This document shows, in pieces, positions 1-64,000 of a stretch of DNA of 64,000 nt (position 1 is the first letter of the stretch; each line of letters starts with the position of its first letter). Source of the DNA: Massilia sp. MS-15 (lineage in GTDB: Bacteria; Pseudomonadota; Gammaproteobacteria; Burkholderiales; Burkholderiaceae_D). The stretch spans positions 62,001 to 126,000 of the forward strand of contig NZ_JAIWIA010000027.1 of NCBI RefSeq assembly GCF_020176695.1, given 5' to 3'. Both the position numbers and the translations under genes were made by a program. The notes under the pieces were generated by a model. That model saw only the letters and a program-made list of their open reading frames with translations. It did no database searches and had not been told where the DNA came from.

Positions 1-20
1 CAAAGATGCGCGGTGTGACA

Positions 21-1130
21 TCAATCCCAGCTCAGCGCACCGCCGGTCTGGTACTCGGTCACGCGGGTCTCGAAGAAGTTGCGCTCCTTCTTCAGGTCGA
101 TCATCTCGCTCATCCACGGGAACGGGTTCTCTTCGTTCGGGAACAGCTGGTCCAGGCCGATCTGCACGGCGCGGCGGTTGGCGATGAAGCGCAGGTAGCC
201 CTTGAACATCGGGGCGTTCAGGCCCAGCACGCCGCGCGGCATGGTGTCTTCGGCGTAGCGGTATTCGAGGTCGACCGCCTGCATGAACAGGACCTTGAGC
301 TCTTCGCGGAAGGCCGGGGTCCACAGCTGCGGGTTTTCCATCTTGATCGTGTTGATCAGGTCGATCCCGAAGTTCACGTGCATCGACTCGTCGCGCAGGA
401 TGTACTGGTACTGCTCGGCGGCGCCGGTCATCTTGTTCTGGCGGCCGAGCGCCAGGATCTGGGTGAAGCCGACGTAGAAGAACAGGCCTTCCATCAGGCA
501 GGCGAACACGATGATCGACTTCAGCAGCTTCTGGTCGTTTTCCAGGGTGCCGGTCTTGAATTCCGGATCGGTCAGGACATTGATGAACGGGATCAGGAAC
601 TGGTCCTTGTCGTGGATCGATTCGATCTCGTTGTAGGCGTTGAAGATCTCGCGCTCGTCCAGGCCCAGCGACTCGACGATGTACTGGTAGGCGTGGGTGT
701 GGATCGCCTCCTCGAAGGCCTGGCGCAGCAGGTACTGGCGGCATTCCGGCGCCGTGATGTGGCGGTAGGTGCCCAGCACGATGTTGTTGGCGGCCAGCGA
801 GTCGGCGGTGACGAAGAAGCCGAGGTTGCGCTTGACGATGCGGCGCTCGTCTTCGCTCAGGCCGTTCGGGCTCTTCCACAGCTCGATGTCGCGCTGCATG
901 TTCACTTCCTGCGGCATCCAGTGGTTCGCGCAGCCGGCCAGGTACTTGTCCCATGCCCACTTGTACTTGAACGGCACCAGCTGGTTCACGTCGGTCTGGC
1001 CGTTGATGATGCGCTTGTCGTCGGCGTTGACGCGCTTGGCGACTTCGGCGGCGGCAGGTAGCGCTTCGCCGGCGGCTTGCGCTGCGCGCGGGGCTGGTGT
1101 GGTGCTTGGTTCGTCGTCCCAGGAGAGCAT
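21..1130 (-). CDS. nrdB: Ribonucleoside-diphosphate reductase, class Ia, beta subunit (NrdB)
   Basis: 369 residues. This is the small subunit of the aerobic ribonucleotide reductase; it houses the di-iron/tyrosyl-radical cofactor that starts turnover in NrdA. The metal and radical pattern E-x-x-H-x-x-x-Y is visible (E141, H144, Y148, within EEAIHTHAY), and the second helix pair supplies [10 protein letters not shown]. The conserved C-terminal tail that docks in the large subunit is present, ending GGALSWD. The first 30 residues are Ala/Pro-rich and variable. It lies 132 bp downstream of nrdA on the same strand, so it is expected to be cotranscribed from the nrdA promoter. Length and motifs are normal for the family; I see no defect. 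Confidence 0.97.
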
Positions 1131-1262
1131 GTGTTTGTTCCTTCTTTCGTGACTGCGTCCGCGCGGGGCGGACGGTCGTATTGGTTCAGTAAAGTCAGCG
1201 GCGATTCAGTGGTGCGGCCCGGCGCTCATGCCGGCCCGCACCCGATGTCGCTGAGTGACAGC

Positions 1263-4214
<2,952 letters not shown>

Positions 4215-4426
4215 TGAGCCTCCAGTGGCAGCGGAACCTGCCGTCGTTTGTTTTAACCAGTCTTGTCAGCTGGACAAAATTTTGAGCAAAGCGAACCCCC
4301 GCCAGCGAAAACGATTGCTGACAATCAAGAAAAGAACAGTACGGCAGGGTGGAAAATCGCTGATGAATCAGTGGCTTGCAGAGCAAGCTTCACGTCGATG
4401 CTGAACTAGTTGCCTGTCGTTCAATA

Positions 4427-4472
4427 CCACTATATCTAGTGTTCAACGTTGAGATCAGACTAATTGTAGTGG
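4427..4472 (-). promoter_or_regulatory. Two NrdR-like boxes upstream of nrdAB
   Basis: The 16-mer at 4427-4442 (CCACTATATCTAGTGT) matches the commonly quoted NrdR box acaCTATATATAGTgt at 14 of 16 positions and is nearly palindromic. A weaker second copy at 4457-4472 (AGACTAATTGTAGTGG, about 11 of 16) lies with its centre exactly 30 bp away, close to three helical turns, which is the usual spacing of paired NrdR boxes. NrdR is an ATP/dATP-sensing repressor of nrd operons. The second box overlaps the predicted -10 of the minus-strand promoter, which fits repression. The nrdR gene itself is not in the window. Confidence 0.7.
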
Positions 4473-4491
4473 CTGACCCAAGTCAGGGCAA
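4463..4491 (-). promoter_or_regulatory. Predicted sigma-70 promoter of nrdAB
   Basis: On the minus strand, TTGCCC (4486-4491) and TACAAT (4463-4468) are separated by exactly 17 bp. The start would fall between the two NrdR-like boxes, about 240 nt upstream of nrdA. This is a sequence match only; no transcript data are available. Confidence 0.55.
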
Positions 4492-4683
4492 GCGAATTAC
4501 TTTTCAATTTTTGGCCTTTTTTTTGCCTCGCAGGCTTGACAAGACGTTATAGCGAGACTGGCGGGCAGCTGGCGGTGAGTAAGTGCTAACCAAGGCTGCC
4601 AGCGCTGCTCATTGCGTAATCAAGGCCATCCGGGATGCATTATCCTTGTTAGTTTTGCACTGGCGAAAAGACAACAACACCCC

Positions 4684-6156
4684 TCAGGCATGGTCGTCCG
4701 GCGCGCAGATTTCCAGCTTCTGAATCTGGTAGCGCAGCTGGCGCACGCTGATCCCCAGCAGGGCCGCGGCCTGGGTGCGGTTGAACTGCGTCTGCTGCAG
4801 CGCGCGTCCGATGATCTCGCGCTCGACCTGGTTCAGGTACTCGGGCAGGTTGCTGGGCAAGCCGGTCGGCCCGAGCTGGGCAGTTCCCGCCATCTGCGCG
4901 GACAGCGCCGCTGGCGGCGACCCCGTCTCCGGTACCGGCGCCGGCGCCGGTTGCGGCAAGGACGGCGGCAGCGTCGCCGCAGCCGGCTGCCCGCTCCCGC
5001 CCTCGGCCGGGCGCGCCGCCTTCAGCGACAGGTCGCCGACTTCGATCACGCCATCGTTGGCGAAAGCCAGCGCCCGCTCCAGCACGTTTTCCAGCTCGCG
5101 GATGTTTCCCGGGAAGGAATAGGCGCGCAGCGCCTCGAGCACGCCCGGGCCCAGTGCGGCCTGGTTCGGCCCGGCCAGGCGCGCCAGGATCGTCGCGGCC
5201 AGCACCGGCAGGTCGTCGAGCCGTTCGCGCAGCGGCGGCAGCGCCAGCTCGATCACGTTCAGGCGGTAGAACAGGTCCTGCCTGAACCTGCCCTGCTCCA
5301 CGCAGCGCGCCAGGTCCTGGTGGGTGGCGCTGATGATGCGCACGTCGACCGGCTCCTCGGCCGTGGCGCCGATCTTGCGCACGCGCCGCTCCTGGATCGC
5401 GCGCAGCAGCTTGACCTGCATCGGCAGCGGCAGGTCGGCCACTTCGTCCAGCATCAGGGTGCCGCCGTTGGCGGCCTGGAAGAAGCCGTCGCGCTCCTCC
5501 GCAGCGCCAGTGAAGGCGCCCTTGCGGTAGCCGAAGAACTCGGCCTCCATCAGCGTTTCCGGGATCGCCCCGCAGTTCACCGCCACGAAAGGCTTGCTGG
5601 CGCGCGAGCTCAGGGCGTGGATTTCGCGCGCGGCCAGTTCCTTGCCGCTGCCGGATTCGCCGGTGATCGAGATCGGCGCGTTGGAGCGCGCCAGGCGCCC
5701 GATCTGGGCGCGCAGCGCCGTCATCGCGGGCGAACTGCCGATCATGCGCGAGCCGGGCGCCGCGCCATCGGCCGGCGCCGGCGGCGCTTCCAGCAGCTTC
5801 AGGGCCGAGCGCACCATCACCCGCAGCGCGTCCAGCGCCACCGGCTTGGAGATGTAGTCGAAGGCGCCGGCCTTGAGCGCCACCACGGCGTTCTCGGCGC
5901 TGCCATAGGCGGTGATCACGGCGATCGGCGTGCCGCTGCCGGCGGCGCTCACTTCGCGCACCAGTTCCAGCCCGAGGCCATCGGGCAGGCGCATGTCGGT
6001 CAGGACCAGCGCGTAGTCATGCTCGTCCAGCAGGGCGCGCGCCTGGCGCAGCGTGGCCGCGCTGTCGACGTCCAGGCCCATCTTGAGCAGGGTGATCTCG
6101 AGCAGTTCGCGCAGGTCGGCTTCGTCGTCGACCACGAGGATGCGGGGTGCGGCCAT
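4684..6156 (-). CDS. pilR: NtrC-family sigma-54 response regulator, PilR type
   Basis: 490 residues. A sigma-54-dependent activator with the full three-domain layout: receiver domain (residues 1-120, acidic pair D10/D11, phospho-acceptor D54 in VLTDMRLPDG), AAA+ domain (about 140-370, Walker A GESGSGKE, sigma-54 contact loop GAFTGA), and a C-terminal Fis-type helix-turn-helix (TQFNRTQAAALLGIS). A Pro/Ala-rich linker precedes the HTH. It sits 20 bp downstream of its cognate kinase on the same strand. PilR/PilS pairs control type IV pilin transcription; here no pilin gene is in the window, so the PilR name rests on the partner kinase layout and the PP0621/ypjD neighbourhood typical of Burkholderiales. 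Confidence 0.88.
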   Translation of the reverse strand: MAAPRILVVDDEADLRELLEITLLKMGLDVDSAATLRQARALLDEHDYALVLTDMRLPDGLGLELVREVSAAGSGTPIAVITAYGSAENAVVALKAGAFDYISKPVALDALRVMVRSALKLLEAPPAPADGAAPGSRMIGSSPAMTALRAQIGRLARSNAPISITGESGSGKELAAREIHALSSRASKPFVAVNCGAIPETLMEAEFFGYRKGAFTGAAEERDGFFQAANGGTLMLDEVADLPLPMQVKLLRAIQERRVRKIGATAEEPVDVRIISATHQDLARCVEQGRFRQDLFYRLNVIELALPPLRERLDDLPVLAATILARLAGPNQAALGPGVLEALRAYSFPGNIRELENVLERALAFANDGVIEVGDLSLKAARPAEGGSGQPAAATLPPSLPQPAPAPVPETGSPPAALSAQMAGTAQLGPTGLPSNLPEYLNQVEREIIGRALQQTQFNRTQAAALLGISVRQLRYQIQKLEICAPDDHA

Positions 6157-6176
6157 GGTTTCCTTTCTTGTCGTCG

Positions 6177-7889
6177 CTAGGCGGCAGGCTGGGCGAAACT
6201 GATCACGAAGCGGCCGCTGGCCTCGGCGGCATCGGCGCCATCGTTGCCATCGTTGCCATCGTTGCCATCGGCGCCGTCGGTGCCATCAGTGCCATCAATG
6301 GCATCGAAACGGTATTCGTAGTCGAGTTGCGCATCGTTGTTCAGGCACAGCTCGCGCGCCAGGTACAGGCCCAGGCCCGTGCCCTTGCTCGAGGTGGTGT
6401 AGAAGGGCTCGAACAGGTGGGCCCGCACTTCGGGCGTGATCCCGGGGCCGTCGTCCTGCACGTGCAGCTCGATCCTGCCGGCGGCGTCGTGGGCGGGAAA
6501 GACGCGGATGCTGGCCGGCCGGCGGCTGGCGTAGCGCACCGCGTTGCCCAGCAGGTTGAGCAGCACTTCGTGCAGGTGCAGCGGATCGAAGCGTACCGCG
6601 CTGGCGCCGGGGTCGCCGATGTAGAGCACTTCCTGCGCCAGCCCGTGGGTCTCGCAGAACTCGGCCTTCAGCTCGGCCAGGAAGGCGCCCAGCCGCACCG
6701 GCTCGCCGTTCGGCTGCACCTTGCGCGACAGTTGCAGGATGTCCTCGACCATGCGGTTCACCCGCGCCACGTTGTCGCCCACGATCTTCAGCAGGCGCAC
6801 CTCGGCCGGGCCGTGCAGGTCTTCGGCCAGCAGCGCGGTGGCATGGCCGATCGCCGACAGCGGATTGCGCACCTCGTGCGCGATGCTGGCGGTGAGGCGG
6901 CCCATCGAGGCCAGCTTCAGCTGCTGCGCCTGGTTTTCGATGGCGCTCACGTCCTGCATGAAGACCACGCTGCGGCCCAGCGCCACGCCGCCCGTATCGA
7001 CACGCGCGAAGCGCAGCTTCAGGTGCACCGGCCCGTCGCGCCGCCCGCGCAGCGCACCGGCCTCCTGCTGGTAGGGTTTGATGGTGACGAAGGCGGCGCC
7101 GTCGACCGGGGCGCGCAGCCAGCCGGCGAATGCCTGGGCCAGCGGCTCGAGGCCGGGCGCCTCGCCCAGCCTGAAGCCGGCCGCCTCGCCTTCCAGGCCG
7201 AGCATGCGGCGCGCCGCCGGGTTGCCGGTGAAGACCGTGCTGTCGTCGCCCGCCACCAGGATGCCGTCGCCGACGTCGGCCATCACGATCCCGTTGATCA
7301 CCTGCTGCACGCGCAGGTCGGCGCCGCGCTGGGCGGCCAGTTCTTCCTGCTTGATCAGGCGCGCGGCCAGCCGGTTCACCAGCAGCGCGCAGGCGAAGAA
7401 GGCGGCGCCGTACAGGCCGGCCTGCATCAGCGGCGGCTGGCGCTCCAGCATGAATACCTGCCAGGTGGCCTCCAGCAGCAGGAACAGGGTCGCCACCGCG
7501 CTGGCGAACAGCGCCAGCGAGAGCGGCGCCAGGATCGCGGTGCCGGCCAGCGGAAACAGGTAGAGGATCGCCAGGCCGCTGCGCATGCCGCCCGCATCGA
7601 GGTAGAGCAGCGAGATCACGGCCAGGTCGAGCGCCACCTGCCCTCCCAGCTGCAGCGCGAAGCGGCGCCGCCACCAGGTGGCCAGCACCGCGAACAGCAG
7701 GGCCGCGGCCAGGTAGAACAGGCAGGCCCGGGTATTCACCGCGTCCAGGCGGCCGGCGCCGCCGTTGATGCCCATGCCCAGGTAGAGCAGCAGCACCAGC
7801 GCGATGACGATGCGGGTGACGGTGAGGGTCTGCAGCGAACGCCACAGGGTCGCGCGCGATGCGGGAGACAGCAGGGTACGGACGGGCAT
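6177..7889 (-). CDS. pilS: Membrane sensor histidine kinase, PilS type
   Basis: 570 residues from the ATG at 7889; the reading frame stays open further upstream, but that part is Arg/Gly/Ala-rich noise. N-terminal hydrophobic region with about six membrane segments (residues 20-175), a PAS-like domain (about 195-310), phospho-acceptor H338 in SIAHEVRNPLSAIGH, and an HATPase with N box (NLLGNAVRY), G1 (DDGPGI) and G2 (GTGLGLYLA). It would phosphorylate the adjacent sigma-54 regulator. Odd feature: between the last ATPase helices and the final beta strand (GRFVISFAQ) there is a 22-residue Asp-Gly-Xaa run (about 532-553) encoded by a 9-bp tandem repeat, so kinase-tail length may vary between strains. 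Confidence 0.9.
   Translation of the reverse strand: MPVRTLLSPASRATLWRSLQTLTVTRIVIALVLLLYLGMGINGGAGRLDAVNTRACLFYLAAALLFAVLATWWRRRFALQLGGQVALDLAVISLLYLDAGGMRSGLAILYLFPLAGTAILAPLSLALFASAVATLFLLLEATWQVFMLERQPPLMQAGLYGAAFFACALLVNRLAARLIKQEELAAQRGADLRVQQVINGIVMADVGDGILVAGDDSTVFTGNPAARRMLGLEGEAAGFRLGEAPGLEPLAQAFAGWLRAPVDGAAFVTIKPYQQEAGALRGRRDGPVHLKLRFARVDTGGVALGRSVVFMQDVSAIENQAQQLKLASMGRLTASIAHEVRNPLSAIGHATALLAEDLHGPAEVRLLKIVGDNVARVNRMVEDILQLSRKVQPNGEPVRLGAFLAELKAEFCETHGLAQEVLYIGDPGASAVRFDPLHLHEVLLNLLGNAVRYASRRPASIRVFPAHDAAGRIELHVQDDGPGITPEVRAHLFEPFYTTSSKGTGLGLYLARELCLNNDAQLDYEYRFDAIDGTDGTDGADGNDGNDGNDGADAAEASGRFVISFAQPAA
6231..6302. repeat. 9-bp tandem repeat inside the PilS-type kinase gene
   Basis: Eight consecutive 9-bp units, of which three in a row (6240-6266) are identical (ATCGTTGCC) and the others differ at one to three bases. 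In the coding (minus) frame each unit gives Asp-Gly-Xaa (Xaa is Asn, Thr or Ala). Copy-number changes would keep the reading frame. Confidence 0.9.
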
Positions 7890-7897
7890 CGGCCGGC

Positions 7898-8149
7898 CTA
7901 GCGCGGCGGCAGGCGCGCGTGGCCCGGCGAACAATAATCCTGGCCGTCGGCGTGCACCGCTTCCGAGGCCGGGAAATGCAGGCCGCAGTGGGCGCACTGG
8001 GTCATGTTCTCGATCCCGGCTGCCGGCGCCTCGCTGCGCGGGGGAGGCTGCACGGGCGGCTGGTGGCGCGCACCGAGCGCCTTCAGCTTGGCGCGCACGG
8101 CCAGCACCACCAGCCCCACCAGCAGGATCCAGAACAGCACGCGGCTCAT
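7898..8149 (-). CDS. PP0621-like small membrane protein with a Cys4-type ribbon
   Basis: 83 residues. One N-terminal membrane helix (residues 4-19, VLFWILLVGLVVLAVRA), a Pro-rich linker, then a short cysteine/histidine motif: CAHC at 52-55 followed by CSPGH at 73-77, with the family-like phrase LHFPASEAV between. This resembles the PP0621 family often found beside pilS or ypjD in beta- and gammaproteobacteria; its function is not known to me. The ATG was chosen because it overlaps the end of the upstream ypjD-like gene by 4 bp (ATGA), which indicates translational coupling. The kinase gene follows 8 bp later. Confidence 0.8.
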   Translation of the reverse strand: MSRVLFWILLVGLVVLAVRAKLKALGARHQPPVQPPPRSEAPAAGIENMTQCAHCGLHFPASEAVHADGQDYCSPGHARLPPR

Positions 8150-8949
8150 GCCAGCCCCCGGTGCAGCACGACTTCCAGCACGAAGCGGCTGCCGACATAG
8201 GCCAGCGCCAGCGTGGCGAAACCGGCCAGCGTGAAGCGCAGCGCGGTCTTGCCGCGCCAGCCCTGGTAACGGCGGCCCGCCAGCAGCGCCGCGAACAGCA
8301 GCCAGGACAGCAGTGCGAACACGCTCTTGTGGTCCAGGCGCAGCGCGCGTCCGAACAGCTGTTCGGAGAACACCACGCCCGACAGCACCGTCAGGCTGAG
8401 CAGGATGAAGCCGATCCAGATCACGCGGAACAGCAGCTTTTCCATGGTCAGCAGCGCCGGCAGCTGGTCCAGCGCGCTGCCGAGCCAGCCGCCGCCGGCG
8501 GTGCGCGTGTGCAGGCGCGCCTCCTGCAGGGCCATCAGCACCGCGTGGAAGGCGGCGATGGTGAGCGTGCTGTACGCCAGCACCGCCACCACCACGTGCC
8601 AGCCGAAGGCCGGTGACTGGCCATCGAGCGGCAGCAGGCTGCCGGGGAACAGCATCGGCAACGCGCTGGCCGCGACGGCGCAGGGCATCACCAGGCGGCG
8701 CATGCCGTCGAGGGCGAAATTGCGGTTTTCCAGCCAGTAGGCGGCCACCGAGACCCACAGGGCGCTCGACAGCATGATGGCGAAGCCGACCCGCAGCCGG
8801 CCCGGCGCGAGCACGTCGAGCCCGAGCGCGGCGCCATGCGCCACCCAGGCCAGGGCGGTCACGCCGGAAATCGCGGCGCCCCGGCGCGACGGCAGCAGGG
8901 CGCACACCGCGTACAGCAGGGCCGCGGCGAGAAAGAGGGAGTTCTGCAT
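8146..8949 (-). CDS. ypjD: CcsA/YpjD-like cytochrome c assembly family membrane protein
   Basis: 267 residues with about eight hydrophobic segments. The family core is visible: FGWHVVVAVLAYSTL with a conserved His in the fifth segment and LDHKSVFALLSWLLFA with a second conserved His, corresponding to haem-binding histidines in CcsA/HemX relatives. YpjD-type proteins lie next to ffh in many proteobacteria, as here (divergent from ffh across 197 bp). Its exact role is not settled; a link to haem or cytochrome biogenesis is inferred from the family only. It overlaps the next gene by 4 bp. A TAGACT hexamer at 8956-8961 (minus strand) lies so close to the ATG that a leaderless mRNA is possible, but its -35 is poor. 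Confidence 0.85.
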   Translation of the reverse strand: MQNSLFLAAALLYAVCALLPSRRGAAISGVTALAWVAHGAALGLDVLAPGRLRVGFAIMLSSALWVSVAAYWLENRNFALDGMRRLVMPCAVAASALPMLFPGSLLPLDGQSPAFGWHVVVAVLAYSTLTIAAFHAVLMALQEARLHTRTAGGGWLGSALDQLPALLTMEKLLFRVIWIGFILLSLTVLSGVVFSEQLFGRALRLDHKSVFALLSWLLFAALLAGRRYQGWRGKTALRFTLAGFATLALAYVGSRFVLEVVLHRGLA

Positions 8950-9104
8950 AATAAGAGTCTACACCATCGGGAAACGGCGGGAACAGGGCCTGGCCTGGCA
9001 AGGATGGCAAGCCTTGCGCATGGGAGAGGCCGCCCGGCAGCGAATATTTGCGCTGGCGGGCCGGCGCGGCCGGACTGGGCGCCTGGCGCAAGGTAGAATG
9101 TCGG

Positions 9105-9134
9105 TTTACCGAATTTGTCGTGCTGTCTTATATA
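9105..9134 (+). promoter_or_regulatory. Possible ffh promoter
   Basis: TTTACC (9105-9110) and TTATAT/TATATA (9128-9134) are 17-18 bp apart, just upstream of the ffh ATG at 9147. This would give a very short leader. Sequence match only. Confidence 0.4.
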
Positions 9135-9146
9135 GTCAGGTAGAAC

Positions 9147-10514
9147 ATGCTAGATAACCTTACCCAACGCCTAGCCAAGGTCGTCAAGACGATGCGCGGC
9201 GAGGCGCGTCTTACCGAGGCGAACACCGCCGAGATGCTGCGCGAAGTGCGCATGGCCCTGCTGGAAGCCGACGTGGCGCTGCCGGCGGTGCGCGAGTTCA
9301 TCGCCAAAGTCAAGGAGAAAGCGCTGGGCGAAGAAGTCATCGGCTCGCTCAGCCCGGGCCAGGCCCTGGTCGGCGTGGTGCAGCGCGAGCTGGCCGCCCT
9401 GATGGGCGCCGACCTCGGCCCCGATGCCACCCAGCTCTCCTTCGCCCAGCAGCCGCCGGCGATCATCCTGATGGCCGGCCTGCAGGGCGTGGGCAAGACC
9501 ACCACCACCGGCAAGCTGGCCAAGTATCTGAAGGAGCAGAAGAAAAAGAAGGTCCTGACCGTCTCGGCCGACGTGTACCGCCCGGCCGCGATCGCGCAGC
9601 TGGAATCGGTCACGAAGCAGGTCGGCGCCGACTTCTTCCCGACCACGGCCAGCGACAAGCCGGTCGACATCGCGAAGAACGCGCTCGACTGGGCGAAGAA
9701 GCACTACCACGACGTCCTGATCATCGACACCGCCGGCCGCCTCGGCATCGACGAAGCGATGATGCAGGAGATCGCCGCGGTGCACGCCGCCGTCAATCCG
9801 GTCGAGACCCTGTTCGTGGTCGACGCCATGCTGGGCCAGGATGCGATCAACACCGCCAAGGCCTTCAACGACGCCCTGCCCCTGACCGGCGTGGTGCTGA
9901 CCAAGCTCGATGGCGATTCGCGCGGTGGCGCGGCGCTGTCGGTGCGCCACGTGACCGGCAAGCCGATCAAGTTCGCCGGCGTGTCCGAAAAGCTGGACGG
10001 CCTGGAAGCCTTCGACCCGACCCGCATGGCCAACCGCGTGCTGGGCATGGGCGACATCCTCGCGCTGGTGGAAGAAGCGCGCAAGGGCGTCGATGCGGAA
10101 GCGGCGACCGAGCTGGCCAACAAGATCAAGGGTGGCGGCAAGTTCGACATGAACGACTTCAAGGCCCAGCTGACCCAGATGAAGAAAATGGGCGGCATGT
10201 CCGGCCTGCTCGATAAACTGCCGGCCCAGTTCCAGCAGGCGGCCGCCGGCGCCAACATGGACCAGGCCGAAAAGCAGGTGCGGCGCATGGTCGGCATCAT
10301 CGATTCGATGACCGCGCTGGAACGCGCCAAGCCGGAACTGATCAAGGCCAACCGCAAGCGCCGCATCGCGGCAGGCGCCGGCGTGCAGGTGCAGGAAGTG
10401 AACCGCATGCTGAACCAGTTCGAGCAGATGCAGACCATGATGAAGAAACTCAAAGGCGGCGGCCTGATGAAGATGATGCGCGGGATGAAGGGCATGATGC
10501 CCGGCATGCGCTGA
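9147..10514 (+). CDS. ffh: Signal recognition particle GTPase Ffh
   Basis: 455 residues. SRP54 homologue that binds 4.5S RNA and signal sequences of nascent membrane proteins and docks with FtsY. N domain (1-100), GTPase domain with P-loop GLQGVGKTTT (111-120), DTAGRL and TKLDGDSRGG, then a methionine-rich M domain ending in a Met/Lys/Gly tail (MMKKLKGGG ... GMMPGMR). Length is normal. The gene is monocistronic here: a strong hairpin-plus-U terminator follows within 25 bp. Confidence 0.98.
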   Translation: MLDNLTQRLAKVVKTMRGEARLTEANTAEMLREVRMALLEADVALPAVREFIAKVKEKALGEEVIGSLSPGQALVGVVQRELAALMGADLGPDATQLSFAQQPPAIILMAGLQGVGKTTTTGKLAKYLKEQKKKKVLTVSADVYRPAAIAQLESVTKQVGADFFPTTASDKPVDIAKNALDWAKKHYHDVLIIDTAGRLGIDEAMMQEIAAVHAAVNPVETLFVVDAMLGQDAINTAKAFNDALPLTGVVLTKLDGDSRGGAALSVRHVTGKPIKFAGVSEKLDGLEAFDPTRMANRVLGMGDILALVEEARKGVDAEAATELANKIKGGGKFDMNDFKAQLTQMKKMGGMSGLLDKLPAQFQQAAAGANMDQAEKQVRRMVGIIDSMTALERAKPELIKANRKRRIAAGAGVQVQEVNRMLNQFEQMQTMMKKLKGGGLMKMMRGMKGMMPGMR

Positions 10515-10534
10515 CCTCTTGCGGCGCTTCCCGG

Positions 10535-10569
10535 AAAACCGCGCGGGCCCTGGCCTGGCGCGGTTTTTT
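10535..10569 (+). terminator. Rho-independent terminator after ffh
   Basis: Inverted repeat AAAACCGCGC / GCGCGGTTTT (10535-10544 and 10558-10567) with a 13-nt loop, running into a T tract. Confidence 0.85.
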
Positions 10570-10747
10570 CACGTCCGGACCGGGCATTTTTTCACCGAAT
10601 ACGCGGCGAGTGTGAGATAGCGCGCATTTTACGGCTTGTCAGAGTGAAAAATTTCGAAAAAGACTTGCATGAACAGTAAAAGGCCACCAATATAAGCCCG
10701 TGCGTATATAGCGCAAATTCCCTGTGTTCGTTTTAGGAGGCTCGAAG

Positions 10748-11134
10748 ATGGCAACAGCCAAAAAATCCACCGCAGCGCCAGCCAAGCAAGCCGCCAAGCC
10801 GGCTGCAGCGGCCAAGCCTGCAGCAAAGAAGGCAGCTCCAGCAAAAGCAGCAGCGAAACCAGCAGCAAAGCCGGCGGCCGCACGCAAGCCGAACGCCGCT
10901 TTCATGAAAGAGATGACGCCGTCGGGCGAACTGGCAGCAGTGGTCGGCAACAAGCCGCTGCCACGCACCGAAGTCACCAAGAAGGTCTGGGACTACATCA
11001 AGGCCCAGAACCTGCAGGACGCATCGAACCGCCGCATGATCAATGCCGACGACAAGCTGAAGGCTGTCTTCGGCGGCAAGGCCCAGGTATCGATGTTCGA
11101 GATGACCAAGCTCATTTCGGACCACCTGAAGTAA
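10748..11134 (+). CDS. SWIB/MDM2-domain protein with a histone-H1-like N-terminal tail
   Basis: 128 residues. Residues 1-47 are almost only Ala, Lys and Pro (AAKPAA-type repeats, like the C-terminal tails of H1-like bacterial proteins), and residues 52-128 form a SWIB domain (MTPSGELAAVVG, LPRTEVTKKVWDYIK, RRMINADDKLKAVFG). SWIB domains are found in eukaryotic chromatin complexes and in chlamydial and many proteobacterial small proteins; the bacterial role is thought to be DNA or topoisomerase binding but is not firmly known. The start was chosen from the AGGAGG Shine-Dalgarno sequence at 10735-10740; an in-frame upstream codon has none. It is flanked by terminators on both sides, so it is a stand-alone transcript. 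Confidence 0.88.
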   Translation: MATAKKSTAAPAKQAAKPAAAAKPAAKKAAPAKAAAKPAAKPAAARKPNAAFMKEMTPSGELAAVVGNKPLPRTEVTKKVWDYIKAQNLQDASNRRMINADDKLKAVFGGKAQVSMFEMTKLISDHLK

Positions 11135-11168
11135 GCACTGGCTGGCTGTCCAGTAGCCTTGTAAGCGC

Positions 11169-11200
11169 AAAAGCCCCGTCGATCGACGGGGCTTTTTGTT
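11169..11200. terminator. Bidirectional terminator between the SWIB gene and the phosphatase genes
   Basis: Palindrome AAAGCCCCGTCGATCGACGGGGCTTT centred at about 11182, with T tracts on both strands, between two convergent genes. Confidence 0.9.
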
Positions 11201-11220
11201 TGTGGGCCTGCCCCCGCGGC

Positions 11221-12585
11221 CTAGAGACCCGCCGCGGCCTTCATCAGGTGGAACACCTGCGTGTTCTCGATCGTGCCCTTGAACGGGGCTGAACCGGCCC
11301 CGGTGGCGTACAGCTTCACGTCCCCGCCTCCGTGCGACTCGTAGACCGTGCGCACGCCGGCTTCCTGCTGGTACGCGTCGTCCAGCGCGGTGGCGCTGTC
11401 GACGTCGGCGCGCTGGTCCGGACGCACCTTGCCGTTGCCGAACACGAGCGCGGTGAAGGTCTTGCCGTCGGCATCCTTCTTCGGCTGGCCGGTGGCGTAG
11501 TCGTGCACGATGTCGAGCACCTTGCTGCCGCGCTTCGGATAGCCGTTCAGGACCATGGTGTGGTCGTGGTCAGCGGTGATCACGATCAGGGTGTTCTCCA
11601 GGCCCGGGTCGATCTCGCGCATGCGCGCGATCGTCGCCACGATCGCCTCGTCGAAGGCCACGGTGTCGGCCAGCGCGTTCTTGGCGTTGTTGTCGTGCAG
11701 GGCGTGGTCGATCTTGCCGCCTTCGACCATCAGGAAGAAGCCGTCCGGATCGGGCGCCAGCAGCTCGACCGCCTTCAGGGTCATCTCGCTCAGGCTCGGC
11801 TGCTCGGGGCGGCGCGCCAGCGCGAAATCGAGGTGGTCGTCGGCGCTGTAGATGCCGACGAACTTGCGGCCTGGGCGCGCCGACAGCATGTCGGCGCGGG
11901 TGGCGCCCACCGCGTAGCCTTGCGCGGCGAATTCCTTCAGCAGGTCGCGTCCGTCGGCGCGGCCCTTTGGATTGCGCGCCCGGTCGTAGGGCGTGAAGTG
12001 GTTGCGCGCACCGCCCATCAGCACGTCCACGCCGTCGCCCAGCGCCGCGTTGTAGCCCTCCCCGCCTGGCACGATCTGGCGCGCGATGCTGTAGGCGGCA
12101 TCACGGTGGCAGGCGTGGGCGAAAGTCGAGGCCGGGGTGGCGTGGGTCAGCGCGGTGGTGGTCACCGCGCCCACCGCCTTGCCCCGTGCCTTGGCCAGTT
12201 CGAGGATGGTCGGCACCACCTGGCCGTCGACGCACTTGTCCACCGTGCGGTTGCCGTTCGCGTCCTTGTCCGGCTCGATGGCGCGCGCATCCTTCAGCGA
12301 GATGCCGTCCTGGTTGATCTTCACGCCCGTCATGTAGGCGCCCATCGAGGGCGCGCTGTCGGTGGTCTGGAAGTCGTTCGAATAGGTCTTGATGCGCGCG
12401 GTGCGCTCCAGCCGTTCGAAGCCGAGCAGGCCGTCCTCGCCGTGCTTGAAGATGCGCGCGGCGGTGATGGTGGTCGGGCCCATGCCGTCGCCCAGGAAAA
12501 AGATGATGTTCTTCGCCTGCGGCGCGGCCGCGGCGCCCGAGGCGACCAGGCTGGCGGCGAGCAGGAGGGAAAGTCGTTTGTGCAT
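11221..12585 (-). CDS. Exported alkaline phosphatase (PhoA family)
   Basis: 454 residues. Sec signal peptide (MHKRLSLLLAASLVASGAAA, cut near AAA|APQ). Alkaline phosphatase signature residues are in order: metal Asp in FFLGDGMG, nucleophile Ser in TDSAPSMG, metal ligands EGGKIDHALH and TADHDHT, and the last metal His in ESHGGGDV. A His follows the Asp of the IDH motif where E. coli PhoA has Lys328, as in many other alkaline phosphatases. It should release phosphate from monoesters in the periplasm. It is the second gene of a tandem pair, 10 bp after the paralogue on the same strand. Confidence 0.93.
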   Translation of the reverse strand: MHKRLSLLLAASLVASGAAAAPQAKNIIFFLGDGMGPTTITAARIFKHGEDGLLGFERLERTARIKTYSNDFQTTDSAPSMGAYMTGVKINQDGISLKDARAIEPDKDANGNRTVDKCVDGQVVPTILELAKARGKAVGAVTTTALTHATPASTFAHACHRDAAYSIARQIVPGGEGYNAALGDGVDVLMGGARNHFTPYDRARNPKGRADGRDLLKEFAAQGYAVGATRADMLSARPGRKFVGIYSADDHLDFALARRPEQPSLSEMTLKAVELLAPDPDGFFLMVEGGKIDHALHDNNAKNALADTVAFDEAIVATIARMREIDPGLENTLIVITADHDHTMVLNGYPKRGSKVLDIVHDYATGQPKKDADGKTFTALVFGNGKVRPDQRADVDSATALDDAYQQEAGVRTVYESHGGGDVKLYATGAGSAPFKGTIENTQVFHLMKAAAGL

Positions 12586-12595
12586 GGTGGTCTCC

Positions 12596-14083
12596 TTACA
12601 GGCCGGCGGCGGTCTTGATCAGGCCGAATACGCGCGTGTTGTCGATGGTTCCGCGGAACAGTTCCGCGCCGGCGCCGGCGGCGCCCAGGTAGACGTCGGT
12701 GCCGCCATGGGTCTCGGCGCCGGGGCGGGTGCGCACCACGGCTTCCTGGTGGTAGTCGTCGCGCGTGACGATGTCGTCGGTCAGCGCGGGCTGGGTGCCG
12801 CGGCTGCCATTGACGCGCTTCTCGCCGGTGCCGAAGCCGATGATGGTGAACGGACGGCCTTCGCGGTCCAGCATGGGGCTGCCGTCCAGGTTGCGCACCA
12901 GGCCCAGCACGCCCGGGTTGGTGGGCGTGGTCTTGCCGGTGCGGACCGTGTAGCCATTCAGCAGCAGGGTGTGGTCATGGTCGGCGGTGGCCACGACCAG
13001 GGTGTGCTTCAGGCCCGGATCGAGCGCTTCCATCTTCTCCAGCGCGGCCTGCATGGCGGCGTTGTAGGACACGGTTTCCTGCAGCGCGCGTTTGCCCAGG
13101 GTGGCATGCAGCGCGTGGTCGATCAGGCCGCCCTCGACTACCAGGAAGAAGCCCTTGCCGCTGCCTTTGCCGGTGCCGGCGTGCGGCGCCAGCAGGTCGA
13201 TCGCCTTGCGCGTCATCTCGGTCAGGCTGGGCTGCCTGGCCGGGTCGCGCGCGGCGTCGTAGTCCATGTGGTTGGCGGCGAACAGGCCGATCGCCGGCTG
13301 GCGCGGATCGGCGCCAAGCGCCCCCATGCCAGCGCTGTCGGCCACCACGCGCATGCCCTGCGCGCGCAGCTCGGCCAACAGGTCGCGCCCGTCGGCGCGC
13401 TTGCCGCCGCGCTCGAAGGGCGTGAAGAACTGTGCGCCGCCGCCGAACAGCACGTCGAGGCCGCGCGCGCCGAGGGCCGCGTTGTAGCCGGCGCCGCCCG
13501 GCACCAGCATCGCCGCGAAGTCGTTTTCCAGCTTGCGGTGGCAACCGTGGCCATACGCGGAGGCTGGCGTCGCGTCGGTCACGCTGGTGTTGGTGACCAC
13601 GCCGATCGCCATGCCGCGCCGGCGCGCCAGCTCCAGCAGCGTGGGGGCGGGCTCGCCGTTGTCGCACTTGCTGACCAGGGCATTGCCGTTGGCATCCTTG
13701 GCGGGCGCGATCGAGCGCGTGCCGAAGGACATCGAGATCACACCGTTGTTGTGCTTCACCCCGGTCATGTAGGCGGCCATGCCGGCCGCGCTGTCGGTGA
13801 CCATGGCGTCGTTCGAGAAGGTCTTCACGAAGGCCGATTCGGGCAGGCGGTCGATGGTAAGTTCGCCTTCTTCGCCGGCGTGGAAGATGCGCGCGGCGGT
13901 GAGCGTGTTCAGGCCCATGCCGTCGCCGAGGAAGAAGATCACGTTCTTCGCGCGCTCCTGGTGCTGGGCCTGCGCTGGGGCCTGCGCCTGGGACTGCGCC
14001 TGGTCCTGGGAAGTGGGCGGCACCGAGGCGCAGCCGGAAAGCAGGGCAAGCAAGGCTGCGCCGGCAAGGGTGGTCAATCGCAT
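12596..14083 (-). CDS. Lipoprotein alkaline phosphatase (PhoA family), paralogue
   Basis: 495 residues. Begins with a lipoprotein signal peptide, lipobox LLSGC (acylated Cys18), followed by a Gln/Ala-rich spacer (QAQSQAQAPAQAQ) that would hold the enzyme off the membrane. Catalytic set: FFLGDGMG, nucleophile Ser in TDSAAGMA, EGGLIDHALH, TADHDHT, ETHGGTDV. It is the first gene of a two-gene operon with another phosphatase that has a cleavable signal peptide. The pair most likely arose by tandem duplication followed by a change of anchor. No convincing Pho box was found upstream. Confidence 0.92.
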   Translation of the reverse strand: MRLTTLAGAALLALLSGCASVPPTSQDQAQSQAQAPAQAQHQERAKNVIFFLGDGMGLNTLTAARIFHAGEEGELTIDRLPESAFVKTFSNDAMVTDSAAGMAAYMTGVKHNNGVISMSFGTRSIAPAKDANGNALVSKCDNGEPAPTLLELARRRGMAIGVVTNTSVTDATPASAYGHGCHRKLENDFAAMLVPGGAGYNAALGARGLDVLFGGGAQFFTPFERGGKRADGRDLLAELRAQGMRVVADSAGMGALGADPRQPAIGLFAANHMDYDAARDPARQPSLTEMTRKAIDLLAPHAGTGKGSGKGFFLVVEGGLIDHALHATLGKRALQETVSYNAAMQAALEKMEALDPGLKHTLVVATADHDHTLLLNGYTVRTGKTTPTNPGVLGLVRNLDGSPMLDREGRPFTIIGFGTGEKRVNGSRGTQPALTDDIVTRDDYHQEAVVRTRPGAETHGGTDVYLGAAGAGAELFRGTIDNTRVFGLIKTAAGL

Positions 14084-14167
14084 GGAGAACCTCTACGTCT
14101 GGAAAGCGCAGAGTTTACACCGCGCCATGTGCATATGGCAGGCGGATTTGTTGCGGGATTGTTGGGT

Positions 14168-14794
14168 CTAGGCGCCCGGCTTGAATTCCCAGCGCTTCCA
14201 CGCCGCCAGCACCGCATTCGGATACTGCGGCTTGCCGCGGCTGCCGTTGTAGCGGCCAAGGGCCAGGTAGAGGTTGCCCTTCTCCATATCGATGTACATG
14301 CGCAGGATCGAGCAGCCGTAGCGCAAGTTGGTCTGCATGTTGAACAGCATGCGGCGGTCGCTGTCGCCGATCACCTTGGTCCAGAAGGGCATCACCTGCA
14401 TGTAGCCGCGCGCGCCGGCGATCGAGATCGCGTACTTGCGATAGGCCGACTCGACCTGGATCAGGCCCAGCACCAGCCCCGGATCGAGGCCGGCACGGGT
14501 CGATTCGTACCAGAGCGTCTCGAGGAATTCGGTGCGCGACAGGAGATCGGGAATGCGCTTGGCGAGCCGGGTCGACATCTCGGCGAACCAGGCTTCGTAG
14601 CGCGCCCGCGCCGCGGCATCGCGCAGTACCGGTTTGGGCGGACGGCTGTCGCGGATCGCGCTGGCCAGGGCCAGGCGCACCGAATCGGCGAGCTGCTCTT
14701 CCTTCTGGTTGCCCGCATGGGCACTGCCAGCGAGCAGCAGCGCGCCGGCGAACAGCGCGCCGGCCGCGAACGGGAACAGCGTGGCCAGGTTCAC
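14168..14794 (-). CDS. Lytic transglycosylase, SLT domain
   Basis: 208 residues from a GTG start. The signal peptide ([26 protein letters not shown]) leads to a soluble-lytic-transglycosylase fold with catalytic Glu115 in [14 protein letters not shown], the [12 protein letters not shown] motif, and a [11 protein letters not shown] block. It should cleave the MurNAc-GlcNAc bond in peptidoglycan, giving 1,6-anhydro ends. The GTG was chosen because it overlaps the proS stop as GTGA, so the gene is translationally coupled to proS; upstream in-frame sequence is antisense-like Arg/Gly-rich noise that overlaps proS. Confidence 0.87.
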
Positions 14795-16509
14795 TTGCCC
14801 AGCTTGCCCTTGATGAAGGCGGCCATGCCGTCGACCGGCACGCTGGTGGCCGCCTCGTCGCGGCGGCCCTGGTATTCCAGATTGCCTTCCTTGAGGCCGC
14901 GCTCGCCGATCACGACACGGTGCGGGACGCCGATCAGTTCCCAGTCGGCGAACATCGCGCCCGGACGCAGGCCGCGGTCGTCGACGATGACGTCGACGCC
15001 CGCCGCCTGCAGTTCTGCGTACAGCTGCTCGGTGTGTTCCTTGACCATCTCGCTGCGGTCCAGGCCCATCGGGCACAGCACCAGCTCGAACGGGGCGATC
15101 GCATCCGGCCAGACGATGCCCTTGTCGTCGTAGTTCTGCTCGATCGCCGCGCCCAGGATGCGGGTCACGCCGATGCCGTAGCAGCCCATCTGCAGCGGGG
15201 CGGGTTTGCCGGCTTCGTCCAGGAAGGTGGCCTGCATGGCTTCCGAGTAGGCGGTGCCAAGCTGGAACACGTGGCCCACTTCGATGCCGCGCTCGATCGC
15301 CAGCACGCCCTCGCCGTCCGGCGAAGGATCGCCTTCGACCACGTTGCGCAGGTCGGCCACCAGCGGCTCGGCGCAGTCGCGGCCCCAGTTGGCGCCGGTG
15401 TAGTGGTAGTCCGCTTCGTTCGCGCCGCAGACGAAATCGGCCATGTTGGCGACCGTGCGGTCGGCCACCACGGTGACCGGCAGGCGGGTAGAGATCGGAC
15501 CGAGGTAGCCCGGCACGGTGCCGTAGGCTTCCCCGATCTCGGCTTCGGTCGAGAAGCGGAATTCCTTCAGGCCCGGCACCTTGTTCACCTTGATCTCGTT
15601 GAGCTCATGGTCGGCGCGCAGCAGCAGCAGGAAGTAGGTCTTCTTCCCTTCGTTCTCGACGGTCAGGGCGATGCTCTTGACGTGGTGCTGCAGCGGAATG
15701 CCCAGCAGTTCGGCCACGGCTTCGCACTTCGTCTTGCCGGGCGTGGACGTCTTGACCAGTTCCTGCGTCGGCGCGGCGCGCTCGCCGCTGGCCAGCGCTT
15801 CGGCCGCTTCGATGTTGGCGGCGTAGCTCGAGGTCGGGCAGTACACCAGCGCGTCTTCGCCGGTGCTGGCGATGACGTGGAATTCGTGCGAGCCGGTGCC
15901 GCCGATGGCGCCATTATCGGCCGCCACCGCGCGGAACTTCAGGCCAAAGCGGGTGAAGATCTTCGTATACGCCTCGAACATGGTGGCGTAGGACTTCTGC
16001 ATGCCTTCGACGTCGCGGTCGAAGGAATAGGCATCCTTCATCGTGAACTCGCGGCCGCGCATCAGGCCGAAGCGCGGGCGGCGCTCGTCGCGGAACTTGG
16101 TCTGGATGTGATAGAAGTTGATCGGCAGCTGGCGGTAGGACTTCAGTTCGCTGCGCACGACGTCGGTGACCACTTCTTCCGAGGTCGGCTGGATGGCGAA
16201 CTCACGGCCGTGACGGTCCTTGACGCGCATCAGCTCCGGGCCCATCTTGTCCCAGCGCCCGGTCTCCTGCCACAGCTCGGCCGGCTGCACCAGCGGCATC
16301 AGCAGTTCGATGGCGCCCGCCTTGTTCATTTCTTCGCGGATGATGTTCTCGACCTTGCGGATGATGCGCAGGCCGGTCGGCATGTAGGTGTAGATGCCCG
16401 AGCCGAGGCGCTTGATCATCCCCGCGCGCATCATCAGCTGGTGGCTGACGATTTCCGCGTCCGAGGGCGCTTCTTTGAGAGTTGAAATAAAAAATCGTGA
16501 GGCGCGCAT
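14791..16509 (-). CDS. proS: Prolyl-tRNA synthetase
   Basis: 572 residues, the bacterial long form. Class II synthetase: motif 1 region [16 protein letters not shown], motif 2 [17 protein letters not shown], motif 3 GIGVTRI. The YbaK-like editing insertion is present between motifs 2 and 3 (about residues 225-400), which removes mischarged Ala-tRNA(Pro). The C-terminal anticodon-binding domain follows. It is divergent from rppH and coupled at its 3' end to a lytic transglycosylase gene. Confidence 0.98.
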
Positions 16510-16539
16510 ATCCGTGAATTCTTTTTAAAAAGAGAGGGT

Positions 16540-16545
16540 TATAAT
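16540..16545 (+). promoter_or_regulatory. Possible -10 element in the proS/rppH divergent region
   Basis: A perfect TATAAT at 16540-16545 on the plus strand, about 180 nt upstream of rppH. The -35 is poor, so this is a weak call. Confidence 0.3.
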
Positions 16546-16725
16546 CGACCTAATTTTAAAGGATTAGCTGGCTGATGCGTCCAAACTTTCTACAAATGGG
16601 GCCGGAACGGAGCACGGAACCGGCAAGCCCGGCCTGGTCGGCAAGCCGCGGTCAGGGCAAGGGCGACAATTTGTGGGTAAAAATATAAGGATCATTCGGC
16701 CGGCAGAAAGTTTCGAGGTGCACTT

Positions 16726-17370
16726 ATGCTCGATCGTGAAGGGTTCCGCCCCAACGTCGGCATCATCCTGCTGAACGCCAATAACGAGGTGTGGTGGGGC
16801 AAGCGGGTGCGCGAGCACTCGTGGCAATTTCCGCAAGGGGGTATCAAATACGGCGAAACGCCGGAACAGGCGATGTACCGCGAACTCGAAGAAGAGATCG
16901 GTTTGCGCCAGGAGCACGTCAAGATCGTGGGCCGCACCCGCGACTGGCTGCGCTATGAAGTGCCGGACCACTTCATCAAGCGCGAGATCCGCGGCCACTA
17001 CCGTGGCCAGAAGCAGATCTGGTTCCTGCTGCGCATGATGGCGCGCGATAACGACGTCAACCTGCGCCTGACGGATCACCCCGAGTTCGACGCCTGGCGC
17101 TGGCACGACTACTGGGTGCCGCTGGACGTGGTCATCGAGTTCAAGCGCGATGTCTACCAGCGTGCGCTGCAGGAACTGTCGCGCTTCATTACCTGGCCGG
17201 CCCGCGGCGCCCACGGCGAACGCCGCCACAGCGCGCGCTACCTGCGCCAGCCGCACGGGCGCGCCCAGGGCGGCGGCAAGGCGGCCCAGCAGCCGCCGGC
17301 GCTGGCGGCAAGTGCCACCGCGGCGTCCGTTCCGGCGGCGCCGGACGCACTGGCGGCGCAGGAGAAGTAG
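16726..17370 (+). CDS. rppH: RNA 5'-pyrophosphohydrolase RppH (Nudix)
   Basis: 214 residues. Removes pyrophosphate from 5'-triphosphorylated mRNA and so starts 5'-end-dependent decay by RNase E. The Nudix box reads [20 protein letters not shown] and continues IGL (residues about 38-60) and is complete. The N-terminal [15 protein letters not shown] is typical. A basic and then Ala-rich C-terminal extension (about 160-214) beyond the E. coli length is common in Burkholderiales. Divergent from proS, a conserved arrangement in this order. Confidence 0.94.
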
Positions 17371-17572
17371 GCAGCGCATCCGGGAAGCGGGGCGGCGCCA
17401 TGCCGCCGCGCTCCTCCTGCCCTTGCGCCTGCGCTCGCGCCCGATTCGCCCGGAGCGACGGCCGCCCTGCCCTGTCCGAACATCGGGGATGCAGGCTGGC
17501 CGCGCCTGCCCGGCAAGGCGGGCGGCATCGCGCTACAATGCCGCCTCCACTCCCTTTACTTCCCCGTTTCCC

Positions 17573-18001
17573 ATGTTTACTCCGTCCTCGCACGACGTAC
17601 GCCGCTTTTTCTGCGACGCCCTGCGCAAGCAGCGCAATGGCGAGATCCTGAGCCCGATGGATGCCATCGCGGCCGACTGGATCGTCCAGCACCCCGAATA
17701 CCACGCCGAACTGGAAGACGCCGAGGCGGCGATCGCGCGCGACTACGCGGTCGAAGGCGGCAAGCCGAATCCCTTCCTGCACCTGTCGATGCACCTGTCG
17801 ATCGCCGAACAGGTATCGATCGACCAGCCGCGCGGCATCAAGGCCGCGCACGATGCCCTGGTGGCGAAACGCGGCGAGCACGACGCGCACCACGAGATCA
17901 TGGAATGCCTGGGCGAGATGATCTGGACCTCGCAGCGCAACGGACTGCCGCCCGATACCGAGGCCTATATCGACTGCGTGCGCCAGCGCGCCACGCGCTG
18001 A
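17573..18001 (+). CDS. DUF1841 family protein
   Basis: 142 residues. Family phrases visible: MFTPSSHDVRRFFCDALRK, NPFLHLSMHLSIAEQVSIDQP and GEMIWTSQRNGLPPD. A soluble, His-rich helical protein of unknown function, widespread in betaproteobacteria. The start is the first Met that matches the family; in-frame sequence upstream is Arg/Pro-rich. A hairpin terminator lies 25 bp after the stop. Confidence 0.85.
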   Translation: MFTPSSHDVRRFFCDALRKQRNGEILSPMDAIAADWIVQHPEYHAELEDAEAAIARDYAVEGGKPNPFLHLSMHLSIAEQVSIDQPRGIKAAHDALVAKRGEHDAHHEIMECLGEMIWTSQRNGLPPDTEAYIDCVRQRATR

Positions 18002-18025
18002 GGACGGCGCAGCAACATGATCCAG

Positions 18026-18050
18026 AAATGCGGCAAATGCCGCATTTTTT
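18026..18050. terminator. Terminator between DUF1841 and sulP genes
   Basis: AAATGCGGC / GCCGCATTT stem of 9 bp with a 4-nt loop (AAAT), followed by a T run on the plus strand. It separates two convergent genes. Confidence 0.85.
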
Positions 18051-18059
18051 GTATCATGT

Positions 18060-19580
18060 TCAGGCCAGCTTGTCGTCCGCCACCCGGTAGCGCGGGTCTT
18101 CCAGCAGGTTCACCTCGATCATGTCCTTTGCCTTCTCCAGCACCTCGCGGCAGTCCGGGCTCAGGTGGCGCAGGTGCAGGCGCTTGCCCAGCTGGCGGTA
18201 GCGCTCGGCCAGCGCGTCGATGGCCTGGATCGCCGAATGGTCGGCCACGCGCGCGCGGCGGAATTCGATCACCACGTCCTGCGGATCTTCCTTCGGCGTG
18301 AACAGGGCCTGGAAGCCCGTCACCGAGGCGAAGAACAGGGTCCCTTCCAGCTCGTACACCTTCCAGCCCTGGGCATCGACGCCCGTCTCCACCCGGATCT
18401 GCCGGGCGTGCTGCCAGGCGAACACCAGGGCCGACACGACCACGCCCGCCAGCACCGCCACCGCCAGGTCGAAGGCCAGGGTCATGCCGGCCACCAGCAC
18501 GATCACCAGCGCGTCCGCGCGCGGCACCCGGCCGAACAGGCGGAAAGTGCCCCACTCGAAGGTCTTTTCGCACACCACGAACATCACGCCGATCAGCGCC
18601 GCCAGCGGGATCTGCTCGATCCAGTGCGAGCCCACCAGGATGAAGGACAGCAGGAAGGCCGATGCCACGATGCCGGACAGGCGCCCGGTGCCGCCGCTGT
18701 TGACGTTGATCATGCTCTGGCCGATCAGGGCGCAGCCGCCCATGCCGCCGAACAGGCCGGTAACCACGTTCGCGGCGCCCAGCGCCAGGCATTCGCGGTT
18801 CGGCTGGCCGCGCGTGTCGGTGATCTCGTCGACCAGGGTGAGCGTCAGCAGCGACTCGATCAGGCCGACGCCGGCCAGCACCAGCGCGTAGGGGAACACG
18901 ATGCGCAGCGTGTCCAGGTTCCACGGCACCTCCGGCAGGGCGAACGCAGGCAGGCCGCCCGCGATCGAACCCAGGTCGCCCACGGTCTTGGTGTCGATGC
19001 CCAGCAGCGCGCAGCCGGCGCTGGCCGCCAGGATGCCGACCAGCGTGGCCGGCACCGCTTTCGTCACCCGGGGGGTCAGGTAGATCACGGCCATGGTGGC
19101 GGCCACCACGCCCAGCATGGTGGCCAGTGCGGGGCCCGCCATCCACTGCGGCGCGCCGTCCGGGCCCGGGGTCTTGAAGTGCCCGAACTGGGCCACGAAG
19201 ATCACCAGCGCCAGGCCGTTGACGAAGCCGAGCATCACCGGATGCGGCACCATGCGGATGAACTTGCCGAGCCGGGCGGCGGCGAACAGCAGCTGCAGCA
19301 CGCCCATCAGCACCACCGCGGCGAACAGGTACTGGGCCCCATGCTGCACGACGAGCGCCGTCATCACCACCGCCAGCGAGCCGGCGGCGGCCGAGATCAT
19401 GCCCGGGCGCCCGCCAAAGGCGGAGGTGATGAAGGAGACCAGCACCGCCGCATACAGGCCGGTGAGCGGCGAGACCTGGGCCACCAGGGCAAAGGCGATC
19501 GCTTCGGGAACCAGGGCCAGGGCCACGGTCAGGCCGCTGAGCAAATTGGATTTGAGATAGGTGGGAGACAGGGTCGGCAT
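18060..19580 (-). CDS. SulP family inorganic anion transporter
   Basis: 506 residues. About 12-14 hydrophobic segments with the SulP signature region (LSGLTVALALVPEAIAFALVA near the N-terminus, GGMGGCALIGQSMINVNSGG in the middle), then a cytosolic STAS domain (about 410-500, DVVIEFRRARVADHSAIQAID). SulP proteins import sulfate, bicarbonate or dicarboxylates; the substrate cannot be read from sequence. It is monocistronic, with terminators on both sides. Confidence 0.9.
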   Translation of the reverse strand: MPTLSPTYLKSNLLSGLTVALALVPEAIAFALVAQVSPLTGLYAAVLVSFITSAFGGRPGMISAAAGSLAVVMTALVVQHGAQYLFAAVVLMGVLQLLFAAARLGKFIRMVPHPVMLGFVNGLALVIFVAQFGHFKTPGPDGAPQWMAGPALATMLGVVAATMAVIYLTPRVTKAVPATLVGILAASAGCALLGIDTKTVGDLGSIAGGLPAFALPEVPWNLDTLRIVFPYALVLAGVGLIESLLTLTLVDEITDTRGQPNRECLALGAANVVTGLFGGMGGCALIGQSMINVNSGGTGRLSGIVASAFLLSFILVGSHWIEQIPLAALIGVMFVVCEKTFEWGTFRLFGRVPRADALVIVLVAGMTLAFDLAVAVLAGVVVSALVFAWQHARQIRVETGVDAQGWKVYELEGTLFFASVTGFQALFTPKEDPQDVVIEFRRARVADHSAIQAIDALAERYRQLGKRLHLRHLSPDCREVLEKAKDMIEVNLLEDPRYRVADDKLA

Positions 19581-19604
19581 GGTGAGCGGTTCGGAAGGCG
19601 GCCA

Positions 19605-19643
19605 AAAACAAAATCCCCCCGCGGGCGGCCCGGTCGGGGGGAT
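19605..19643 (-). terminator. Terminator downstream of the two cytochrome c genes
   Basis: ATCCCCCCG / CGGGGGGAT stem (19613-19621 and 19635-19643); reading the minus strand it runs into TTTTGTTTTTGG. Confidence 0.85.
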
Positions 19644-19684
19644 CGGCAGTTTACCAGCCCGGGGCCGGTAACGCTGCGAAAAGC

Positions 19685-20023
19685 TTACTTGCTGACGACG
19701 AACTGCGACGGCAGGCTGGCCAGGTAGGCGCCGATGTCGGCCATGTCCTGGTTCGACAGCGGCTGCACCTGCCCCGCCATGATCGGGTTGGTGCGGCCGT
19801 TGGCGCCGGCGCCGCGCTTGTAGGCGCGCAGGGCGTGGGTCAGGTAGTCGGCGTGCTGGCCGGCCAGCTTCGGATAGCTCGGGTCGATCGGCTTGTTGAA
19901 GTCGGCGCCGTGGCAGGATGCGCAGTTGTACTTCTTGGCCAGCGCCTCGCCTTTCGAGACGTCGGCGGCCGCCGCATTCAGGGAAAACGCGCCGATCACC
20001 AGCGCGGAGAACAGTGTTTTCAT
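19685..20023 (-). CDS. Small monoheme cytochrome c
   Basis: 112 residues. Signal peptide MKTLFSALVIGAFSLNAAAA, haem motif CASCH, and a distal Met ligand candidate in NPIMAGQVQPLS. A class I periplasmic cytochrome (c553/c4-half type). It is 10 bp downstream of a second small cytochrome gene of the same type; the pair probably forms an electron shuttle, but the donor and acceptor cannot be told. The start was set at the signal peptide Met. Confidence 0.88.
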   Translation of the reverse strand: MKTLFSALVIGAFSLNAAAADVSKGEALAKKYNCASCHGADFNKPIDPSYPKLAGQHADYLTHALRAYKRGAGANGRTNPIMAGQVQPLSNQDMADIGAYLASLPSQFVVSK

Positions 20024-20033
20024 TGGCTGGTCC

Positions 20034-20390
20034 TTAGCGCTTGGTGGTGGCGGGGGTCTGCTGCGCGTAGTAGGCGGCAACATCGGCGATGTCCTGGTCG
20101 CTCAGCGACTTGGCGATGCCGACCATCGACGGGTGCTTGCGCTCGCCCTTGCGATAGGCCTTGAGCGCGCTCTCGATGTACTTGGCCGACTGGCCGCCGA
20201 TCATGGGAACCTGGTAGACCTCGGGGAAGCCGGTCTTGTAATGGGGAATGCCGTGGCAGCCGATGCACATTTCGATCTTGGCCGGTGCCGCTTTCGGATT
20301 GCCGACAACGTCCGCCGCGACCGCCGCGCCGGTCGTGATTGCGCTGGCGGCAACGCCTGCCAATGCCAGTACTGCTAAAGATGTTTTCAT
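20034..20390 (-). CDS. Small monoheme cytochrome c
   Basis: 118 residues. Signal peptide MKTSLAVLALAGVAASAITTGAAVA, haem motif CIGCH, likely axial Met in HPSMVGIAKSLS. It is the first of two tandem cytochrome genes, similar in length and layout to the second, suggesting an old duplication. Divergent from the MoxR operon across 176 bp. Confidence 0.88.
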   Translation of the reverse strand: MKTSLAVLALAGVAASAITTGAAVAADVVGNPKAAPAKIEMCIGCHGIPHYKTGFPEVYQVPMIGGQSAKYIESALKAYRKGERKHPSMVGIAKSLSDQDIADVAAYYAQQTPATTKR

Positions 20391-20566
20391 GGTGTGGCTC
20401 GTTAGTTGTAATTCGAATACCGCAAACGCACAAAAAGTTAGCAAACGTACTACCAACCTGTCGATTCTATCTGAAGAGTTGTTACCAGTCTACAAGACGC
20501 ACGCTCCCGCCCGGCGCCCGGTTCTGGCATATACTCGCCCTCATTTCCCATCCATCCAACACGCCC

Positions 20567-21421
20567 ATGCACGCTTCTCCACGCTTCGAAGGCAGCGACC
20601 AGTACGTCGCCACCGATGACCTGAAACTGGCGGTCAACGCCGCCCTGACCCTGGGCCGCCCGCTCCTGATCAAGGGCGAGCCGGGCACCGGCAAGACCAT
20701 GCTGGCCGAGGAAGTAGCAAGCGCCCTCAGCATGCCGCTGCTGCAGTGGCACGTGAAATCGACCACCAAGGCCCAGCAGGGCCTGTACGAGTACGACGCC
20801 GTCTCGCGCCTGCGCGATTCGCAATTGGGCGACGAGCGCGTGCGCGACATCCACAACTACATCGTCAAGGGCGTGCTGTGGCAGGCGTTTACCGCGCCGG
20901 AACCGACCGTGCTCCTGATCGACGAGATCGACAAGGCCGACATCGAGTTCCCCAACGACCTGCTGCGCGAACTGGACCGCATGGAGTTCTACGTCTATGA
21001 AACGCGCGAGATGGTGGTGGCCAGGCACCGCCCGCTGGTGATCATCACCTCCAACAACGAAAAGGAGCTGCCGGACGCCTTCCTGCGCCGCTGCTTCTTC
21101 CATTACATCAAGTTCCCCGACCGGGACACGATGGCCGACATCGTCAAGGTCCACTTCCCGACCCTGAAGCAGGACCTGCTGGCCAGCGCCCTGCAGAGTT
21201 TCTATGAGCTGCGCGAGGTCGCCGGCATCAAGAAGAAACCCTCGACCTCGGAATTCCTCGACTGGCTGAAACTCCTGCTGGCCGAGGACATCCCCTTCGA
21301 TGCCCTGCGCGGCAAGGACGGCAAGGCCATCGTGCCGCCGCTGCATGGCGCCCTGCTCAAGAACGAGCAGGACGTGCACCTGTTCGAACGCCTGGTCGCC
21401 ATGGCACGCGCCAACCGATGA
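20567..21421 (+). CDS. MoxR-family AAA+ ATPase
   Basis: 284 residues. Walker A GEPGTGKTMLAEEVA, Walker B VLLIDEIDKAD, sensor 1 ITSNNEKELPDAF and arginine finger region FLRRCFFHYI are all present. MoxR ATPases act with von Willebrand A proteins as chaperones for metal insertion or complex assembly. The ATG at 20567 matches the family N-terminus (RFEGSDQYVATDDLK). The last 4 bp overlap a GNAT gene, which in turn overlaps a VWA gene, so the three form a coupled operon. Confidence 0.92.
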   Translation: MHASPRFEGSDQYVATDDLKLAVNAALTLGRPLLIKGEPGTGKTMLAEEVASALSMPLLQWHVKSTTKAQQGLYEYDAVSRLRDSQLGDERVRDIHNYIVKGVLWQAFTAPEPTVLLIDEIDKADIEFPNDLLRELDRMEFYVYETREMVVARHRPLVIITSNNEKELPDAFLRRCFFHYIKFPDRDTMADIVKVHFPTLKQDLLASALQSFYELREVAGIKKKPSTSEFLDWLKLLLAEDIPFDALRGKDGKAIVPPLHGALLKNEQDVHLFERLVAMARANR

Positions 21422-22017
21422 ACGCGGTACTGCCTGCCACGCTGGAATTCAACGGCCTGCGCCTGGAGCCGCTCGCGCCCCACCACGCGGACGGCCTGCG
21501 TGCGGCCGCCGGCGACGGCGAACTGTGGACCCTGCGCGTGACCAGCGTGCCGGCGCCGCACGAAACGGCCGCCTACATCGCGACCGCGCTCGCCGCGGGC
21601 GACCGGCTCGCCTTTGCCGTCATCGATGCACGCAGCGGCCAGGTACTGGGCAGCACCAGCTACCACGACATCCTGCCGGCCGTGGGCCGGCTCGAGATCG
21701 GCCATACCTGGTACGCGCGGCGCGTCCAGCGCAGCCACGTGAACACCAGCTGCAAGCTGCTCCTGCTGTCGCACGCCTTCGACACCCTGGGCGCCGGCGT
21801 GGTGGGCCTGCGCACCGACTGCGAGAACCTCGCGTCGCAGGCCGCCATCGAGCGCCTCGGCGCGAAAAAGGATGGGATGCTGCGCCACCACGCGCTGCGG
21901 CGCGACGGCACGGTGCGCGACACCGTCATGTACAGCATCCTGCGCAGCGAGTGGCCCGGCATCAAGAGCGCGCTGCATGCGCGCCTGGAACGCCACGCCG
22001 GGGCCCGGGCATGCTGA
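21418..22017 (+). CDS. GNAT N-acetyltransferase, RimJ/RimL-like
   Basis: 199 residues. N-terminal LEFNGLRLEPLAPHHADGL, central LGSTSYHDILP and TWYARRVQRSHVNTSCKLLLLSHAF, and AIERLGAKKDGMLRHHALRRDGTVRDTVMYSIL near the end are typical of the protein-N-acetyltransferase subgroup. It would transfer acetyl from acetyl-CoA to an unknown amine. It sits between moxR and VWA genes with overlaps on both sides (4 and 7 bp), an arrangement that suggests a fixed link in expression, though it may be a passenger. Confidence 0.85.
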   Translation: MNAVLPATLEFNGLRLEPLAPHHADGLRAAAGDGELWTLRVTSVPAPHETAAYIATALAAGDRLAFAVIDARSGQVLGSTSYHDILPAVGRLEIGHTWYARRVQRSHVNTSCKLLLLSHAFDTLGAGVVGLRTDCENLASQAAIERLGAKKDGMLRHHALRRDGTVRDTVMYSILRSEWPGIKSALHARLERHAGARAC

Positions 22018-23180
22018 TCGGTTTCTTCTACGCCCTGCGTGACGCGAAGGTCCCGGTCACGATCAGGGAATTCCTGACCCTGCTCGAAGCCCTGCAGCGC
22101 GGCGTCGCGGCGCCCTCGCTCGACGAGTTCTATTACCTGGCGCGCCTGAGCCTGGTGAAGGACGAGGCCCATTTCGACCGCTTCGACCGTGCCTTCGGCG
22201 CGTTTTTCCACGGCGTGAACGCGGTATTTGACGAAAAGGCCGACATCCCGCTCGACTGGCTGCTCAAGCGTTTCGAGCGTGAGCTCACGCCCGAGCAGCG
22301 CGCCGCGCTGGACAAGCTCGGTTACGACAAGCTGCAGCAGCGCCTGGAACAGCTGCTGAAGGAGCAGAAGGAGCGCCACGAAGGCGGCAGCAAGTGGATC
22401 GGCACCGGCGGCACCTCCCCCTTCGGCAATGGCGGCACCAACCCGGAAGGCATCCGCATTGGCGGCCAGGGCCGCAACCGCACGGCCGTGAAGGTGTGGG
22501 AACAGCGCAGCTACCGCGACTACGACGACGAACGCGAACTGGGCACCCGCAACATCAAGGTGGCGCTGCGCCGCCTGCGCCGCTTCGCCCGCACGGGCGC
22601 CGCCGAGGAACTGGCGCTGGACGACACCATCCGCGCCACCGCCAGCAATGCCGGCTACCTCGACATCCGCATGCAGCCCGAGCGCAGGAACCGGATCAAG
22701 GTGCTGATGCTGCTCGACGTGGGCGGCTCGATGGACGACCATATCGAGCGCGTGGAAGAGCTGTTCTCGGCCGCCAGGAGCGAATTCAAGAACATGGAGT
22801 TCTATTACTTTCACAACTGCGTCTACGACCACCTGTGGAAGAACAACCGGCGCCGCCACAGCGAACGCTTCCCGACCTGGGACCTGCTGCGCACCTATCC
22901 GGCCGACACCCGCGTCATCTTCGTGGGCGACGCCACCATGAGTCCCTACGAGGTGCTGGCCCCGGGCGGTTCGGTCGAGTACAACAACGAGGAGCCGGGC
23001 GCCGACTGGCTGGCCCGCTTCACCGCCACCTTTCCGAAATTCGCCTGGCTCAATCCCGAGCCCGAGCACCTGTGGCAGTACCGGCAGTCGATCGCCGTCA
23101 TCCGCCAGATCATGAACAACCGCATGTTCCCGATCACCCTGGAAGGCCTGGAGCGGGCCATGCGGCTGCTGAGCAAGTAG
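22011..23180 (+). CDS. VWA-domain CoxE-like protein
   Basis: 389 residues. C-terminal von Willebrand A-like domain with a MIDAS-like site MLLDVGGSMDDH (the usual DxSxS reads DVGGS here), then YYFHNCVYDHLWKN and VIFVGDATMSPYE. The N-terminal half is helical and charged with a Gly-rich stretch (GTGGTSPFGNGGTNPEG). CoxE-like VWA proteins work with MoxR ATPases; the partner is two genes upstream in the same operon. The start at 22011 overlaps the GNAT gene by 7 bp. Confidence 0.9.
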   Translation: MLIGFFYALRDAKVPVTIREFLTLLEALQRGVAAPSLDEFYYLARLSLVKDEAHFDRFDRAFGAFFHGVNAVFDEKADIPLDWLLKRFERELTPEQRAALDKLGYDKLQQRLEQLLKEQKERHEGGSKWIGTGGTSPFGNGGTNPEGIRIGGQGRNRTAVKVWEQRSYRDYDDERELGTRNIKVALRRLRRFARTGAAEELALDDTIRATASNAGYLDIRMQPERRNRIKVLMLLDVGGSMDDHIERVEELFSAARSEFKNMEFYYFHNCVYDHLWKNNRRRHSERFPTWDLLRTYPADTRVIFVGDATMSPYEVLAPGGSVEYNNEEPGADWLARFTATFPKFAWLNPEPEHLWQYRQSIAVIRQIMNNRMFPITLEGLERAMRLLSK

Positions 23181-23237
23181 CCGACTGCGCACGGCAATCG
23201 TGCGCGCCGGGGCATCTTGTAGAATTGCCAACAAATC

Positions 23238-23346
23238 GCAGGGTGGGCGGCTATGCCGCCCACGCGGGAATGGTTTGCTCCAGCTAACTGCGCTGCGTCC
23301 ATGCGAAACGCTTGCCGAACGCGTGGGAGGGTGACCCGCCCACCCT
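23238..23346. repeat. REP-type inverted pair, copy A (degenerate heads)
   Basis: Left element 23238-23267 (GCAG head then GGTGGGCGGC / GCCGCCCACGCG), right element 23321-23346 in opposite orientation (GGAG head then GGTGGGCGG), about 55 bp between them. Lies between the VWA gene and the antiporter gene, ending 32 bp before the antiporter ATG. Confidence 0.8.
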
Positions 23347-23377
23347 CCGGCAAAGCGCCTAACAAGAGGGAAAAACG

Positions 23378-24580
23378 ATGCCCGATCTGCTTCCCATCCT
23401 CACCAGCCTCGCCTGGCCGATCGCGCTCGCGCTGGCCTGGCTGGCCGGTGAATTCGGCCAGCGCTGGACCGGCCTGCCGCGCATCAGTTTCTATGGACTG
23501 GCGGGCTTCGTGCTGGGCAGCGCGCAGATCGGCGTGCTGCCGGCGCCGGATGCAGGGCCGGTGGCCCTGCTGGCCGACATCGCCTTCGGCCTGATCCTGT
23601 TCGAGCTGGGCTACCGCTTCAACCTGCGCTGGCTGCGCCACAATCCCTGGCTGGGGGTGGCCGGGCTGGCCGAGAGCCTGCTGACCTTCGTACTGGTCTA
23701 CCTCGTGGCCGTGGCCTTCGGCAGCCCGCAGCTGATGGCGCTGATGATGGCGGCGCTGTCGATGGGCACCTCGCCCGCCACCGTCGTGCGCATCATCAAC
23801 GAGCAGCGCAGCTCGGGCCAGGTCACGGAACGGGTGCTGCACCTCACGGCCCAGAACTGCGTGCTGGCGGTGTTCGCCTTCAATGCCATCGTCGGCTTCT
23901 GGATCTTCCGCACCTTCGATGCGGTGGGCGAGGCGCTGTGGCAAAGCCTGGTGGGGCTGGCCGGGTCGGCCCTGGTCGGCGCCCTGTTCGGCATGGCCGT
24001 CCCGGCCCTGCTGCGCGCCATCCGCAACCCGCGCCGGGACGGCACGGTCGCCTTCGCGCTGGCCACCATGCTGCTGGTGGCCCTGTGCGATGCCGGTACC
24101 CTCTCGCCCTATATCGCCACGCTGGCTTTTGGGCTCACCGCGCGCCACCGGCGCGTCGCCTTCAGCCAGGCGCAGCGCAATTTCGGTCCGCTGGGCGAAG
24201 TGCTGACGGTGCTGCTGTTCGTGTACGCCGCCTCCACCCTCGACTGGCGCCAGGTCGCGGCCGGCGCCGCGCTGGCGCTGAGCGTGGTGCTGGTGCGCCA
24301 GCTCGCCAAGACCGGGGCCGTGACCGCCTTCGCCCACCTGTCGGGCGTCTCCTGGCGCAAGGGCGCGCTCACCGGGCTCGGGCTGGCGCCGCTGTCGGTG
24401 TTCGTGATCCTGCTGATCGAGCATGCGCGCCACGCCGGCGTGCACGTGGTGGAGGAACTGCGCGCCATGGCGGCGGTGACCATGCTGCTGGAAGTGTTCG
24501 GTCCCCTGATCATCCAGCGCACCCTGGTCTGGGCGCGCGAATCGTCGGCCAGTGCGCCGGAGGCTTCCCATGCCGCTTGA
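23378..24580 (+). CDS. Cation:proton antiporter (CPA family, Kef/NhaP-like)
   Basis: 400 residues. Twelve or so hydrophobic segments, with typical antiporter stretches [17 protein letters not shown] and [20 protein letters not shown]. There is no C-terminal RCK/TrkA nucleotide domain, so it is shorter than KefB/KefC. Ion specificity cannot be read. Its last 11 bp overlap the YbdK ligase gene, so the two are translationally linked. Confidence 0.85.
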
Positions 24581-25709
24581 CGCGTTTACTTCCTCGCAGC
24601 CGCTCACCTTCGGGGTCGAGCTGGAACTGCAGCTGGTCAGCCTGTCGGACTTCGACCTGACCGCGGCCAGCCCCGACCTGATGCACCTGCTCAAGCGCAA
24701 GCCCTTCCCCGGCAACGTGACGCCGGAGATCACCGAGAGCATGATCGAGATTAACTCGAGCGTGCACACGTCCTATGGCCCGCTGCTGGACGAGCTGCGC
24801 GAGATCCGCGACACCCTGGTGGCGGCCAGCGATGTGCTCAACATCGGCATCGCGGGCGGCGGCACCCATCCCTTCCAGCACTGGTCGGAACAGAAGATCT
24901 CGAGCAAGCCGCGCTACGAATACCTGTCGCAGCTGTACGGCTACCTGGCCAAGCAGTTCACCGTGTTCGGCCAGCACGTGCACATCGGCTGCGCCAACGG
25001 CGACGATGCGCTCTACCTGCTGCACGCGCTGAACCGCTACCTGCCCCACTTCATCGCGCTGTCCGCTTCTTCTCCCTTCGTGCAAGGGGTGGATTCCGGC
25101 TTCGATTCGGCGCGCCTGAATTCCGTATTCGCCTTCCCGATGAGCGGGCGCGCACCCTTCATGCTGACCTGGCAAGCCTTCACCGACGAGTATTTCGCGA
25201 AGATGGAGCGCACCCACATCATCAAGAGCATGAAGGACTTCTACTGGGACCTGCGGCCCAAGCCGGAATACGGCACCATCGAGCTGCGCGTGTGCGACAC
25301 TCCGCTCACGGTGGAACGGGCGGCGGCGCTGGCGGCCTACCTGCAGGCGCTGTGCCGCCACCTGCTGGCGCGCAGCGAGGAACCGCCGGCCGAGGACGAC
25401 TACCTGGTCTACAACTACAACCGCTTCCAGGCCTGCCGCTTCGGGCTGGAAGGCGCGCTCACCCATCCGAAGACCTACGACAGCGTCCCGCTGCGCGAGG
25501 ACATCCTGGCCACGCTCGAGAAGATGATGCCGCATGCGCAGGCGCTGGGCAGCGTCGAGGCCCTGCAGCACCTGGCGGCCGCGGCGGCCGACGGCAGCGA
25601 CGCCGCGCGCCTGCGCCGCTTCCATGAACGCGAAGGCAGCGTCGAAGGCATGGTCAATGCCGCGGTCCAGCTGTTCCGCGGCGAGCGCCGCATGCGTCCG
25701 GTGCGCTAG
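24570..25709 (+). CDS. YbdK-family carboxylate-amine ligase (GCS2 type)
   Basis: 379 residues. Family opening [12 protein letters not shown], then [23 protein letters not shown] and [13 protein letters not shown]. YbdK proteins have weak glutamate-cysteine ligase activity in vitro; their real substrate is not established. Start set at the ATG 24570, preceded by CGGAGG, which overlaps the antiporter stop by 11 bp. It converges on a class I amidotransferase-like gamma-glutamyl hydrolase with a 27-bp gap; a ligase and a hydrolase acting on gamma-glutamyl bonds side by side is suggestive but not proof of a pathway. Confidence 0.9.
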
Positions 25710-25736
25710 GCTGCCGCCTGCCGCATCGGCGCGGCA

Positions 25737-26738
25737 TTACAGCCGGGTTTCGCGCGCCGCGCGCAGGAACTCGTCCAGCACCGGCGTACAGTCGAGCAGC
25801 TCGGTGCCGCCGGCGCGGTGGAATTCCGGGTGCCATTGCAGGCCCATGACGAAGTCGGCCCGCTCGTAGCGGATCGCCTCGACGATGCCGTCGGGTTCGG
25901 AATAGGCCTCGATGCGGATGTCGCGCCCGACTTCCTTCACCGCCTGGTGGTGGATCGAATTCACGACCGGATGGCGCACGTCGCGGAACATCCTGCCCAG
26001 CGATGAACCCTCCGGAAAGCGGATCGCATGGCGATGCGCGTCGTAGATGTCGTGCACGTGGGCCAGCGCCTCCGGCACATTGGTGGCGACGTCCTGGTAC
26101 AGCGTGCCGCCGAAGGCGACGTTGATCAGCTGGCAGCCGCGGCACACGCCCAGCACCGGCTTGCCGGCATCGACGAACTCGTGCAGCAGCTCGAGTTCGT
26201 ACACGTCGCGCGCGCGGTCGCCGCTCCATTCGGGCCGGGTCGGCGCTTCGGAATAGGTTTGCGGCGCCACGTCCGCCCCGCCCTGCAGCACCAGCCCGTC
26301 GAGGTGGCGGGCGTAATGGCGCAGGGTGATGTTGCTGGGATGGAGCAGCCCGCTGGTGTTCACGGTCGGGATCATGAACACCAGCACGTCGCGCGACATC
26401 ACCCACTGGGCGATCGACTCTTCGAGGTATTGCAGGTTCTTGCTGAGCAGGCCGCGCGCACCCGGTTCGGGATGGAAGATGCGCGCCGATACCCCGATGT
26501 GCAGGGTGCGGTGCATGAAGTCGCGGTTGAAGCGTTCGCGCAGCGCGCGCCAGCGCGAACCCAGCACCCGCCCAGCCAGCGCCAGCGGCGTGTCGCCGTC
26601 GCGCTGGTAGCGGGCATGGCCGCGCATGGCCGGGCCCTCGGTGGCGCGCCGGTCAGGCACCCGCAACGGGGTGTCGGGACGCTTGCCGACCGGGGGACCG
26701 GGCACCTCGTCGGGGGGATGTCGTTCGTTTTCCGCCAT
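25737..26738 (-). CDS. Gamma-glutamyl-gamma-aminobutyrate hydrolase family (class I GATase-like)
   Basis: 333 residues. Class I glutamine amidotransferase fold: nucleophile Cys in LGVCRGCQLINVAFGG and catalytic His in GLQWHPEF. Family members (PuuD type) cut gamma-glutamyl amides. A polar N-terminal extension of about 90 residues precedes the catalytic domain and contains no obvious motif. Start taken at ATG 26738 (MAENERHPPDE); an alternative 21 codons upstream lacks a good ribosome site. A near-consensus SOS box lies about 105 bp upstream of this start; this is the only gene downstream of it on the minus strand. Confidence 0.85.
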   Translation of the reverse strand: MAENERHPPDEVPGPPVGKRPDTPLRVPDRRATEGPAMRGHARYQRDGDTPLALAGRVLGSRWRALRERFNRDFMHRTLHIGVSARIFHPEPGARGLLSKNLQYLEESIAQWVMSRDVLVFMIPTVNTSGLLHPSNITLRHYARHLDGLVLQGGADVAPQTYSEAPTRPEWSGDRARDVYELELLHEFVDAGKPVLGVCRGCQLINVAFGGTLYQDVATNVPEALAHVHDIYDAHRHAIRFPEGSSLGRMFRDVRHPVVNSIHHQAVKEVGRDIRIEAYSEPDGIVEAIRYERADFVMGLQWHPEFHRAGGTELLDCTPVLDEFLRAARETRL

Positions 26739-26843
26739 GTCGCCAATATAGCCCGGCTGCGTGCGCGCACGATTCGGCCTTGTTACAAAATCCCCGCGCA
26801 TGCTGCCACGGTGTCAACTTGCGGGGTTTGGATTTTTAGTGAA

Positions 26844-26863
26844 TACTGTATGCAATTACAGTA
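26844..26863. promoter_or_regulatory. Near-consensus LexA (SOS) box
   Basis: TACTGTAT-GCAA-TTACAGTA, matching the E. coli SOS consensus TACTGTATATATATACAGTA at 16 of 20 positions, including both CTGT/ACAG half-sites. It is embedded in a longer perfect inverted repeat (GAATACTGTA and TACAGTATTC, 26841-26866). It lies 12 bp beyond the stop of the pseudo-receiver gene and about 105 bp upstream of the GATase-like gene. There is no T tract on either strand, so a terminator is unlikely. Confidence 0.65.
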
Positions 26864-26875
26864 TTCTTGTTGGGA

Positions 26876-27748
26876 CTAGTGCGGCAGCGCCAGCAGTTTT
26901 TCGAAGGTCGCCAGCAGGTGACGGTCGGCCACCGGCTTGTCGAGCAGGCCGCGCACGCCGGCATCGCGGGCGCGCAGGCTGTCGTACTTGAACGACAGCC
27001 CGACGAGAAACAGGACAGCGGTACGGCCCGCACCCTCCTGCGACTTGATGGCGCTGCTCAGGCTGTACGGTTCGATGCCGGGCGCGCAGGTATTGATCAT
27101 GACCAGCGATACCGGCGTTTCGTCGCACAGGCGCACGGCGGCGCGGCTGCTGTCGGTCCACTCGACGGGCCGCTCGATGCAGGAGGGGCTGGCGATGCCG
27201 GCGGCGCTTCCCAGCTTGCCGCTGACGACGCGCGCCACGTGGTCGCGGAAGGCGCCACCCTTGTCGATGATGAGCACGGCGCCGTCGGGTGGTCCCTGGC
27301 GCAGGTGATGGTAATAGGCTGGCGGCTCGGTATCCGGCGCCAGCCTCGGCCTTCGCCGGCGTTCCGGCAGGCTGTGTTCGCCGCGTGCGGCCAGCACCGC
27401 CAGCGCCTGCACGCGGGCGTCGAGCAGTTCGGCCAGGGCATCGAACAGGCGGGCGGGATCGACCGGACGTGGCAGGCTGCGGCGTCCGTGTTCGCCGGCG
27501 CCGCGGTCGCCGCCGATGAGGAGGATGGGCTGCAGGGCGCCGGGCGGCAGGCAGGACAGGCGTGCCAGCGCGGCCGCGTTGCCGCCGTCGGCGATATACA
27601 GGTCGGGTTCTTGCAAACTGTCGTCGTGCAGGCAAAAATACGACGGCCCCGACGAGGGGGCATGCGCCAGCAGGCTTTCCAGTGCGGCGCATTCAGCCGG
27701 CGCGAACCCGACCAGGCGGATGGTGAACGGATATCTGGGTGCGTGCAT
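26876..27748 (-). CDS. Protein with two degenerate receiver-like domains
   Basis: 290 residues. Two response-regulator-like folds appear in series. N-terminal unit (about 5-110): FTIRLVGFAPAECAALESLL, then DLYIADGGN, then a degenerate SLPRPVDPARLFDAL where a Lys-Pro is expected. C-terminal unit (about 165-288): VLIIDKGGAFRDHVARVV, LVMINTCAPGIEPY in which the phospho-acceptor Asp is replaced by Asn, LFLVGLS, and a preserved Lys-Pro in GLLDKPVADRHLL. An Arg/Pro-rich linker joins them. No output domain is seen. It probably cannot be phosphorylated in the second unit; a protein-interaction role is inferred. Start chosen at ATG 27748 behind AGGAAAGGCGGG; a GTG at 27784 and an ATG at 27772 are possible. 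Confidence 0.65.
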   Translation of the reverse strand: MHAPRYPFTIRLVGFAPAECAALESLLAHAPSSGPSYFCLHDDSLQEPDLYIADGGNAAALARLSCLPPGALQPILLIGGDRGAGEHGRRSLPRPVDPARLFDALAELLDARVQALAVLAARGEHSLPERRRRPRLAPDTEPPAYYHHLRQGPPDGAVLIIDKGGAFRDHVARVVSGKLGSAAGIASPSCIERPVEWTDSSRAAVRLCDETPVSLVMINTCAPGIEPYSLSSAIKSQEGAGRTAVLFLVGLSFKYDSLRARDAGVRGLLDKPVADRHLLATFEKLLALPH

Positions 27749-27899
27749 TGCTGTTCCCGCCTTTCCTGACATCTCCCAGGCCACATCGTTTTAATCTAAC
27801 ACAATGGTCTGTACTAACAAGCACATTTGGCTTTGAAAACGCCAATGTTTTCCGCGTGACAAGATAGAATGCGCAAGCATTGAATTAACGAACCTCAGC

Positions 27900-29897
<1,998 letters not shown>

Positions 29898-29928
29898 GCG
29901 CGCGCCTACCGAACAGAACGAATAGATC

Positions 29929-32264
<2,336 letters not shown>

Positions 32265-32268
<4 letters not shown>

Positions 32269-32398
32269 GGTGGGCGGGGTAATTTCGGGCAATGCCCGGA
32301 ATTACGAACGCCCACGCGGTGATCGTTAGCGAATGAACCACCGCACAGGCTGATCTTGCGTAGCTTGACCGCGTGGGCGGCAAAGCCGCCCACCCTAC
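32265..32398. repeat. REP-type inverted pair, copy B
   Basis: Starts GTAGGGTGGGCGG at 32265 and ends CCGCCCACCCTAC at 32398. The right element is the simple form (CGCGTGGGCGGC, loop AAA, GCCGCCCACC). The left one carries an extra nested hairpin (GTAATTTCGGGC / GCCCGGAATTAC) between its arms. The GTAG head contains the parC stop codon. Confidence 0.9.
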
Positions 32399-32405
32399 GA
32401 GAATA

Positions 32406-32432
32406 AAAACGCCGGCGCGAAGCCGGCGTTTT
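32406..32432. terminator. Bidirectional terminator after parC
   Basis: AAAACGCCGGC / GCCGGCGTTTT, 11-bp stem with a 5-nt loop, between parC and the convergent Ala/Lys-rich gene. Confidence 0.88.
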
Positions 32433-32447
32433 CATTTGTAGCGTTGC

Positions 32448-32945
32448 TTAGTGCTTCGCCGCCGCCTTTTGCACCTCGGCCGTCGCCTCGGCGCGCACCT
32501 GGTCGGTCTTGGCCGCCGCGGTGGCCTTGTCGGCCGCCGCCTCGACTTGCGTCTTGAGCAGCTTCTCGTCGGCCTTGATCATCTTCTTGTCGGCCTTCAG
32601 CTTCGCATCGGCGATCTTTTCCTCGGCCTTGGCCACCGCCTTGGCGCGGTCTTCCGGATCGGCCTTGGCGACCTTCTCGACCGCGTCGGCGTGGGCCTCG
32701 GCTGCCTTGTCATACGCCTTGTCCTTTTTCTCGGTGGCGTCGGCCACGGCCTTGTTCACCTTCTTGTCGGCCTTTTCGGCGACCTTCATTTCCTTCTGTT
32801 CAGCCTTGGCGATGTCCTTCGTCGCCTCGGCCTCGGCCTTCACGACCGCCTTGGTGGTGGCGGCGCTGTTGGCTCCGGTGGTGGTCTGGGCGTGGGCGGC
32901 GGTGGCCAGCAGGCCGGCGATCAGGGTGGCGAGCAGTTTGTTCAT
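32448..32945 (-). CDS. Exported Ala/Lys-rich coiled-coil-like protein
   Basis: 165 residues. Signal peptide MNKLLATLIAGLLATAAHA, cut before QTTT. The mature chain is made almost entirely of Ala, Lys, Glu and Asp (for example KAEAEATKDIAKAEQKEMKVAEKADKK) with few aromatics, no Cys and almost no Gly or Pro, so one long charged helix or coiled coil is expected. Function unknown; similar low-complexity periplasmic proteins occur in Burkholderiales. Start chosen for its signal peptide and the Shine-Dalgarno GGAAAGGAAACACC; another Met 23 codons upstream would bury the signal. Confidence 0.7.
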   Translation of the reverse strand: MNKLLATLIAGLLATAAHAQTTTGANSAATTKAVVKAEAEATKDIAKAEQKEMKVAEKADKKVNKAVADATEKKDKAYDKAAEAHADAVEKVAKADPEDRAKAVAKAEEKIADAKLKADKKMIKADEKLLKTQVEAAADKATAAAKTDQVRAEATAEVQKAAAKH

Positions 32946-33092
32946 GGTGTTTCCTTTCCGGTGAGTGGTCGCGCTGGCGGTCTGCGCTGCCTGCGCTGTG
33001 TTGTTGTTTGCCATGGGTCCAGAATACGGACTCCCCCACTCCCGGGTCTGTTAGCCAACCCACTTAGAAAGTTATCGTTTTGTAAGCAAATC

Positions 33093-34511
33093 TTACGGCC
33101 GCGCCGGGCCCGCATACAGGTCGATGATGTCGTTGACCCCATCGCGGCATACCGGGCAGAAGGCCTCGCTGCGGTCGAACATCAGGCACTGCATCGCCGG
33201 ACGGTAGTAGCCGCTGGCTTCGTAGTTGGCGCCCTCGAAGGCGCCGACCGCGTGGCGGTAGGGCCGGCCGGCGAACAGCGCCAGGGTGGCGCGCAGGTCT
33301 TCGCGGAACAGCGCGTCCATCTCGCTTTCCGGGCGCTTGGCCGCGCGCAGCGCCGCCCGCTTCTTCTGGTAGGCACGCGAGGCTTCCTCGTACTCGGCTT
33401 TCGGCCAGGGCGTGGGCAGCGGCGTGCCGGCCTGCACGTGGCGCTTCCACTTGAGGGTGGCCGGGTCGCGCAGCGCGGTGACGTTCGGCTCCCACGGTTC
33501 CATGCGCGTGCCCGATGGCGCATACGCCACCGGCGAGGTGTAGTACTCGTCGGCCAGCCCGGCGAAGTGGTGGCCGAACTCGTGCACGAACAGGTAGTTG
33601 GCCCAGGCATTGCCGGCCGCCGCGGTGCTGAACTGGCCATAGACGCCGCCGCCGCCATAGGTCTCGTTGTTCACCAGGATCTCGATGAACTCGTAGGGCG
33701 CATGCTGGGCGATGTCGCGCAGCGCGCGGTTGTCCAGCGTGAGCACGTAGCGCTCGCTGCCGAAGATGTCGTAGCGGGTGCCCAGCGCCGAAGCATGGTG
33801 CACCCCGGTCGACGGACGGCTGATGCCCGATTGCGCGGTCGGTACGGCGAGTGCCCAGACGTTGAAGTCCTGCGCGCGTTCCTTGAAGGGCGAGACCGAG
33901 AACAGGTACGCGGTCAGGCGCCGCGCGTCCGCCTCGAACTTCTTCAGTTCCGCGCCCGTATAGCCGTCGCCCATGATCAGCAGGTCGACCTTGTCGGCGG
34001 ACGGTCCGCTGACGTGCACCGGAATCGGCTGCGCAGGCGGCGCCGGCTGCCGCTTCACGACCTCCTGCGCATCGGTGTCCACCTCGACGCTCCAGGCCAC
34101 CGAGAACGCGTTGCGCTCGTCGCGCTGGAGGATGCGCACGCGCACCGGGCGGTCCGGCTTGGGAAAGCGCACCGATTCCTGGAAGCTGCGGCTGACCTTG
34201 CTCGCCTCCTCGGTGGTGCGCCACTCGCCGAAGATGGTCGAGAAGCCGCGCGAATACAGCAGCTCGCCCGTCTTCGCATCCACCACCTCGACCCGGTTCT
34301 GGCCGCGGTTGGTGTCGTCGAGCGTGCGCGCCATGCTGCCCGGCCAGGGCAGCGGCTCGATCAGCACACGCTCGAGGGCGTACTGGTCGGACAGGACATT
34401 GCCGCTGTGGGTGTAGTCGAGGCGGACCGTGGCCGGCTGCGGCGCCGCGCTGGCGAGGCCGGTGAAGAATGCCAGGGCGGCGGCGAAGAAGCGGAATGGC
34501 AGGCGGAGCAT
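33093..34511 (-). CDS. Secreted M64-family metallopeptidase
   Basis: 472 residues. Signal peptide MLRLPFRFFAAALAFFTGLASA. After an N-terminal beta-rich domain comes the peptidase domain, starting VDLLIMGDGYTGAELKKFEADA, with zinc site HEFGHHFAGLADEYY (HExxH plus a downstream acidic ligand). M64 is the IgA-protease-like group of Clostridium ramosum and its environmental relatives. The C-terminal 40 residues contain a CPVCRDG motif. It should act outside the cytoplasm on proteins; the natural substrate is unknown. Divergent from a secreted alpha/beta hydrolase gene. Confidence 0.88.
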   Translation of the reverse strand: MLRLPFRFFAAALAFFTGLASAAPQPATVRLDYTHSGNVLSDQYALERVLIEPLPWPGSMARTLDDTNRGQNRVEVVDAKTGELLYSRGFSTIFGEWRTTEEASKVSRSFQESVRFPKPDRPVRVRILQRDERNAFSVAWSVEVDTDAQEVVKRQPAPPAQPIPVHVSGPSADKVDLLIMGDGYTGAELKKFEADARRLTAYLFSVSPFKERAQDFNVWALAVPTAQSGISRPSTGVHHASALGTRYDIFGSERYVLTLDNRALRDIAQHAPYEFIEILVNNETYGGGGVYGQFSTAAAGNAWANYLFVHEFGHHFAGLADEYYTSPVAYAPSGTRMEPWEPNVTALRDPATLKWKRHVQAGTPLPTPWPKAEYEEASRAYQKKRAALRAAKRPESEMDALFREDLRATLALFAGRPYRHAVGAFEGANYEASGYYRPAMQCLMFDRSEAFCPVCRDGVNDIIDLYAGPARP

Positions 34512-34631
34512 GTCGTCCTCGTTCGATGCGAAAACGGCATTGTAGAACGGCTGCCGGATTGTCAGGCATGCCAGTTGTATTCAGCGCAGGAGCAACCTAG
34601 AATCGTCCGGGTAGCGATACATGGAGACGCC

Positions 34632-35675
34632 ATGCACTTCTTCGTACGCAGCATCCTGGCCGCGCTGGCCCTGGCTTCGCCGCTTGCGCAAGCGGCCGGA
34701 TCCACCGCCTGCCAGCCGGGGCAACCGATCCGCGACAGCGGCTACGTCAAGATTGGCGGGATCGCGCAGTGGATCTCGATCGACGGCGCCGACTGCGCCA
34801 AGCCGGCGCTGCTGCTGGTGCATGGCGGTCCGGGCAATCCGATCTCGATCTACGAGAACGATCCCTACGCGTCCTGGACCAGGGACTACGTCGTCGTCCA
34901 CTGGGACCAGCGCGCCAGTGGCCTGACCTGGGGGCGCAACGCGCCGGCCGAGGACACGCCGCTCACGCTGGCCCAGATGCGCGACGACGGCATCGCACTG
35001 TCGCGCCACCTGCTGGCACGCCTGGGCAAGCGCAAGCTGGTGCTGCTTGGCAGCTCCTGGGGGTCGATCCTGGGCGGGCACATGGCCGCGCATGGCCCGG
35101 AACTGTATTGCGCCTGGATGCCGGTGGCGCAGGTCGTCAACGGGGCCGATACCATGCGCGCCTCGCGCGAGATCATCCTGGCCCGCGCCCGCGCGGCAGG
35201 CGACCAGGCCACCGTCGAGAGAATCACCGCGCTTGGGGCGCCGCCCTGGACCAACCCGCGCAACTTCGGCATCCTGCGCCGCGCGGTCCGCAAGTACGAG
35301 GCGCTGGTATCCGACCCGGCCACGGCCGCCTGGATGGCATGGAAGGCGGCGCGCAATACGCCCAAGGCGCGTGCCGACTACGAGGCGGCCGAGGACTACT
35401 CGTACATCCAGTTCATCGGCATGAAAGGCGACGGCATCGCCTCGACCGTGGACATGGCGGCGCAGGCGGCCCGCTTCGGGATGCCGGTCTACATGGTGCA
35501 TGGAGACCAGGACCTGCTGGCGCCCAAGGAGATCGCGCAGCGCTACTTCGCGCGGATCGCGGCGCCGCGCAAGCAGCTGGTGGTGGTCGAGCGCGCCGGG
35601 CACGATCCGAACATTCCCCTGATCGACGCACAGGCGCGCCTGCTTGCCAGCGCGCTGGGCGGACGCTGCGAATGA
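34632..35675 (+). CDS. Exported alpha/beta hydrolase, prolyl aminopeptidase-like
   Basis: 347 residues. Signal peptide MHFFVRSILAALALASPLAQA. Alpha/beta-hydrolase core: oxyanion region LLLVHGGPGNPIS, WDQRASGLT (the DQRG-like motif of proline iminopeptidases), nucleophile elbow GSSWGS, acid HGDQDLL and His in RAGHDPN. It may take N-terminal residues off peptides in the periplasm. Start set at ATG 34632 behind GGAGA. It converges with a cyanophycinase-like gene, 4 bp apart. Confidence 0.87.
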   Translation: MHFFVRSILAALALASPLAQAAGSTACQPGQPIRDSGYVKIGGIAQWISIDGADCAKPALLLVHGGPGNPISIYENDPYASWTRDYVVVHWDQRASGLTWGRNAPAEDTPLTLAQMRDDGIALSRHLLARLGKRKLVLLGSSWGSILGGHMAAHGPELYCAWMPVAQVVNGADTMRASREIILARARAAGDQATVERITALGAPPWTNPRNFGILRRAVRKYEALVSDPATAAWMAWKAARNTPKARADYEAAEDYSYIQFIGMKGDGIASTVDMAAQAARFGMPVYMVHGDQDLLAPKEIAQRYFARIAAPRKQLVVVERAGHDPNIPLIDAQARLLASALGGRCE

Positions 35676-35679
35676 AGGC

Positions 35680-36984
35680 TCACCTGGCCGCGCCGACCCG
35701 GCCGCCGCCTGCCACGGCGTCGAGCCGCCAGTACTGGTACAGCGGGTGCTGCACGACGATCGGCCGGATATCGAGCCGCAGCTTGTACACCGAGTACTGC
35801 TCGGTGAGCGCGGACTGGTAGCCGACGCTGTCATGGCTGCGGGATAGCCGGAACTCGAAGCCGAGCTCGGGCTGGACCGCATGCGGGCTGTCCAGCGACA
35901 GGCCGATGGCCTCGGACTGGTCGCTGTCGATCAGCCTGGACATCAGTTCGACCACGGTACTGTGGCCAAGGATATCGGCCGAGAACAGGGGTTCGCGGTA
36001 ATACGGCCGGGCCGGATCGATCCGGTTGTCCCGCTTGTCGGGCGCGGGCGTGAAGACGTGCGTGCGCAGGTGGAAGCGGTCGCCATTGTCGAGGTAGCTC
36101 AGGCGCACGTTGCTGAGCTCGAGCGGGCCGTCCTGGGCCACCGCCTTCGACAGGTCGACCAGCAGGGCGCCGCGGTAGCCGATCACCTCGACCTCGCGGC
36201 TGGGCGCCACCACCATGGCGGTGTTCTCGTCGATCCCAAGTCCCAGCTGGTAGCCCTTCTTGAGCATGGCCGGCAGCATGCGCGCGAAGCGGCCGCGCAC
36301 CAAGAGGTGCTGGTCGATGAACACCTCGTCGCCAATGAAGCCGAGGCCGGGCGCGATTTCGCCGCCCTCATCGAGGCCGAGCTTGAGTGTGGCCAGCACC
36401 GGCTTCGGGTGGCCGAACATGGTGCTGCTCATGATGGCGGCGCCGGCGCTGGTGCCGCCGATCATGCCGCCGCCGCGGTACAGCTCCCACAAGGCGTCGA
36501 GGATACGGGTATTGCTGCCGTCGGGGCGGCGCAGCGCGCGCGTGATGCGGGCCTGGTCGCCGCCGGAGAAGAAGGCGCCGCCGGCCGCGCGCACCGCGGC
36601 CGCCAGGGCCGGGTCTTCGGCCGCCGCCTGGTAGTCGGTGCCGGCCAGGCGCGGCGCGACCGGCACGAAGAAGGCCTGGGCGCCGTAGTGCCTGAAGCGC
36701 TCGACCAGGGCCTGGCCGGTCTTGTCCGGGCTGGCCGAGGCGGAAGCGAACACGGCGATGCGGGCGCCCTTGCCGCCCGCCAGCTGGACCATGCGTTCCC
36801 ACACGGCGGCATTGTCGCCACGCAGCGCGCCGCCGATGATGACAAGCGAGCCCTTGGGCTGGGATGCGGAAACGGAGGAGTCGGGTGCTGCGGCAACAGC
36901 GGGCAGGCTGGTCCAGCAGGTGCAGGCCAGCAGGCAGCGGAGCAGGATACGAACGACAAGCTGGAAAGCGACAGGTTGACACAT
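35680..36984 (-). CDS. Exported cyanophycinase-like protein (peptidase S51 fold)
   Basis: 434 residues. Hydrophobic signal sequence (about residues 8-33), then KGSLVIIGGALRGDNAAVWERM, GGAFFSGGDQARITRAL, nucleophile Ser in GGMIGGTSAGAAIMS, and FIDQHLLVRGRFARML. This is the cyanophycinase/peptidase E layout, with an extra C-terminal domain of about 120 residues that I do not recognise. Secreted cyanophycinases let bacteria use cyanophycin as a nitrogen source; that activity is inferred from the fold only. Confidence 0.86.
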   Translation of the reverse strand: MCQPVAFQLVVRILLRCLLACTCWTSLPAVAAAPDSSVSASQPKGSLVIIGGALRGDNAAVWERMVQLAGGKGARIAVFASASASPDKTGQALVERFRHYGAQAFFVPVAPRLAGTDYQAAAEDPALAAAVRAAGGAFFSGGDQARITRALRRPDGSNTRILDALWELYRGGGMIGGTSAGAAIMSSTMFGHPKPVLATLKLGLDEGGEIAPGLGFIGDEVFIDQHLLVRGRFARMLPAMLKKGYQLGLGIDENTAMVVAPSREVEVIGYRGALLVDLSKAVAQDGPLELSNVRLSYLDNGDRFHLRTHVFTPAPDKRDNRIDPARPYYREPLFSADILGHSTVVELMSRLIDSDQSEAIGLSLDSPHAVQPELGFEFRLSRSHDSVGYQSALTEQYSVYKLRLDIRPIVVQHPLYQYWRLDAVAGGGRVGAAR

Positions 36985-37053
36985 ACGGCTTCCTTCGAGG
37001 CTCGGGACAATCCTAAGCCTGATTCGGGAAGCCTGTCGCCGTCTTGCGTCTGC

Positions 37054-37491
37054 TCAGGACAAATATATGTTCGGAAAGTAACGTTCCATCAGCGTCTCCG
37101 GACGTTGCGGCGCGGTGAAGCCGAAGCGCTCGTACAGGCCGTGCGCATCGGTCGTGGCCAGCATGAAACGGCGCAGCTTTTGCAGGCTGGGATGGCGCAG
37201 GACCACCCCGACCAGCTGCTTGCCATAGCCGCGGCCGCGGTATTCCGGCACCACGAACACGTCCACCAGGTTGGCGAAGGTGGCGAAGTCGGTGATCACG
37301 CGCGCGAAGGCGATCTGGCGCCCGTCGAGGTAGCCGCCGAAACACAGTGAATTCTCGATGGCGCGCTCGACGATCGGGCGCGAGATACCCACCGCCCAGG
37401 TCGACTGCTCGCTGAGGAAGCGGTAGATCATCGGGATGTCCAGCTGCGTCTGGTCGGTGCTGACCTGGAAGCTCGAATCGTTGGTAATCAT
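37054..37491 (-). CDS. GNAT N-acetyltransferase
   Basis: 145 residues. Compact GNAT: FGGYLDGRQIAFARVITD, acetyl-CoA-binding VFVVPEYRGRGYGKQLVGVVL and LYERFGFTAPQRPETLMER. Substrate unknown. Start at 37491 (MITNDSS) gives the normal family length; the frame is open another 21 codons upstream. Confidence 0.82.
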   Translation of the reverse strand: MITNDSSFQVSTDQTQLDIPMIYRFLSEQSTWAVGISRPIVERAIENSLCFGGYLDGRQIAFARVITDFATFANLVDVFVVPEYRGRGYGKQLVGVVLRHPSLQKLRRFMLATTDAHGLYERFGFTAPQRPETLMERYFPNIYLS

Positions 37492-37569
37492 GGAAGCGGT
37501 GAGTCTGTCTGGCTTAAAAACCAATTCTAGCGCCGTTTGCCGCATGCACAACACGCGATTGCGGTGGGC

Positions 37570-38163
37570 TCAGCCATTGCGCAGGTAGCGCTCGGGCAGC
37601 GGCAGCTTGGCGTCTTCCGCGCGCCAGACCAGGCTCAGCACGTACCAGCGCTTGCCGTCATGGATGAGCTGGATGCTGTTGATGCCGCGTACGAAAGGCT
37701 GGGCGTCGTCCTTCGCGTGGCGCGCCTCGTAGGTACTGAACACATGGGCGATCTGGCCATAGGTCTCGACGGTGCGCGCCTTTTCGCTTTCGAAGAAGCC
37801 CATGGTGGCGAAGGCCTTGGTATTACGCGCGATATAGTCATCAGGGGTCATGGCGCGGAACACATAGCTGCCGTCCGGACGCGCGCCGACCGCACCCATC
37901 CGCCCTTCCGGCGCGAACAGCGAACGCATGCGGTTCCAGTCGCGCGCGGCGCCGGCCGGGCCCGAGATCACGTCGTACAGCGCGGCCACGATGGCGTCGA
38001 TCGAGGCGACGTCGGCCGGGCGGGCGGCCGGCATGCCGGGTGCCGCCGGCGCGGGCGGGGCGGCGATGCCGGTGGGGGTGGCGGGCGCTGCCTGCTGTGC
38101 CAGCGCCGCCGGCGCTGCCAGGGCCAGCGTCACGGCGAGGCCGAGTGGAGCGAATCGGGTCAT
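37570..38163 (-). CDS. Exported NTF2-like (SnoaL/DUF4440 fold) protein
   Basis: 197 residues. Signal peptide [22 protein letters not shown], an Ala/Pro-rich spacer (about 24-50), then an NTF2-like cone: [49 protein letters not shown] and [19 protein letters not shown]. Such domains bind small ligands or act as simple hydratases or isomerases; no catalytic assignment is possible here. Confidence 0.8.
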
Positions 38164-38308
38164 GGGGTCTCCCTGCTATTGTAATTGGGTGAAGAGGTGG
38201 CTCCATGATCACGCATTTGCGCATGCTTGTCACCCGCCATGGGTGGGGGCGCCGGCCAGGCAGCGGGGGGACAGTTATAATTCTGCGATACCCAACCTGG
38301 ATCCCACC

Positions 38309-39706
38309 ATGACCGATCAATTTTCCAAGAAAGCCGAGGCCTGGTCCGCGCGCTTCACCGAACCCGTCTCCGACCTCGTCAAGCGCTACACCGCCTCGGT
38401 GTTCTTCGACAAGCGCCTGGCACCGTACGACATCCAGGGCTCGCTGGCCCATGCCGAGATGCTGGCCGCGCAAGGCATCATCAGCGAACAGGACCGCGCC
38501 GAGATCGAACGCGGCATGGCCCAGATCAAGGGCGAAATCGAAGCCGGCAAGTTCGAATGGCTGCTCGACCTGGAAGACGTGCACCTGAACATCGAGAAGC
38601 GCCTGACCGAACTGGTGGGCGATGCGGGCAAGCGCCTGCATACGGGCCGCTCGCGCAACGACCAGGTCGCCACCGACATCCGCCTGTACGTGCGCGCGGC
38701 GATCGACGACATCCTCGGCCTCTTGGGGAGCCTGCGCGGCGCCCTGCTCGACCTGGCCGAGCGCCATGCCGACACCATCATGCCGGGCTTTACCCATTTG
38801 CAGGTGGCCCAGCCGATCACCTTTGGCCACCACATGCTGGCCTATGTCGAGATGTTCGGCCGCGACGCCGAGCGCATGCAGGATGCGCGCCGCCGCGTGA
38901 ACCGCCTGCCGCTGGGCGCGGCCGCCCTGGCCGGCACCACCTTCCCGATCGACCGCCTGCGCGTGGCGAAAACCCTGGGCTTCGAGGATGTCTGCCACAA
39001 CTCGCTGGACGCCGTGTCCGACCGCGATTTCGCGATCGAGTTCACCGCCGCCGCGGCGCTCGTCATGGTGCACGTGTCGCGCTTCTCGGAAGAGCTGGTC
39101 ATGTGGATGAGCCCGCGCATCGGTTTCATCGACATCGCCGACCGCTTCTGCACCGGTTCCTCGATCATGCCGCAAAAGAAGAACCCGGACGTGCCGGAAC
39201 TGGCGCGTGGCAAGACCGGCCGCGTGGTTGGCCACCTGAACGGTCTCCTGATGCTGATGAAAGGCCAGCCGCTGGCCTACAACAAGGACAACCAGGAAGA
39301 CAAGGAGCCGCTGTTCGACACCATCGACACCCTGACCGACACGCTGCGCATCTTCGCCGACATGGCGGGCGGCATCACGGTAAAGGCCGACAACATGCGC
39401 GCCGCCGCCCTGCAGGGCTATGCCACCGCCACCGACCTGGCCGACTACCTGGTCAAGAAGGGCCTGCCCTTCCGCGACGCGCATGAAGCCGTGGCGCACG
39501 CGGTGCGCGCCTGCGACGACGCCCGATGCGACCTGGCCGAGATGTCGCTCGAGCAGCTGCGCGCATTCTCGCCGCTGATCGGGCAGGACGTGTTCGCGGT
39601 GCTGACCCTGGAAGGCTCGGTGGCGGCGCGCGACCACGTGGGCGGCACCGCGCCGAACCAGGTGCGCGCGGCGATCGCGCGCGTGCGCCAGCAGCTCGCG
39701 GAGTGA
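38309..39706 (+). CDS. argH: Argininosuccinate lyase
   Basis: 465 residues. Splits argininosuccinate into arginine and fumarate, last step of arginine synthesis. Fumarase/aspartase superfamily motifs: [33 protein letters not shown], and the signature [15 protein letters not shown] with the catalytic Ser. Start ATG 38309 gives the family N-terminus ([16 protein letters not shown]). A REP-type repeat begins 3 bp after the stop. Confidence 0.97.
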
Positions 39707-39709
39707 TGT

Positions 39710-39820
39710 GTAGGGTGGGCGGATCTCCCGCCCACGCGTTCAACCATCGTCAACATTGAACGGCAAGCGTCATGCCATTGTGTCGTTCAACGCGCCGACG
39801 GCGAGCCATCCACCACGCTA
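39710..39820. repeat. REP-type inverted pair, copy C (right half decayed)
   Basis: Left element is intact (GTAGGGTGGGCGG, loop ATCT, CCGCCCACGCG, TTCAAC tail) from 39710. The right half (about 39785-39820) is recognisable but mutated: GTTCAACGCG then GACGGCGAGCCATCCACC. It fills the whole gap between the argH and rsgA stop codons; the rsgA TAG coincides with the CTAG form of the right-hand head. Confidence 0.75.
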
Positions 39821-40852
39821 GCGTCCGCGCTTGTCACGGCCACGCTGCTTCGCTTCCTTCATCAACACCTTCCACTTCCCGCGTTCGGCGATCCGCTCCA
39901 GCGCCGTCTGCTCCGCCCGCCTTACCTCGCGCAACAGCTTGCGATAGTGCTGCAGGCGATCCGCATCCACCACATCCCGCACCGCGCATCCCGGCTCGCT
40001 CGCATGGCGGCAGTCGCGGAATTGGCAGCCTTCCGCCAGCGCCGCGATGTCCTTGAAGGTCAGCTCCAGCGCATCCTCGTCCGCATCCGGCTGCCAGGCG
40101 CGCAGGCCCGGCGTATCGATGATGCAGGCGCCGCCCGGACAGCGGTGCAGCGAACGCGCCGTGGTCGTGTGGCGACCGCGGTCGTCGCCATGGCGGGTGC
40201 CGCCGGTGGCCTGCAGGCTGCCGGTCAAGGCGTTGGTGAGCGTGGACTTGCCGACGCCCGAGGACCCGAGCAGCACCAGGGTCTGCCCTGCCCCCAGCCA
40301 GGGCGCCAGCACGCCGGTGTCAAGCTGCTGCGCCGGAATCAGCGACAGCAGCGGCACATCCCCGGGAATGCGCTGGCGCAGCTGCGCGCTCCTGCCCTCC
40401 ACCTCGCTGCCGATGTCGGGCTTGGTCAGGACCATGACCGCTTCCAGGCCGCAGGCCCGCACCAGGGCGATGCAGCGCTCCATGCGGCGCGGATTGAAAT
40501 CATTGTCCAGGCCCATCAGCAGCAATGCGGTATCGACATTGCTGGCGAGGACCTGGCTGCCCGACGGGGTCCGGCGTGACAGCCGGGTGAAGGCATCGAG
40601 GGTGCGATCGATCCACCAGTCACCCTGACCTGGGGTGGCGAGCACCCAGTCGCCCACCACGGCCTGGCCAGTGGACACGAAGCGCGCATGGCGCGCCGGG
40701 AAAGACGCGCGCCCGTCATCGAGCGTGAACTCGTCGCGCTGGACCGAGGTCACGCGTGCGAGGCGGTGGCGCGGCATTGCCGCCGCGAGTTGCGAGACGA
40801 AATGTTGCTTGAAGCCGATCCGGTGCAGGGTCGGGAAATCGAGGTCGATCAT
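39818..40852 (-). CDS. rsgA: Ribosome small subunit-dependent GTPase A
   Basis: 344 residues. Circularly permuted GTPase that helps 30S maturation: the G4 motif (VLTKPD) comes before G1 (GSSGVGKSTLTNAL) and G3 (DTPGLRAW), after an N-terminal OB-fold. The C-terminal zinc knuckle CQFRDCRHASEPGC is intact. Converges on argH with a decayed REP pair between them. Confidence 0.95.
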   Translation of the reverse strand: MIDLDFPTLHRIGFKQHFVSQLAAAMPRHRLARVTSVQRDEFTLDDGRASFPARHARFVSTGQAVVGDWVLATPGQGDWWIDRTLDAFTRLSRRTPSGSQVLASNVDTALLLMGLDNDFNPRRMERCIALVRACGLEAVMVLTKPDIGSEVEGRSAQLRQRIPGDVPLLSLIPAQQLDTGVLAPWLGAGQTLVLLGSSGVGKSTLTNALTGSLQATGGTRHGDDRGRHTTTARSLHRCPGGACIIDTPGLRAWQPDADEDALELTFKDIAALAEGCQFRDCRHASEPGCAVRDVVDADRLQHYRKLLREVRRAEQTALERIAERGKWKVLMKEAKQRGRDKRGR

Positions 40853-41182
40853 GACGATGTGTTTTCCAATTCAAGGGCGCACGGGCGTGCGCAGGCAGCC
40901 GCGTCGATGACGCGGCAGGAACAAGGAATGGAAGGTCGGCGCCTAGGAGTCTTGATGCGCCCCGGACATCGTCGGGAAGCGGATCAGGCGGCCGACCGGA
41001 GGGCGGTATCAGGCTGATGCATACGGCGGCTCCCCGGATCGGTTGAATGGACCGGTAGTCTGGCAGCGCAGTGGCGAAAGGTCAAGCGCCTGGCGGCAAG
41101 CATGGGAGCGAAGGCAGGGGAGCGAAGGCAAGGCGCCGTTTGCGCTAAGCTGCACGATCATCCATCCAGGGAGATTGCACCC
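40853..41182. other. 330-bp gap between rsgA and the HAD phosphatase gene
   Basis: No gene is supported. It contains the divergent upstream regions of rsgA and the HAD gene and a short direct repeat, GGGAGCGAAGGCA twice within 41104-41131. I see no tRNA, riboswitch or convincing promoter. Confidence 0.5.
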
Positions 41183-41866
41183 GTGACGCCCACCAACCCC
41201 GCCGTCCTGCCTACGCGCGCTTACGCCGCCTTCCTGTTCGACATGGACGGCACCATCCTCACGTCGATCAAGTCCGCCGAGCGCGTCTGGAGCGCCTGGG
41301 CGCTCCGGCATGGACTCGATCCGGACACCTTCGTTCCGACCATCCATGGCAAGCGCACCGAGGACACCATCCGCAAGCTCGGCCTCCCCGGCGTCGATCC
41401 CGTCGCAGAGGCGCTGGGCATTGCACTGGCCGAGATCGAGGACGTGGCCGACATCGAAGAAATCGCCGGCGTGGGCCGCTTCCTGGCCAGCCTGCCGAGC
41501 GGGCGCTGGGCCATCGTGACCTCGGCTTCGCGCCCCCTGGCCACGGCGCGCATCCGCGCGGCCGGGCTGCCGCTGCCACCCCTGCTGGTGGCGGCCGAGG
41601 ACGTGAAGCACGGCAAGCCAGCCCCCGATCCCTTCCTGCTGGGCGCGAAAAAACTGGGCGTGGCGCCGCAGGATTGCCTGGTGTTCGAGGACACGCCGAT
41701 CGGCCTGGCGGCCGCCGAAAGCGCCGGCATGGACAGCATCATCGTCACCGCCACTCACACGCATCCGGTCGAAACGCGTTCGGCCCGAGTGCCGGACTAT
41801 GCGGACCTCGTTGCCGTGCGTACAGAAAGTGGATTGCTGAAGGTGCAGCGCAGGATCGGGCACTGA
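41183..41866 (+). CDS. HAD-superfamily phosphatase (subfamily IA)
   Basis: 227 residues from a GTG. HAD motifs: I FLFDMDGTI (nucleophile Asp20), II VTSASR, III Lys in VKHGKPAPD, IV VFEDTPIG. A helical cap domain follows motif I. The closest well-known types are sugar-phosphate or glycerol-phosphate phosphatases, but the substrate is not readable. GTG 41183 was chosen because AGGGAG lies about 9 bp upstream; an ATG 27 codons earlier has no ribosome site and its added residues match nothing. Confidence 0.85.
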   Translation: MTPTNPAVLPTRAYAAFLFDMDGTILTSIKSAERVWSAWALRHGLDPDTFVPTIHGKRTEDTIRKLGLPGVDPVAEALGIALAEIEDVADIEEIAGVGRFLASLPSGRWAIVTSASRPLATARIRAAGLPLPPLLVAAEDVKHGKPAPDPFLLGAKKLGVAPQDCLVFEDTPIGLAAAESAGMDSIIVTATHTHPVETRSARVPDYADLVAVRTESGLLKVQRRIGH

Positions 41867-41946
41867 GTCAGCCACCGAGCGAACATCTTGTGCTGGCATG
41901 GATGATACCCAGATGAAGGGTATCGACATCGACCAGGGAGGTGCCC

Positions 41947-42174
41947 ATGCACCGCTACCGCAACACCAGCGGCGAGTCAGGCGTGCTCGCCTATGACATC
42001 GGCCAGGACTCGATCACCATCCAGTTCCAGGGTGGCGAGCGCTACCTGTACACCGAACGCAGTGCCGGCGCCGAGAATATTGCCAGGATGCAGGAACTGG
42101 CGCGCGAGGGACGCGGGCTGTCGACCTTCGTCAGCCAGCACATCCGTAGCCGCTATGCGCGCAAATTGAACTGA
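41947..42174 (+). CDS. Small KTSC-like protein
   Basis: 75 residues. The pattern GVLAYDIGQDSITIQFQGGERYLY followed by a helix and a C-terminal ISxY-like end (FVSQHIRSRYARKLN) resembles the KTSC domain, a small fold found alone or fused to lysyl-tRNA synthetases. Function unknown. ATG with AGGGAGG five bases upstream. Two bases separate its stop from that of the convergent cupin gene. Confidence 0.7.
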   Translation: MHRYRNTSGESGVLAYDIGQDSITIQFQGGERYLYTERSAGAENIARMQELAREGRGLSTFVSQHIRSRYARKLN

Positions 42175-42176
42175 AC

Positions 42177-42641
42177 TCAGCCGCGCGGAGGATAGGGCGA
42201 ACCGTCCTTGTGCGTATAGGCAGCCGTGGCGCCGTCGTAGCGCAGGTCGATGTCGGGATAGGTGGCGACATCCTCCTTGATGCGCGAGCCGACGCACAGG
42301 AACACACCCGGCCCCCAGCTGCGGTTGACCAGGTGGTGCCCGTTCGGCCTTCCCCCCGGGAAGGCCGCGCAGTCGCCTGCGCGCATGATGGTTTCCCCTT
42401 CGTCGGTGACCAGCACCAGTTCTCCCGACACCATCATCACGAACTCGTCCTCGTGCGAATGCCAGTGGCGCTGCGACGAGGCTGCGCCCGGCTGCAGCTC
42501 GACCAGGTTCACGCCGAACTGGCTCAGGCCGCCAGCTTCGCCAAGGGCCTGCCTGGTGCGTCCGTCCACCAGTTCGGCAAAGGCTTCCGGATAGCCGGTT
42601 CCTTTCAGTACAGGAATGCTGCTCAGGTCCAGTCTCGACAT
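42177..42641 (-). CDS. Cupin-domain protein
   Basis: 154 residues. A single cupin barrel: motif 1 around RHWHSHEDEFVMMVSGELVLV (the metal His/His/Glu set is visible) and motif 2 CAAFPGGRPNGHHLVNRS. It could be a small metal-dependent isomerase, dioxygenase or binding protein. It lies 62 bp downstream of paaZ on the same strand, beyond a strong hairpin, so it may be read through from the paa operon; a catabolic role is only a guess. Confidence 0.82.
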   Translation of the reverse strand: MSRLDLSSIPVLKGTGYPEAFAELVDGRTRQALGEAGGLSQFGVNLVELQPGAASSQRHWHSHEDEFVMMVSGELVLVTDEGETIMRAGDCAAFPGGRPNGHHLVNRSWGPGVFLCVGSRIKEDVATYPDIDLRYDGATAAYTHKDGSPYPPRG

Positions 42642-42664
42642 GCGAAGGGTCTCCTTGCTTGGTT

Positions 42665-42688
42665 GCGAAGACGGGAATCCGTCTTCGC
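42665..42688. terminator. Strong hairpin after the paa operon
   Basis: Perfect 10-bp stem GCGAAGACGG / CCGTCTTCGC with a GAAT loop, 16 bp beyond the paaZ stop. No T tract follows on either strand, so it may be an attenuator or mRNA-stabilising 3' end rather than a full intrinsic terminator. Confidence 0.5.
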
Positions 42689-42703
42689 TACGCTTGGCTA
42701 CAT

Positions 42704-44755
42704 TCAGCCGCGCTTTTGCACCAGCGTCAGGATATCGTAACTCGCCACCAGTTCGTCGTGTTGATTCGTCACCTGGACATCCCAGGCCACCACGCCCTGG
42801 CCGCGTCCCTGCTCATCCGTACGGTTGCGGTCGACCTTGCGCTTGCAGGTGAGGCGCGCGCGGATGGTGTCGCCGATCGCCACAGGCGCCACGAAACGCA
42901 GGTTATCCAGGCCATAGTTGGCCAGCACCGGGCCAGGGGCCGGGGACACGAACAGGCCCGCCGCCGCCGACAGCACGAAGTAGCCATGCGCGATGCGCTT
43001 GCCGAACTGGGTGTCCCTGGCCGCGATCTCGTCGAAGTGCATGTAGAAGTAGTCGCCCGAGACGCCGCCGAAGTTGACGATGTCGGCTTCGCTCACGGTG
43101 CGGCGGTGGGTCAGCAGCGAGTGGCCCACTTCCAGGTCTTCGAACCAGCGGCGGAACGGGTGGATGTCGGTTTCCTTGACCGCGCCGCCGCGCACGTATT
43201 CGCCGGTGACGGCGGTCAGCATGGTGGGCGAGCCCTGCACCGCGGCGCGCTGCAGGAAGTGCTTGACGGCGCGGATGCCGCCCAGCTCTTCGCCACCGCC
43301 GGCGCGGCCCGGGCCGCCGTGCTTGAGCTGCGGCAGCGGCGAGCCGTGGCCGGTGGAATCCACCGCCGCTTCGCGCTCGAGGATGTGCACGCGGCCGTGC
43401 GAAGCGGCGGCGATCGGCACCGCATGCGCGGCGATCGCCGGATCCTTGGTCACCAGGGTCGTCACCAGGCTGCCCTTGCCGCGTGCGGCAAGCGCCAGGG
43501 CTTCGTCGATGTCCTTGTAGGTCATGACGGTGGACACCGGGCCGAAGGCCTCGATATCGTGCACGGCGTCGTTGACCATCGCATTACGGCACAGCAGCAG
43601 GGTCGGCGCGAAGAAGGCGCCGGCAGCTACGCCCTCGCCCACCGGCTTGAACCCGTCGCGCGCGCTGAACAAGACCTCATTGCCGCGCGCGAGCATCTCG
43701 ACGCGCTCGGACACGTCGCGGTGCTGGTCCATCGAGGCCAGCGCGCCCATGCGCACGCCCTCGACCTTCGGGTTGCCCACGGTGATCTTGGCCAGGCGCT
43801 CGCGCAGGCGGCTGCCGACCGCATCGGCATGCTGCTCGGGCACGATCACGCGCCGGATCGCGGTGCACTTCTGGCCGGCCTTGCCGGTCATCTCGCGCGC
43901 CACTTCCTTGACGAACAGGTCGAATTCGGGGTCGTCGGGCGTCACGTCCGGGGCCAGGATGGCGCAGTTCAGCGAGTCGGCTTCGGCGGTGAACGGCACC
44001 GCTTCGCGGATCAGGTTCGGGTTGGCCTTCAGCTTGGCCGCGGTATCGGCCGAACCGGTGAAGGTCACGGCGTCGAAGCCGCCCAGGCGGTCCAGCAGGT
44101 CGCCGGTCGAGCCGATCACCAGCTGCAACGCGCCTTCCGGCAGCAGGCCTGACTCCATCATCATCTTCACGGAGGCCTGGGTCAGGTAGCTGGTCGCGGT
44201 GGCCGGCTTGACGATGCAGGGCATCGCGGCCAGGAAGCTCGGCGCGAATTTTTCCAGCATGCCCCAGATCGGGAAGTTGAAGGCGTTGATGTGCACCGCG
44301 ATGCCGCCCTTCGGCACCAGGATGTGGGTGCCGGCGAAGCCGCCGCGCTTGCCCAGGGCCAGCGCCGGGCCTTCGTGCAGCACGTTCGACGAAGGCAGTT
44401 CGCGCGAGCCCATGCTGGCATAGGCGAACAGGGTGCCGATGCCCCCTTCGACGTCGACCCAGCTGTCCGGACGGGTGGCGCCGGTCAGGTGCGAGATCTC
44501 GTACAGCGCTTCCTTGCGCTCCATCATGTACAGCGCCAGGGCCTTCAGGCGCTGGGCGCGCTGCTGGAAGTCGAGCGCCATCAGGGCCGGCACGCCGGTC
44601 TTGCGGCCGTAGGTGACGGCTTCGTCGAAGTCGATCTTTTCCGCGTGGGTATGGTAGATCAGCTGGTTGTCCAGCGCGCTGTGCAGCGGGGTATGCGCTT
44701 CCGAACCGTGCCAGCGGCCGGCGATCAGGCTTTGCAGGGTGGCGATGTTGCCCAT
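42704..44755 (-). CDS. paaZ: Bifunctional oxepin-CoA hydrolase / semialdehyde dehydrogenase PaaZ
   Basis: 683 residues. N-terminal aldehyde dehydrogenase domain (about 1-515) with general base in [10 protein letters not shown] and catalytic Cys in [14 protein letters not shown]-terminal MaoC-like hydratase domain (about 535-683) with [24 protein letters not shown]. It opens the oxepin ring of the phenylacetate intermediate and oxidises the resulting aldehyde to 3-oxo-5,6-dehydrosuberyl-CoA. Start at 44755 behind AAGGAGA. It is the last paa gene; its start is 27 bp past the end of paaY. Confidence 0.96.
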
Positions 44756-44781
44756 GTTCTCAGTCTCCTTCAGTTGTCTTG

Positions 44782-45381
44782 TCAAGCCTTGGGCTTGTGC
44801 CTGCCTTCGGGGTCGAATGCGATGCCCTGGCGGCCAGGCTCGGGTTCAGGCCAGGCGTCCACTTCGCGCATGGTCTGCAGCGAGCGGATGTTCAGTTCGT
44901 GGTACTGGCGGGTGCCGAAGCTCTTCCACTTGATGTCCTCATCGGTGAGCGCGCGCATGACCTTGGCCGGCGTGCCCATCACCATGCTGCGCGGCGGGAT
45001 GAGCATCCCGGCCTTCACGAAGCTCATCGCGGCCACGATCGATTCCTCGCCGACCACCGCCTTGTCCATCACCACGGCGTTCATGCCCACCATGGCGTTC
45101 CTCTTGATGCGGCAGCCGTGCAGCACGGCGCCGTGGCCGATGTGGCCGTCCACTTCGACCACCGTGTCTTCGCCCGGGAAGCCGTGCATCACGCAGGTGT
45201 CCTGCAGGTTGGCGCCCTCCTCCAGGATCAGGCGGCCGAAGTCGCCGCGCAGCGAGGCCAGCGGCCCGACGTAGCAGCGCGGCCCGACGATCACGTCGCC
45301 GATCAGGACGGCGCTCGGGTGCACGTAGGCCGTGGGATGCACCACCGGCCGCACGCCGTCGATCTCGTACACCTTGACCAT
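44782..45381 (-). CDS. paaY: PaaY, gamma-carbonic-anhydrase-fold thioesterase
   Basis: 199 residues. Left-handed beta-helix hexapeptide repeats ([46 protein letters not shown]) with the three zinc histidines. PaaY hydrolyses dead-end CoA thioesters formed during phenylacetate breakdown. Starts 2 bp after the thiolase gene. Confidence 0.92.
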
Positions 45382-45383
45382 GC

Positions 45384-46586
45384 TTATACCCGCTCGACGA
45401 TCACGGCGATGCCCTGGCCGACCCCGATGCACATGGTGCACAGGGCGTAGCGCCCGCCGGTGCGGTGCAGCTGGTTCACGGCGCTCAATACCAGGCGCGC
45501 CCCGGAGGCGCCCAGCGGATGGCCGAGGGCGATCGCGCCGCCGTTCGGGTTGACGTGGGCGGCATCGTCCGCCAGGCCGAGGTCGCGCATCACGGCCAGG
45601 CCCTGGGCGGCGAAGGCTTCGTTCAGCTCGATCACGTCCATCTGGTCGAGCCGCAGGCCGGTCTGGGCCAGCAGCTTCTTCACGGCTGGCGCCGGGCCGA
45701 AGCCCATGATGCGCGGCGCCAGGCCGGCGGTGGCCATGCCGACCACGCGCGCGCGCGGCGTCAGGCCGTGGCGTGCGGCGGCTTCGCCGGAGGCGAGCAG
45801 CAGCGCGCAGGCGCCGTCGTTCAGGCTCGAGGCATTGCCGGCGCTGACGGTTCCGTCGGGCCTCACGACGCCCTTGAGCCTGGCCAGCGCTTCCATGCTG
45901 GTCTCGCGCGGCTGCTCGTCGGTGTCGAACACGCGCGATTCGCCTTTCTTTCCGTGGATGGTCACGGGCACGATCTCGTCCCTGAACACACCTTCCGCAT
46001 TGGCGCGCGCCCAGCGCTGCTGGCTGCGCAGGGCGAAGGCGTCCTGGTCCTGGCGGTTGATGTTGAATTCCAGCGCCACGTTCTCGGCCGTTTCCGGCAT
46101 CGAATCGATGCCATATTTCGCCTTCATCAGCGGGTTGACGAAACGCCAGCCGAGGGTGGTGTCCTCGATTTTCGCGGCGCGCGAAAAGGCGCTGTCGGCC
46201 TTGGCCATCACGAAGGGGGCGCGGGTCATGCTCTCGACTCCGCCGGCGATGACCAGGTTCGCCTCGCCGGCCTTGATCGCGCGCGCGGCGCTGCCGACGG
46301 CGTCCATGCCCGAACCGCACAGGCGGTTGATGGTGTTGGCCGGCACCGCTGAGGGCAAGCCTGCCAGCAGCGCGGCCATGCGGCCGACGTTGCGGTTGTC
46401 TTCGCCGGCCTGGTTGGCGCAGCCGTAGAACAGGTCGTCGATGGCGGCCCAGTCCACGTCCTTGTTGCGGGCGATGAGCGCCGCGATCGGCAGCGCGCCC
46501 AGGTCGTCGGCGCGCACGCTCGACAGCGCGCCGCCGTAGCGGCCGAAGGGGGTGCGGATGGCGTCGCAGATGAATGCGTCAGTCAT
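45384..46586 (-). CDS. paaJ: 3-oxoadipyl-CoA / 3-oxo-5,6-dehydrosuberyl-CoA thiolase
   Basis: 400 residues. Thiolase: nucleophile Cys in [19 protein letters not shown], His in [17 protein letters not shown], second Cys in [14 protein letters not shown]. In this cluster it releases acetyl-CoA twice from the ring-derived chain. The same protein family includes PcaF; the PaaJ name comes from context. Confidence 0.93.
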
Positions 46587-46601
46587 GGTGTCTCCGAAGG
46601 T

Positions 46602-47915
46602 TCAGTGTTTGGGGCGGTTGTCGACCACGCGCCGGGCCTTGCCGGTCAGCGTGCGCTCGATCCCGCCGGGCAGCTTGAGGGTCACGCGCGTGGTTACGCC
46701 GACATTGGTCTTGATACGGTGCTGCAGCTCACGGCACAGGGCGTCCACGTCTGCCGGCGACATCGCATCGTCACGCAGTTCGCCCAGCACTTCCAGCGTG
46801 TCCAGGTGGCCGTTGCGCGCCACCACCAGCTGGTATTGCGGCGCCAGCGCGGGCATCTTGAGCATGATCTCTTCGATCTGGCTCGGGAACACGTTCACGC
46901 CGCGGATGATCAGCATGTCGTCCGAGCGGCCCGTGATGCGGCTCATTCTGCGCATCGAGCGCGACGTGGGTGGCAGGAGCCGCGTCAGGTCGCGCGTGCG
47001 GTAGCGGATGATGGGCAGCGCTTCCTTGGACAGCGAGGTGAACACCAGTTCGCCCTCCTCGCCGTCGGGCAGGACTTCGCCGGTTTCCGGGTTGATGATC
47101 TCGGGATAGAAATGGTCTTCCCAGATCACCGGGCCGTCCTTGCTCTCGATGCACTCGCTGGCCACGCCCGGGCCCATCACTTCCGACAGTCCATAGATGT
47201 CGACCGCGTCGATGCCGGCGCGGGTTTCGATCTCCTGGCGCATGGCGTCGGTCCAGGGTTCGGCGCCGAAGATGCCGACCTTCAGCGAGGAGGTGGCCGG
47301 ATCGATCCCCTGGCGCGCGAACTCCTCGACGATGTTGAGCATGTAGGAAGGCGTGACCATGATGATCGAAGGCTTGAAGTCCTGGATCAGCTGCACCTGC
47401 TTCTCGGTCTGGCCGCCGGACATCGGGATCACCGTGCAGCCCAGCTTTTCCGCACCGTAGTGCGCGCCCAGGCCGCCCGTGAACAGGCCGTAGCCATAGG
47501 AGATGTGCACCATGTCGCCCGCACGGCCGCCGGCCGCGCGGATCGAGCGCGCCACCACGCCGGCCCAGGTGTCGATGTCGCGCTGCGTGTAGCCGACCAC
47601 GGTGGCCTTGCCGGTGGTGCCGGAGGACGCATGCACGCGCACCACCTGTTCGCGCGGCACCGCGAACAGGCCGAACGGATAGTTGTCGCGCAGGGTTTTC
47701 TTGTCGGTGAAGGGAAACTTCGCCAGGTCGGCCAGCGTTGTCAGGTCGCTCGGGTGCACGCCGGCCGCGTCGAAGGCGGCGCGGTAGTGCGGCACGTTCT
47801 CGTAGGCGTGGTGCAGCGACCACTTCAGGCGCTCCAGCTGCAGGGCCTGCAGTTCGTCGCGGCTGGCGCGTTCGATCGGTTCCAGCTCGCCCGGAGAAGG
47901 ATTACGTTGGACCAT
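46602..47915 (-). CDS. paaK: Phenylacetate-CoA ligase
   Basis: 437 residues. Adenylate-forming enzyme that activates phenylacetate to phenylacetyl-CoA, the entry step. Motifs: VHASSGTTGKATVVGYT (P-loop), GLSEVMGPGVASEC, TRDLTRLLPPTSRSMRRM and GVNVFPSQIEEIML. The short C-terminal domain is typical of PaaK-type ligases. Confidence 0.96.
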   Translation of the reverse strand: MVQRNPSPGELEPIERASRDELQALQLERLKWSLHHAYENVPHYRAAFDAAGVHPSDLTTLADLAKFPFTDKKTLRDNYPFGLFAVPREQVVRVHASSGTTGKATVVGYTQRDIDTWAGVVARSIRAAGGRAGDMVHISYGYGLFTGGLGAHYGAEKLGCTVIPMSGGQTEKQVQLIQDFKPSIIMVTPSYMLNIVEEFARQGIDPATSSLKVGIFGAEPWTDAMRQEIETRAGIDAVDIYGLSEVMGPGVASECIESKDGPVIWEDHFYPEIINPETGEVLPDGEEGELVFTSLSKEALPIIRYRTRDLTRLLPPTSRSMRRMSRITGRSDDMLIIRGVNVFPSQIEEIMLKMPALAPQYQLVVARNGHLDTLEVLGELRDDAMSPADVDALCRELQHRIKTNVGVTTRVTLKLPGGIERTLTGKARRVVDNRPKH

Positions 47916-47959
47916 CTCGGCCTCCTGTCGTGTTGCAAAAAGCGTGTTGCAAAAGGCGA

Positions 47960-48397
47960 TTACTCTCCGACGTCAGCGACCGTGCCGCTGACGCGGTGCG
48001 ACTTCCCGCGGAACAGCGCCACCATGCGCCCATCCTGGTTGCTGACCTTGATGTCGTAGACGCCGGTCTTGCCCTGCAAGGCCTGCTCCACCGCCTCTGC
48101 CACCAGCAGGTCGCCCTCAAAGCCAGGCGCCAGGTAATCGATCGTGCAGCCGGCGCCCACCGTGTTGAAATTGTGCGAATTGCAGGCGAAGGCGAAGGCG
48201 CTGTCGGCCAGCATGAAGATGTAGCCGCCGTGGCAGGTGGCGTGCCCGTTGAGCATGTCGGCGCGCACGCGCATCGACATGCGCGCATAGCCGGGGCGGA
48301 TGGCGTCGAGCGTCATGCCCAGCGCCTGGCTGGCGGGGTCGCGTTCGTACATGGTCTGGCCGGCCAGTTCCGCCAGCGCCTGCGGATCGCTATGCAT
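47960..48397 (-). CDS. paaI: PaaI, hydroxyphenylacetyl-CoA thioesterase
   Basis: 145 residues. Hotdog thioesterase with the helix motif NGHATCHGGYIFMLADSAFAFACNS carrying the active-site Asp. It relieves CoA trapping by aberrant intermediates. Its start overlaps the end of paaH by 8 bp. Confidence 0.93.
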   Translation of the reverse strand: MHSDPQALAELAGQTMYERDPASQALGMTLDAIRPGYARMSMRVRADMLNGHATCHGGYIFMLADSAFAFACNSHNFNTVGAGCTIDYLAPGFEGDLLVAEAVEQALQGKTGVYDIKVSNQDGRMVALFRGKSHRVSGTVADVGE

Positions 48398-49928
48398 GAA
48401 AACGGGCTCCGTGCGGATTGGCGGCGATCTTGCGGCGCAGCAGGGGCGAGACGCGGTAACGGTCTTCGCCGTAGATGGTCGCCAGGTTGGCCAGCACCGC
48501 CACGATGTGCTCCAGCCCGACGCTGTCGGCCCAGGCCAGCGGTCCGCGCGGATAGTTGACGCCCTTCTGCATCGCGATGTCCACCGCGCGCGCGCTGCAC
48601 ACGCCCTGGTTGACCGCGTCGGCCGCTTCGTTGGCCAGCATGGCGACGGTGCGCATCACGGCCATGCCGGGCACGTCGTCCAGGCGCGTCACGGCAAAAC
48701 CCGCCCCCTGGAACATGCCGACCACCGCGTTGTAGGCTTCGATGCTGCACTGGTCGGCTTTCGCCAGCGCGATGCGGGTGGCGCCGGCTGGGTCCAGCAG
48801 CAGGTCGTAGACGACGGTGTCGTCGTGCCAGCTTTCGGCGGCGCGCACGGTCGCGCTGCGGCCGTCGGTGAGATACACCGCGGCGCCCTGGCACACGAAG
48901 CCCGGCGTGCTGTCGAGGGTCTCTTCGCGGTGCAGCGCGTAGCCGGCAGCGCCGAGGCGCGCGGCCAGTGGGGCGAGCGCATCGGACTCGTTGCCGGTGA
49001 TCGACACCGATGCCGGCTTCGCTTGCGGCGCCTCCTGCTGCACCACGGGCTGCCCGGCGCCCTCGCCATAGCGGTAGAAGCCGCGGCCGGTCTTGCGTCC
49101 CAGGAAGCCGGCATTGACCAGCTCCTGCTGCAGGATCGATGGGGTAAAACGCGGGTCGCCGAAATAGGCGTCGTAGACCGAATTCGTGACCGAGAAGTTG
49201 ACGTCGTGGCCGATCAGGTCCATCAGCTCGAAGGGTCCCATGCGGAAGCCCCCGCAGTCGCGCAGCACGGCGTCGATGGTGGCCGGCTCGCCGGCCTGTT
49301 CCAGCAGCAGGCGCAGGCTTTCCGCGTAATACGGGCGCGCCACGCGGTTGACGATGAAGCCCGGCGTCGATTTCGCATGCACCGGGTTCTTGCCCCAGGC
49401 TTCGGCGGTGGCGTAGACGGTGTCGGCCACCGCCTTGTCGGTGGCGATGCCGCTGATGACTTCGACCAGCGCCATCAAGGGCACCGGATTGAAGAAGTGC
49501 ATGCCGACCAGGCGTTCCGGCCGGCGCAGCTGCGCGGCGATGGCGGTCACCGAGATCGAGGAGGTATTCGTGGCCAGGATGCAGTCCTCGGCCACGATGC
49601 TTTCCAGCTCGCCGAACAGGGCGCGCTTGACCTCCAGGTTCTCGACGATGGCTTCGACCACCAGCCTGGCCTGGCCCGCTTCCTGCAGGCTGCCGATGCG
49701 CCGCAGGCGCGCGCCCGCGGCGGCCGCCTCTTCCTGGCGCATGCGGCCCTTCTCGACCAGCCTGGCGTAGGTGGCCTGGATGCCGGCGATCGCCTTGTCG
49801 GCCGCGTCAAGCCGGGTATCGAACAGCAGCACCGGGTGGCCGGCACTGGCCGCCACCTGGGCGATGCCGGAGCCCATGGCGCCGCTGCCGACGACGGCGA
49901 CGACGCTGTCCTTCTCGAGTGCCTGCAT
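48390..49928 (-). CDS. paaH: 3-hydroxyadipyl-CoA dehydrogenase PaaH
   Basis: 512 residues. NAD-binding Rossmann motif VVAVVGSGAMGSGIAQVAA, then MHFFNPVPLMALVEVI with the catalytic His, and GFIVNRVARPYYAESL. The C-terminal half is a second, diverged 3HCDH domain as in E. coli PaaH/PaaC. The start ATG 49928 lies 2 bp from the paaG stop. Confidence 0.95.
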   Translation of the reverse strand: MQALEKDSVVAVVGSGAMGSGIAQVAASAGHPVLLFDTRLDAADKAIAGIQATYARLVEKGRMRQEEAAAAGARLRRIGSLQEAGQARLVVEAIVENLEVKRALFGELESIVAEDCILATNTSSISVTAIAAQLRRPERLVGMHFFNPVPLMALVEVISGIATDKAVADTVYATAEAWGKNPVHAKSTPGFIVNRVARPYYAESLRLLLEQAGEPATIDAVLRDCGGFRMGPFELMDLIGHDVNFSVTNSVYDAYFGDPRFTPSILQQELVNAGFLGRKTGRGFYRYGEGAGQPVVQQEAPQAKPASVSITGNESDALAPLAARLGAAGYALHREETLDSTPGFVCQGAAVYLTDGRSATVRAAESWHDDTVVYDLLLDPAGATRIALAKADQCSIEAYNAVVGMFQGAGFAVTRLDDVPGMAVMRTVAMLANEAADAVNQGVCSARAVDIAMQKGVNYPRGPLAWADSVGLEHIVAVLANLATIYGEDRYRVSPLLRRKIAANPHGARFHA

Positions 49929-49930
49929 GC

Positions 49931-50722
49931 TTACTCTCCCTTGAACTGCGCCGGGCGCTTGGCGATGAAGGCGGCCACGCCTTCGCGGTAGTCGTGGCTG
50001 TAGCCCAGCTCGCGCATCATCTCGCCTTCCAGCTTGAGCTGCTCCGGCAGGGTGTTGGCCCAGCTGGCCTGCAAGGCCTTTTTCGTGAACGCCAGGCCTT
50101 TGGTCGGCGCGCTGGCGAAGTGCTCGGCCATGGCCATGGCCTGGTCCATCAGCGTTTCGTCCGGCACGCAGGCCCAGATCAGCCCCCACTCCTCGGCCTT
50201 CTCGGCCGTGAGCTTCTCGCCCAGCATGGCGAGACCCGTGGCGCGCGCCTGGCCGATCAGGCGCGGCAGATGCCAGGTGCCGCCGGTGTCCGGGATCAGG
50301 CCGAGTTTACAGAAGGCTTCGATGAAGCTGGCCGACTTCGCGGCCAGCACGATGTCGCAGGCCAGCGCCAGGTTGGCGCCGGCGCCGGCGGCCACGCCGT
50401 TCACGGCGCAGATCACCGGCATCGGCAGCGACTTCAGGGTCAGCACCAGGGGAGCGTAGAACTTCTCGACCGATTCGCCGAGGTCGACGCCGGGCGCGCC
50501 CGGGGCCACGGCGCGGTCCTGCAGGTCCTGGCCGGCGCAGAAGCCGCGGCCGGCGCCGGTGAGCACCAGCACGCGCGCCGACTTGTCGGCCTGCAGCCTG
50601 TCGAGGGCGTCGCGCACTTCGAGGTGCATGGCCTGGGTGAAGCTGTTCAGGCGGTCGGGGCGGTTCAGGGTCAGGACGGCGATGCCGTTTTCGATCTTGA
50701 ACTGGATGGATTCGTAGCGCAT
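49931..50722 (-). CDS. paaG: Epoxy-phenylacetyl-CoA isomerase PaaG
   Basis: 263 residues. Crotonase fold with oxyanion-hole segments GRGFCAGQDL and NGVAAGAGANLALACDI, and the PaaG-type sequence KLGLIPDTGGTWHLPRLIG. It converts the ring 1,2-epoxide to the oxepin. The C-terminus (YREGVAAFIAKRPAQFKG) is the usual one. No separate PaaF hydratase gene lies beside it. Confidence 0.93.
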   Translation of the reverse strand: MRYESIQFKIENGIAVLTLNRPDRLNSFTQAMHLEVRDALDRLQADKSARVLVLTGAGRGFCAGQDLQDRAVAPGAPGVDLGESVEKFYAPLVLTLKSLPMPVICAVNGVAAGAGANLALACDIVLAAKSASFIEAFCKLGLIPDTGGTWHLPRLIGQARATGLAMLGEKLTAEKAEEWGLIWACVPDETLMDQAMAMAEHFASAPTKGLAFTKKALQASWANTLPEQLKLEGEMMRELGYSHDYREGVAAFIAKRPAQFKGE

Positions 50723-50749
50723 GGGGTCTCCGTATTCTTGTTGTCGGGC

Positions 50750-51826
50750 TTATTCCGCGATGTCGAAGTCGACCACCACCTTGTCGGTGATCGGAAAGCT
50801 CTGGCAGCTCAGCACGAAACCGCGCGCCACTTCATAGTCTTCGAGGGCGTAGTTGACGTCCATCTCCACCTGGCCATCCAGGACCTTGCAGCGGCAGGTC
50901 GAGCACACGCCGCCCTTGCACGAGTAGCGCATGTCGATGCCCGCGCGCAGGCCGGCGTCCAGCAGCGACTCCTTGTCCTTGTCCATCGTGAAACTGGCCG
51001 CGTTGCCGTCCATGATGACGGTGACTTCGGTCTGGTGCTGCGCGCCGGCGTCGATCTTGCGCGGCTTGTGCTCGTGCTTCGGGATGCTGGCGGCGAACAG
51101 CTCGATGCGGATCTGTTCCTTGGCCAGGCCGGCCGCCTGCAGCGAGCGCGAGACGCCGTGCATCATGTCTTCGGGGCCGCAGATGAAGGCCACGTCGATG
51201 TCGCGGATGTCGATCCAGTGCTTCAGGAAGTGGCCGCACTTCTCTTCGGTGATGCGGCCGTTGAACAGTTCGATGTCCTGCTGTTCGCGGCTCATCACGT
51301 AGACCAGCTTGAGCCGGTCCATGTACTGGTCCTTCAGGTCGGTCAGCTCGTCGCGGAAGATCACGCTGGACGAGGCGCGGTTGCCGTACACGACGGTGAA
51401 GCGGCTCTTCGGCTCGGCCAGCAGGGTGGTCTTCACGATCGACAGGATCGGGGTGATGCCGCTGCCGGCGGCGAAGGCCAGGTAGTGGCGCGCGCTGTGC
51501 GGGTCGAGCGGCACGTTGAAGTGGCCCATGGGCGGCATGACGTCCAGCGTGCTGCCGGGTTTCAGGTGCTCGTTGGCCCAGGTCGAGAACTGGCCGCCGT
51601 TCACGCGCTTGATCGCCACGCGCAGGGTATCGTCCTGCACCGCCGAACAGATCGAATAGGAACGGCGCACGTCTTCGCCGTCGATCATGGCGCGCAGGGT
51701 CAGGTGCTGGCCCTGCTGGTAGGCGAACTGCGCCTTGAGCTCGGACGGGACGTCGAAGGTGACGGCGATGGCGTCGCGGGTTTCATGCTTCACCTTGGCC
51801 ACGCTCAGTGGATAGAATTTGCTCAT
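50750..51826 (-). CDS. paaE: Phenylacetyl-CoA epoxidase reductase subunit PaaE
   Basis: 358 residues. FAD/NAD(P)H reductase half (RRSYSICSA flavin site, AAGSGITPILSIVKT pyridine-nucleotide site) joined to a C-terminal plant-type 2Fe-2S ferredoxin with CKGGVCSTCRCKV and a downstream fourth Cys (FVLSCQS). It feeds electrons to the PaaAC di-iron oxygenase. The ATG 51826 is 16 bp after paaD. Confidence 0.96.
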   Translation of the reverse strand: MSKFYPLSVAKVKHETRDAIAVTFDVPSELKAQFAYQQGQHLTLRAMIDGEDVRRSYSICSAVQDDTLRVAIKRVNGGQFSTWANEHLKPGSTLDVMPPMGHFNVPLDPHSARHYLAFAAGSGITPILSIVKTTLLAEPKSRFTVVYGNRASSSVIFRDELTDLKDQYMDRLKLVYVMSREQQDIELFNGRITEEKCGHFLKHWIDIRDIDVAFICGPEDMMHGVSRSLQAAGLAKEQIRIELFAASIPKHEHKPRKIDAGAQHQTEVTVIMDGNAASFTMDKDKESLLDAGLRAGIDMRYSCKGGVCSTCRCKVLDGQVEMDVNYALEDYEVARGFVLSCQSFPITDKVVVDFDIAE

Positions 51827-51842
51827 CGGTCTCGGGGTGCCT

Positions 51843-52355
51843 TCAATGGCACTTGAAATAATCGAAAGGCTCGCGGCAGTCGAGGCACTTGTACAGGGCC
51901 TTGCAGGGCGTCGAGCCGAACTCGCTGGTGGGCTGGGTATGGGTGGAACCGCAGTGCGGGCAGGCCACGACCGGCGCCGGGCGGCGCCGGATGCCGGCAT
52001 GCAGGCCGCTGATGTCGATCACCTGCTGGGCGGGCGGCGCGATGCCGTAGCTGGTCAAGGCGGCCTTGCCGGCCTCGCTCATCCAGTCGGTGGTCCAGGC
52101 CGGCGACAGGCGGCTGGCGATGCGCACGTCCCGCAAGCCGTGCGACAGCAAGGCTTGCTTCACCGCGTCGGCGATCACCCCCATCGCCGGGCAGCCGGAA
52201 TACGTCGGCGTGATCGTCACCACACAGGTGCCGCCTTCGAACGCGACCTCGCGCACGATGCCGAGGTCCACCACCGAGATCACCGGGATCTCCGGATCGG
52301 CGACTTCGCCCAGCCAGTCCCAGACCTGCCCGGTGGTGATGCCGGCCGCGTTCAT
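51843..52355 (-). CDS. paaD: PaaD, epoxidase maturation protein
   Basis: 170 residues. MIP18/DUF59-type domain with the conserved TPTYSGCPAMGVI motif, plus a C-terminal Cys4 ribbon (CPHCGSTHTQ ... CLDC). PaaD is needed for an active epoxidase, probably for Fe-S insertion into PaaE. The start overlaps the paaC stop by one base (TAATG). Confidence 0.93.
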   Translation of the reverse strand: MNAAGITTGQVWDWLGEVADPEIPVISVVDLGIVREVAFEGGTCVVTITPTYSGCPAMGVIADAVKQALLSHGLRDVRIASRLSPAWTTDWMSEAGKAALTSYGIAPPAQQVIDISGLHAGIRRRPAPVVACPHCGSTHTQPTSEFGSTPCKALYKCLDCREPFDYFKCH

Positions 52356-53119
52356 TACCACTGCGCTCCCGGGTAGGCGCGCTGCAGGAACTGCATCTCG
52401 GCCAGGATGTAGCCGAGGCGCTCGCTGTGGCGTCCCTGCTTGCCGCCGCGCTGCATCCAGGCGTCCGGCGAAGGCATCGACAGCGTCGCTTCGGCGAAGA
52501 CTTCCGCCATGTGCCCGAAGCAGGCCTGGCGCAGCGCATCGGCGGCCGGGGCCACGCCCTGCGCCACCATGGCCTCGTCGACGGCGTCGTAGAGGAACAT
52601 CTCGCCGCTGTACATCCACAGCTCGTCCAGCGCCGCCTGCATCCTGGCGCGGCTGGCCTCGGTGCCGTCGCCCAGGCGCACCACCAGGTCGCCGGAACGG
52701 CGCAGGTGGTAGGTCACTTCCTTGATCGACTTCTGCGCGATCTCGGCGATGCGCGCGTCCTTGGCCCGGGCCAGGCCGTCCATCAGGAAGTAGTGCCAGG
52801 TATCGAACAGGAACTGGCGCACCATGACCTCGGCATAGCTGCCGTTGGGCTGCTCGACCAGCAGGCAGTTGCGGTACTCATGGGCATCGCGGTGGAAGGC
52901 CAGGCGGTCTTCGTCGCGGCCACGGCCTTCCAGCTCGCCGGCATAGGTGAGCCACATGCGGGTCTGGCCCAGCAGGTCGAGGGCGACGTTGGACAGGGCC
53001 ATGTCTTCTTCCAGGGCCGGTCCCTTGCCGACCAGCTGGCACAGCTGCTGGGACAGGATCAGGGCGTTGTCGCCCTGGCGCAGCAGGTACTCGATCTTTG
53101 CGTCCACAGCGGTACTCAC
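52355..53119 (-). CDS. paaC: Phenylacetyl-CoA epoxidase subunit PaaC
   Basis: 254 residues. Ferritin-like helical structural subunit paired with PaaA: LILSQQLCQLVGKGPALEEDMALSN, FLFDTWHYFLMDGLA and KEVTYHLRRSGDLVVRLGDG. It overlaps paaB by 4 bp. Confidence 0.95.
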   Translation of the reverse strand: MSTAVDAKIEYLLRQGDNALILSQQLCQLVGKGPALEEDMALSNVALDLLGQTRMWLTYAGELEGRGRDEDRLAFHRDAHEYRNCLLVEQPNGSYAEVMVRQFLFDTWHYFLMDGLARAKDARIAEIAQKSIKEVTYHLRRSGDLVVRLGDGTEASRARMQAALDELWMYSGEMFLYDAVDEAMVAQGVAPAADALRQACFGHMAEVFAEATLSMPSPDAWMQRGGKQGRHSERLGYILAEMQFLQRAYPGAQW

Positions 53120-53400
53120 AGGTTCTTGACTTCTTCCGGCATCGGGAAGAAGGTCGGGTGGCGGTAGACCTTGCTGTTGGCCGGCTCGAACAGCGCTTCC
53201 TTGTCGTTCGGGCTGCTGGCCACGATGTCCTGGGCGCGCACGACCCAGATCGATACGCCTTCATTGCGGCGGGTGTAGACATCGCGCGCGTTGTTGACCG
53301 CCATTTCGGCGTCAGGGGCGTGCAGGCTGCCGACGTGCTTGTGGGCCAGTCCGTGCTGGCTGCGGATGAAGACTTCCCACAGGGGCCATTCTTTGCTCAT
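53116..53400 (-). CDS. paaB: Phenylacetyl-CoA epoxidase subunit PaaB
   Basis: 94 residues. Small bridging subunit: WPLWEVFIRSQHGLAHKHVGS, then ALEEA-like helix MAVNNARDVYTRRNEG and FFPMPEEVKNL at the end. It is separated from paaA by 81 bp that contain a REP-type element, the only large gap in the operon. Confidence 0.95.
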   Translation of the reverse strand: MSKEWPLWEVFIRSQHGLAHKHVGSLHAPDAEMAVNNARDVYTRRNEGVSIWVVRAQDIVASSPNDKEALFEPANSKVYRHPTFFPMPEEVKNL

Positions 53401-53447
53401 TCTGTTCTCCGTGTATTTCTTATGGACGAGTGATGCTGAAGCAGGTT

Positions 53448-53479
53448 GAACGCGTGGGCGGGAGACCCGCCCACCCTAC
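53448..53479. repeat. Single REP-type element, copy D, inside the paa operon
   Basis: Read on the minus strand: GTAGGGTGGGCGG, loop GTCT, CCGCCCACGCG, TTC. The stem is near-perfect. Its head starts 2 bp after the paaA stop codon and it points away from paaA, in the paaA-paaB spacer. Confidence 0.9.
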
Positions 53480-53481
53480 GA

Positions 53482-54471
53482 TCAAGCAGCGGCCTTGCGG
53501 GCGGCCTGCTTGTCGGCGTGGGCGACCAGGGCGTCGCGGAACCATGCGCCGTCTTCGTAGGCCTTCACGCGGGTGCGCAGGCGCTCGCGGTTGCAGGGGC
53601 CGTTGCCCTTCAGGACGTTGTGGAACTCGCTCCAGTCGATCTCGCCGAAATCGTAGGAGCCGCGCGCTTCGTTCCATTTCAGGTCGGGATCGGGGATGGT
53701 CAGGCCCAGGTATTCGGCCTGCGGCACGGTCTGGTCGACCATGCGCTGGCGCAGCTCGTCGTTCGAGAACAGCTTGATGCGCCAGGCGGTGGACTGGGCG
53801 CTGTTGACCGATTCGGCATCCGACGGGCCGAACATCATCAGGGACGGCCACCACCAGCGGTTCAGCGCATCCTGGGCCATCGCCTTCTGCTCAGGCGTGC
53901 CCCTGGCCAGCGCCATCATGATGTCGTAGCCCTGGCGCGCGTGGAAGGACTCTTCCTTGCAGACGCGCACCATGGCGCGCGCGTACGGACCGTAGGAGCA
54001 GCGGCACAGCGGGATCTGGTTGATGATGGCCGAGCCGTCGACCAGCCAGCCGATGGCGCCCATGTCGGCCCAGCTCAGGGTCGGGTAATTGAAGATGCTC
54101 GAATACTTCGCCTTGCCGGCGTGCAGGGCCTGCAGCAGCTCGTCGCGCGACACGCCCAGCGTTTCGGCGGCGCTGTACAGGTAGAGGCCATGGCCGGCCT
54201 CGTCCTGGATCTTGGCCAGCAGCACCGACTTGCGCTGCAGGGTCGGGGCGCGCGTGACCCAGTTCCCTTCCGGGAGCTGGCCCACGATCTCGCTGTGCGC
54301 GTGCTGCGAGATCTGGCGGATCAGGGTCTTGCGATAGGCCTCGGGCATCCAGTCCTTGGGCTCGATCTTGATGCCGGCGTCGATGCGCGCCTGGAACGCC
54401 GCTTCCTCGGCGCTCATGTCTTCCTCGGTACGAACTTTCTTGAGTCCGGTCTCCACCATTTGTGCGTACAT
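53482..54471 (-). CDS. paaA: Phenylacetyl-CoA epoxidase catalytic subunit PaaA
   Basis: 329 residues. Ferritin-like di-iron monooxygenase subunit that epoxidises the CoA-activated ring. Iron ligands in [14 protein letters not shown] and [16 protein letters not shown]. First gene of the operon. Start at 54471 ([13 protein letters not shown]) behind CGGAGACC; the frame is open upstream but that part reads through the promoter. Confidence 0.96.
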
Positions 54472-54502
54472 GTCTGGTCTCCGTTGCAAACCTACTGAAT
54501 CC

Positions 54503-54552
54503 ATAATACGATACAAAAAATCGGATGTACACCAAAATTTTGAATCATATTG
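54503..54552 (-). promoter_or_regulatory. paaA promoter and probable PaaX operator
   Basis: Minus strand: -35-like TGTACA (54526-54531), 17-bp spacer, -10 TATTAT (54503-54508), about 25 nt from the paaA ATG. Just upstream is AATATGATTC followed by AAAATTTTGG (within 54533-54552); the TGATTC core is what I recall for PaaX operators in E. coli and Pseudomonas. The site also lies just before the divergent paaX start, so it could control both genes. Confidence 0.5.
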
Positions 54553-54565
54553 AGAAGATGGCGCC

Positions 54566-55504
54566 ATGACAATTCCTACCAGCGGTACGACGAGTGGCGA
54601 GTGGGTCGCCGGCTACCTGGCCACCGATCCGCCGCGCCATAAATCGCTGGTGATGACCCTGTGCGGGGACGCCATCGCCCCGCATGGCGGCGCCTTCTGG
54701 CTGGGCAGCATGATCGAGCTGCTGGGCCCGCTGGGGGTGTCCGACCGCCTGGTGCGCACCAGCGTGTTCCGCCTGGTGCAGGACGGCTGGCTGGTGGCCA
54801 GCCGCGAGGGCCGGCGCAGCCGCTACGCGCTGGAACCGGCGTCGCTGCCGCGCCTGGCGCGCGCCAACCGCCGCATCTATTCCCCCCCCAGGCTGGACTG
54901 GGACGGCCGCTGGACCTTCGTGCTGGCGCCCAGCGGCAGCATCGACGGCGAGCTGCGCGCGCAGCTGCGCAAGGAGCTCGAATGGGAGGGCTTCGCGATG
55001 CTGGCCACCGGCGTGATGGCGCATCCGGCGCCGGCGCCGGATACGCTGCGCGACATCGTGGCGCGCAGCGGCGCGGCCGGCAGGGTGTACGCGTGCACGG
55101 CGGCCGAGCTGCCCGGCGTCGGGGCGCGTCCGCTGCCCGATCTGGTGGGTGATGGCTGGGACCTGTCGGCCGTGGCCGCGGCCTACCGCCAGTTCATCGC
55201 CCGCTTCACGCCGTTGCTGGCGCTGCTGGAAGCGGACACCCTGCTCGCCCCCCAGGATGCCTTCGCGATCCGCAGCCTGCTGATCCATGCCTACCGCCGC
55301 GTGCAGCTGCATGATCCGATGCTGCCGGTGGCGCTGCTGCCCCAGCCCTGGCCCGGCACCGACGCCTATGCGCTGGCCAGGCGCATCTACCTGCTGACCT
55401 GGGCGCGCGCCGAGGAGCACGTGCTGGCCATGCTGCGCAGGGAAGACGACACGACGGCGCCGGCCGATGGCGATTTCTACCGGCGCTTCGGCGGACTGGC
55501 GTGA
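54566..55504 (+). CDS. paaX: Phenylacetate operon repressor PaaX
   Basis: 312 residues. N-terminal winged helix ([50 protein letters not shown]), then the PaaX central and C-terminal domains ([28 protein letters not shown]). PaaX is a GntR-like repressor released by phenylacetyl-CoA. It is divergent from paaA with 94 bp between the starts. A second ATG at 54558 is out of frame. Confidence 0.93.
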
Positions 55505-55572
55505 AATCCGGCGGCGCCGCGGAAAACTAGTATGATCACCATTTTCCGCATTTTCCAGACGACAGGATACCC

Positions 55573-56718
55573 ATGTCTATCAAGATCAGCAGCCAGTTCG
55601 ACGCTGGCGCCATCGAGGTCGTGAACGCTACCAGCGCGAACGCCATCGACCTGAACATCCGCAAGGACTCGCACGCCGATATCGTCCAGTGGTTCTACTT
55701 CCGCCTGCAGGGCGCGCAAGGCCAGGCCTGCAGCATCCGCTTCCTGAATGCGGGCCAGGCCGCCTATCCGGCCGGCTGGGAAGGCTACCAGGCGATGGCG
55801 AGCTACGACCGCGTGAACTGGTTCCGCGTGCCGACCTCCTACGACGGCCAGGTGATGACGATCGAGCACACCCCGGGCATGGACAGCGTCTACTACGCCT
55901 ATTTCGAGCCGTATTCGTGGGAACGGCACCTGGAGCTGCTCGACCGCGCCCAGATGTCCGAGCACGTGCGCATGCTGGACCTCGGCTCCACCGTCGACGG
56001 CCGCGACCTGAACATGCTGGTGATCGGCGAACCCGCGCCTGAAAAGAAGAAGGTGTGGGTGATCGCACGCCAGCACCCGGGCGAGACCATGGCCGAGTGG
56101 TTCGTCGAAGGCATGCTCGACGCCCTGCTCGACCCGGCCCACCCGTTCGGGCGCCAGTTATTGAATGAGTCGGTGTTCTACGTGGTGCCGAACATGAACC
56201 CGGACGGCTCGGTGCGCGGCAACCTGCGCACCAACGCGGCCGGCGCCAACCTGAACCGCGAGTGGATGAACCCGTCGATGGAGCGCAGCCCGGAAGTGTT
56301 CCTGGTGCTCCAGAAGATGCATGAGACGGGCGTCGACCTGTGCCTGGACGTGCACGGTGACGAGGGCCTGCCCTACGTGTTCGTGGCCGGCAGCGAATCG
56401 CTCCCGACCTGGACCGAGGCCCAGGCGGCGCAGCAGAAGCGCTTCATCGAGGACTTCAAGATCGCCAGCCCGGACTTCCAGGACGTGCACGGCTACGGCG
56501 CCACGCCCTTCACCGACGAGACCCTGACCATGGGTTCGTCGCACGTCACGCACGCCTTCGGCTGTCTGTCGCTGACGCTGGAGCTGCCGTTCAAGGACAA
56601 TGCCAACGACCCCGACCCGCAGGTGGGCTGGGACGGCGCCCGCAGCGCGCGCCTCGGCGCCGCGGTGCTGCAGCCGGTGCTGAACGCCGTGCGCGCACTG
56701 GGCGCGCAGCAGGAGTAA
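55573..56718 (+). CDS. M14 carboxypeptidase, cytosolic carboxypeptidase-like
   Basis: 381 residues, no signal peptide. An N-terminal beta domain typical of cytosolic carboxypeptidases (YFRLQGAQGQACSIRFLN) precedes the M14 domain: zinc ligands in RQHPGETMAEWF and DVHGDEGLPY, substrate Arg in GANLNREWM, and catalytic Glu in LTLELPFKDN. Bacterial members are thought to trim peptides; the substrate is unknown. Confidence 0.92.
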   Translation: MSIKISSQFDAGAIEVVNATSANAIDLNIRKDSHADIVQWFYFRLQGAQGQACSIRFLNAGQAAYPAGWEGYQAMASYDRVNWFRVPTSYDGQVMTIEHTPGMDSVYYAYFEPYSWERHLELLDRAQMSEHVRMLDLGSTVDGRDLNMLVIGEPAPEKKKVWVIARQHPGETMAEWFVEGMLDALLDPAHPFGRQLLNESVFYVVPNMNPDGSVRGNLRTNAAGANLNREWMNPSMERSPEVFLVLQKMHETGVDLCLDVHGDEGLPYVFVAGSESLPTWTEAQAAQQKRFIEDFKIASPDFQDVHGYGATPFTDETLTMGSSHVTHAFGCLSLTLELPFKDNANDPDPQVGWDGARSARLGAAVLQPVLNAVRALGAQQE

Positions 56719-56721
56719 GCG

Positions 56722-56958
56722 ATGAGCGTGTTCTCCGCGCCGGTGTTCGACGCCACCGTGGTGTTCGAAGGCCAGGAACTGTTCAAGGGCCGCGGAGCGG
56801 CCCAGACCTGGGCGGAAAAGGTGGCCAGGGAGCTGGAAACCCCGGTGGCGGTCGAGAAGATCGGCACCGGCTGGGCCCTGACGGCCACCCTCGACGGCGC
56901 GCCGGTGGCCTGGGGCATCTACGGCCAGCGCCTGAGCAGGATCGAGCAGGCCCGCTGA
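56722..56958 (+). CDS. Hypothetical protein, 78 residues
   Basis: Starts 3 bp after the carboxypeptidase stop and is almost certainly cotranscribed. Sequence MSVFSAPVFDATVVFEGQEL then a helix (AAQTWAEKVARELE) and two strands (GTGWALTATLDGAPVAWG). Soluble, no membrane segment, no motif I recognise. A REP pair begins 5 bp after its stop. Confidence 0.6.
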   Translation: MSVFSAPVFDATVVFEGQELFKGRGAAQTWAEKVARELETPVAVEKIGTGWALTATLDGAPVAWGIYGQRLSRIEQAR

Positions 56959-56963
56959 ATCCC

Positions 56964-57134
56964 GTAGGGTGGGCGGCTCCATCCGGTACGCCGCATTGCC
57001 TGCAGTGGATGCGCCGCCCACGCGTTCGGCCAGCGTGGAAGCGGACGTCACGCCTGTTCATGCGCGAGTTGAACGCGTGGGCGGCGCCAGCATCCGTTGC
57101 CACGCACGTTCCACGGTGAAGCCGCCCACCCTAC
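56964..57134. repeat. REP-type inverted pair, copy E (long loops)
   Basis: Begins GTAGGGTGGGCGGC at 56964 and ends GCCGCCCACCCTAC at 57134, with inner arms CCGCCCACGCGTTC and GTTGAACGCGTGGGCGG. Each half has a loop of about 35 bases instead of 3-4. The right-hand head (read on the minus strand) contains the TAG stop of the DUF1801 gene. Confidence 0.9.
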
Positions 57135-57547
57135 GGGTAGCGTGCCCGCGTCGCGGCGGCCGCCTCGGCCACCATCTGTTCCAGCACCCCCACATCCACG
57201 TCGTCCAGCTTGCGCACATACAGGCAGGCCTTGCCCATCTTGTGCCGCCCCAGGCGCGCGCGCAGCGCGTCGCTCGGCGGCAGCTCGCAGGACAGGTAGA
57301 TGCTGATGTCGCCCTTGCGCGACGAGAAGCCGGCCAGCGGCGCATCGCCTTCGCGCCCGCTGGCGTAGGTGTAGTGGTAGCTGTCGAAGCCGACGATGCC
57401 CGCGCCCCACATCACGGGCGGGGCGCCGGTCACGCGGCACATCATGTCGACCAGTGCCTCGCAATCCGCGCGCCGCGCGGCGTCGGGAATCGCATCGAGG
57501 TAGGCGCGCACGCTCGCCTCGGTGGGGAGCGTCTTGTTCGCGGCCAT
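57131..57547 (-). CDS. DUF1801 family protein
   Basis: 138 residues. Family marks: GFDSYHYTYASGREGDAPLAGFSSRKGDISIYL and RHKMGKACLYVRKLDDVD. YdhG-like fold related to MmcQ/YjbR; function unknown. Start at 57547 (MAANKTLPTEASVRAYL). The stop codon TAG lies in the GTAG head of REP copy E. Confidence 0.82.
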   Translation of the reverse strand: MAANKTLPTEASVRAYLDAIPDAARRADCEALVDMMCRVTGAPPVMWGAGIVGFDSYHYTYASGREGDAPLAGFSSRKGDISIYLSCELPPSDALRARLGRHKMGKACLYVRKLDDVDVGVLEQMVAEAAAATRARYP

Positions 57548-57554
57548 GGCGGCC

Positions 57555-57794
57555 TCAGAGTTCGGCGCCCAGGTGCTTGCCGACCCAGGCATGGGCATCC
57601 TCGAGCGAATCGAAATGCAGGGTCGCGATGGTGGTCTTGTCGGGCGCCAGGAAGGTGGCGTAGGCCTTGCGCGCCTCGTTGCCCGAACTGAGCAGGTCCG
57701 AGGGCTGGGACAGCTCGACGGTGGCCACCAGGTCGAGGTTCAGCAGCACGCTTTTCTGGCTGTTTTCCTTGTCGATGCGAACGAACTTGCTCAT
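57555..57794 (-). CDS. Hypothetical protein, 79 residues
   Basis: MSKFVRIDKENSQKSVLLNLDLV start, then beta-rich middle and a C-terminal helix (LHFDSLEDAHAWVGKHLG). Soluble; I do not recognise a family. It sits 14 bp after pmbA and 7 bp before the DUF1801 gene on the same strand, with AAAGGGGAACACGGC upstream as a ribosome site, so it is probably part of that operon. Confidence 0.6.
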   Translation of the reverse strand: MSKFVRIDKENSQKSVLLNLDLVATVELSQPSDLLSSGNEARKAYATFLAPDKTTIATLHFDSLEDAHAWVGKHLGAEL

Positions 57795-57808
57795 GCCGTG
57801 TTCCCCTT

Positions 57809-59161
57809 TCAGCTGCCGGCGACGACCATCTTCTCGATCAGGATCGAGCCGGTCGACTTGTTGCCGCGGTTCAGGACGTCGTTGCCGATGCCCGCGATCT
57901 GCTGGAACATCTCGCGCATGTTGCCGGCGATGGTGATCTCTTCCACCGGATACTGGATCACGCCATTCTCGACCCAGTAGCCGGATGCGCCGCGCGAATA
58001 GTCGCCGGTGACGTAGTTGACGCCCTGCCCCATCAGTTCCGTGACCAGCAGGCCCGTGCCCATCTTGCGCAGCATGCCTTCGAAGTCGTCGGCGCGGCGG
58101 GTCTGCGAGGACACCAGCTCCAGGTTGTGCGAGCCGCCCGCGTTGCCGGTGGTCTGCATGCCCAGCTTGCGCGCCGAGTACGAAGACAGGAAGTACCCCT
58201 GCAGCACGCCGTTCTCGACCACCTTGCGGCGCACCGTGCGCACGCCCTCTTCGTCGAAAGGCGCGGAGCCGACCGCGCCCACCAGGTGCGGATCCTCGAC
58301 CACGCTGATGTGCTCCGGGAACACCTGCTTGCCGAGCGTATCGAGCAGGAAGGTCGACTTGCGGTACAGCGCACCGCCCGACACGGCCTGCGCGAAGGCG
58401 CCCAGCAGGCCCGCCGCCAGCGGCGCCTCGAACAACACCGGGCAGGTGCGGGTATCGAGCTTGCGCGCGTTCAGGCGCGCCAGCGCGCGTTCGGCGGCGT
58501 AGCGGCCCACGGCTTCCGGCCTGGCCAGCTTCTTCGGATCGCGCGCCGAGGTGTACCAGTCGTCGCGCTGCATCTTGCTGCCCTTGCCGGCGATCGGGGC
58601 GACCGAGATCGTGTGGCGCGAGAACGGATAGCCGCCGATGAAGCCGCGCGAATTGGCGCCGACGAAATGCGACTGCTGCACGTAGACGCTGGCGCCTTCG
58701 CTGTTGGTGATGCGCGGGTCGACCTCGAACGCCGCGTTCTCGCAGCGCTGCGCCAGTTCGACCGCTTCCTCGGTCGAGATCTGCCACGGATAGAACAGGC
58801 GCAGGTCGCGCGGGTTCGTTTCCAGCAGCTCGGCGTCGGGCAGGCCGGCGCAATCGTCTTCGGCGGTGAAGCGGGCGATGTTCCAGGCCGCTTCCACGGT
58901 GTCCTTCAGCGACCTGGTCGAGAAGTCGGAGGTATTCGCATTGCCGCGCCGCTGGCCATAGTAGACGGTAACGCCGATGCCCTTGTCGCGGTTCTGCTCG
59001 ATGGTCTCGATCTTGCCTTTACGCACAGAAACCGACAGGCCGCTGCCTTCGCTGATCTCGACCGACGCATCGGTGGCGCCCTGCTCCCTGGCAAAGGCCA
59101 GCACGTCGCGGGCGAGCTGTTTCAGCTGGTCCTGGGTATGGGTAAAAGCGGAGTCGTTCAT
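57809..59161 (-). CDS. pmbA: TldE/PmbA metalloprotease
   Basis: 450 residues, the E. coli length. PmbA-type features: ASVEISEGSGLSVSVRKGKIETIEQNRD near the start, VGAVGSAPFDEEGVRTVRRKVV in the middle, and NYVTGDYSRGASGYWVENG near the end. With TldD it forms a protease that processes modified peptides and CcdA-type antitoxins. tldD is not in the window. Divergent from darP across 94 bp, the common arrangement. Confidence 0.94.
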   Translation of the reverse strand: MNDSAFTHTQDQLKQLARDVLAFAREQGATDASVEISEGSGLSVSVRKGKIETIEQNRDKGIGVTVYYGQRRGNANTSDFSTRSLKDTVEAAWNIARFTAEDDCAGLPDAELLETNPRDLRLFYPWQISTEEAVELAQRCENAAFEVDPRITNSEGASVYVQQSHFVGANSRGFIGGYPFSRHTISVAPIAGKGSKMQRDDWYTSARDPKKLARPEAVGRYAAERALARLNARKLDTRTCPVLFEAPLAAGLLGAFAQAVSGGALYRKSTFLLDTLGKQVFPEHISVVEDPHLVGAVGSAPFDEEGVRTVRRKVVENGVLQGYFLSSYSARKLGMQTTGNAGGSHNLELVSSQTRRADDFEGMLRKMGTGLLVTELMGQGVNYVTGDYSRGASGYWVENGVIQYPVEEITIAGNMREMFQQIAGIGNDVLNRGNKSTGSILIEKMVVAGS

Positions 59162-59255
59162 GTCGTGTTTGTCGTGGCGGGCCCTAAAACAGTTATCATA
59201 GCAGCCGTTTACAGTTTTCACTGATCGGCCCAGCGCCAATCGGATCATCCTCATC

Positions 59256-59855
59256 ATGCCTAATCCAAACCGCGGTTCCGTCGGCTTCCAGTCCAATGAA
59301 TTCGACCAGGAATACGAACGCCCCTCCAAGTCCGAAGCCAAGCGCCAGTCGAACGAGCTGCAGAAGCTCGGCGAGCAGCTGGTCGATGCGCCGCGCGACC
59401 GCGTCAAGCGCGTCGAGATGCCGGAAGACGTCAAGGAAGCCATTCTTGCCTGCCAGACCATCACCAACCACGAAGGCCGCCGCCGCGCGCTGCAGTTCGT
59501 GGGCAAGAAGATGCGCACGCTGGACGAGGAAGAAGTCGCCGTCATCCAGCGCACCATCGACAGCTGGAAAGGCGCCTCGAAAGCCGAGACCGCCGCGCTG
59601 CACGCCCTCGAGCGCCGCCGCGAGAAGCTGCTGGCCGACGACAAGGCCCTGACCCAGCTGCTGGAAGAAAACCCGGAACTGGACGTGCAGCACCTGCGCA
59701 CCCTGATCCGCAACGCGCGCAAGGAACAGGCGGAGAACAAGCCGCCCAAGGCCTACCGCGAGATCTTCCAGATCCTGAAGGACCTGGGCAAGAAGCCGAA
59801 GCAGAGCGACGACGATCAGGAAGAATCCGGCGATGACGAGTCCGACGACGAGTGA
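59256..59855 (+). CDS. darP: Ribosome biogenesis factor DarP (YjgA, DUF615)
   Basis: 199 residues, highly charged. RPSKSEAKRQSNELQKLGEQL and LRTLIRNARKEQAENKPPKAYREIFQILKDL are typical of YjgA, which binds 50S precursors. The acidic tail (SDDDQEESGDDESDDE) overlaps mogA by 23 bp. Confidence 0.9.
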   Translation: MPNPNRGSVGFQSNEFDQEYERPSKSEAKRQSNELQKLGEQLVDAPRDRVKRVEMPEDVKEAILACQTITNHEGRRRALQFVGKKMRTLDEEEVAVIQRTIDSWKGASKAETAALHALERRREKLLADDKALTQLLEENPELDVQHLRTLIRNARKEQAENKPPKAYREIFQILKDLGKKPKQSDDDQEESGDDESDDE

Positions 59856-60495
59856 CGTGGCACTGGCGCATCCAGCGCTGACGCAGCAAGAATTGATCAT
59901 CGGCCTGGTGTCGGTCTCGGACCGCGCCAGCGGCGGCGTCTATGAAGACAAGGGCATTCCCGCCCTGACCGACTGGCTGGCGCAGGCGATCACCACCCCC
60001 TACCGGATCGAGACCCGCCTGATTCCCGACGAGCGCGCGGAGATCGAGCGCACCCTGGCCGAACTGGTCGACGTGGCGCGCTGCCACCTGGTCCTGACCA
60101 CCGGCGGTACCGGCCCGGCGCGGCGCGACGTCACGCCCGAGGCTACGCTTGCCATCGGCACCCGCGAAATGCCGGGCTTCGGCGAACAGATGCGCCAGAT
60201 CAGCCTGCGCTTCGTGCCGACCGCGATCCTGTCGCGCCAGACCGCGGTGATCCGCGAGGTACGCATCGACGGCGCCGATCACGCGGCCCTGGTCATGAAC
60301 CTGCCGGGCCAGCCCAAGTCGATCAAGGAAACCCTGGAAGGCCTGAAGGACGATGCCGGCAACGTGCTTGTCGGCGGCATCTTCGCGGCCGTGCCCTACT
60401 GCATCGACCTGATCGGGGGCCCCTACATCGAAACCAATCCGGCAGTGAGCAAGACCTTCCGCCCGAAATCGGCGCTGCGTCCGCCTGCCGCCTGA
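59833..60495 (+). CDS. mogA: Molybdopterin adenylyltransferase
   Basis: 220 residues. MoCF fold: IGLVSVSDRASGGVYEDKGIPAL, LVLTTGGTGPARRDVTPEA, GFGEQMRQISL and NLPGQPKSIKETL. It adenylates molybdopterin before Mo insertion. The start overlaps the darP 3' end by 23 bp; no nearer in-frame Met exists. Confidence 0.93.
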   Translation: MTSPTTSDVALAHPALTQQELIIGLVSVSDRASGGVYEDKGIPALTDWLAQAITTPYRIETRLIPDERAEIERTLAELVDVARCHLVLTTGGTGPARRDVTPEATLAIGTREMPGFGEQMRQISLRFVPTAILSRQTAVIREVRIDGADHAALVMNLPGQPKSIKETLEGLKDDAGNVLVGGIFAAVPYCIDLIGGPYIETNPAVSKTFRPKSALRPPAA

Positions 60496-60517
60496 CGCCT
60501 GACGCACAAAGGAAGCC

Positions 60518-61183
60518 ATGGAACTGCTGCAAAACATCGAGATCGAAACCGCGCCGAACCCGCAGGTGGCCGTGATCTGGCTGCACGGCCTGGGCGCCGA
60601 CGGCAACGATTTCGTGCCGCTGGTGAACGAACTGGACCTGTCCGGCCTGCCCGGCATCCGTTTCGTGTTCCCGCATGCGAAGACGATGCCGATCACGATC
60701 AACGGCGGCTACGTGATGCGCGCCTGGTACGACATCAGCGGCGCCGAACTGACCCGGCGCGAGGACGAAGGCGGCCTGCGCGCCTCGCAGCGCGACGTGG
60801 AAGCCCTGATCGCGCGCGAAAAGGCGCGCGGCATCCCGGCCTCGCGCATCATCCTGGCCGGCTTCTCGCAGGGCTGCGCCATGACCCTGCAGACCGGCAT
60901 GCGCCATCCGGAAAAACTGGCCGGCATGCTGTGCCTGTCGGGTTACCTGCCGCTGGCCGGCGCGGTCGCCAGCGAGCGCACCGAAGAAAGCCTGGCCACG
61001 CCGGTCTTCATGGCCCACGGCACCCACGACAATGTCGTGCCCTTCGCGCGTGCGCGCGAGTCGAAGGAGGCGCTGCTGGCGCTGGGCTACAAGGTGGAAT
61101 GGCACGAGTACCCCATGCAGCACGCGCTGTGCCTGGAAGAGGTGCGGGATATCTCGGCCTGGATCAGGAAGGTGCTGGCCTAG
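60518..61183 (+). CDS. Carboxylesterase/phospholipase family (alpha/beta hydrolase)
   Basis: 221 residues. VAVIWLHGLGADGNDFVPLV oxyanion region, nucleophile Ser in LAGFSQGCAMT, acid in MAHGTHDNVVPF and His in YPMQHALCLEE. This is the EstB/lysophospholipase-like carboxylesterase group; no signal peptide, so cytosolic. The TAG stop is the start of a palindrome that looks like a variant REP. Confidence 0.9.
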   Translation: MELLQNIEIETAPNPQVAVIWLHGLGADGNDFVPLVNELDLSGLPGIRFVFPHAKTMPITINGGYVMRAWYDISGAELTRREDEGGLRASQRDVEALIAREKARGIPASRIILAGFSQGCAMTLQTGMRHPEKLAGMLCLSGYLPLAGAVASERTEESLATPVFMAHGTHDNVVPFARARESKEALLALGYKVEWHEYPMQHALCLEEVRDISAWIRKVLA

Positions 61184-61206
61184 GGCGGACGGCGTCGCCG
61201 TCCACC
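61180..61206. repeat. Variant single REP-like palindrome, copy F
   Basis: CTAGGGCGGACGGC, loop GTC, GCCGTCCACC. Against the main REP (TAGGGTGGGCGGC and GCCGCCCAC) one stem base pair is changed on both arms together (GGGC to GGAC and GCCC to GTCC), so pairing is kept. It contains the esterase stop codon and lies between two convergent genes. Confidence 0.55.
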
Positions 61207-61216
61207 CGGCCCGGCC

Positions 61217-62065
61217 TTACTTCGGGAAGGCCACCACTTCCTGCTGCTGTTCGCCCAGGCCCGCGATTCCCAGCCTCAGCTTGTCGCCCTTCTTCAGGAA
61301 GCGCTGCGGCGAGCGCCCCATGCCCACGCCCGGCGGGGTGCCGGTGGTGATGATGTCGCCCGGCTCCAGGGTCATGAAGCGCGACACGTAGCTGACGATC
61401 CGGGCCACGCTGAAGATCATGCTCGACGTGTTCCCGCTCTGCATGCGCTTGCCGTTCACCTCCAGGTAGAGGTCGAGGTCCTGCACGTCGTGGATCTCGT
61501 CGCGCGTGACCAGGAAGGGGCCGACCGGACCGAAGGTATCGCAGCCCTTGCCCTTGTCCCACTGGCCGCCCATCTCGAACTGGTAGGCGCGCTCGGAGAC
61601 GTCGTTGACCACGCAGTAGCCGGCCACGTGGTTCAGGGCCTCTTCTTCCGTCACGTACTGCGCGCGGGTACCGATCACCACGCCCAGCTCGACTTCCCAG
61701 TCGGTCTTCTTCGAGCCCTTCGGCAGCTGCACCGGATCGTCCGGACCGGACAGGCTGCTGGTCGCCTTCAGGAAGAAGATCGGTTCGCTGGGCGGCTCGG
61801 CCCCGGTTTCCGCCGCATGGTCGGCATAGTTCATGCCGATGCCGATGAACTTGCCGACGCCTTTCACCGGCACCCCGAAGCGCGGCGTGCCGCGCACCAG
61901 CGGCAGCGTCTTCGGATCGATCCTGGCCAGCTTGCGCAGGGCCTTGTCGCCCAGCGTGGCGGCGTCGATGTCGCCGATGATGGCGGACAGGTCGCGCACG
62001 CGGCCCTCCTCGTCGAACAGGCCCGGCTTTTCCTTGCCCGGGCGGCCATAGCGCACCAGTCTCAT
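61217..62065 (-). CDS. Fumarylacetoacetate hydrolase family protein
   Basis: 282 residues. FAH C-terminal-type domain (about 70-280): GIGMNYADHAAETG, PIFFLKATSSLSGPDDPV, DWEVELGVVIG with metal carboxylates, NDVSERAYQFEMGGQW, GDIITTGTPPGVGMG. Members hydrolyse or decarboxylate acylpyruvates and related diketo acids in aromatic or sugar catabolism; substrate not readable. Start at 62065 with AAGGGGAAG upstream. Confidence 0.9.
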   Translation of the reverse strand: MRLVRYGRPGKEKPGLFDEEGRVRDLSAIIGDIDAATLGDKALRKLARIDPKTLPLVRGTPRFGVPVKGVGKFIGIGMNYADHAAETGAEPPSEPIFFLKATSSLSGPDDPVQLPKGSKKTDWEVELGVVIGTRAQYVTEEEALNHVAGYCVVNDVSERAYQFEMGGQWDKGKGCDTFGPVGPFLVTRDEIHDVQDLDLYLEVNGKRMQSGNTSSMIFSVARIVSYVSRFMTLEPGDIITTGTPPGVGMGRSPQRFLKKGDKLRLGIAGLGEQQQEVVAFPK

Positions 62066-62147
62066 TGCTGTCTTCCCCTTGTGAACGTGCCCGGATGGGC
62101 CAGCCGCGGATGATACCAAGGATCGGCGCGGCCGGTGGCCTGGCAGC

Positions 62148-62498
62148 CTAGTGGCTGAGCAGGTAGGCCGAGATGTCGAGCGCATCGCGCTCGCTCACGC
62201 CCATGTTGGGCATCGCCGTTTGCGGGTCGACCGCCTGCGGATCGCGGATCCAGCGCACCAGGCCGGCCTGGTCGCCGCGCAGGCCGCCGGCCAGCGTCTC
62301 GCGCCGCGCCATGTCCTCCAGCGGCCGGCCGACATATACCTTCGAGCCCGGCACACCGGGAATCTGGTGGCAGGACTGGCAGGCGTACTGCGTGACGGCG
62401 ATCTTGCCGCGCGCCGGATCGCCGCGCACGCCGGCCGGCGGCCGGTCCGGCGCGCAGCCGGCCAGCGCCAGCACCACGGTCAGTGCCAGCGCCCTCAT
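62148..62498 (-). CDS. Lipoprotein monoheme cytochrome c
   Basis: 116 residues. Lipobox LALAGC (Cys15), haem motif CQSCH, axial Met candidate in TAMPNMGVSERDALDISAYLLSH. Its start overlaps the next upstream cytochrome gene by 4 bp. Closely similar in plan to the cytochrome encoded divergently at 63224. Probably an electron donor to the oxidase whose subunit II begins at 63613. Confidence 0.87.
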   Translation of the reverse strand: MRALALTVVLALAGCAPDRPPAGVRGDPARGKIAVTQYACQSCHQIPGVPGSKVYVGRPLEDMARRETLAGGLRGDQAGLVRWIRDPQAVDPQTAMPNMGVSERDALDISAYLLSH

Positions 62499-63079
62499 GG
62501 CGCGGCTCCGGCGGGCGCCGACGCTGCACCGTCAAGAGCGCGGTCCGGAGCGACCCAGTCCCTGAACTCCGGCGCGCCCAGCGAAGGCAGCAGGGTCACG
62601 AAGGCCACCACCGCCCATAACTCCTCTTCGCGCAAATGGTATTCCCAGGCCGGCATGCCGCTCATCTTGATGCCGTTCCGGGTCACCCAGTACAGCTCGC
62701 GCGTTTTCCAGCGCTGGGTGGCGTCCACCAGCGGACCGGGAATCGGCTGCATGCTCATGCCGATCGTCGATTGCGCCACCCCGGGGCCGCCGTGGCACTG
62801 CAGGCACTTGTCGCGGTAGATCCGGGCGCCCAGGCGCAGCTGCTGCGGTTCGCCAAAGCCGGTGGCCGGCACCCGCACCGCGCGCGCATGGTGGCGCACC
62901 GACCGCGTCATGCCTTCCTCCAGCACCGTGTATACGAAGGGAACATGCTGGGCCGTGGCGCCGATGTTGTACCAGCCGCCGAACAGCAGCGCGAGGCCGG
63001 CCGCGCCGGCGCCGGCGCCCAGCACCAGCAGCGTGGCGAGCACGGTCTTCAGGATCAGCCTGTGGCGCGAAGAAGGCAT
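62495..63079 (-). CDS. Membrane-anchored monoheme cytochrome c
   Basis: 194 residues. One N-terminal membrane helix (about 10-34) without a clear cleavage site, followed by YNIGATAQHVPFVYTVLEEGM, haem motif CLQCHGGPG and axial Met in MSGMPAWEYHLREEELWAVVAFV. Coupled to the downstream lipoprotein cytochrome. Such cytochromes are common next to alternative cytochrome oxidase operons. A TATAAT hexamer on the minus strand (63134-63139) is a possible -10. Confidence 0.85.
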   Translation of the reverse strand: MPSSRHRLILKTVLATLLVLGAGAGAAGLALLFGGWYNIGATAQHVPFVYTVLEEGMTRSVRHHARAVRVPATGFGEPQQLRLGARIYRDKCLQCHGGPGVAQSTIGMSMQPIPGPLVDATQRWKTRELYWVTRNGIKMSGMPAWEYHLREEELWAVVAFVTLLPSLGAPEFRDWVAPDRALDGAASAPAGAAP

Positions 63080-63223
63080 TGTGCGGGGTGCGTCCGATTG
63101 GAGTCGTTAAAAAAAATGCATCATTCTTTGTGTATTATAAAAGCCACTTAACAATTGTGATTTCCAAGCGTGCGCACCAGTCTCCCTCACGACCACGTCC
63201 GCCAGGCATGCCGGCGCGACGGC

Positions 63224-63616
63224 ATGGCACTGGCCCGTCTGGCCCCGCTGGCCTCCCTGGCCTCCCTGGCCTCCCTGGCCTGCCTTGTCCTGCTGGCCGG
63301 CTGCGCGGAAGAAGGCAGGCCGCCCCGCGTACCGGGCGGCGACGCCCGGCAGGGCCTGCGCCTGGTGACCCAGTACCAGTGCGGCGCCTGCCACGCGATC
63401 CCCGGCGTGCAGGGCGCGGCCGGCCGCGCCGGTCCGGCGCTCGACAACATCGGGCGCCTGAGCTACATCGCCGGCCGCATCCCCAACCAGCCCGCCAACA
63501 TGCAGCGCTGGCTGCGCGCCCCGCACGCGCTCAAGCCCGGCACCGAGATGCCGCCCATGGGCCTCACGGAACAGGAAGCGCGCCACGTGGCGGCGTTCCT
63601 GTACACGCTGCGATGA
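63224..63616 (+). CDS. Lipoprotein monoheme cytochrome c
   Basis: 130 residues. Signal peptide with Leu-Ala-Ser repeats ending in lipobox LLAGC (Cys27), haem motif CGACH, axial Met in TEMPPMGLTEQEARHVAAFLYTL. The signal peptide core is encoded by a 9-bp tandem repeat. ATG 63224 was chosen because it places the lipobox properly; a GTG 18 codons upstream is the alternative. Overlaps the subunit II gene by 4 bp. Confidence 0.83.
   Translation: MALARLAPLASLASLASLACLVLLAGCAEEGRPPRVPGGDARQGLRLVTQYQCGACHAIPGVQGAAGRAGPALDNIGRLSYIAGRIPNQPANMQRWLRAPHALKPGTEMPPMGLTEQEARHVAAFLYTLR
63248..63283. repeat. 9-bp tandem repeat in a lipoprotein signal peptide
   Basis: CTGGCCTCC three times, then CTGGCCTGC, encoding Leu-Ala-Ser units in the hydrophobic core of the signal peptide. 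Confidence 0.9.
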
Positions 63617-64000
63617 ACGGCCTGCATTCGGTGCTGGAGCCGGGCGGCTGGGATGCCGCCATCATCAGCGGCTTCGCCTGGGTGCTGTTCGGCGCCGGCA
63701 CCGTGATCTTCCTGGCCGTGATGGCCCTGCTGCTGCTCAGCCTGCGGCGCCAGGGGCGCCCCGCGCGCGCGCTGCTGTGGATCGGCGGCGGCGGCATCGC
63801 CTTCCCGGTGCTGGTGCTGAGCGCGCTGCTCGGCTGGAGCACCTGGCGCAGCACCCAGCTGGCGCCGCAGTCCTCGCAGGGAGCACTGAGCATCTCGGTG
63901 ACCGGCAAGATGTGGTGGTGGGAAGTGCGCTACCGCGACCCGGCCAGCGGCCGCGAGATCGTCAGCGCCAACGAGATCCGCATTCCCACCGGGCGCGCGG
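63613..64000 (+). CDS. Cytochrome c oxidase subunit II (partial, runs off the window)
   Basis: First 129 codons. Two N-terminal membrane helices (about residues 17-45 and 55-75), then the start of the periplasmic cupredoxin domain, ISVTGKMWWWEVRY, the aromatic region near CuA in subunit II. Met start overlaps the cytochrome stop as ATGA. The CuA ligands lie beyond the edge, so completeness cannot be judged. Confidence 0.85.
   Translation, partial: MNGLHSVLEPGGWDAAIISGFAWVLFGAGTVIFLAVMALLLLSLRRQGRPARALLWIGGGGIAFPVLVLSALLGWSTWRSTQLAPQSSQGALSISVTGKMWWWEVRYRDPASGREIVSANEIRIPTGRA

What the first reader, a model, noticed from the sequence alone, without database searches (positions are those of the whole stretch)
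23238..61206. A GTAG-headed REP/REPIN family, with genes whose stop codon lies in the repeat head
Six intergenic sites (23238, 32265, 39710, 53448, 56964, 61180) share the head GTAGGGTGGGCGG and tail CCGCCCACGCG(TTCAAC), four of them as inverted pairs. A 5' GTAG followed by a stem is the hallmark of REP sequences moved by REP-associated tyrosine transposases (RAYT); paired forms are known as REPINs. At argH, paaA and the 78-residue gene the head begins 2-5 bases after the stop. At parC and the DUF1801 gene the TAG of GTAG is the stop codon itself, and at the esterase and rsgA the same holds for a CTAG variant. Insertion at gene ends that supplies the stop codon would be a neat way to be harmless.
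Basis: partly seen in the sequence, partly recalled or inferred. Interest (0 to 1): 0.7.

Follow-up and report, generated by a model that had tools for sequence, protein, structure and literature searches.

The report
Mobile DNA hairpins supplying stop codons
A family of short mobile DNA hairpins in this bacterium (genus Massilia) often sits so exactly at the end of a gene that its own first letters serve as the gene's stop signal; this is a clear, counted case of something already reported briefly for related repeats in other bacteria.

Summary
The repeat family is real. The exact 13-base head occurs 137 times in the genome; the pattern read backwards occurs 0 times. It is a GTAG-type REP, often paired as a REPIN. 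A REP transposase (RAYT) gene lies between two inverted copies and passes NCBI's REP-transposase model. RAYT sequence and repeat stem co-vary across Massilia; 21 of 23 genomes without that RAYT clade have fewer than 10 heads.

The stop-codon claim holds. Of 102 heads examined (35 not fetched), 81 face a gene's stop; in 19 of 81 the TAG of GTAG is that stop. None lies inside a called gene, and no called gene reads into a repeat in another frame. Relatives without a recognised repeat mostly end at or near the same codon in TAA or TGA (30 of 34; TAG no commoner than background). So the repeat replaces the stop, mostly with little change to the protein. In Pseudomonas composti it is rarer, 3 of 42.

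Di Nocera 2013 already says GTAG REP termini often provide the TAG stop; Nunvar 2013 describes repeat switching at orthologous RAYTs. This is a well-documented new member of a known kind.

The parts
32265..32398 (.). REPIN: inverted pair of exact heads (32265-32277 +, 32386-32398 -); its left GTAG holds the parC stop
   Evidence: folds as ssDNA with z -7.25
32266..32268 (+). TAG stop of parC, inside GTAG
   Evidence: of five relatives with no recognised repeat four end 1-4 residues earlier and one 2 residues later, in TGA or TAA
29929..32268 (+). parC (topoisomerase IV subunit A)
   Evidence: PF00521, E 1e-136
56964..57134 (.). REPIN: exact heads 56964-56976 (+) and 57122-57134 (-), long loops
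57131..57133 (-). TAG stop of the DUF1801 gene, inside GTAG
   Evidence: five relatives end 1-4 residues later, four in TAA/TGA without a recognised repeat and G041 on its own repeat-like TAG
57131..57547 (-). DUF1801 gene, 138 aa
   Evidence: PF08818, E 9.9e-11
   Evidence: spacer alignment in nine genomes
23238..23348 (.). REPIN with mutated heads (GCAG and GGAG), 57 bases after the TAG of gene 22011-23180; a repeat sits at the identical distance in three relatives, two of them with a different stem
61180..61206 (+). decayed REP (CTAGGGCGGACGG...CCGTCCACC) whose TAG is the stop of gene 60518-61183
   Evidence: relatives G014 and G026 carry GTAG heads there, G001 ends in TAA
56722..56958 (+). 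78-residue gene, TGA 5 bases before the head at 56964

Best explanation
The sites are members of a GTAG-type REP/REPIN family: non-autonomous hairpin elements mobilised by a genomic RAYT (REP-associated tyrosine transposase, a Y1/HuH enzyme). In Massilia the RAYT gene is itself usually bracketed by two inverted copies, in 14 of 30 loci between moeA and rmuC. Shown here: the family, its matching RAYT, RAYT-stem co-variation, concentration at gene 3' ends and near absence from divergent spacers, and replacement of native TAA/TGA stops by the TAG of GTAG, mostly with little change in protein length. Inferred: RAYT recognises GTAG plus hairpin on single-stranded DNA and inserts copies; copies that break genes or promoters are purged. 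At a gene end only two outcomes are harmless: landing after the stop, or landing so that GTAG reads NNG-TAG in frame, for example between bases 2 and 3 of the last codon. A repeat just behind a stop can also take over later if the native stop is lost. A REPIN shows GTAG outward at both ends, so it can end two convergent genes at once.
For: 137 heads against 0 reversed. RAYT bracketed by inverted heads; NF047646 'REP-associated tyrosine transposase' at 190 bits, cut-off 80. 5' and 3' stems agree (8 of 9 bases or better) in 67 of 74 RAYT loci that have both; Mantel rho 0.55 in 28 Massilia loci, 0 of 2000 permutations. RAYT clade (>=118 bits, cut chosen at the gap) in 38 of 61 genomes, median 47.5 heads; absent in 23, median 4. 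d=-4 in 19 of 81 stop-facing heads, none inside called genes, none read into; in eight relatives 12 of 64. Gene-caller-free test: open frames of >=150 codons upstream in 32, 16 and 15 of 102 heads, the first being the TAG frame. Spacer classes conv 38, uni 38, div 1 of 78 sites (one unassigned) against 71, 394 and 66 spacers. Stop swap in orthologous groups. At paaA the native A-TAA-GAA seems still visible 3' of the inserted repeat in G000 (read from the alignment).
Against: No transposition was observed and no close strain pair with an empty site was available. The base before GTAG is a pyrimidine in 89 of 102 heads but less often in the stop-donating ones (13 of 19 against 76 of 83, p 0.014), so those may partly arise another way. 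paaA has d=2 in G000 and G046 but d=-4 in G053 and G008 at what looks like one ancestral insertion, so small later indels matter. G041 has 124 heads but no RAYT of this clade, while G004, G018 and G029 have the RAYT and no exact head (other stems were not counted). A second, more distant RAYT relative occurs in most of these genomes, G000 included, so the clade split is not RAYT against none. Three genes of G047, a genome with no exact head, end in GTAG without a repeat, so a pre-existing TAG cannot be excluded at single sites. 'Repeat-free' means no head found by pattern.
Confidence: 0.85

Rival explanations
1. RAYT targets existing TAG or GTAG stop codons, so the repeat adopts a stop that was already there.
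For: G047 ends three such genes in GTAG without a repeat, and G001 ends the 441-aa gene in TAG without one.
Against: Members without a recognised repeat in the -4 groups end in TAG in 4 of 34, against 143 of 913 background genes (p 0.81). Upstream of heads the commonest base is a pyrimidine, mostly C.
Confidence: 0.08
2. Takeover: repeats land just behind stops and those whose TAG is in frame replace the native stop after it is lost by mutation or small deletion.
For: Orthologous repeats at d=2 and d=-4 at paaA; at -1, 1 and 2 at the 148-aa gene. parC in G000 is 1-4 residues longer than in seven of eight relatives. In-frame positions behind the stop (d mod 3 = 2) hold 11 of 25 heads at d 0-14 in the syntenic set (orthologues not independent).
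Against: Most -4 groups have the length of relatives without the repeat, and at paaA the displaced native stop appears 3' of the repeat. Takeover by substitution should lengthen the protein. In G000's own heads in-frame positions hold 7 of 19 at d 0-14, no excess.
Confidence: 0.3
3. The repeats are conserved RNA elements (terminators or 3' stabilisers) kept by function, not mobile DNA.
For: 3'-end location; sites co-occupied in relatives (100 orthologous pairs against 19 expected).
Against: The four bases after GTAGGGTGG differ in 70 of those 100 pairs; exact head counts vary from 0 to 326 among 61 genomes; RAYT with matching flanking repeats. No run of T directly follows the window hairpins (by eye).
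Confidence: 0.1

Closest known systems
GTAG-tagged REP super-family (Di Nocera et al. 2013, PMC3733652; abstract and passages seen)
   Same: GTAG foot plus hairpin, dimers, location between convergent and unidirectional genes close to 3' ends; the paper says GTAG REP termini often provide the TAG stop of flanking ORFs.
   Different: Its main text holds no 'Massilia' and no 'GGTGGGC'; its figures, where the consensus sequences are, are not held, so the stem may be there. The stop effect is counted here with orthologue comparison, which the passages seen do not give.
RAYT / TnpA-REP with cognate REPs (Nunvar 2010 PMC2817692, Nunvar 2013 PMC3686654; passages seen)
   Same: RAYT gene flanked by its REPs; different REP classes flank orthologous syntenic RAYTs ('orthogroups', 'orthoswitch').
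   Different: Here the neighbouring genes moeA and rmuC often end in the RAYT's own repeats.
REPIN (Bertels and Rainey 2011, PMC3116915; passages seen)
   Same: Inverted REP doublet predicted to form one long hairpin.
   Different: Pair sizes 84-179 bp; several loops carry a second palindrome.
SMAG repeats of Stenotrophomonas maltophilia (named in a passage of PMC3733652; the 2010 paper itself not seen)
   Same: GTAG head; Stenotrophomonas REPs are RAYT-linked (PMC2817692, passages).
   Different: Different stems; a different bacterial order (recalled).

Membership tests
GTAG-type REP | 5' GTAG followed by a short palindrome | tested here: met
   hairpin fold z -4.4 for the 53479 site
GTAG-type REP | high copy number, intergenic | tested here: met
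   137 exact heads; 0 of 102 examined inside called genes
REPIN | two REPs in inverted orientation forming one hairpin | tested here: met
   22 head-out pairs of exact heads among 78 sites, 84-179 bp; fold z -7.25 for the parC pair
RAYT (TnpA-REP) | Y1/HuH transposase of the REP-associated group | tested here: met
   NF047646 190 bits, cut-off 80; PF01797
RAYT (TnpA-REP) | gene flanked by its cognate REPs, with RAYT-REP co-evolution | tested here: met
   22 of 30 Massilia loci with a palindromic GTAG head on both sides (my count, leaving out one head that lies inside a gene); 53 of 80 wider loci; Mantel test
RAYT (TnpA-REP) | cleaves cognate REP single strands | not testable with these tools
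   known for E. coli, Stenotrophomonas and Marinomonas enzymes (PMC8266576, passages)
REP that supplies a stop codon (Di Nocera 2013) | TAG of GTAG in frame as the stop of the flanking gene | tested here: met
   19 of 81 stop-facing heads

The most novel reading that the evidence does not exclude
REPINs are a standing engine of stop-codon turnover in Massilia. Insertion between bases 2 and 3 of a last codon swaps TAA or TGA for TAG without touching the protein. The site then persists while its stem is rewritten to match the resident RAYT, and at moeA-RAYT-rmuC the transposase's own recognition sites are the stop codons of its two neighbours.
Probability: 0.3. Interest if true: 0.55.

Novelty: new member of a known kind. 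Interest (0 to 1): 0.36.

Why it matters
It gives numbers to a one-sentence remark in the literature: about a quarter of the stop-facing repeats examined are the stop codon, with none read into, and orthologues show the swap. That makes Massilia a good system for asking how REPs choose sites, and whether a hairpin starting at the stop codon slows translation termination, as reported for E. coli REPs within 15 nt of a stop (cited in PMC12306157, passages seen). It also warns annotators that C-termini and stop usage in such genomes are partly set by mobile DNA.

Tried and rejected
Retention test: if a stop-donating repeat cannot be lost, orthologues should share it more often. They do not: 49 of 112 (0.44) for d=-4/-1 against 82 of 172 (0.48) for d 0-8, 31 of 72 for d 9-25 and 38 of 125 for d 26 and more. 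The 'locked in place' idea is not supported.

Pre-existing TAG as target: rejected on orthologue stop usage.

Generality at RAYT flanks outside Massilia: 103 heads, open frames of >=100 codons upstream in 6, 7 and 4 by frame (TAG frame first), so no excess there; Massilia 11, 4 and 3 of 19. In P. composti 3 of 42, lower than G000 (p 0.027).

A frame bias among repeats just behind the stop (d mod 3 = 2) was not clear: 7 of 19 in G000 and 11 of 25 in the syntenic set, which includes G000's 8 heads, at d 0-14.

The other two Y1 transposases: the C52 one also passes NF047646 (143 bits), but the repeat pair near it lies inside a separate TIR element and no cognate repeat was identified; the C46 one has no exact head in its stretch.

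Literature: a search for Massilia with 'repetitive extragenic palindromic' gave 6 papers whose listed titles and abstracts do not describe REP families in Massilia (papers not opened); this says nothing about papers outside the held library.
Full report
What is there. The window (67% G+C) is part of a 4.5-Mb genome of the genus Massilia. The genus follows from named hits: relative G007 has a contig of the length of Massilia sp. 9I, NZ_LR733275.1. The head GTAGGGTGGGCGG occurs 137 times (64 forward, 73 reverse) and the reversed pattern 0 times. Inside the window six heads are exact. The unit is GTAG, a 9-base arm GGTGGGCGG, a variable loop, and CCGCCCACGCG. In the window and fetched stretches 22 of 78 sites are head-out pairs of 84-179 bp, 54 are single exact heads (a decayed partner would be missed) and 2 are tail-out pairs. 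The pair at parC folds as ssDNA with z -7.25.

The mover. A search with PF01797 finds three Y1 transposases in the genome. The one on contig C66 lies between two inverted heads and matches NCBI's REP-associated tyrosine transposase model at 190 bits, cut-off 80. Of 30 RAYT loci of the genus, 22 have GTAG palindromes on both sides (my count, leaving out one head that lies inside a gene). Of 80 loci from many phyla, 53 have them on both sides and 72 on at least one. Pooling these 110 loci, stems on the two sides agree in 67 of 74 with both, and stem distance follows RAYT distance (28 Massilia loci: rho 0.55, 0 of 2000 permutations; 96 loci: rho 0.39, 0 of 500). Among 61 genomes head count follows presence of this RAYT clade: median 47.5 in 38 with it (>=118 bits), 4 in 23 without; 9 of 38 against 21 of 23 have fewer than 10 heads (from; relatedness of genomes not corrected). 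Exceptions: G041 with 124 heads and G021 with 20 and no such RAYT; G004, G018 and G029 with the RAYT and no exact head. A more distant RAYT relative is found in most of the genomes, G000 included.

Distance to stops. With a Markov gene caller written here, 102 heads in the window and fetched stretches were placed; 35 of the 137 were not fetched. 81 face a stop, 21 a start, none lies inside a called gene. d is the number of bases between the stop codon and the G of GTAG. It is -4, meaning the TAG of GTAG is the stop, in 19 of 81. No other negative value occurs, and 9 lie at 0-5. Uniform placement in the same spacers (80 of the 81) predicts 3.6 heads at d<=5 (maximum 14 of 5000 runs) against 28 seen. 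Without the caller, a frame open for >=150 codons upstream is found in 32, 16 and 15 of 102 heads for the TAG frame and the other two. In nine syntenic stretches, found with a shorter 9-mer head, 15 of 72 stop-facing heads are at -4 and 2 at -1; leaving out G000, 12 of 64 and 2. Of the 19 proteins, 18 have Pfam families, among them ParC, DUF1801, Maf, an S41 peptidase, 5-FTHF cyclo-ligase, MoeA and RmuC. Repeats avoid divergent spacers: 38 convergent, 38 unidirectional, 1 divergent, 1 unassigned of 78.

Orthologues. For window genes and syntenic stretches of 95-144 kb in eight relatives, repeat-terminated proteins mostly have the length of orthologues without a recognised repeat. A 109-aa gene of G000 ends at the same residue in six such relatives with TGA or TAA. 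A 441-aa gene ends on TAG of GTAG in five genomes and at the same residue with TAG, TGA and TAA in three without. paaA ends on GTAG in G053 and G008 one residue before the TAA of four relatives. parC in G000 is 1-4 residues longer than in seven of eight relatives and 2 shorter than in one; the DUF1801 protein is 1-4 shorter than in five. In groups with a -4 member, 34 members without a recognised repeat end in TAA 19, TGA 11, TAG 4; background TGA 494, TAA 276, TAG 143. Single searches agree: an RluE-like gene ends on a GTAG head at or within a few residues of the same place in five of ten relatives, or six counting a variant head; the cyclo-ligase gene in four of ten and maf in two of ten, counting variant heads.

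How it arises. The paaA spacer alignment suggests the repeat lies between GC and A-TAA-GAA of the last codon and native stop, with ATAAGAA still readable behind the repeat in G000. An insertion there gives GC+G TAG: the same protein and a new stop. The same locus has d=2 in G000 and G046, so small indels later shift the junction. At the 148-aa gene, d is -1, 1 or 2 in different species. The base before GTAG is C or T in 89 of 102 heads, which may be the insertion or cleavage preference; TnpA-REP enzymes cut at CT, one also at CA (PMC8266576, passages). I take selection on roughly random gene-end insertions, with some later takeover, as the most likely cause of the spike. A special targeting of stop codons is not needed.

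Site persistence and stem change. Orthologous genes both carry a repeat within about 60 bases of the stop in 100 pairs against 19 expected, and the four bases after GTAGGGTGG differ in 70 of them (pairs are not independent). At one gene the repeat sits exactly 57 bases behind the stop in four species with two stem types. In 14 of 30 RAYT loci the flanking genes moeA and rmuC are both recognised, and both end in TAG of the RAYT's own repeats in three of them: G000, L131 and L150. Persistence is not greater for stop-donating repeats than for those just behind the stop (0.44 against 0.48).

Known or new. Di Nocera et al. [quoted passage not shown] Nunvar 2013 describes different REP classes at orthologous RAYTs and possible partial replacement after an 'orthoswitch' (PMC3686654, passages). 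The present case is a new, well-resolved member, with the counts and orthologue tests added. In P. composti, which has a related RAYT, only 3 of 42 stop-facing heads are stops, and at RAYT flanks outside Massilia there is no excess.

Noticed in passing
L025, L030, L031, L035, L055, L064 (genome stretches around REPINs): REPINs or single heads of this family sit inside a larger element with terminal inverted repeats TAATGCCGTTCAGTTAAG or ATGCCAGTCAGTGAAGG and 9-11 bp direct flanking repeats (flanks read by eye; 20 TIR matches at up to 2 mismatches genome-wide against 1 for the control). The TIR resembles IS4 ends as I recall them: a repeat pair travelling in a second kind of mobile element.
   Followed up: partly
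L021, L025, L029, L031, L055, L060; relatives G001 and G046: Several repeats carry a second palindrome (core TCCA-S-TGGA, or GGGCAATGCCC) in the loop, or replacing one arm, making a palindrome within a palindrome.
   Followed up: no
G041 (Massilia species): 124 exact heads but no RAYT of this clade found: possibly a recent RAYT loss.
   Followed up: no
L305, L333, L347 (G047): A genome with no exact head ends three genes in GTAG where other species have the repeat's TAG; lost repeats or chance.
   Followed up: no
L076, about 3600-4900: Another Y1 transposase gene (C46) lies between flanks with repeated 'GGGTCAGAGT'-like motifs and no exact GTAG head of this family.
   Followed up: no
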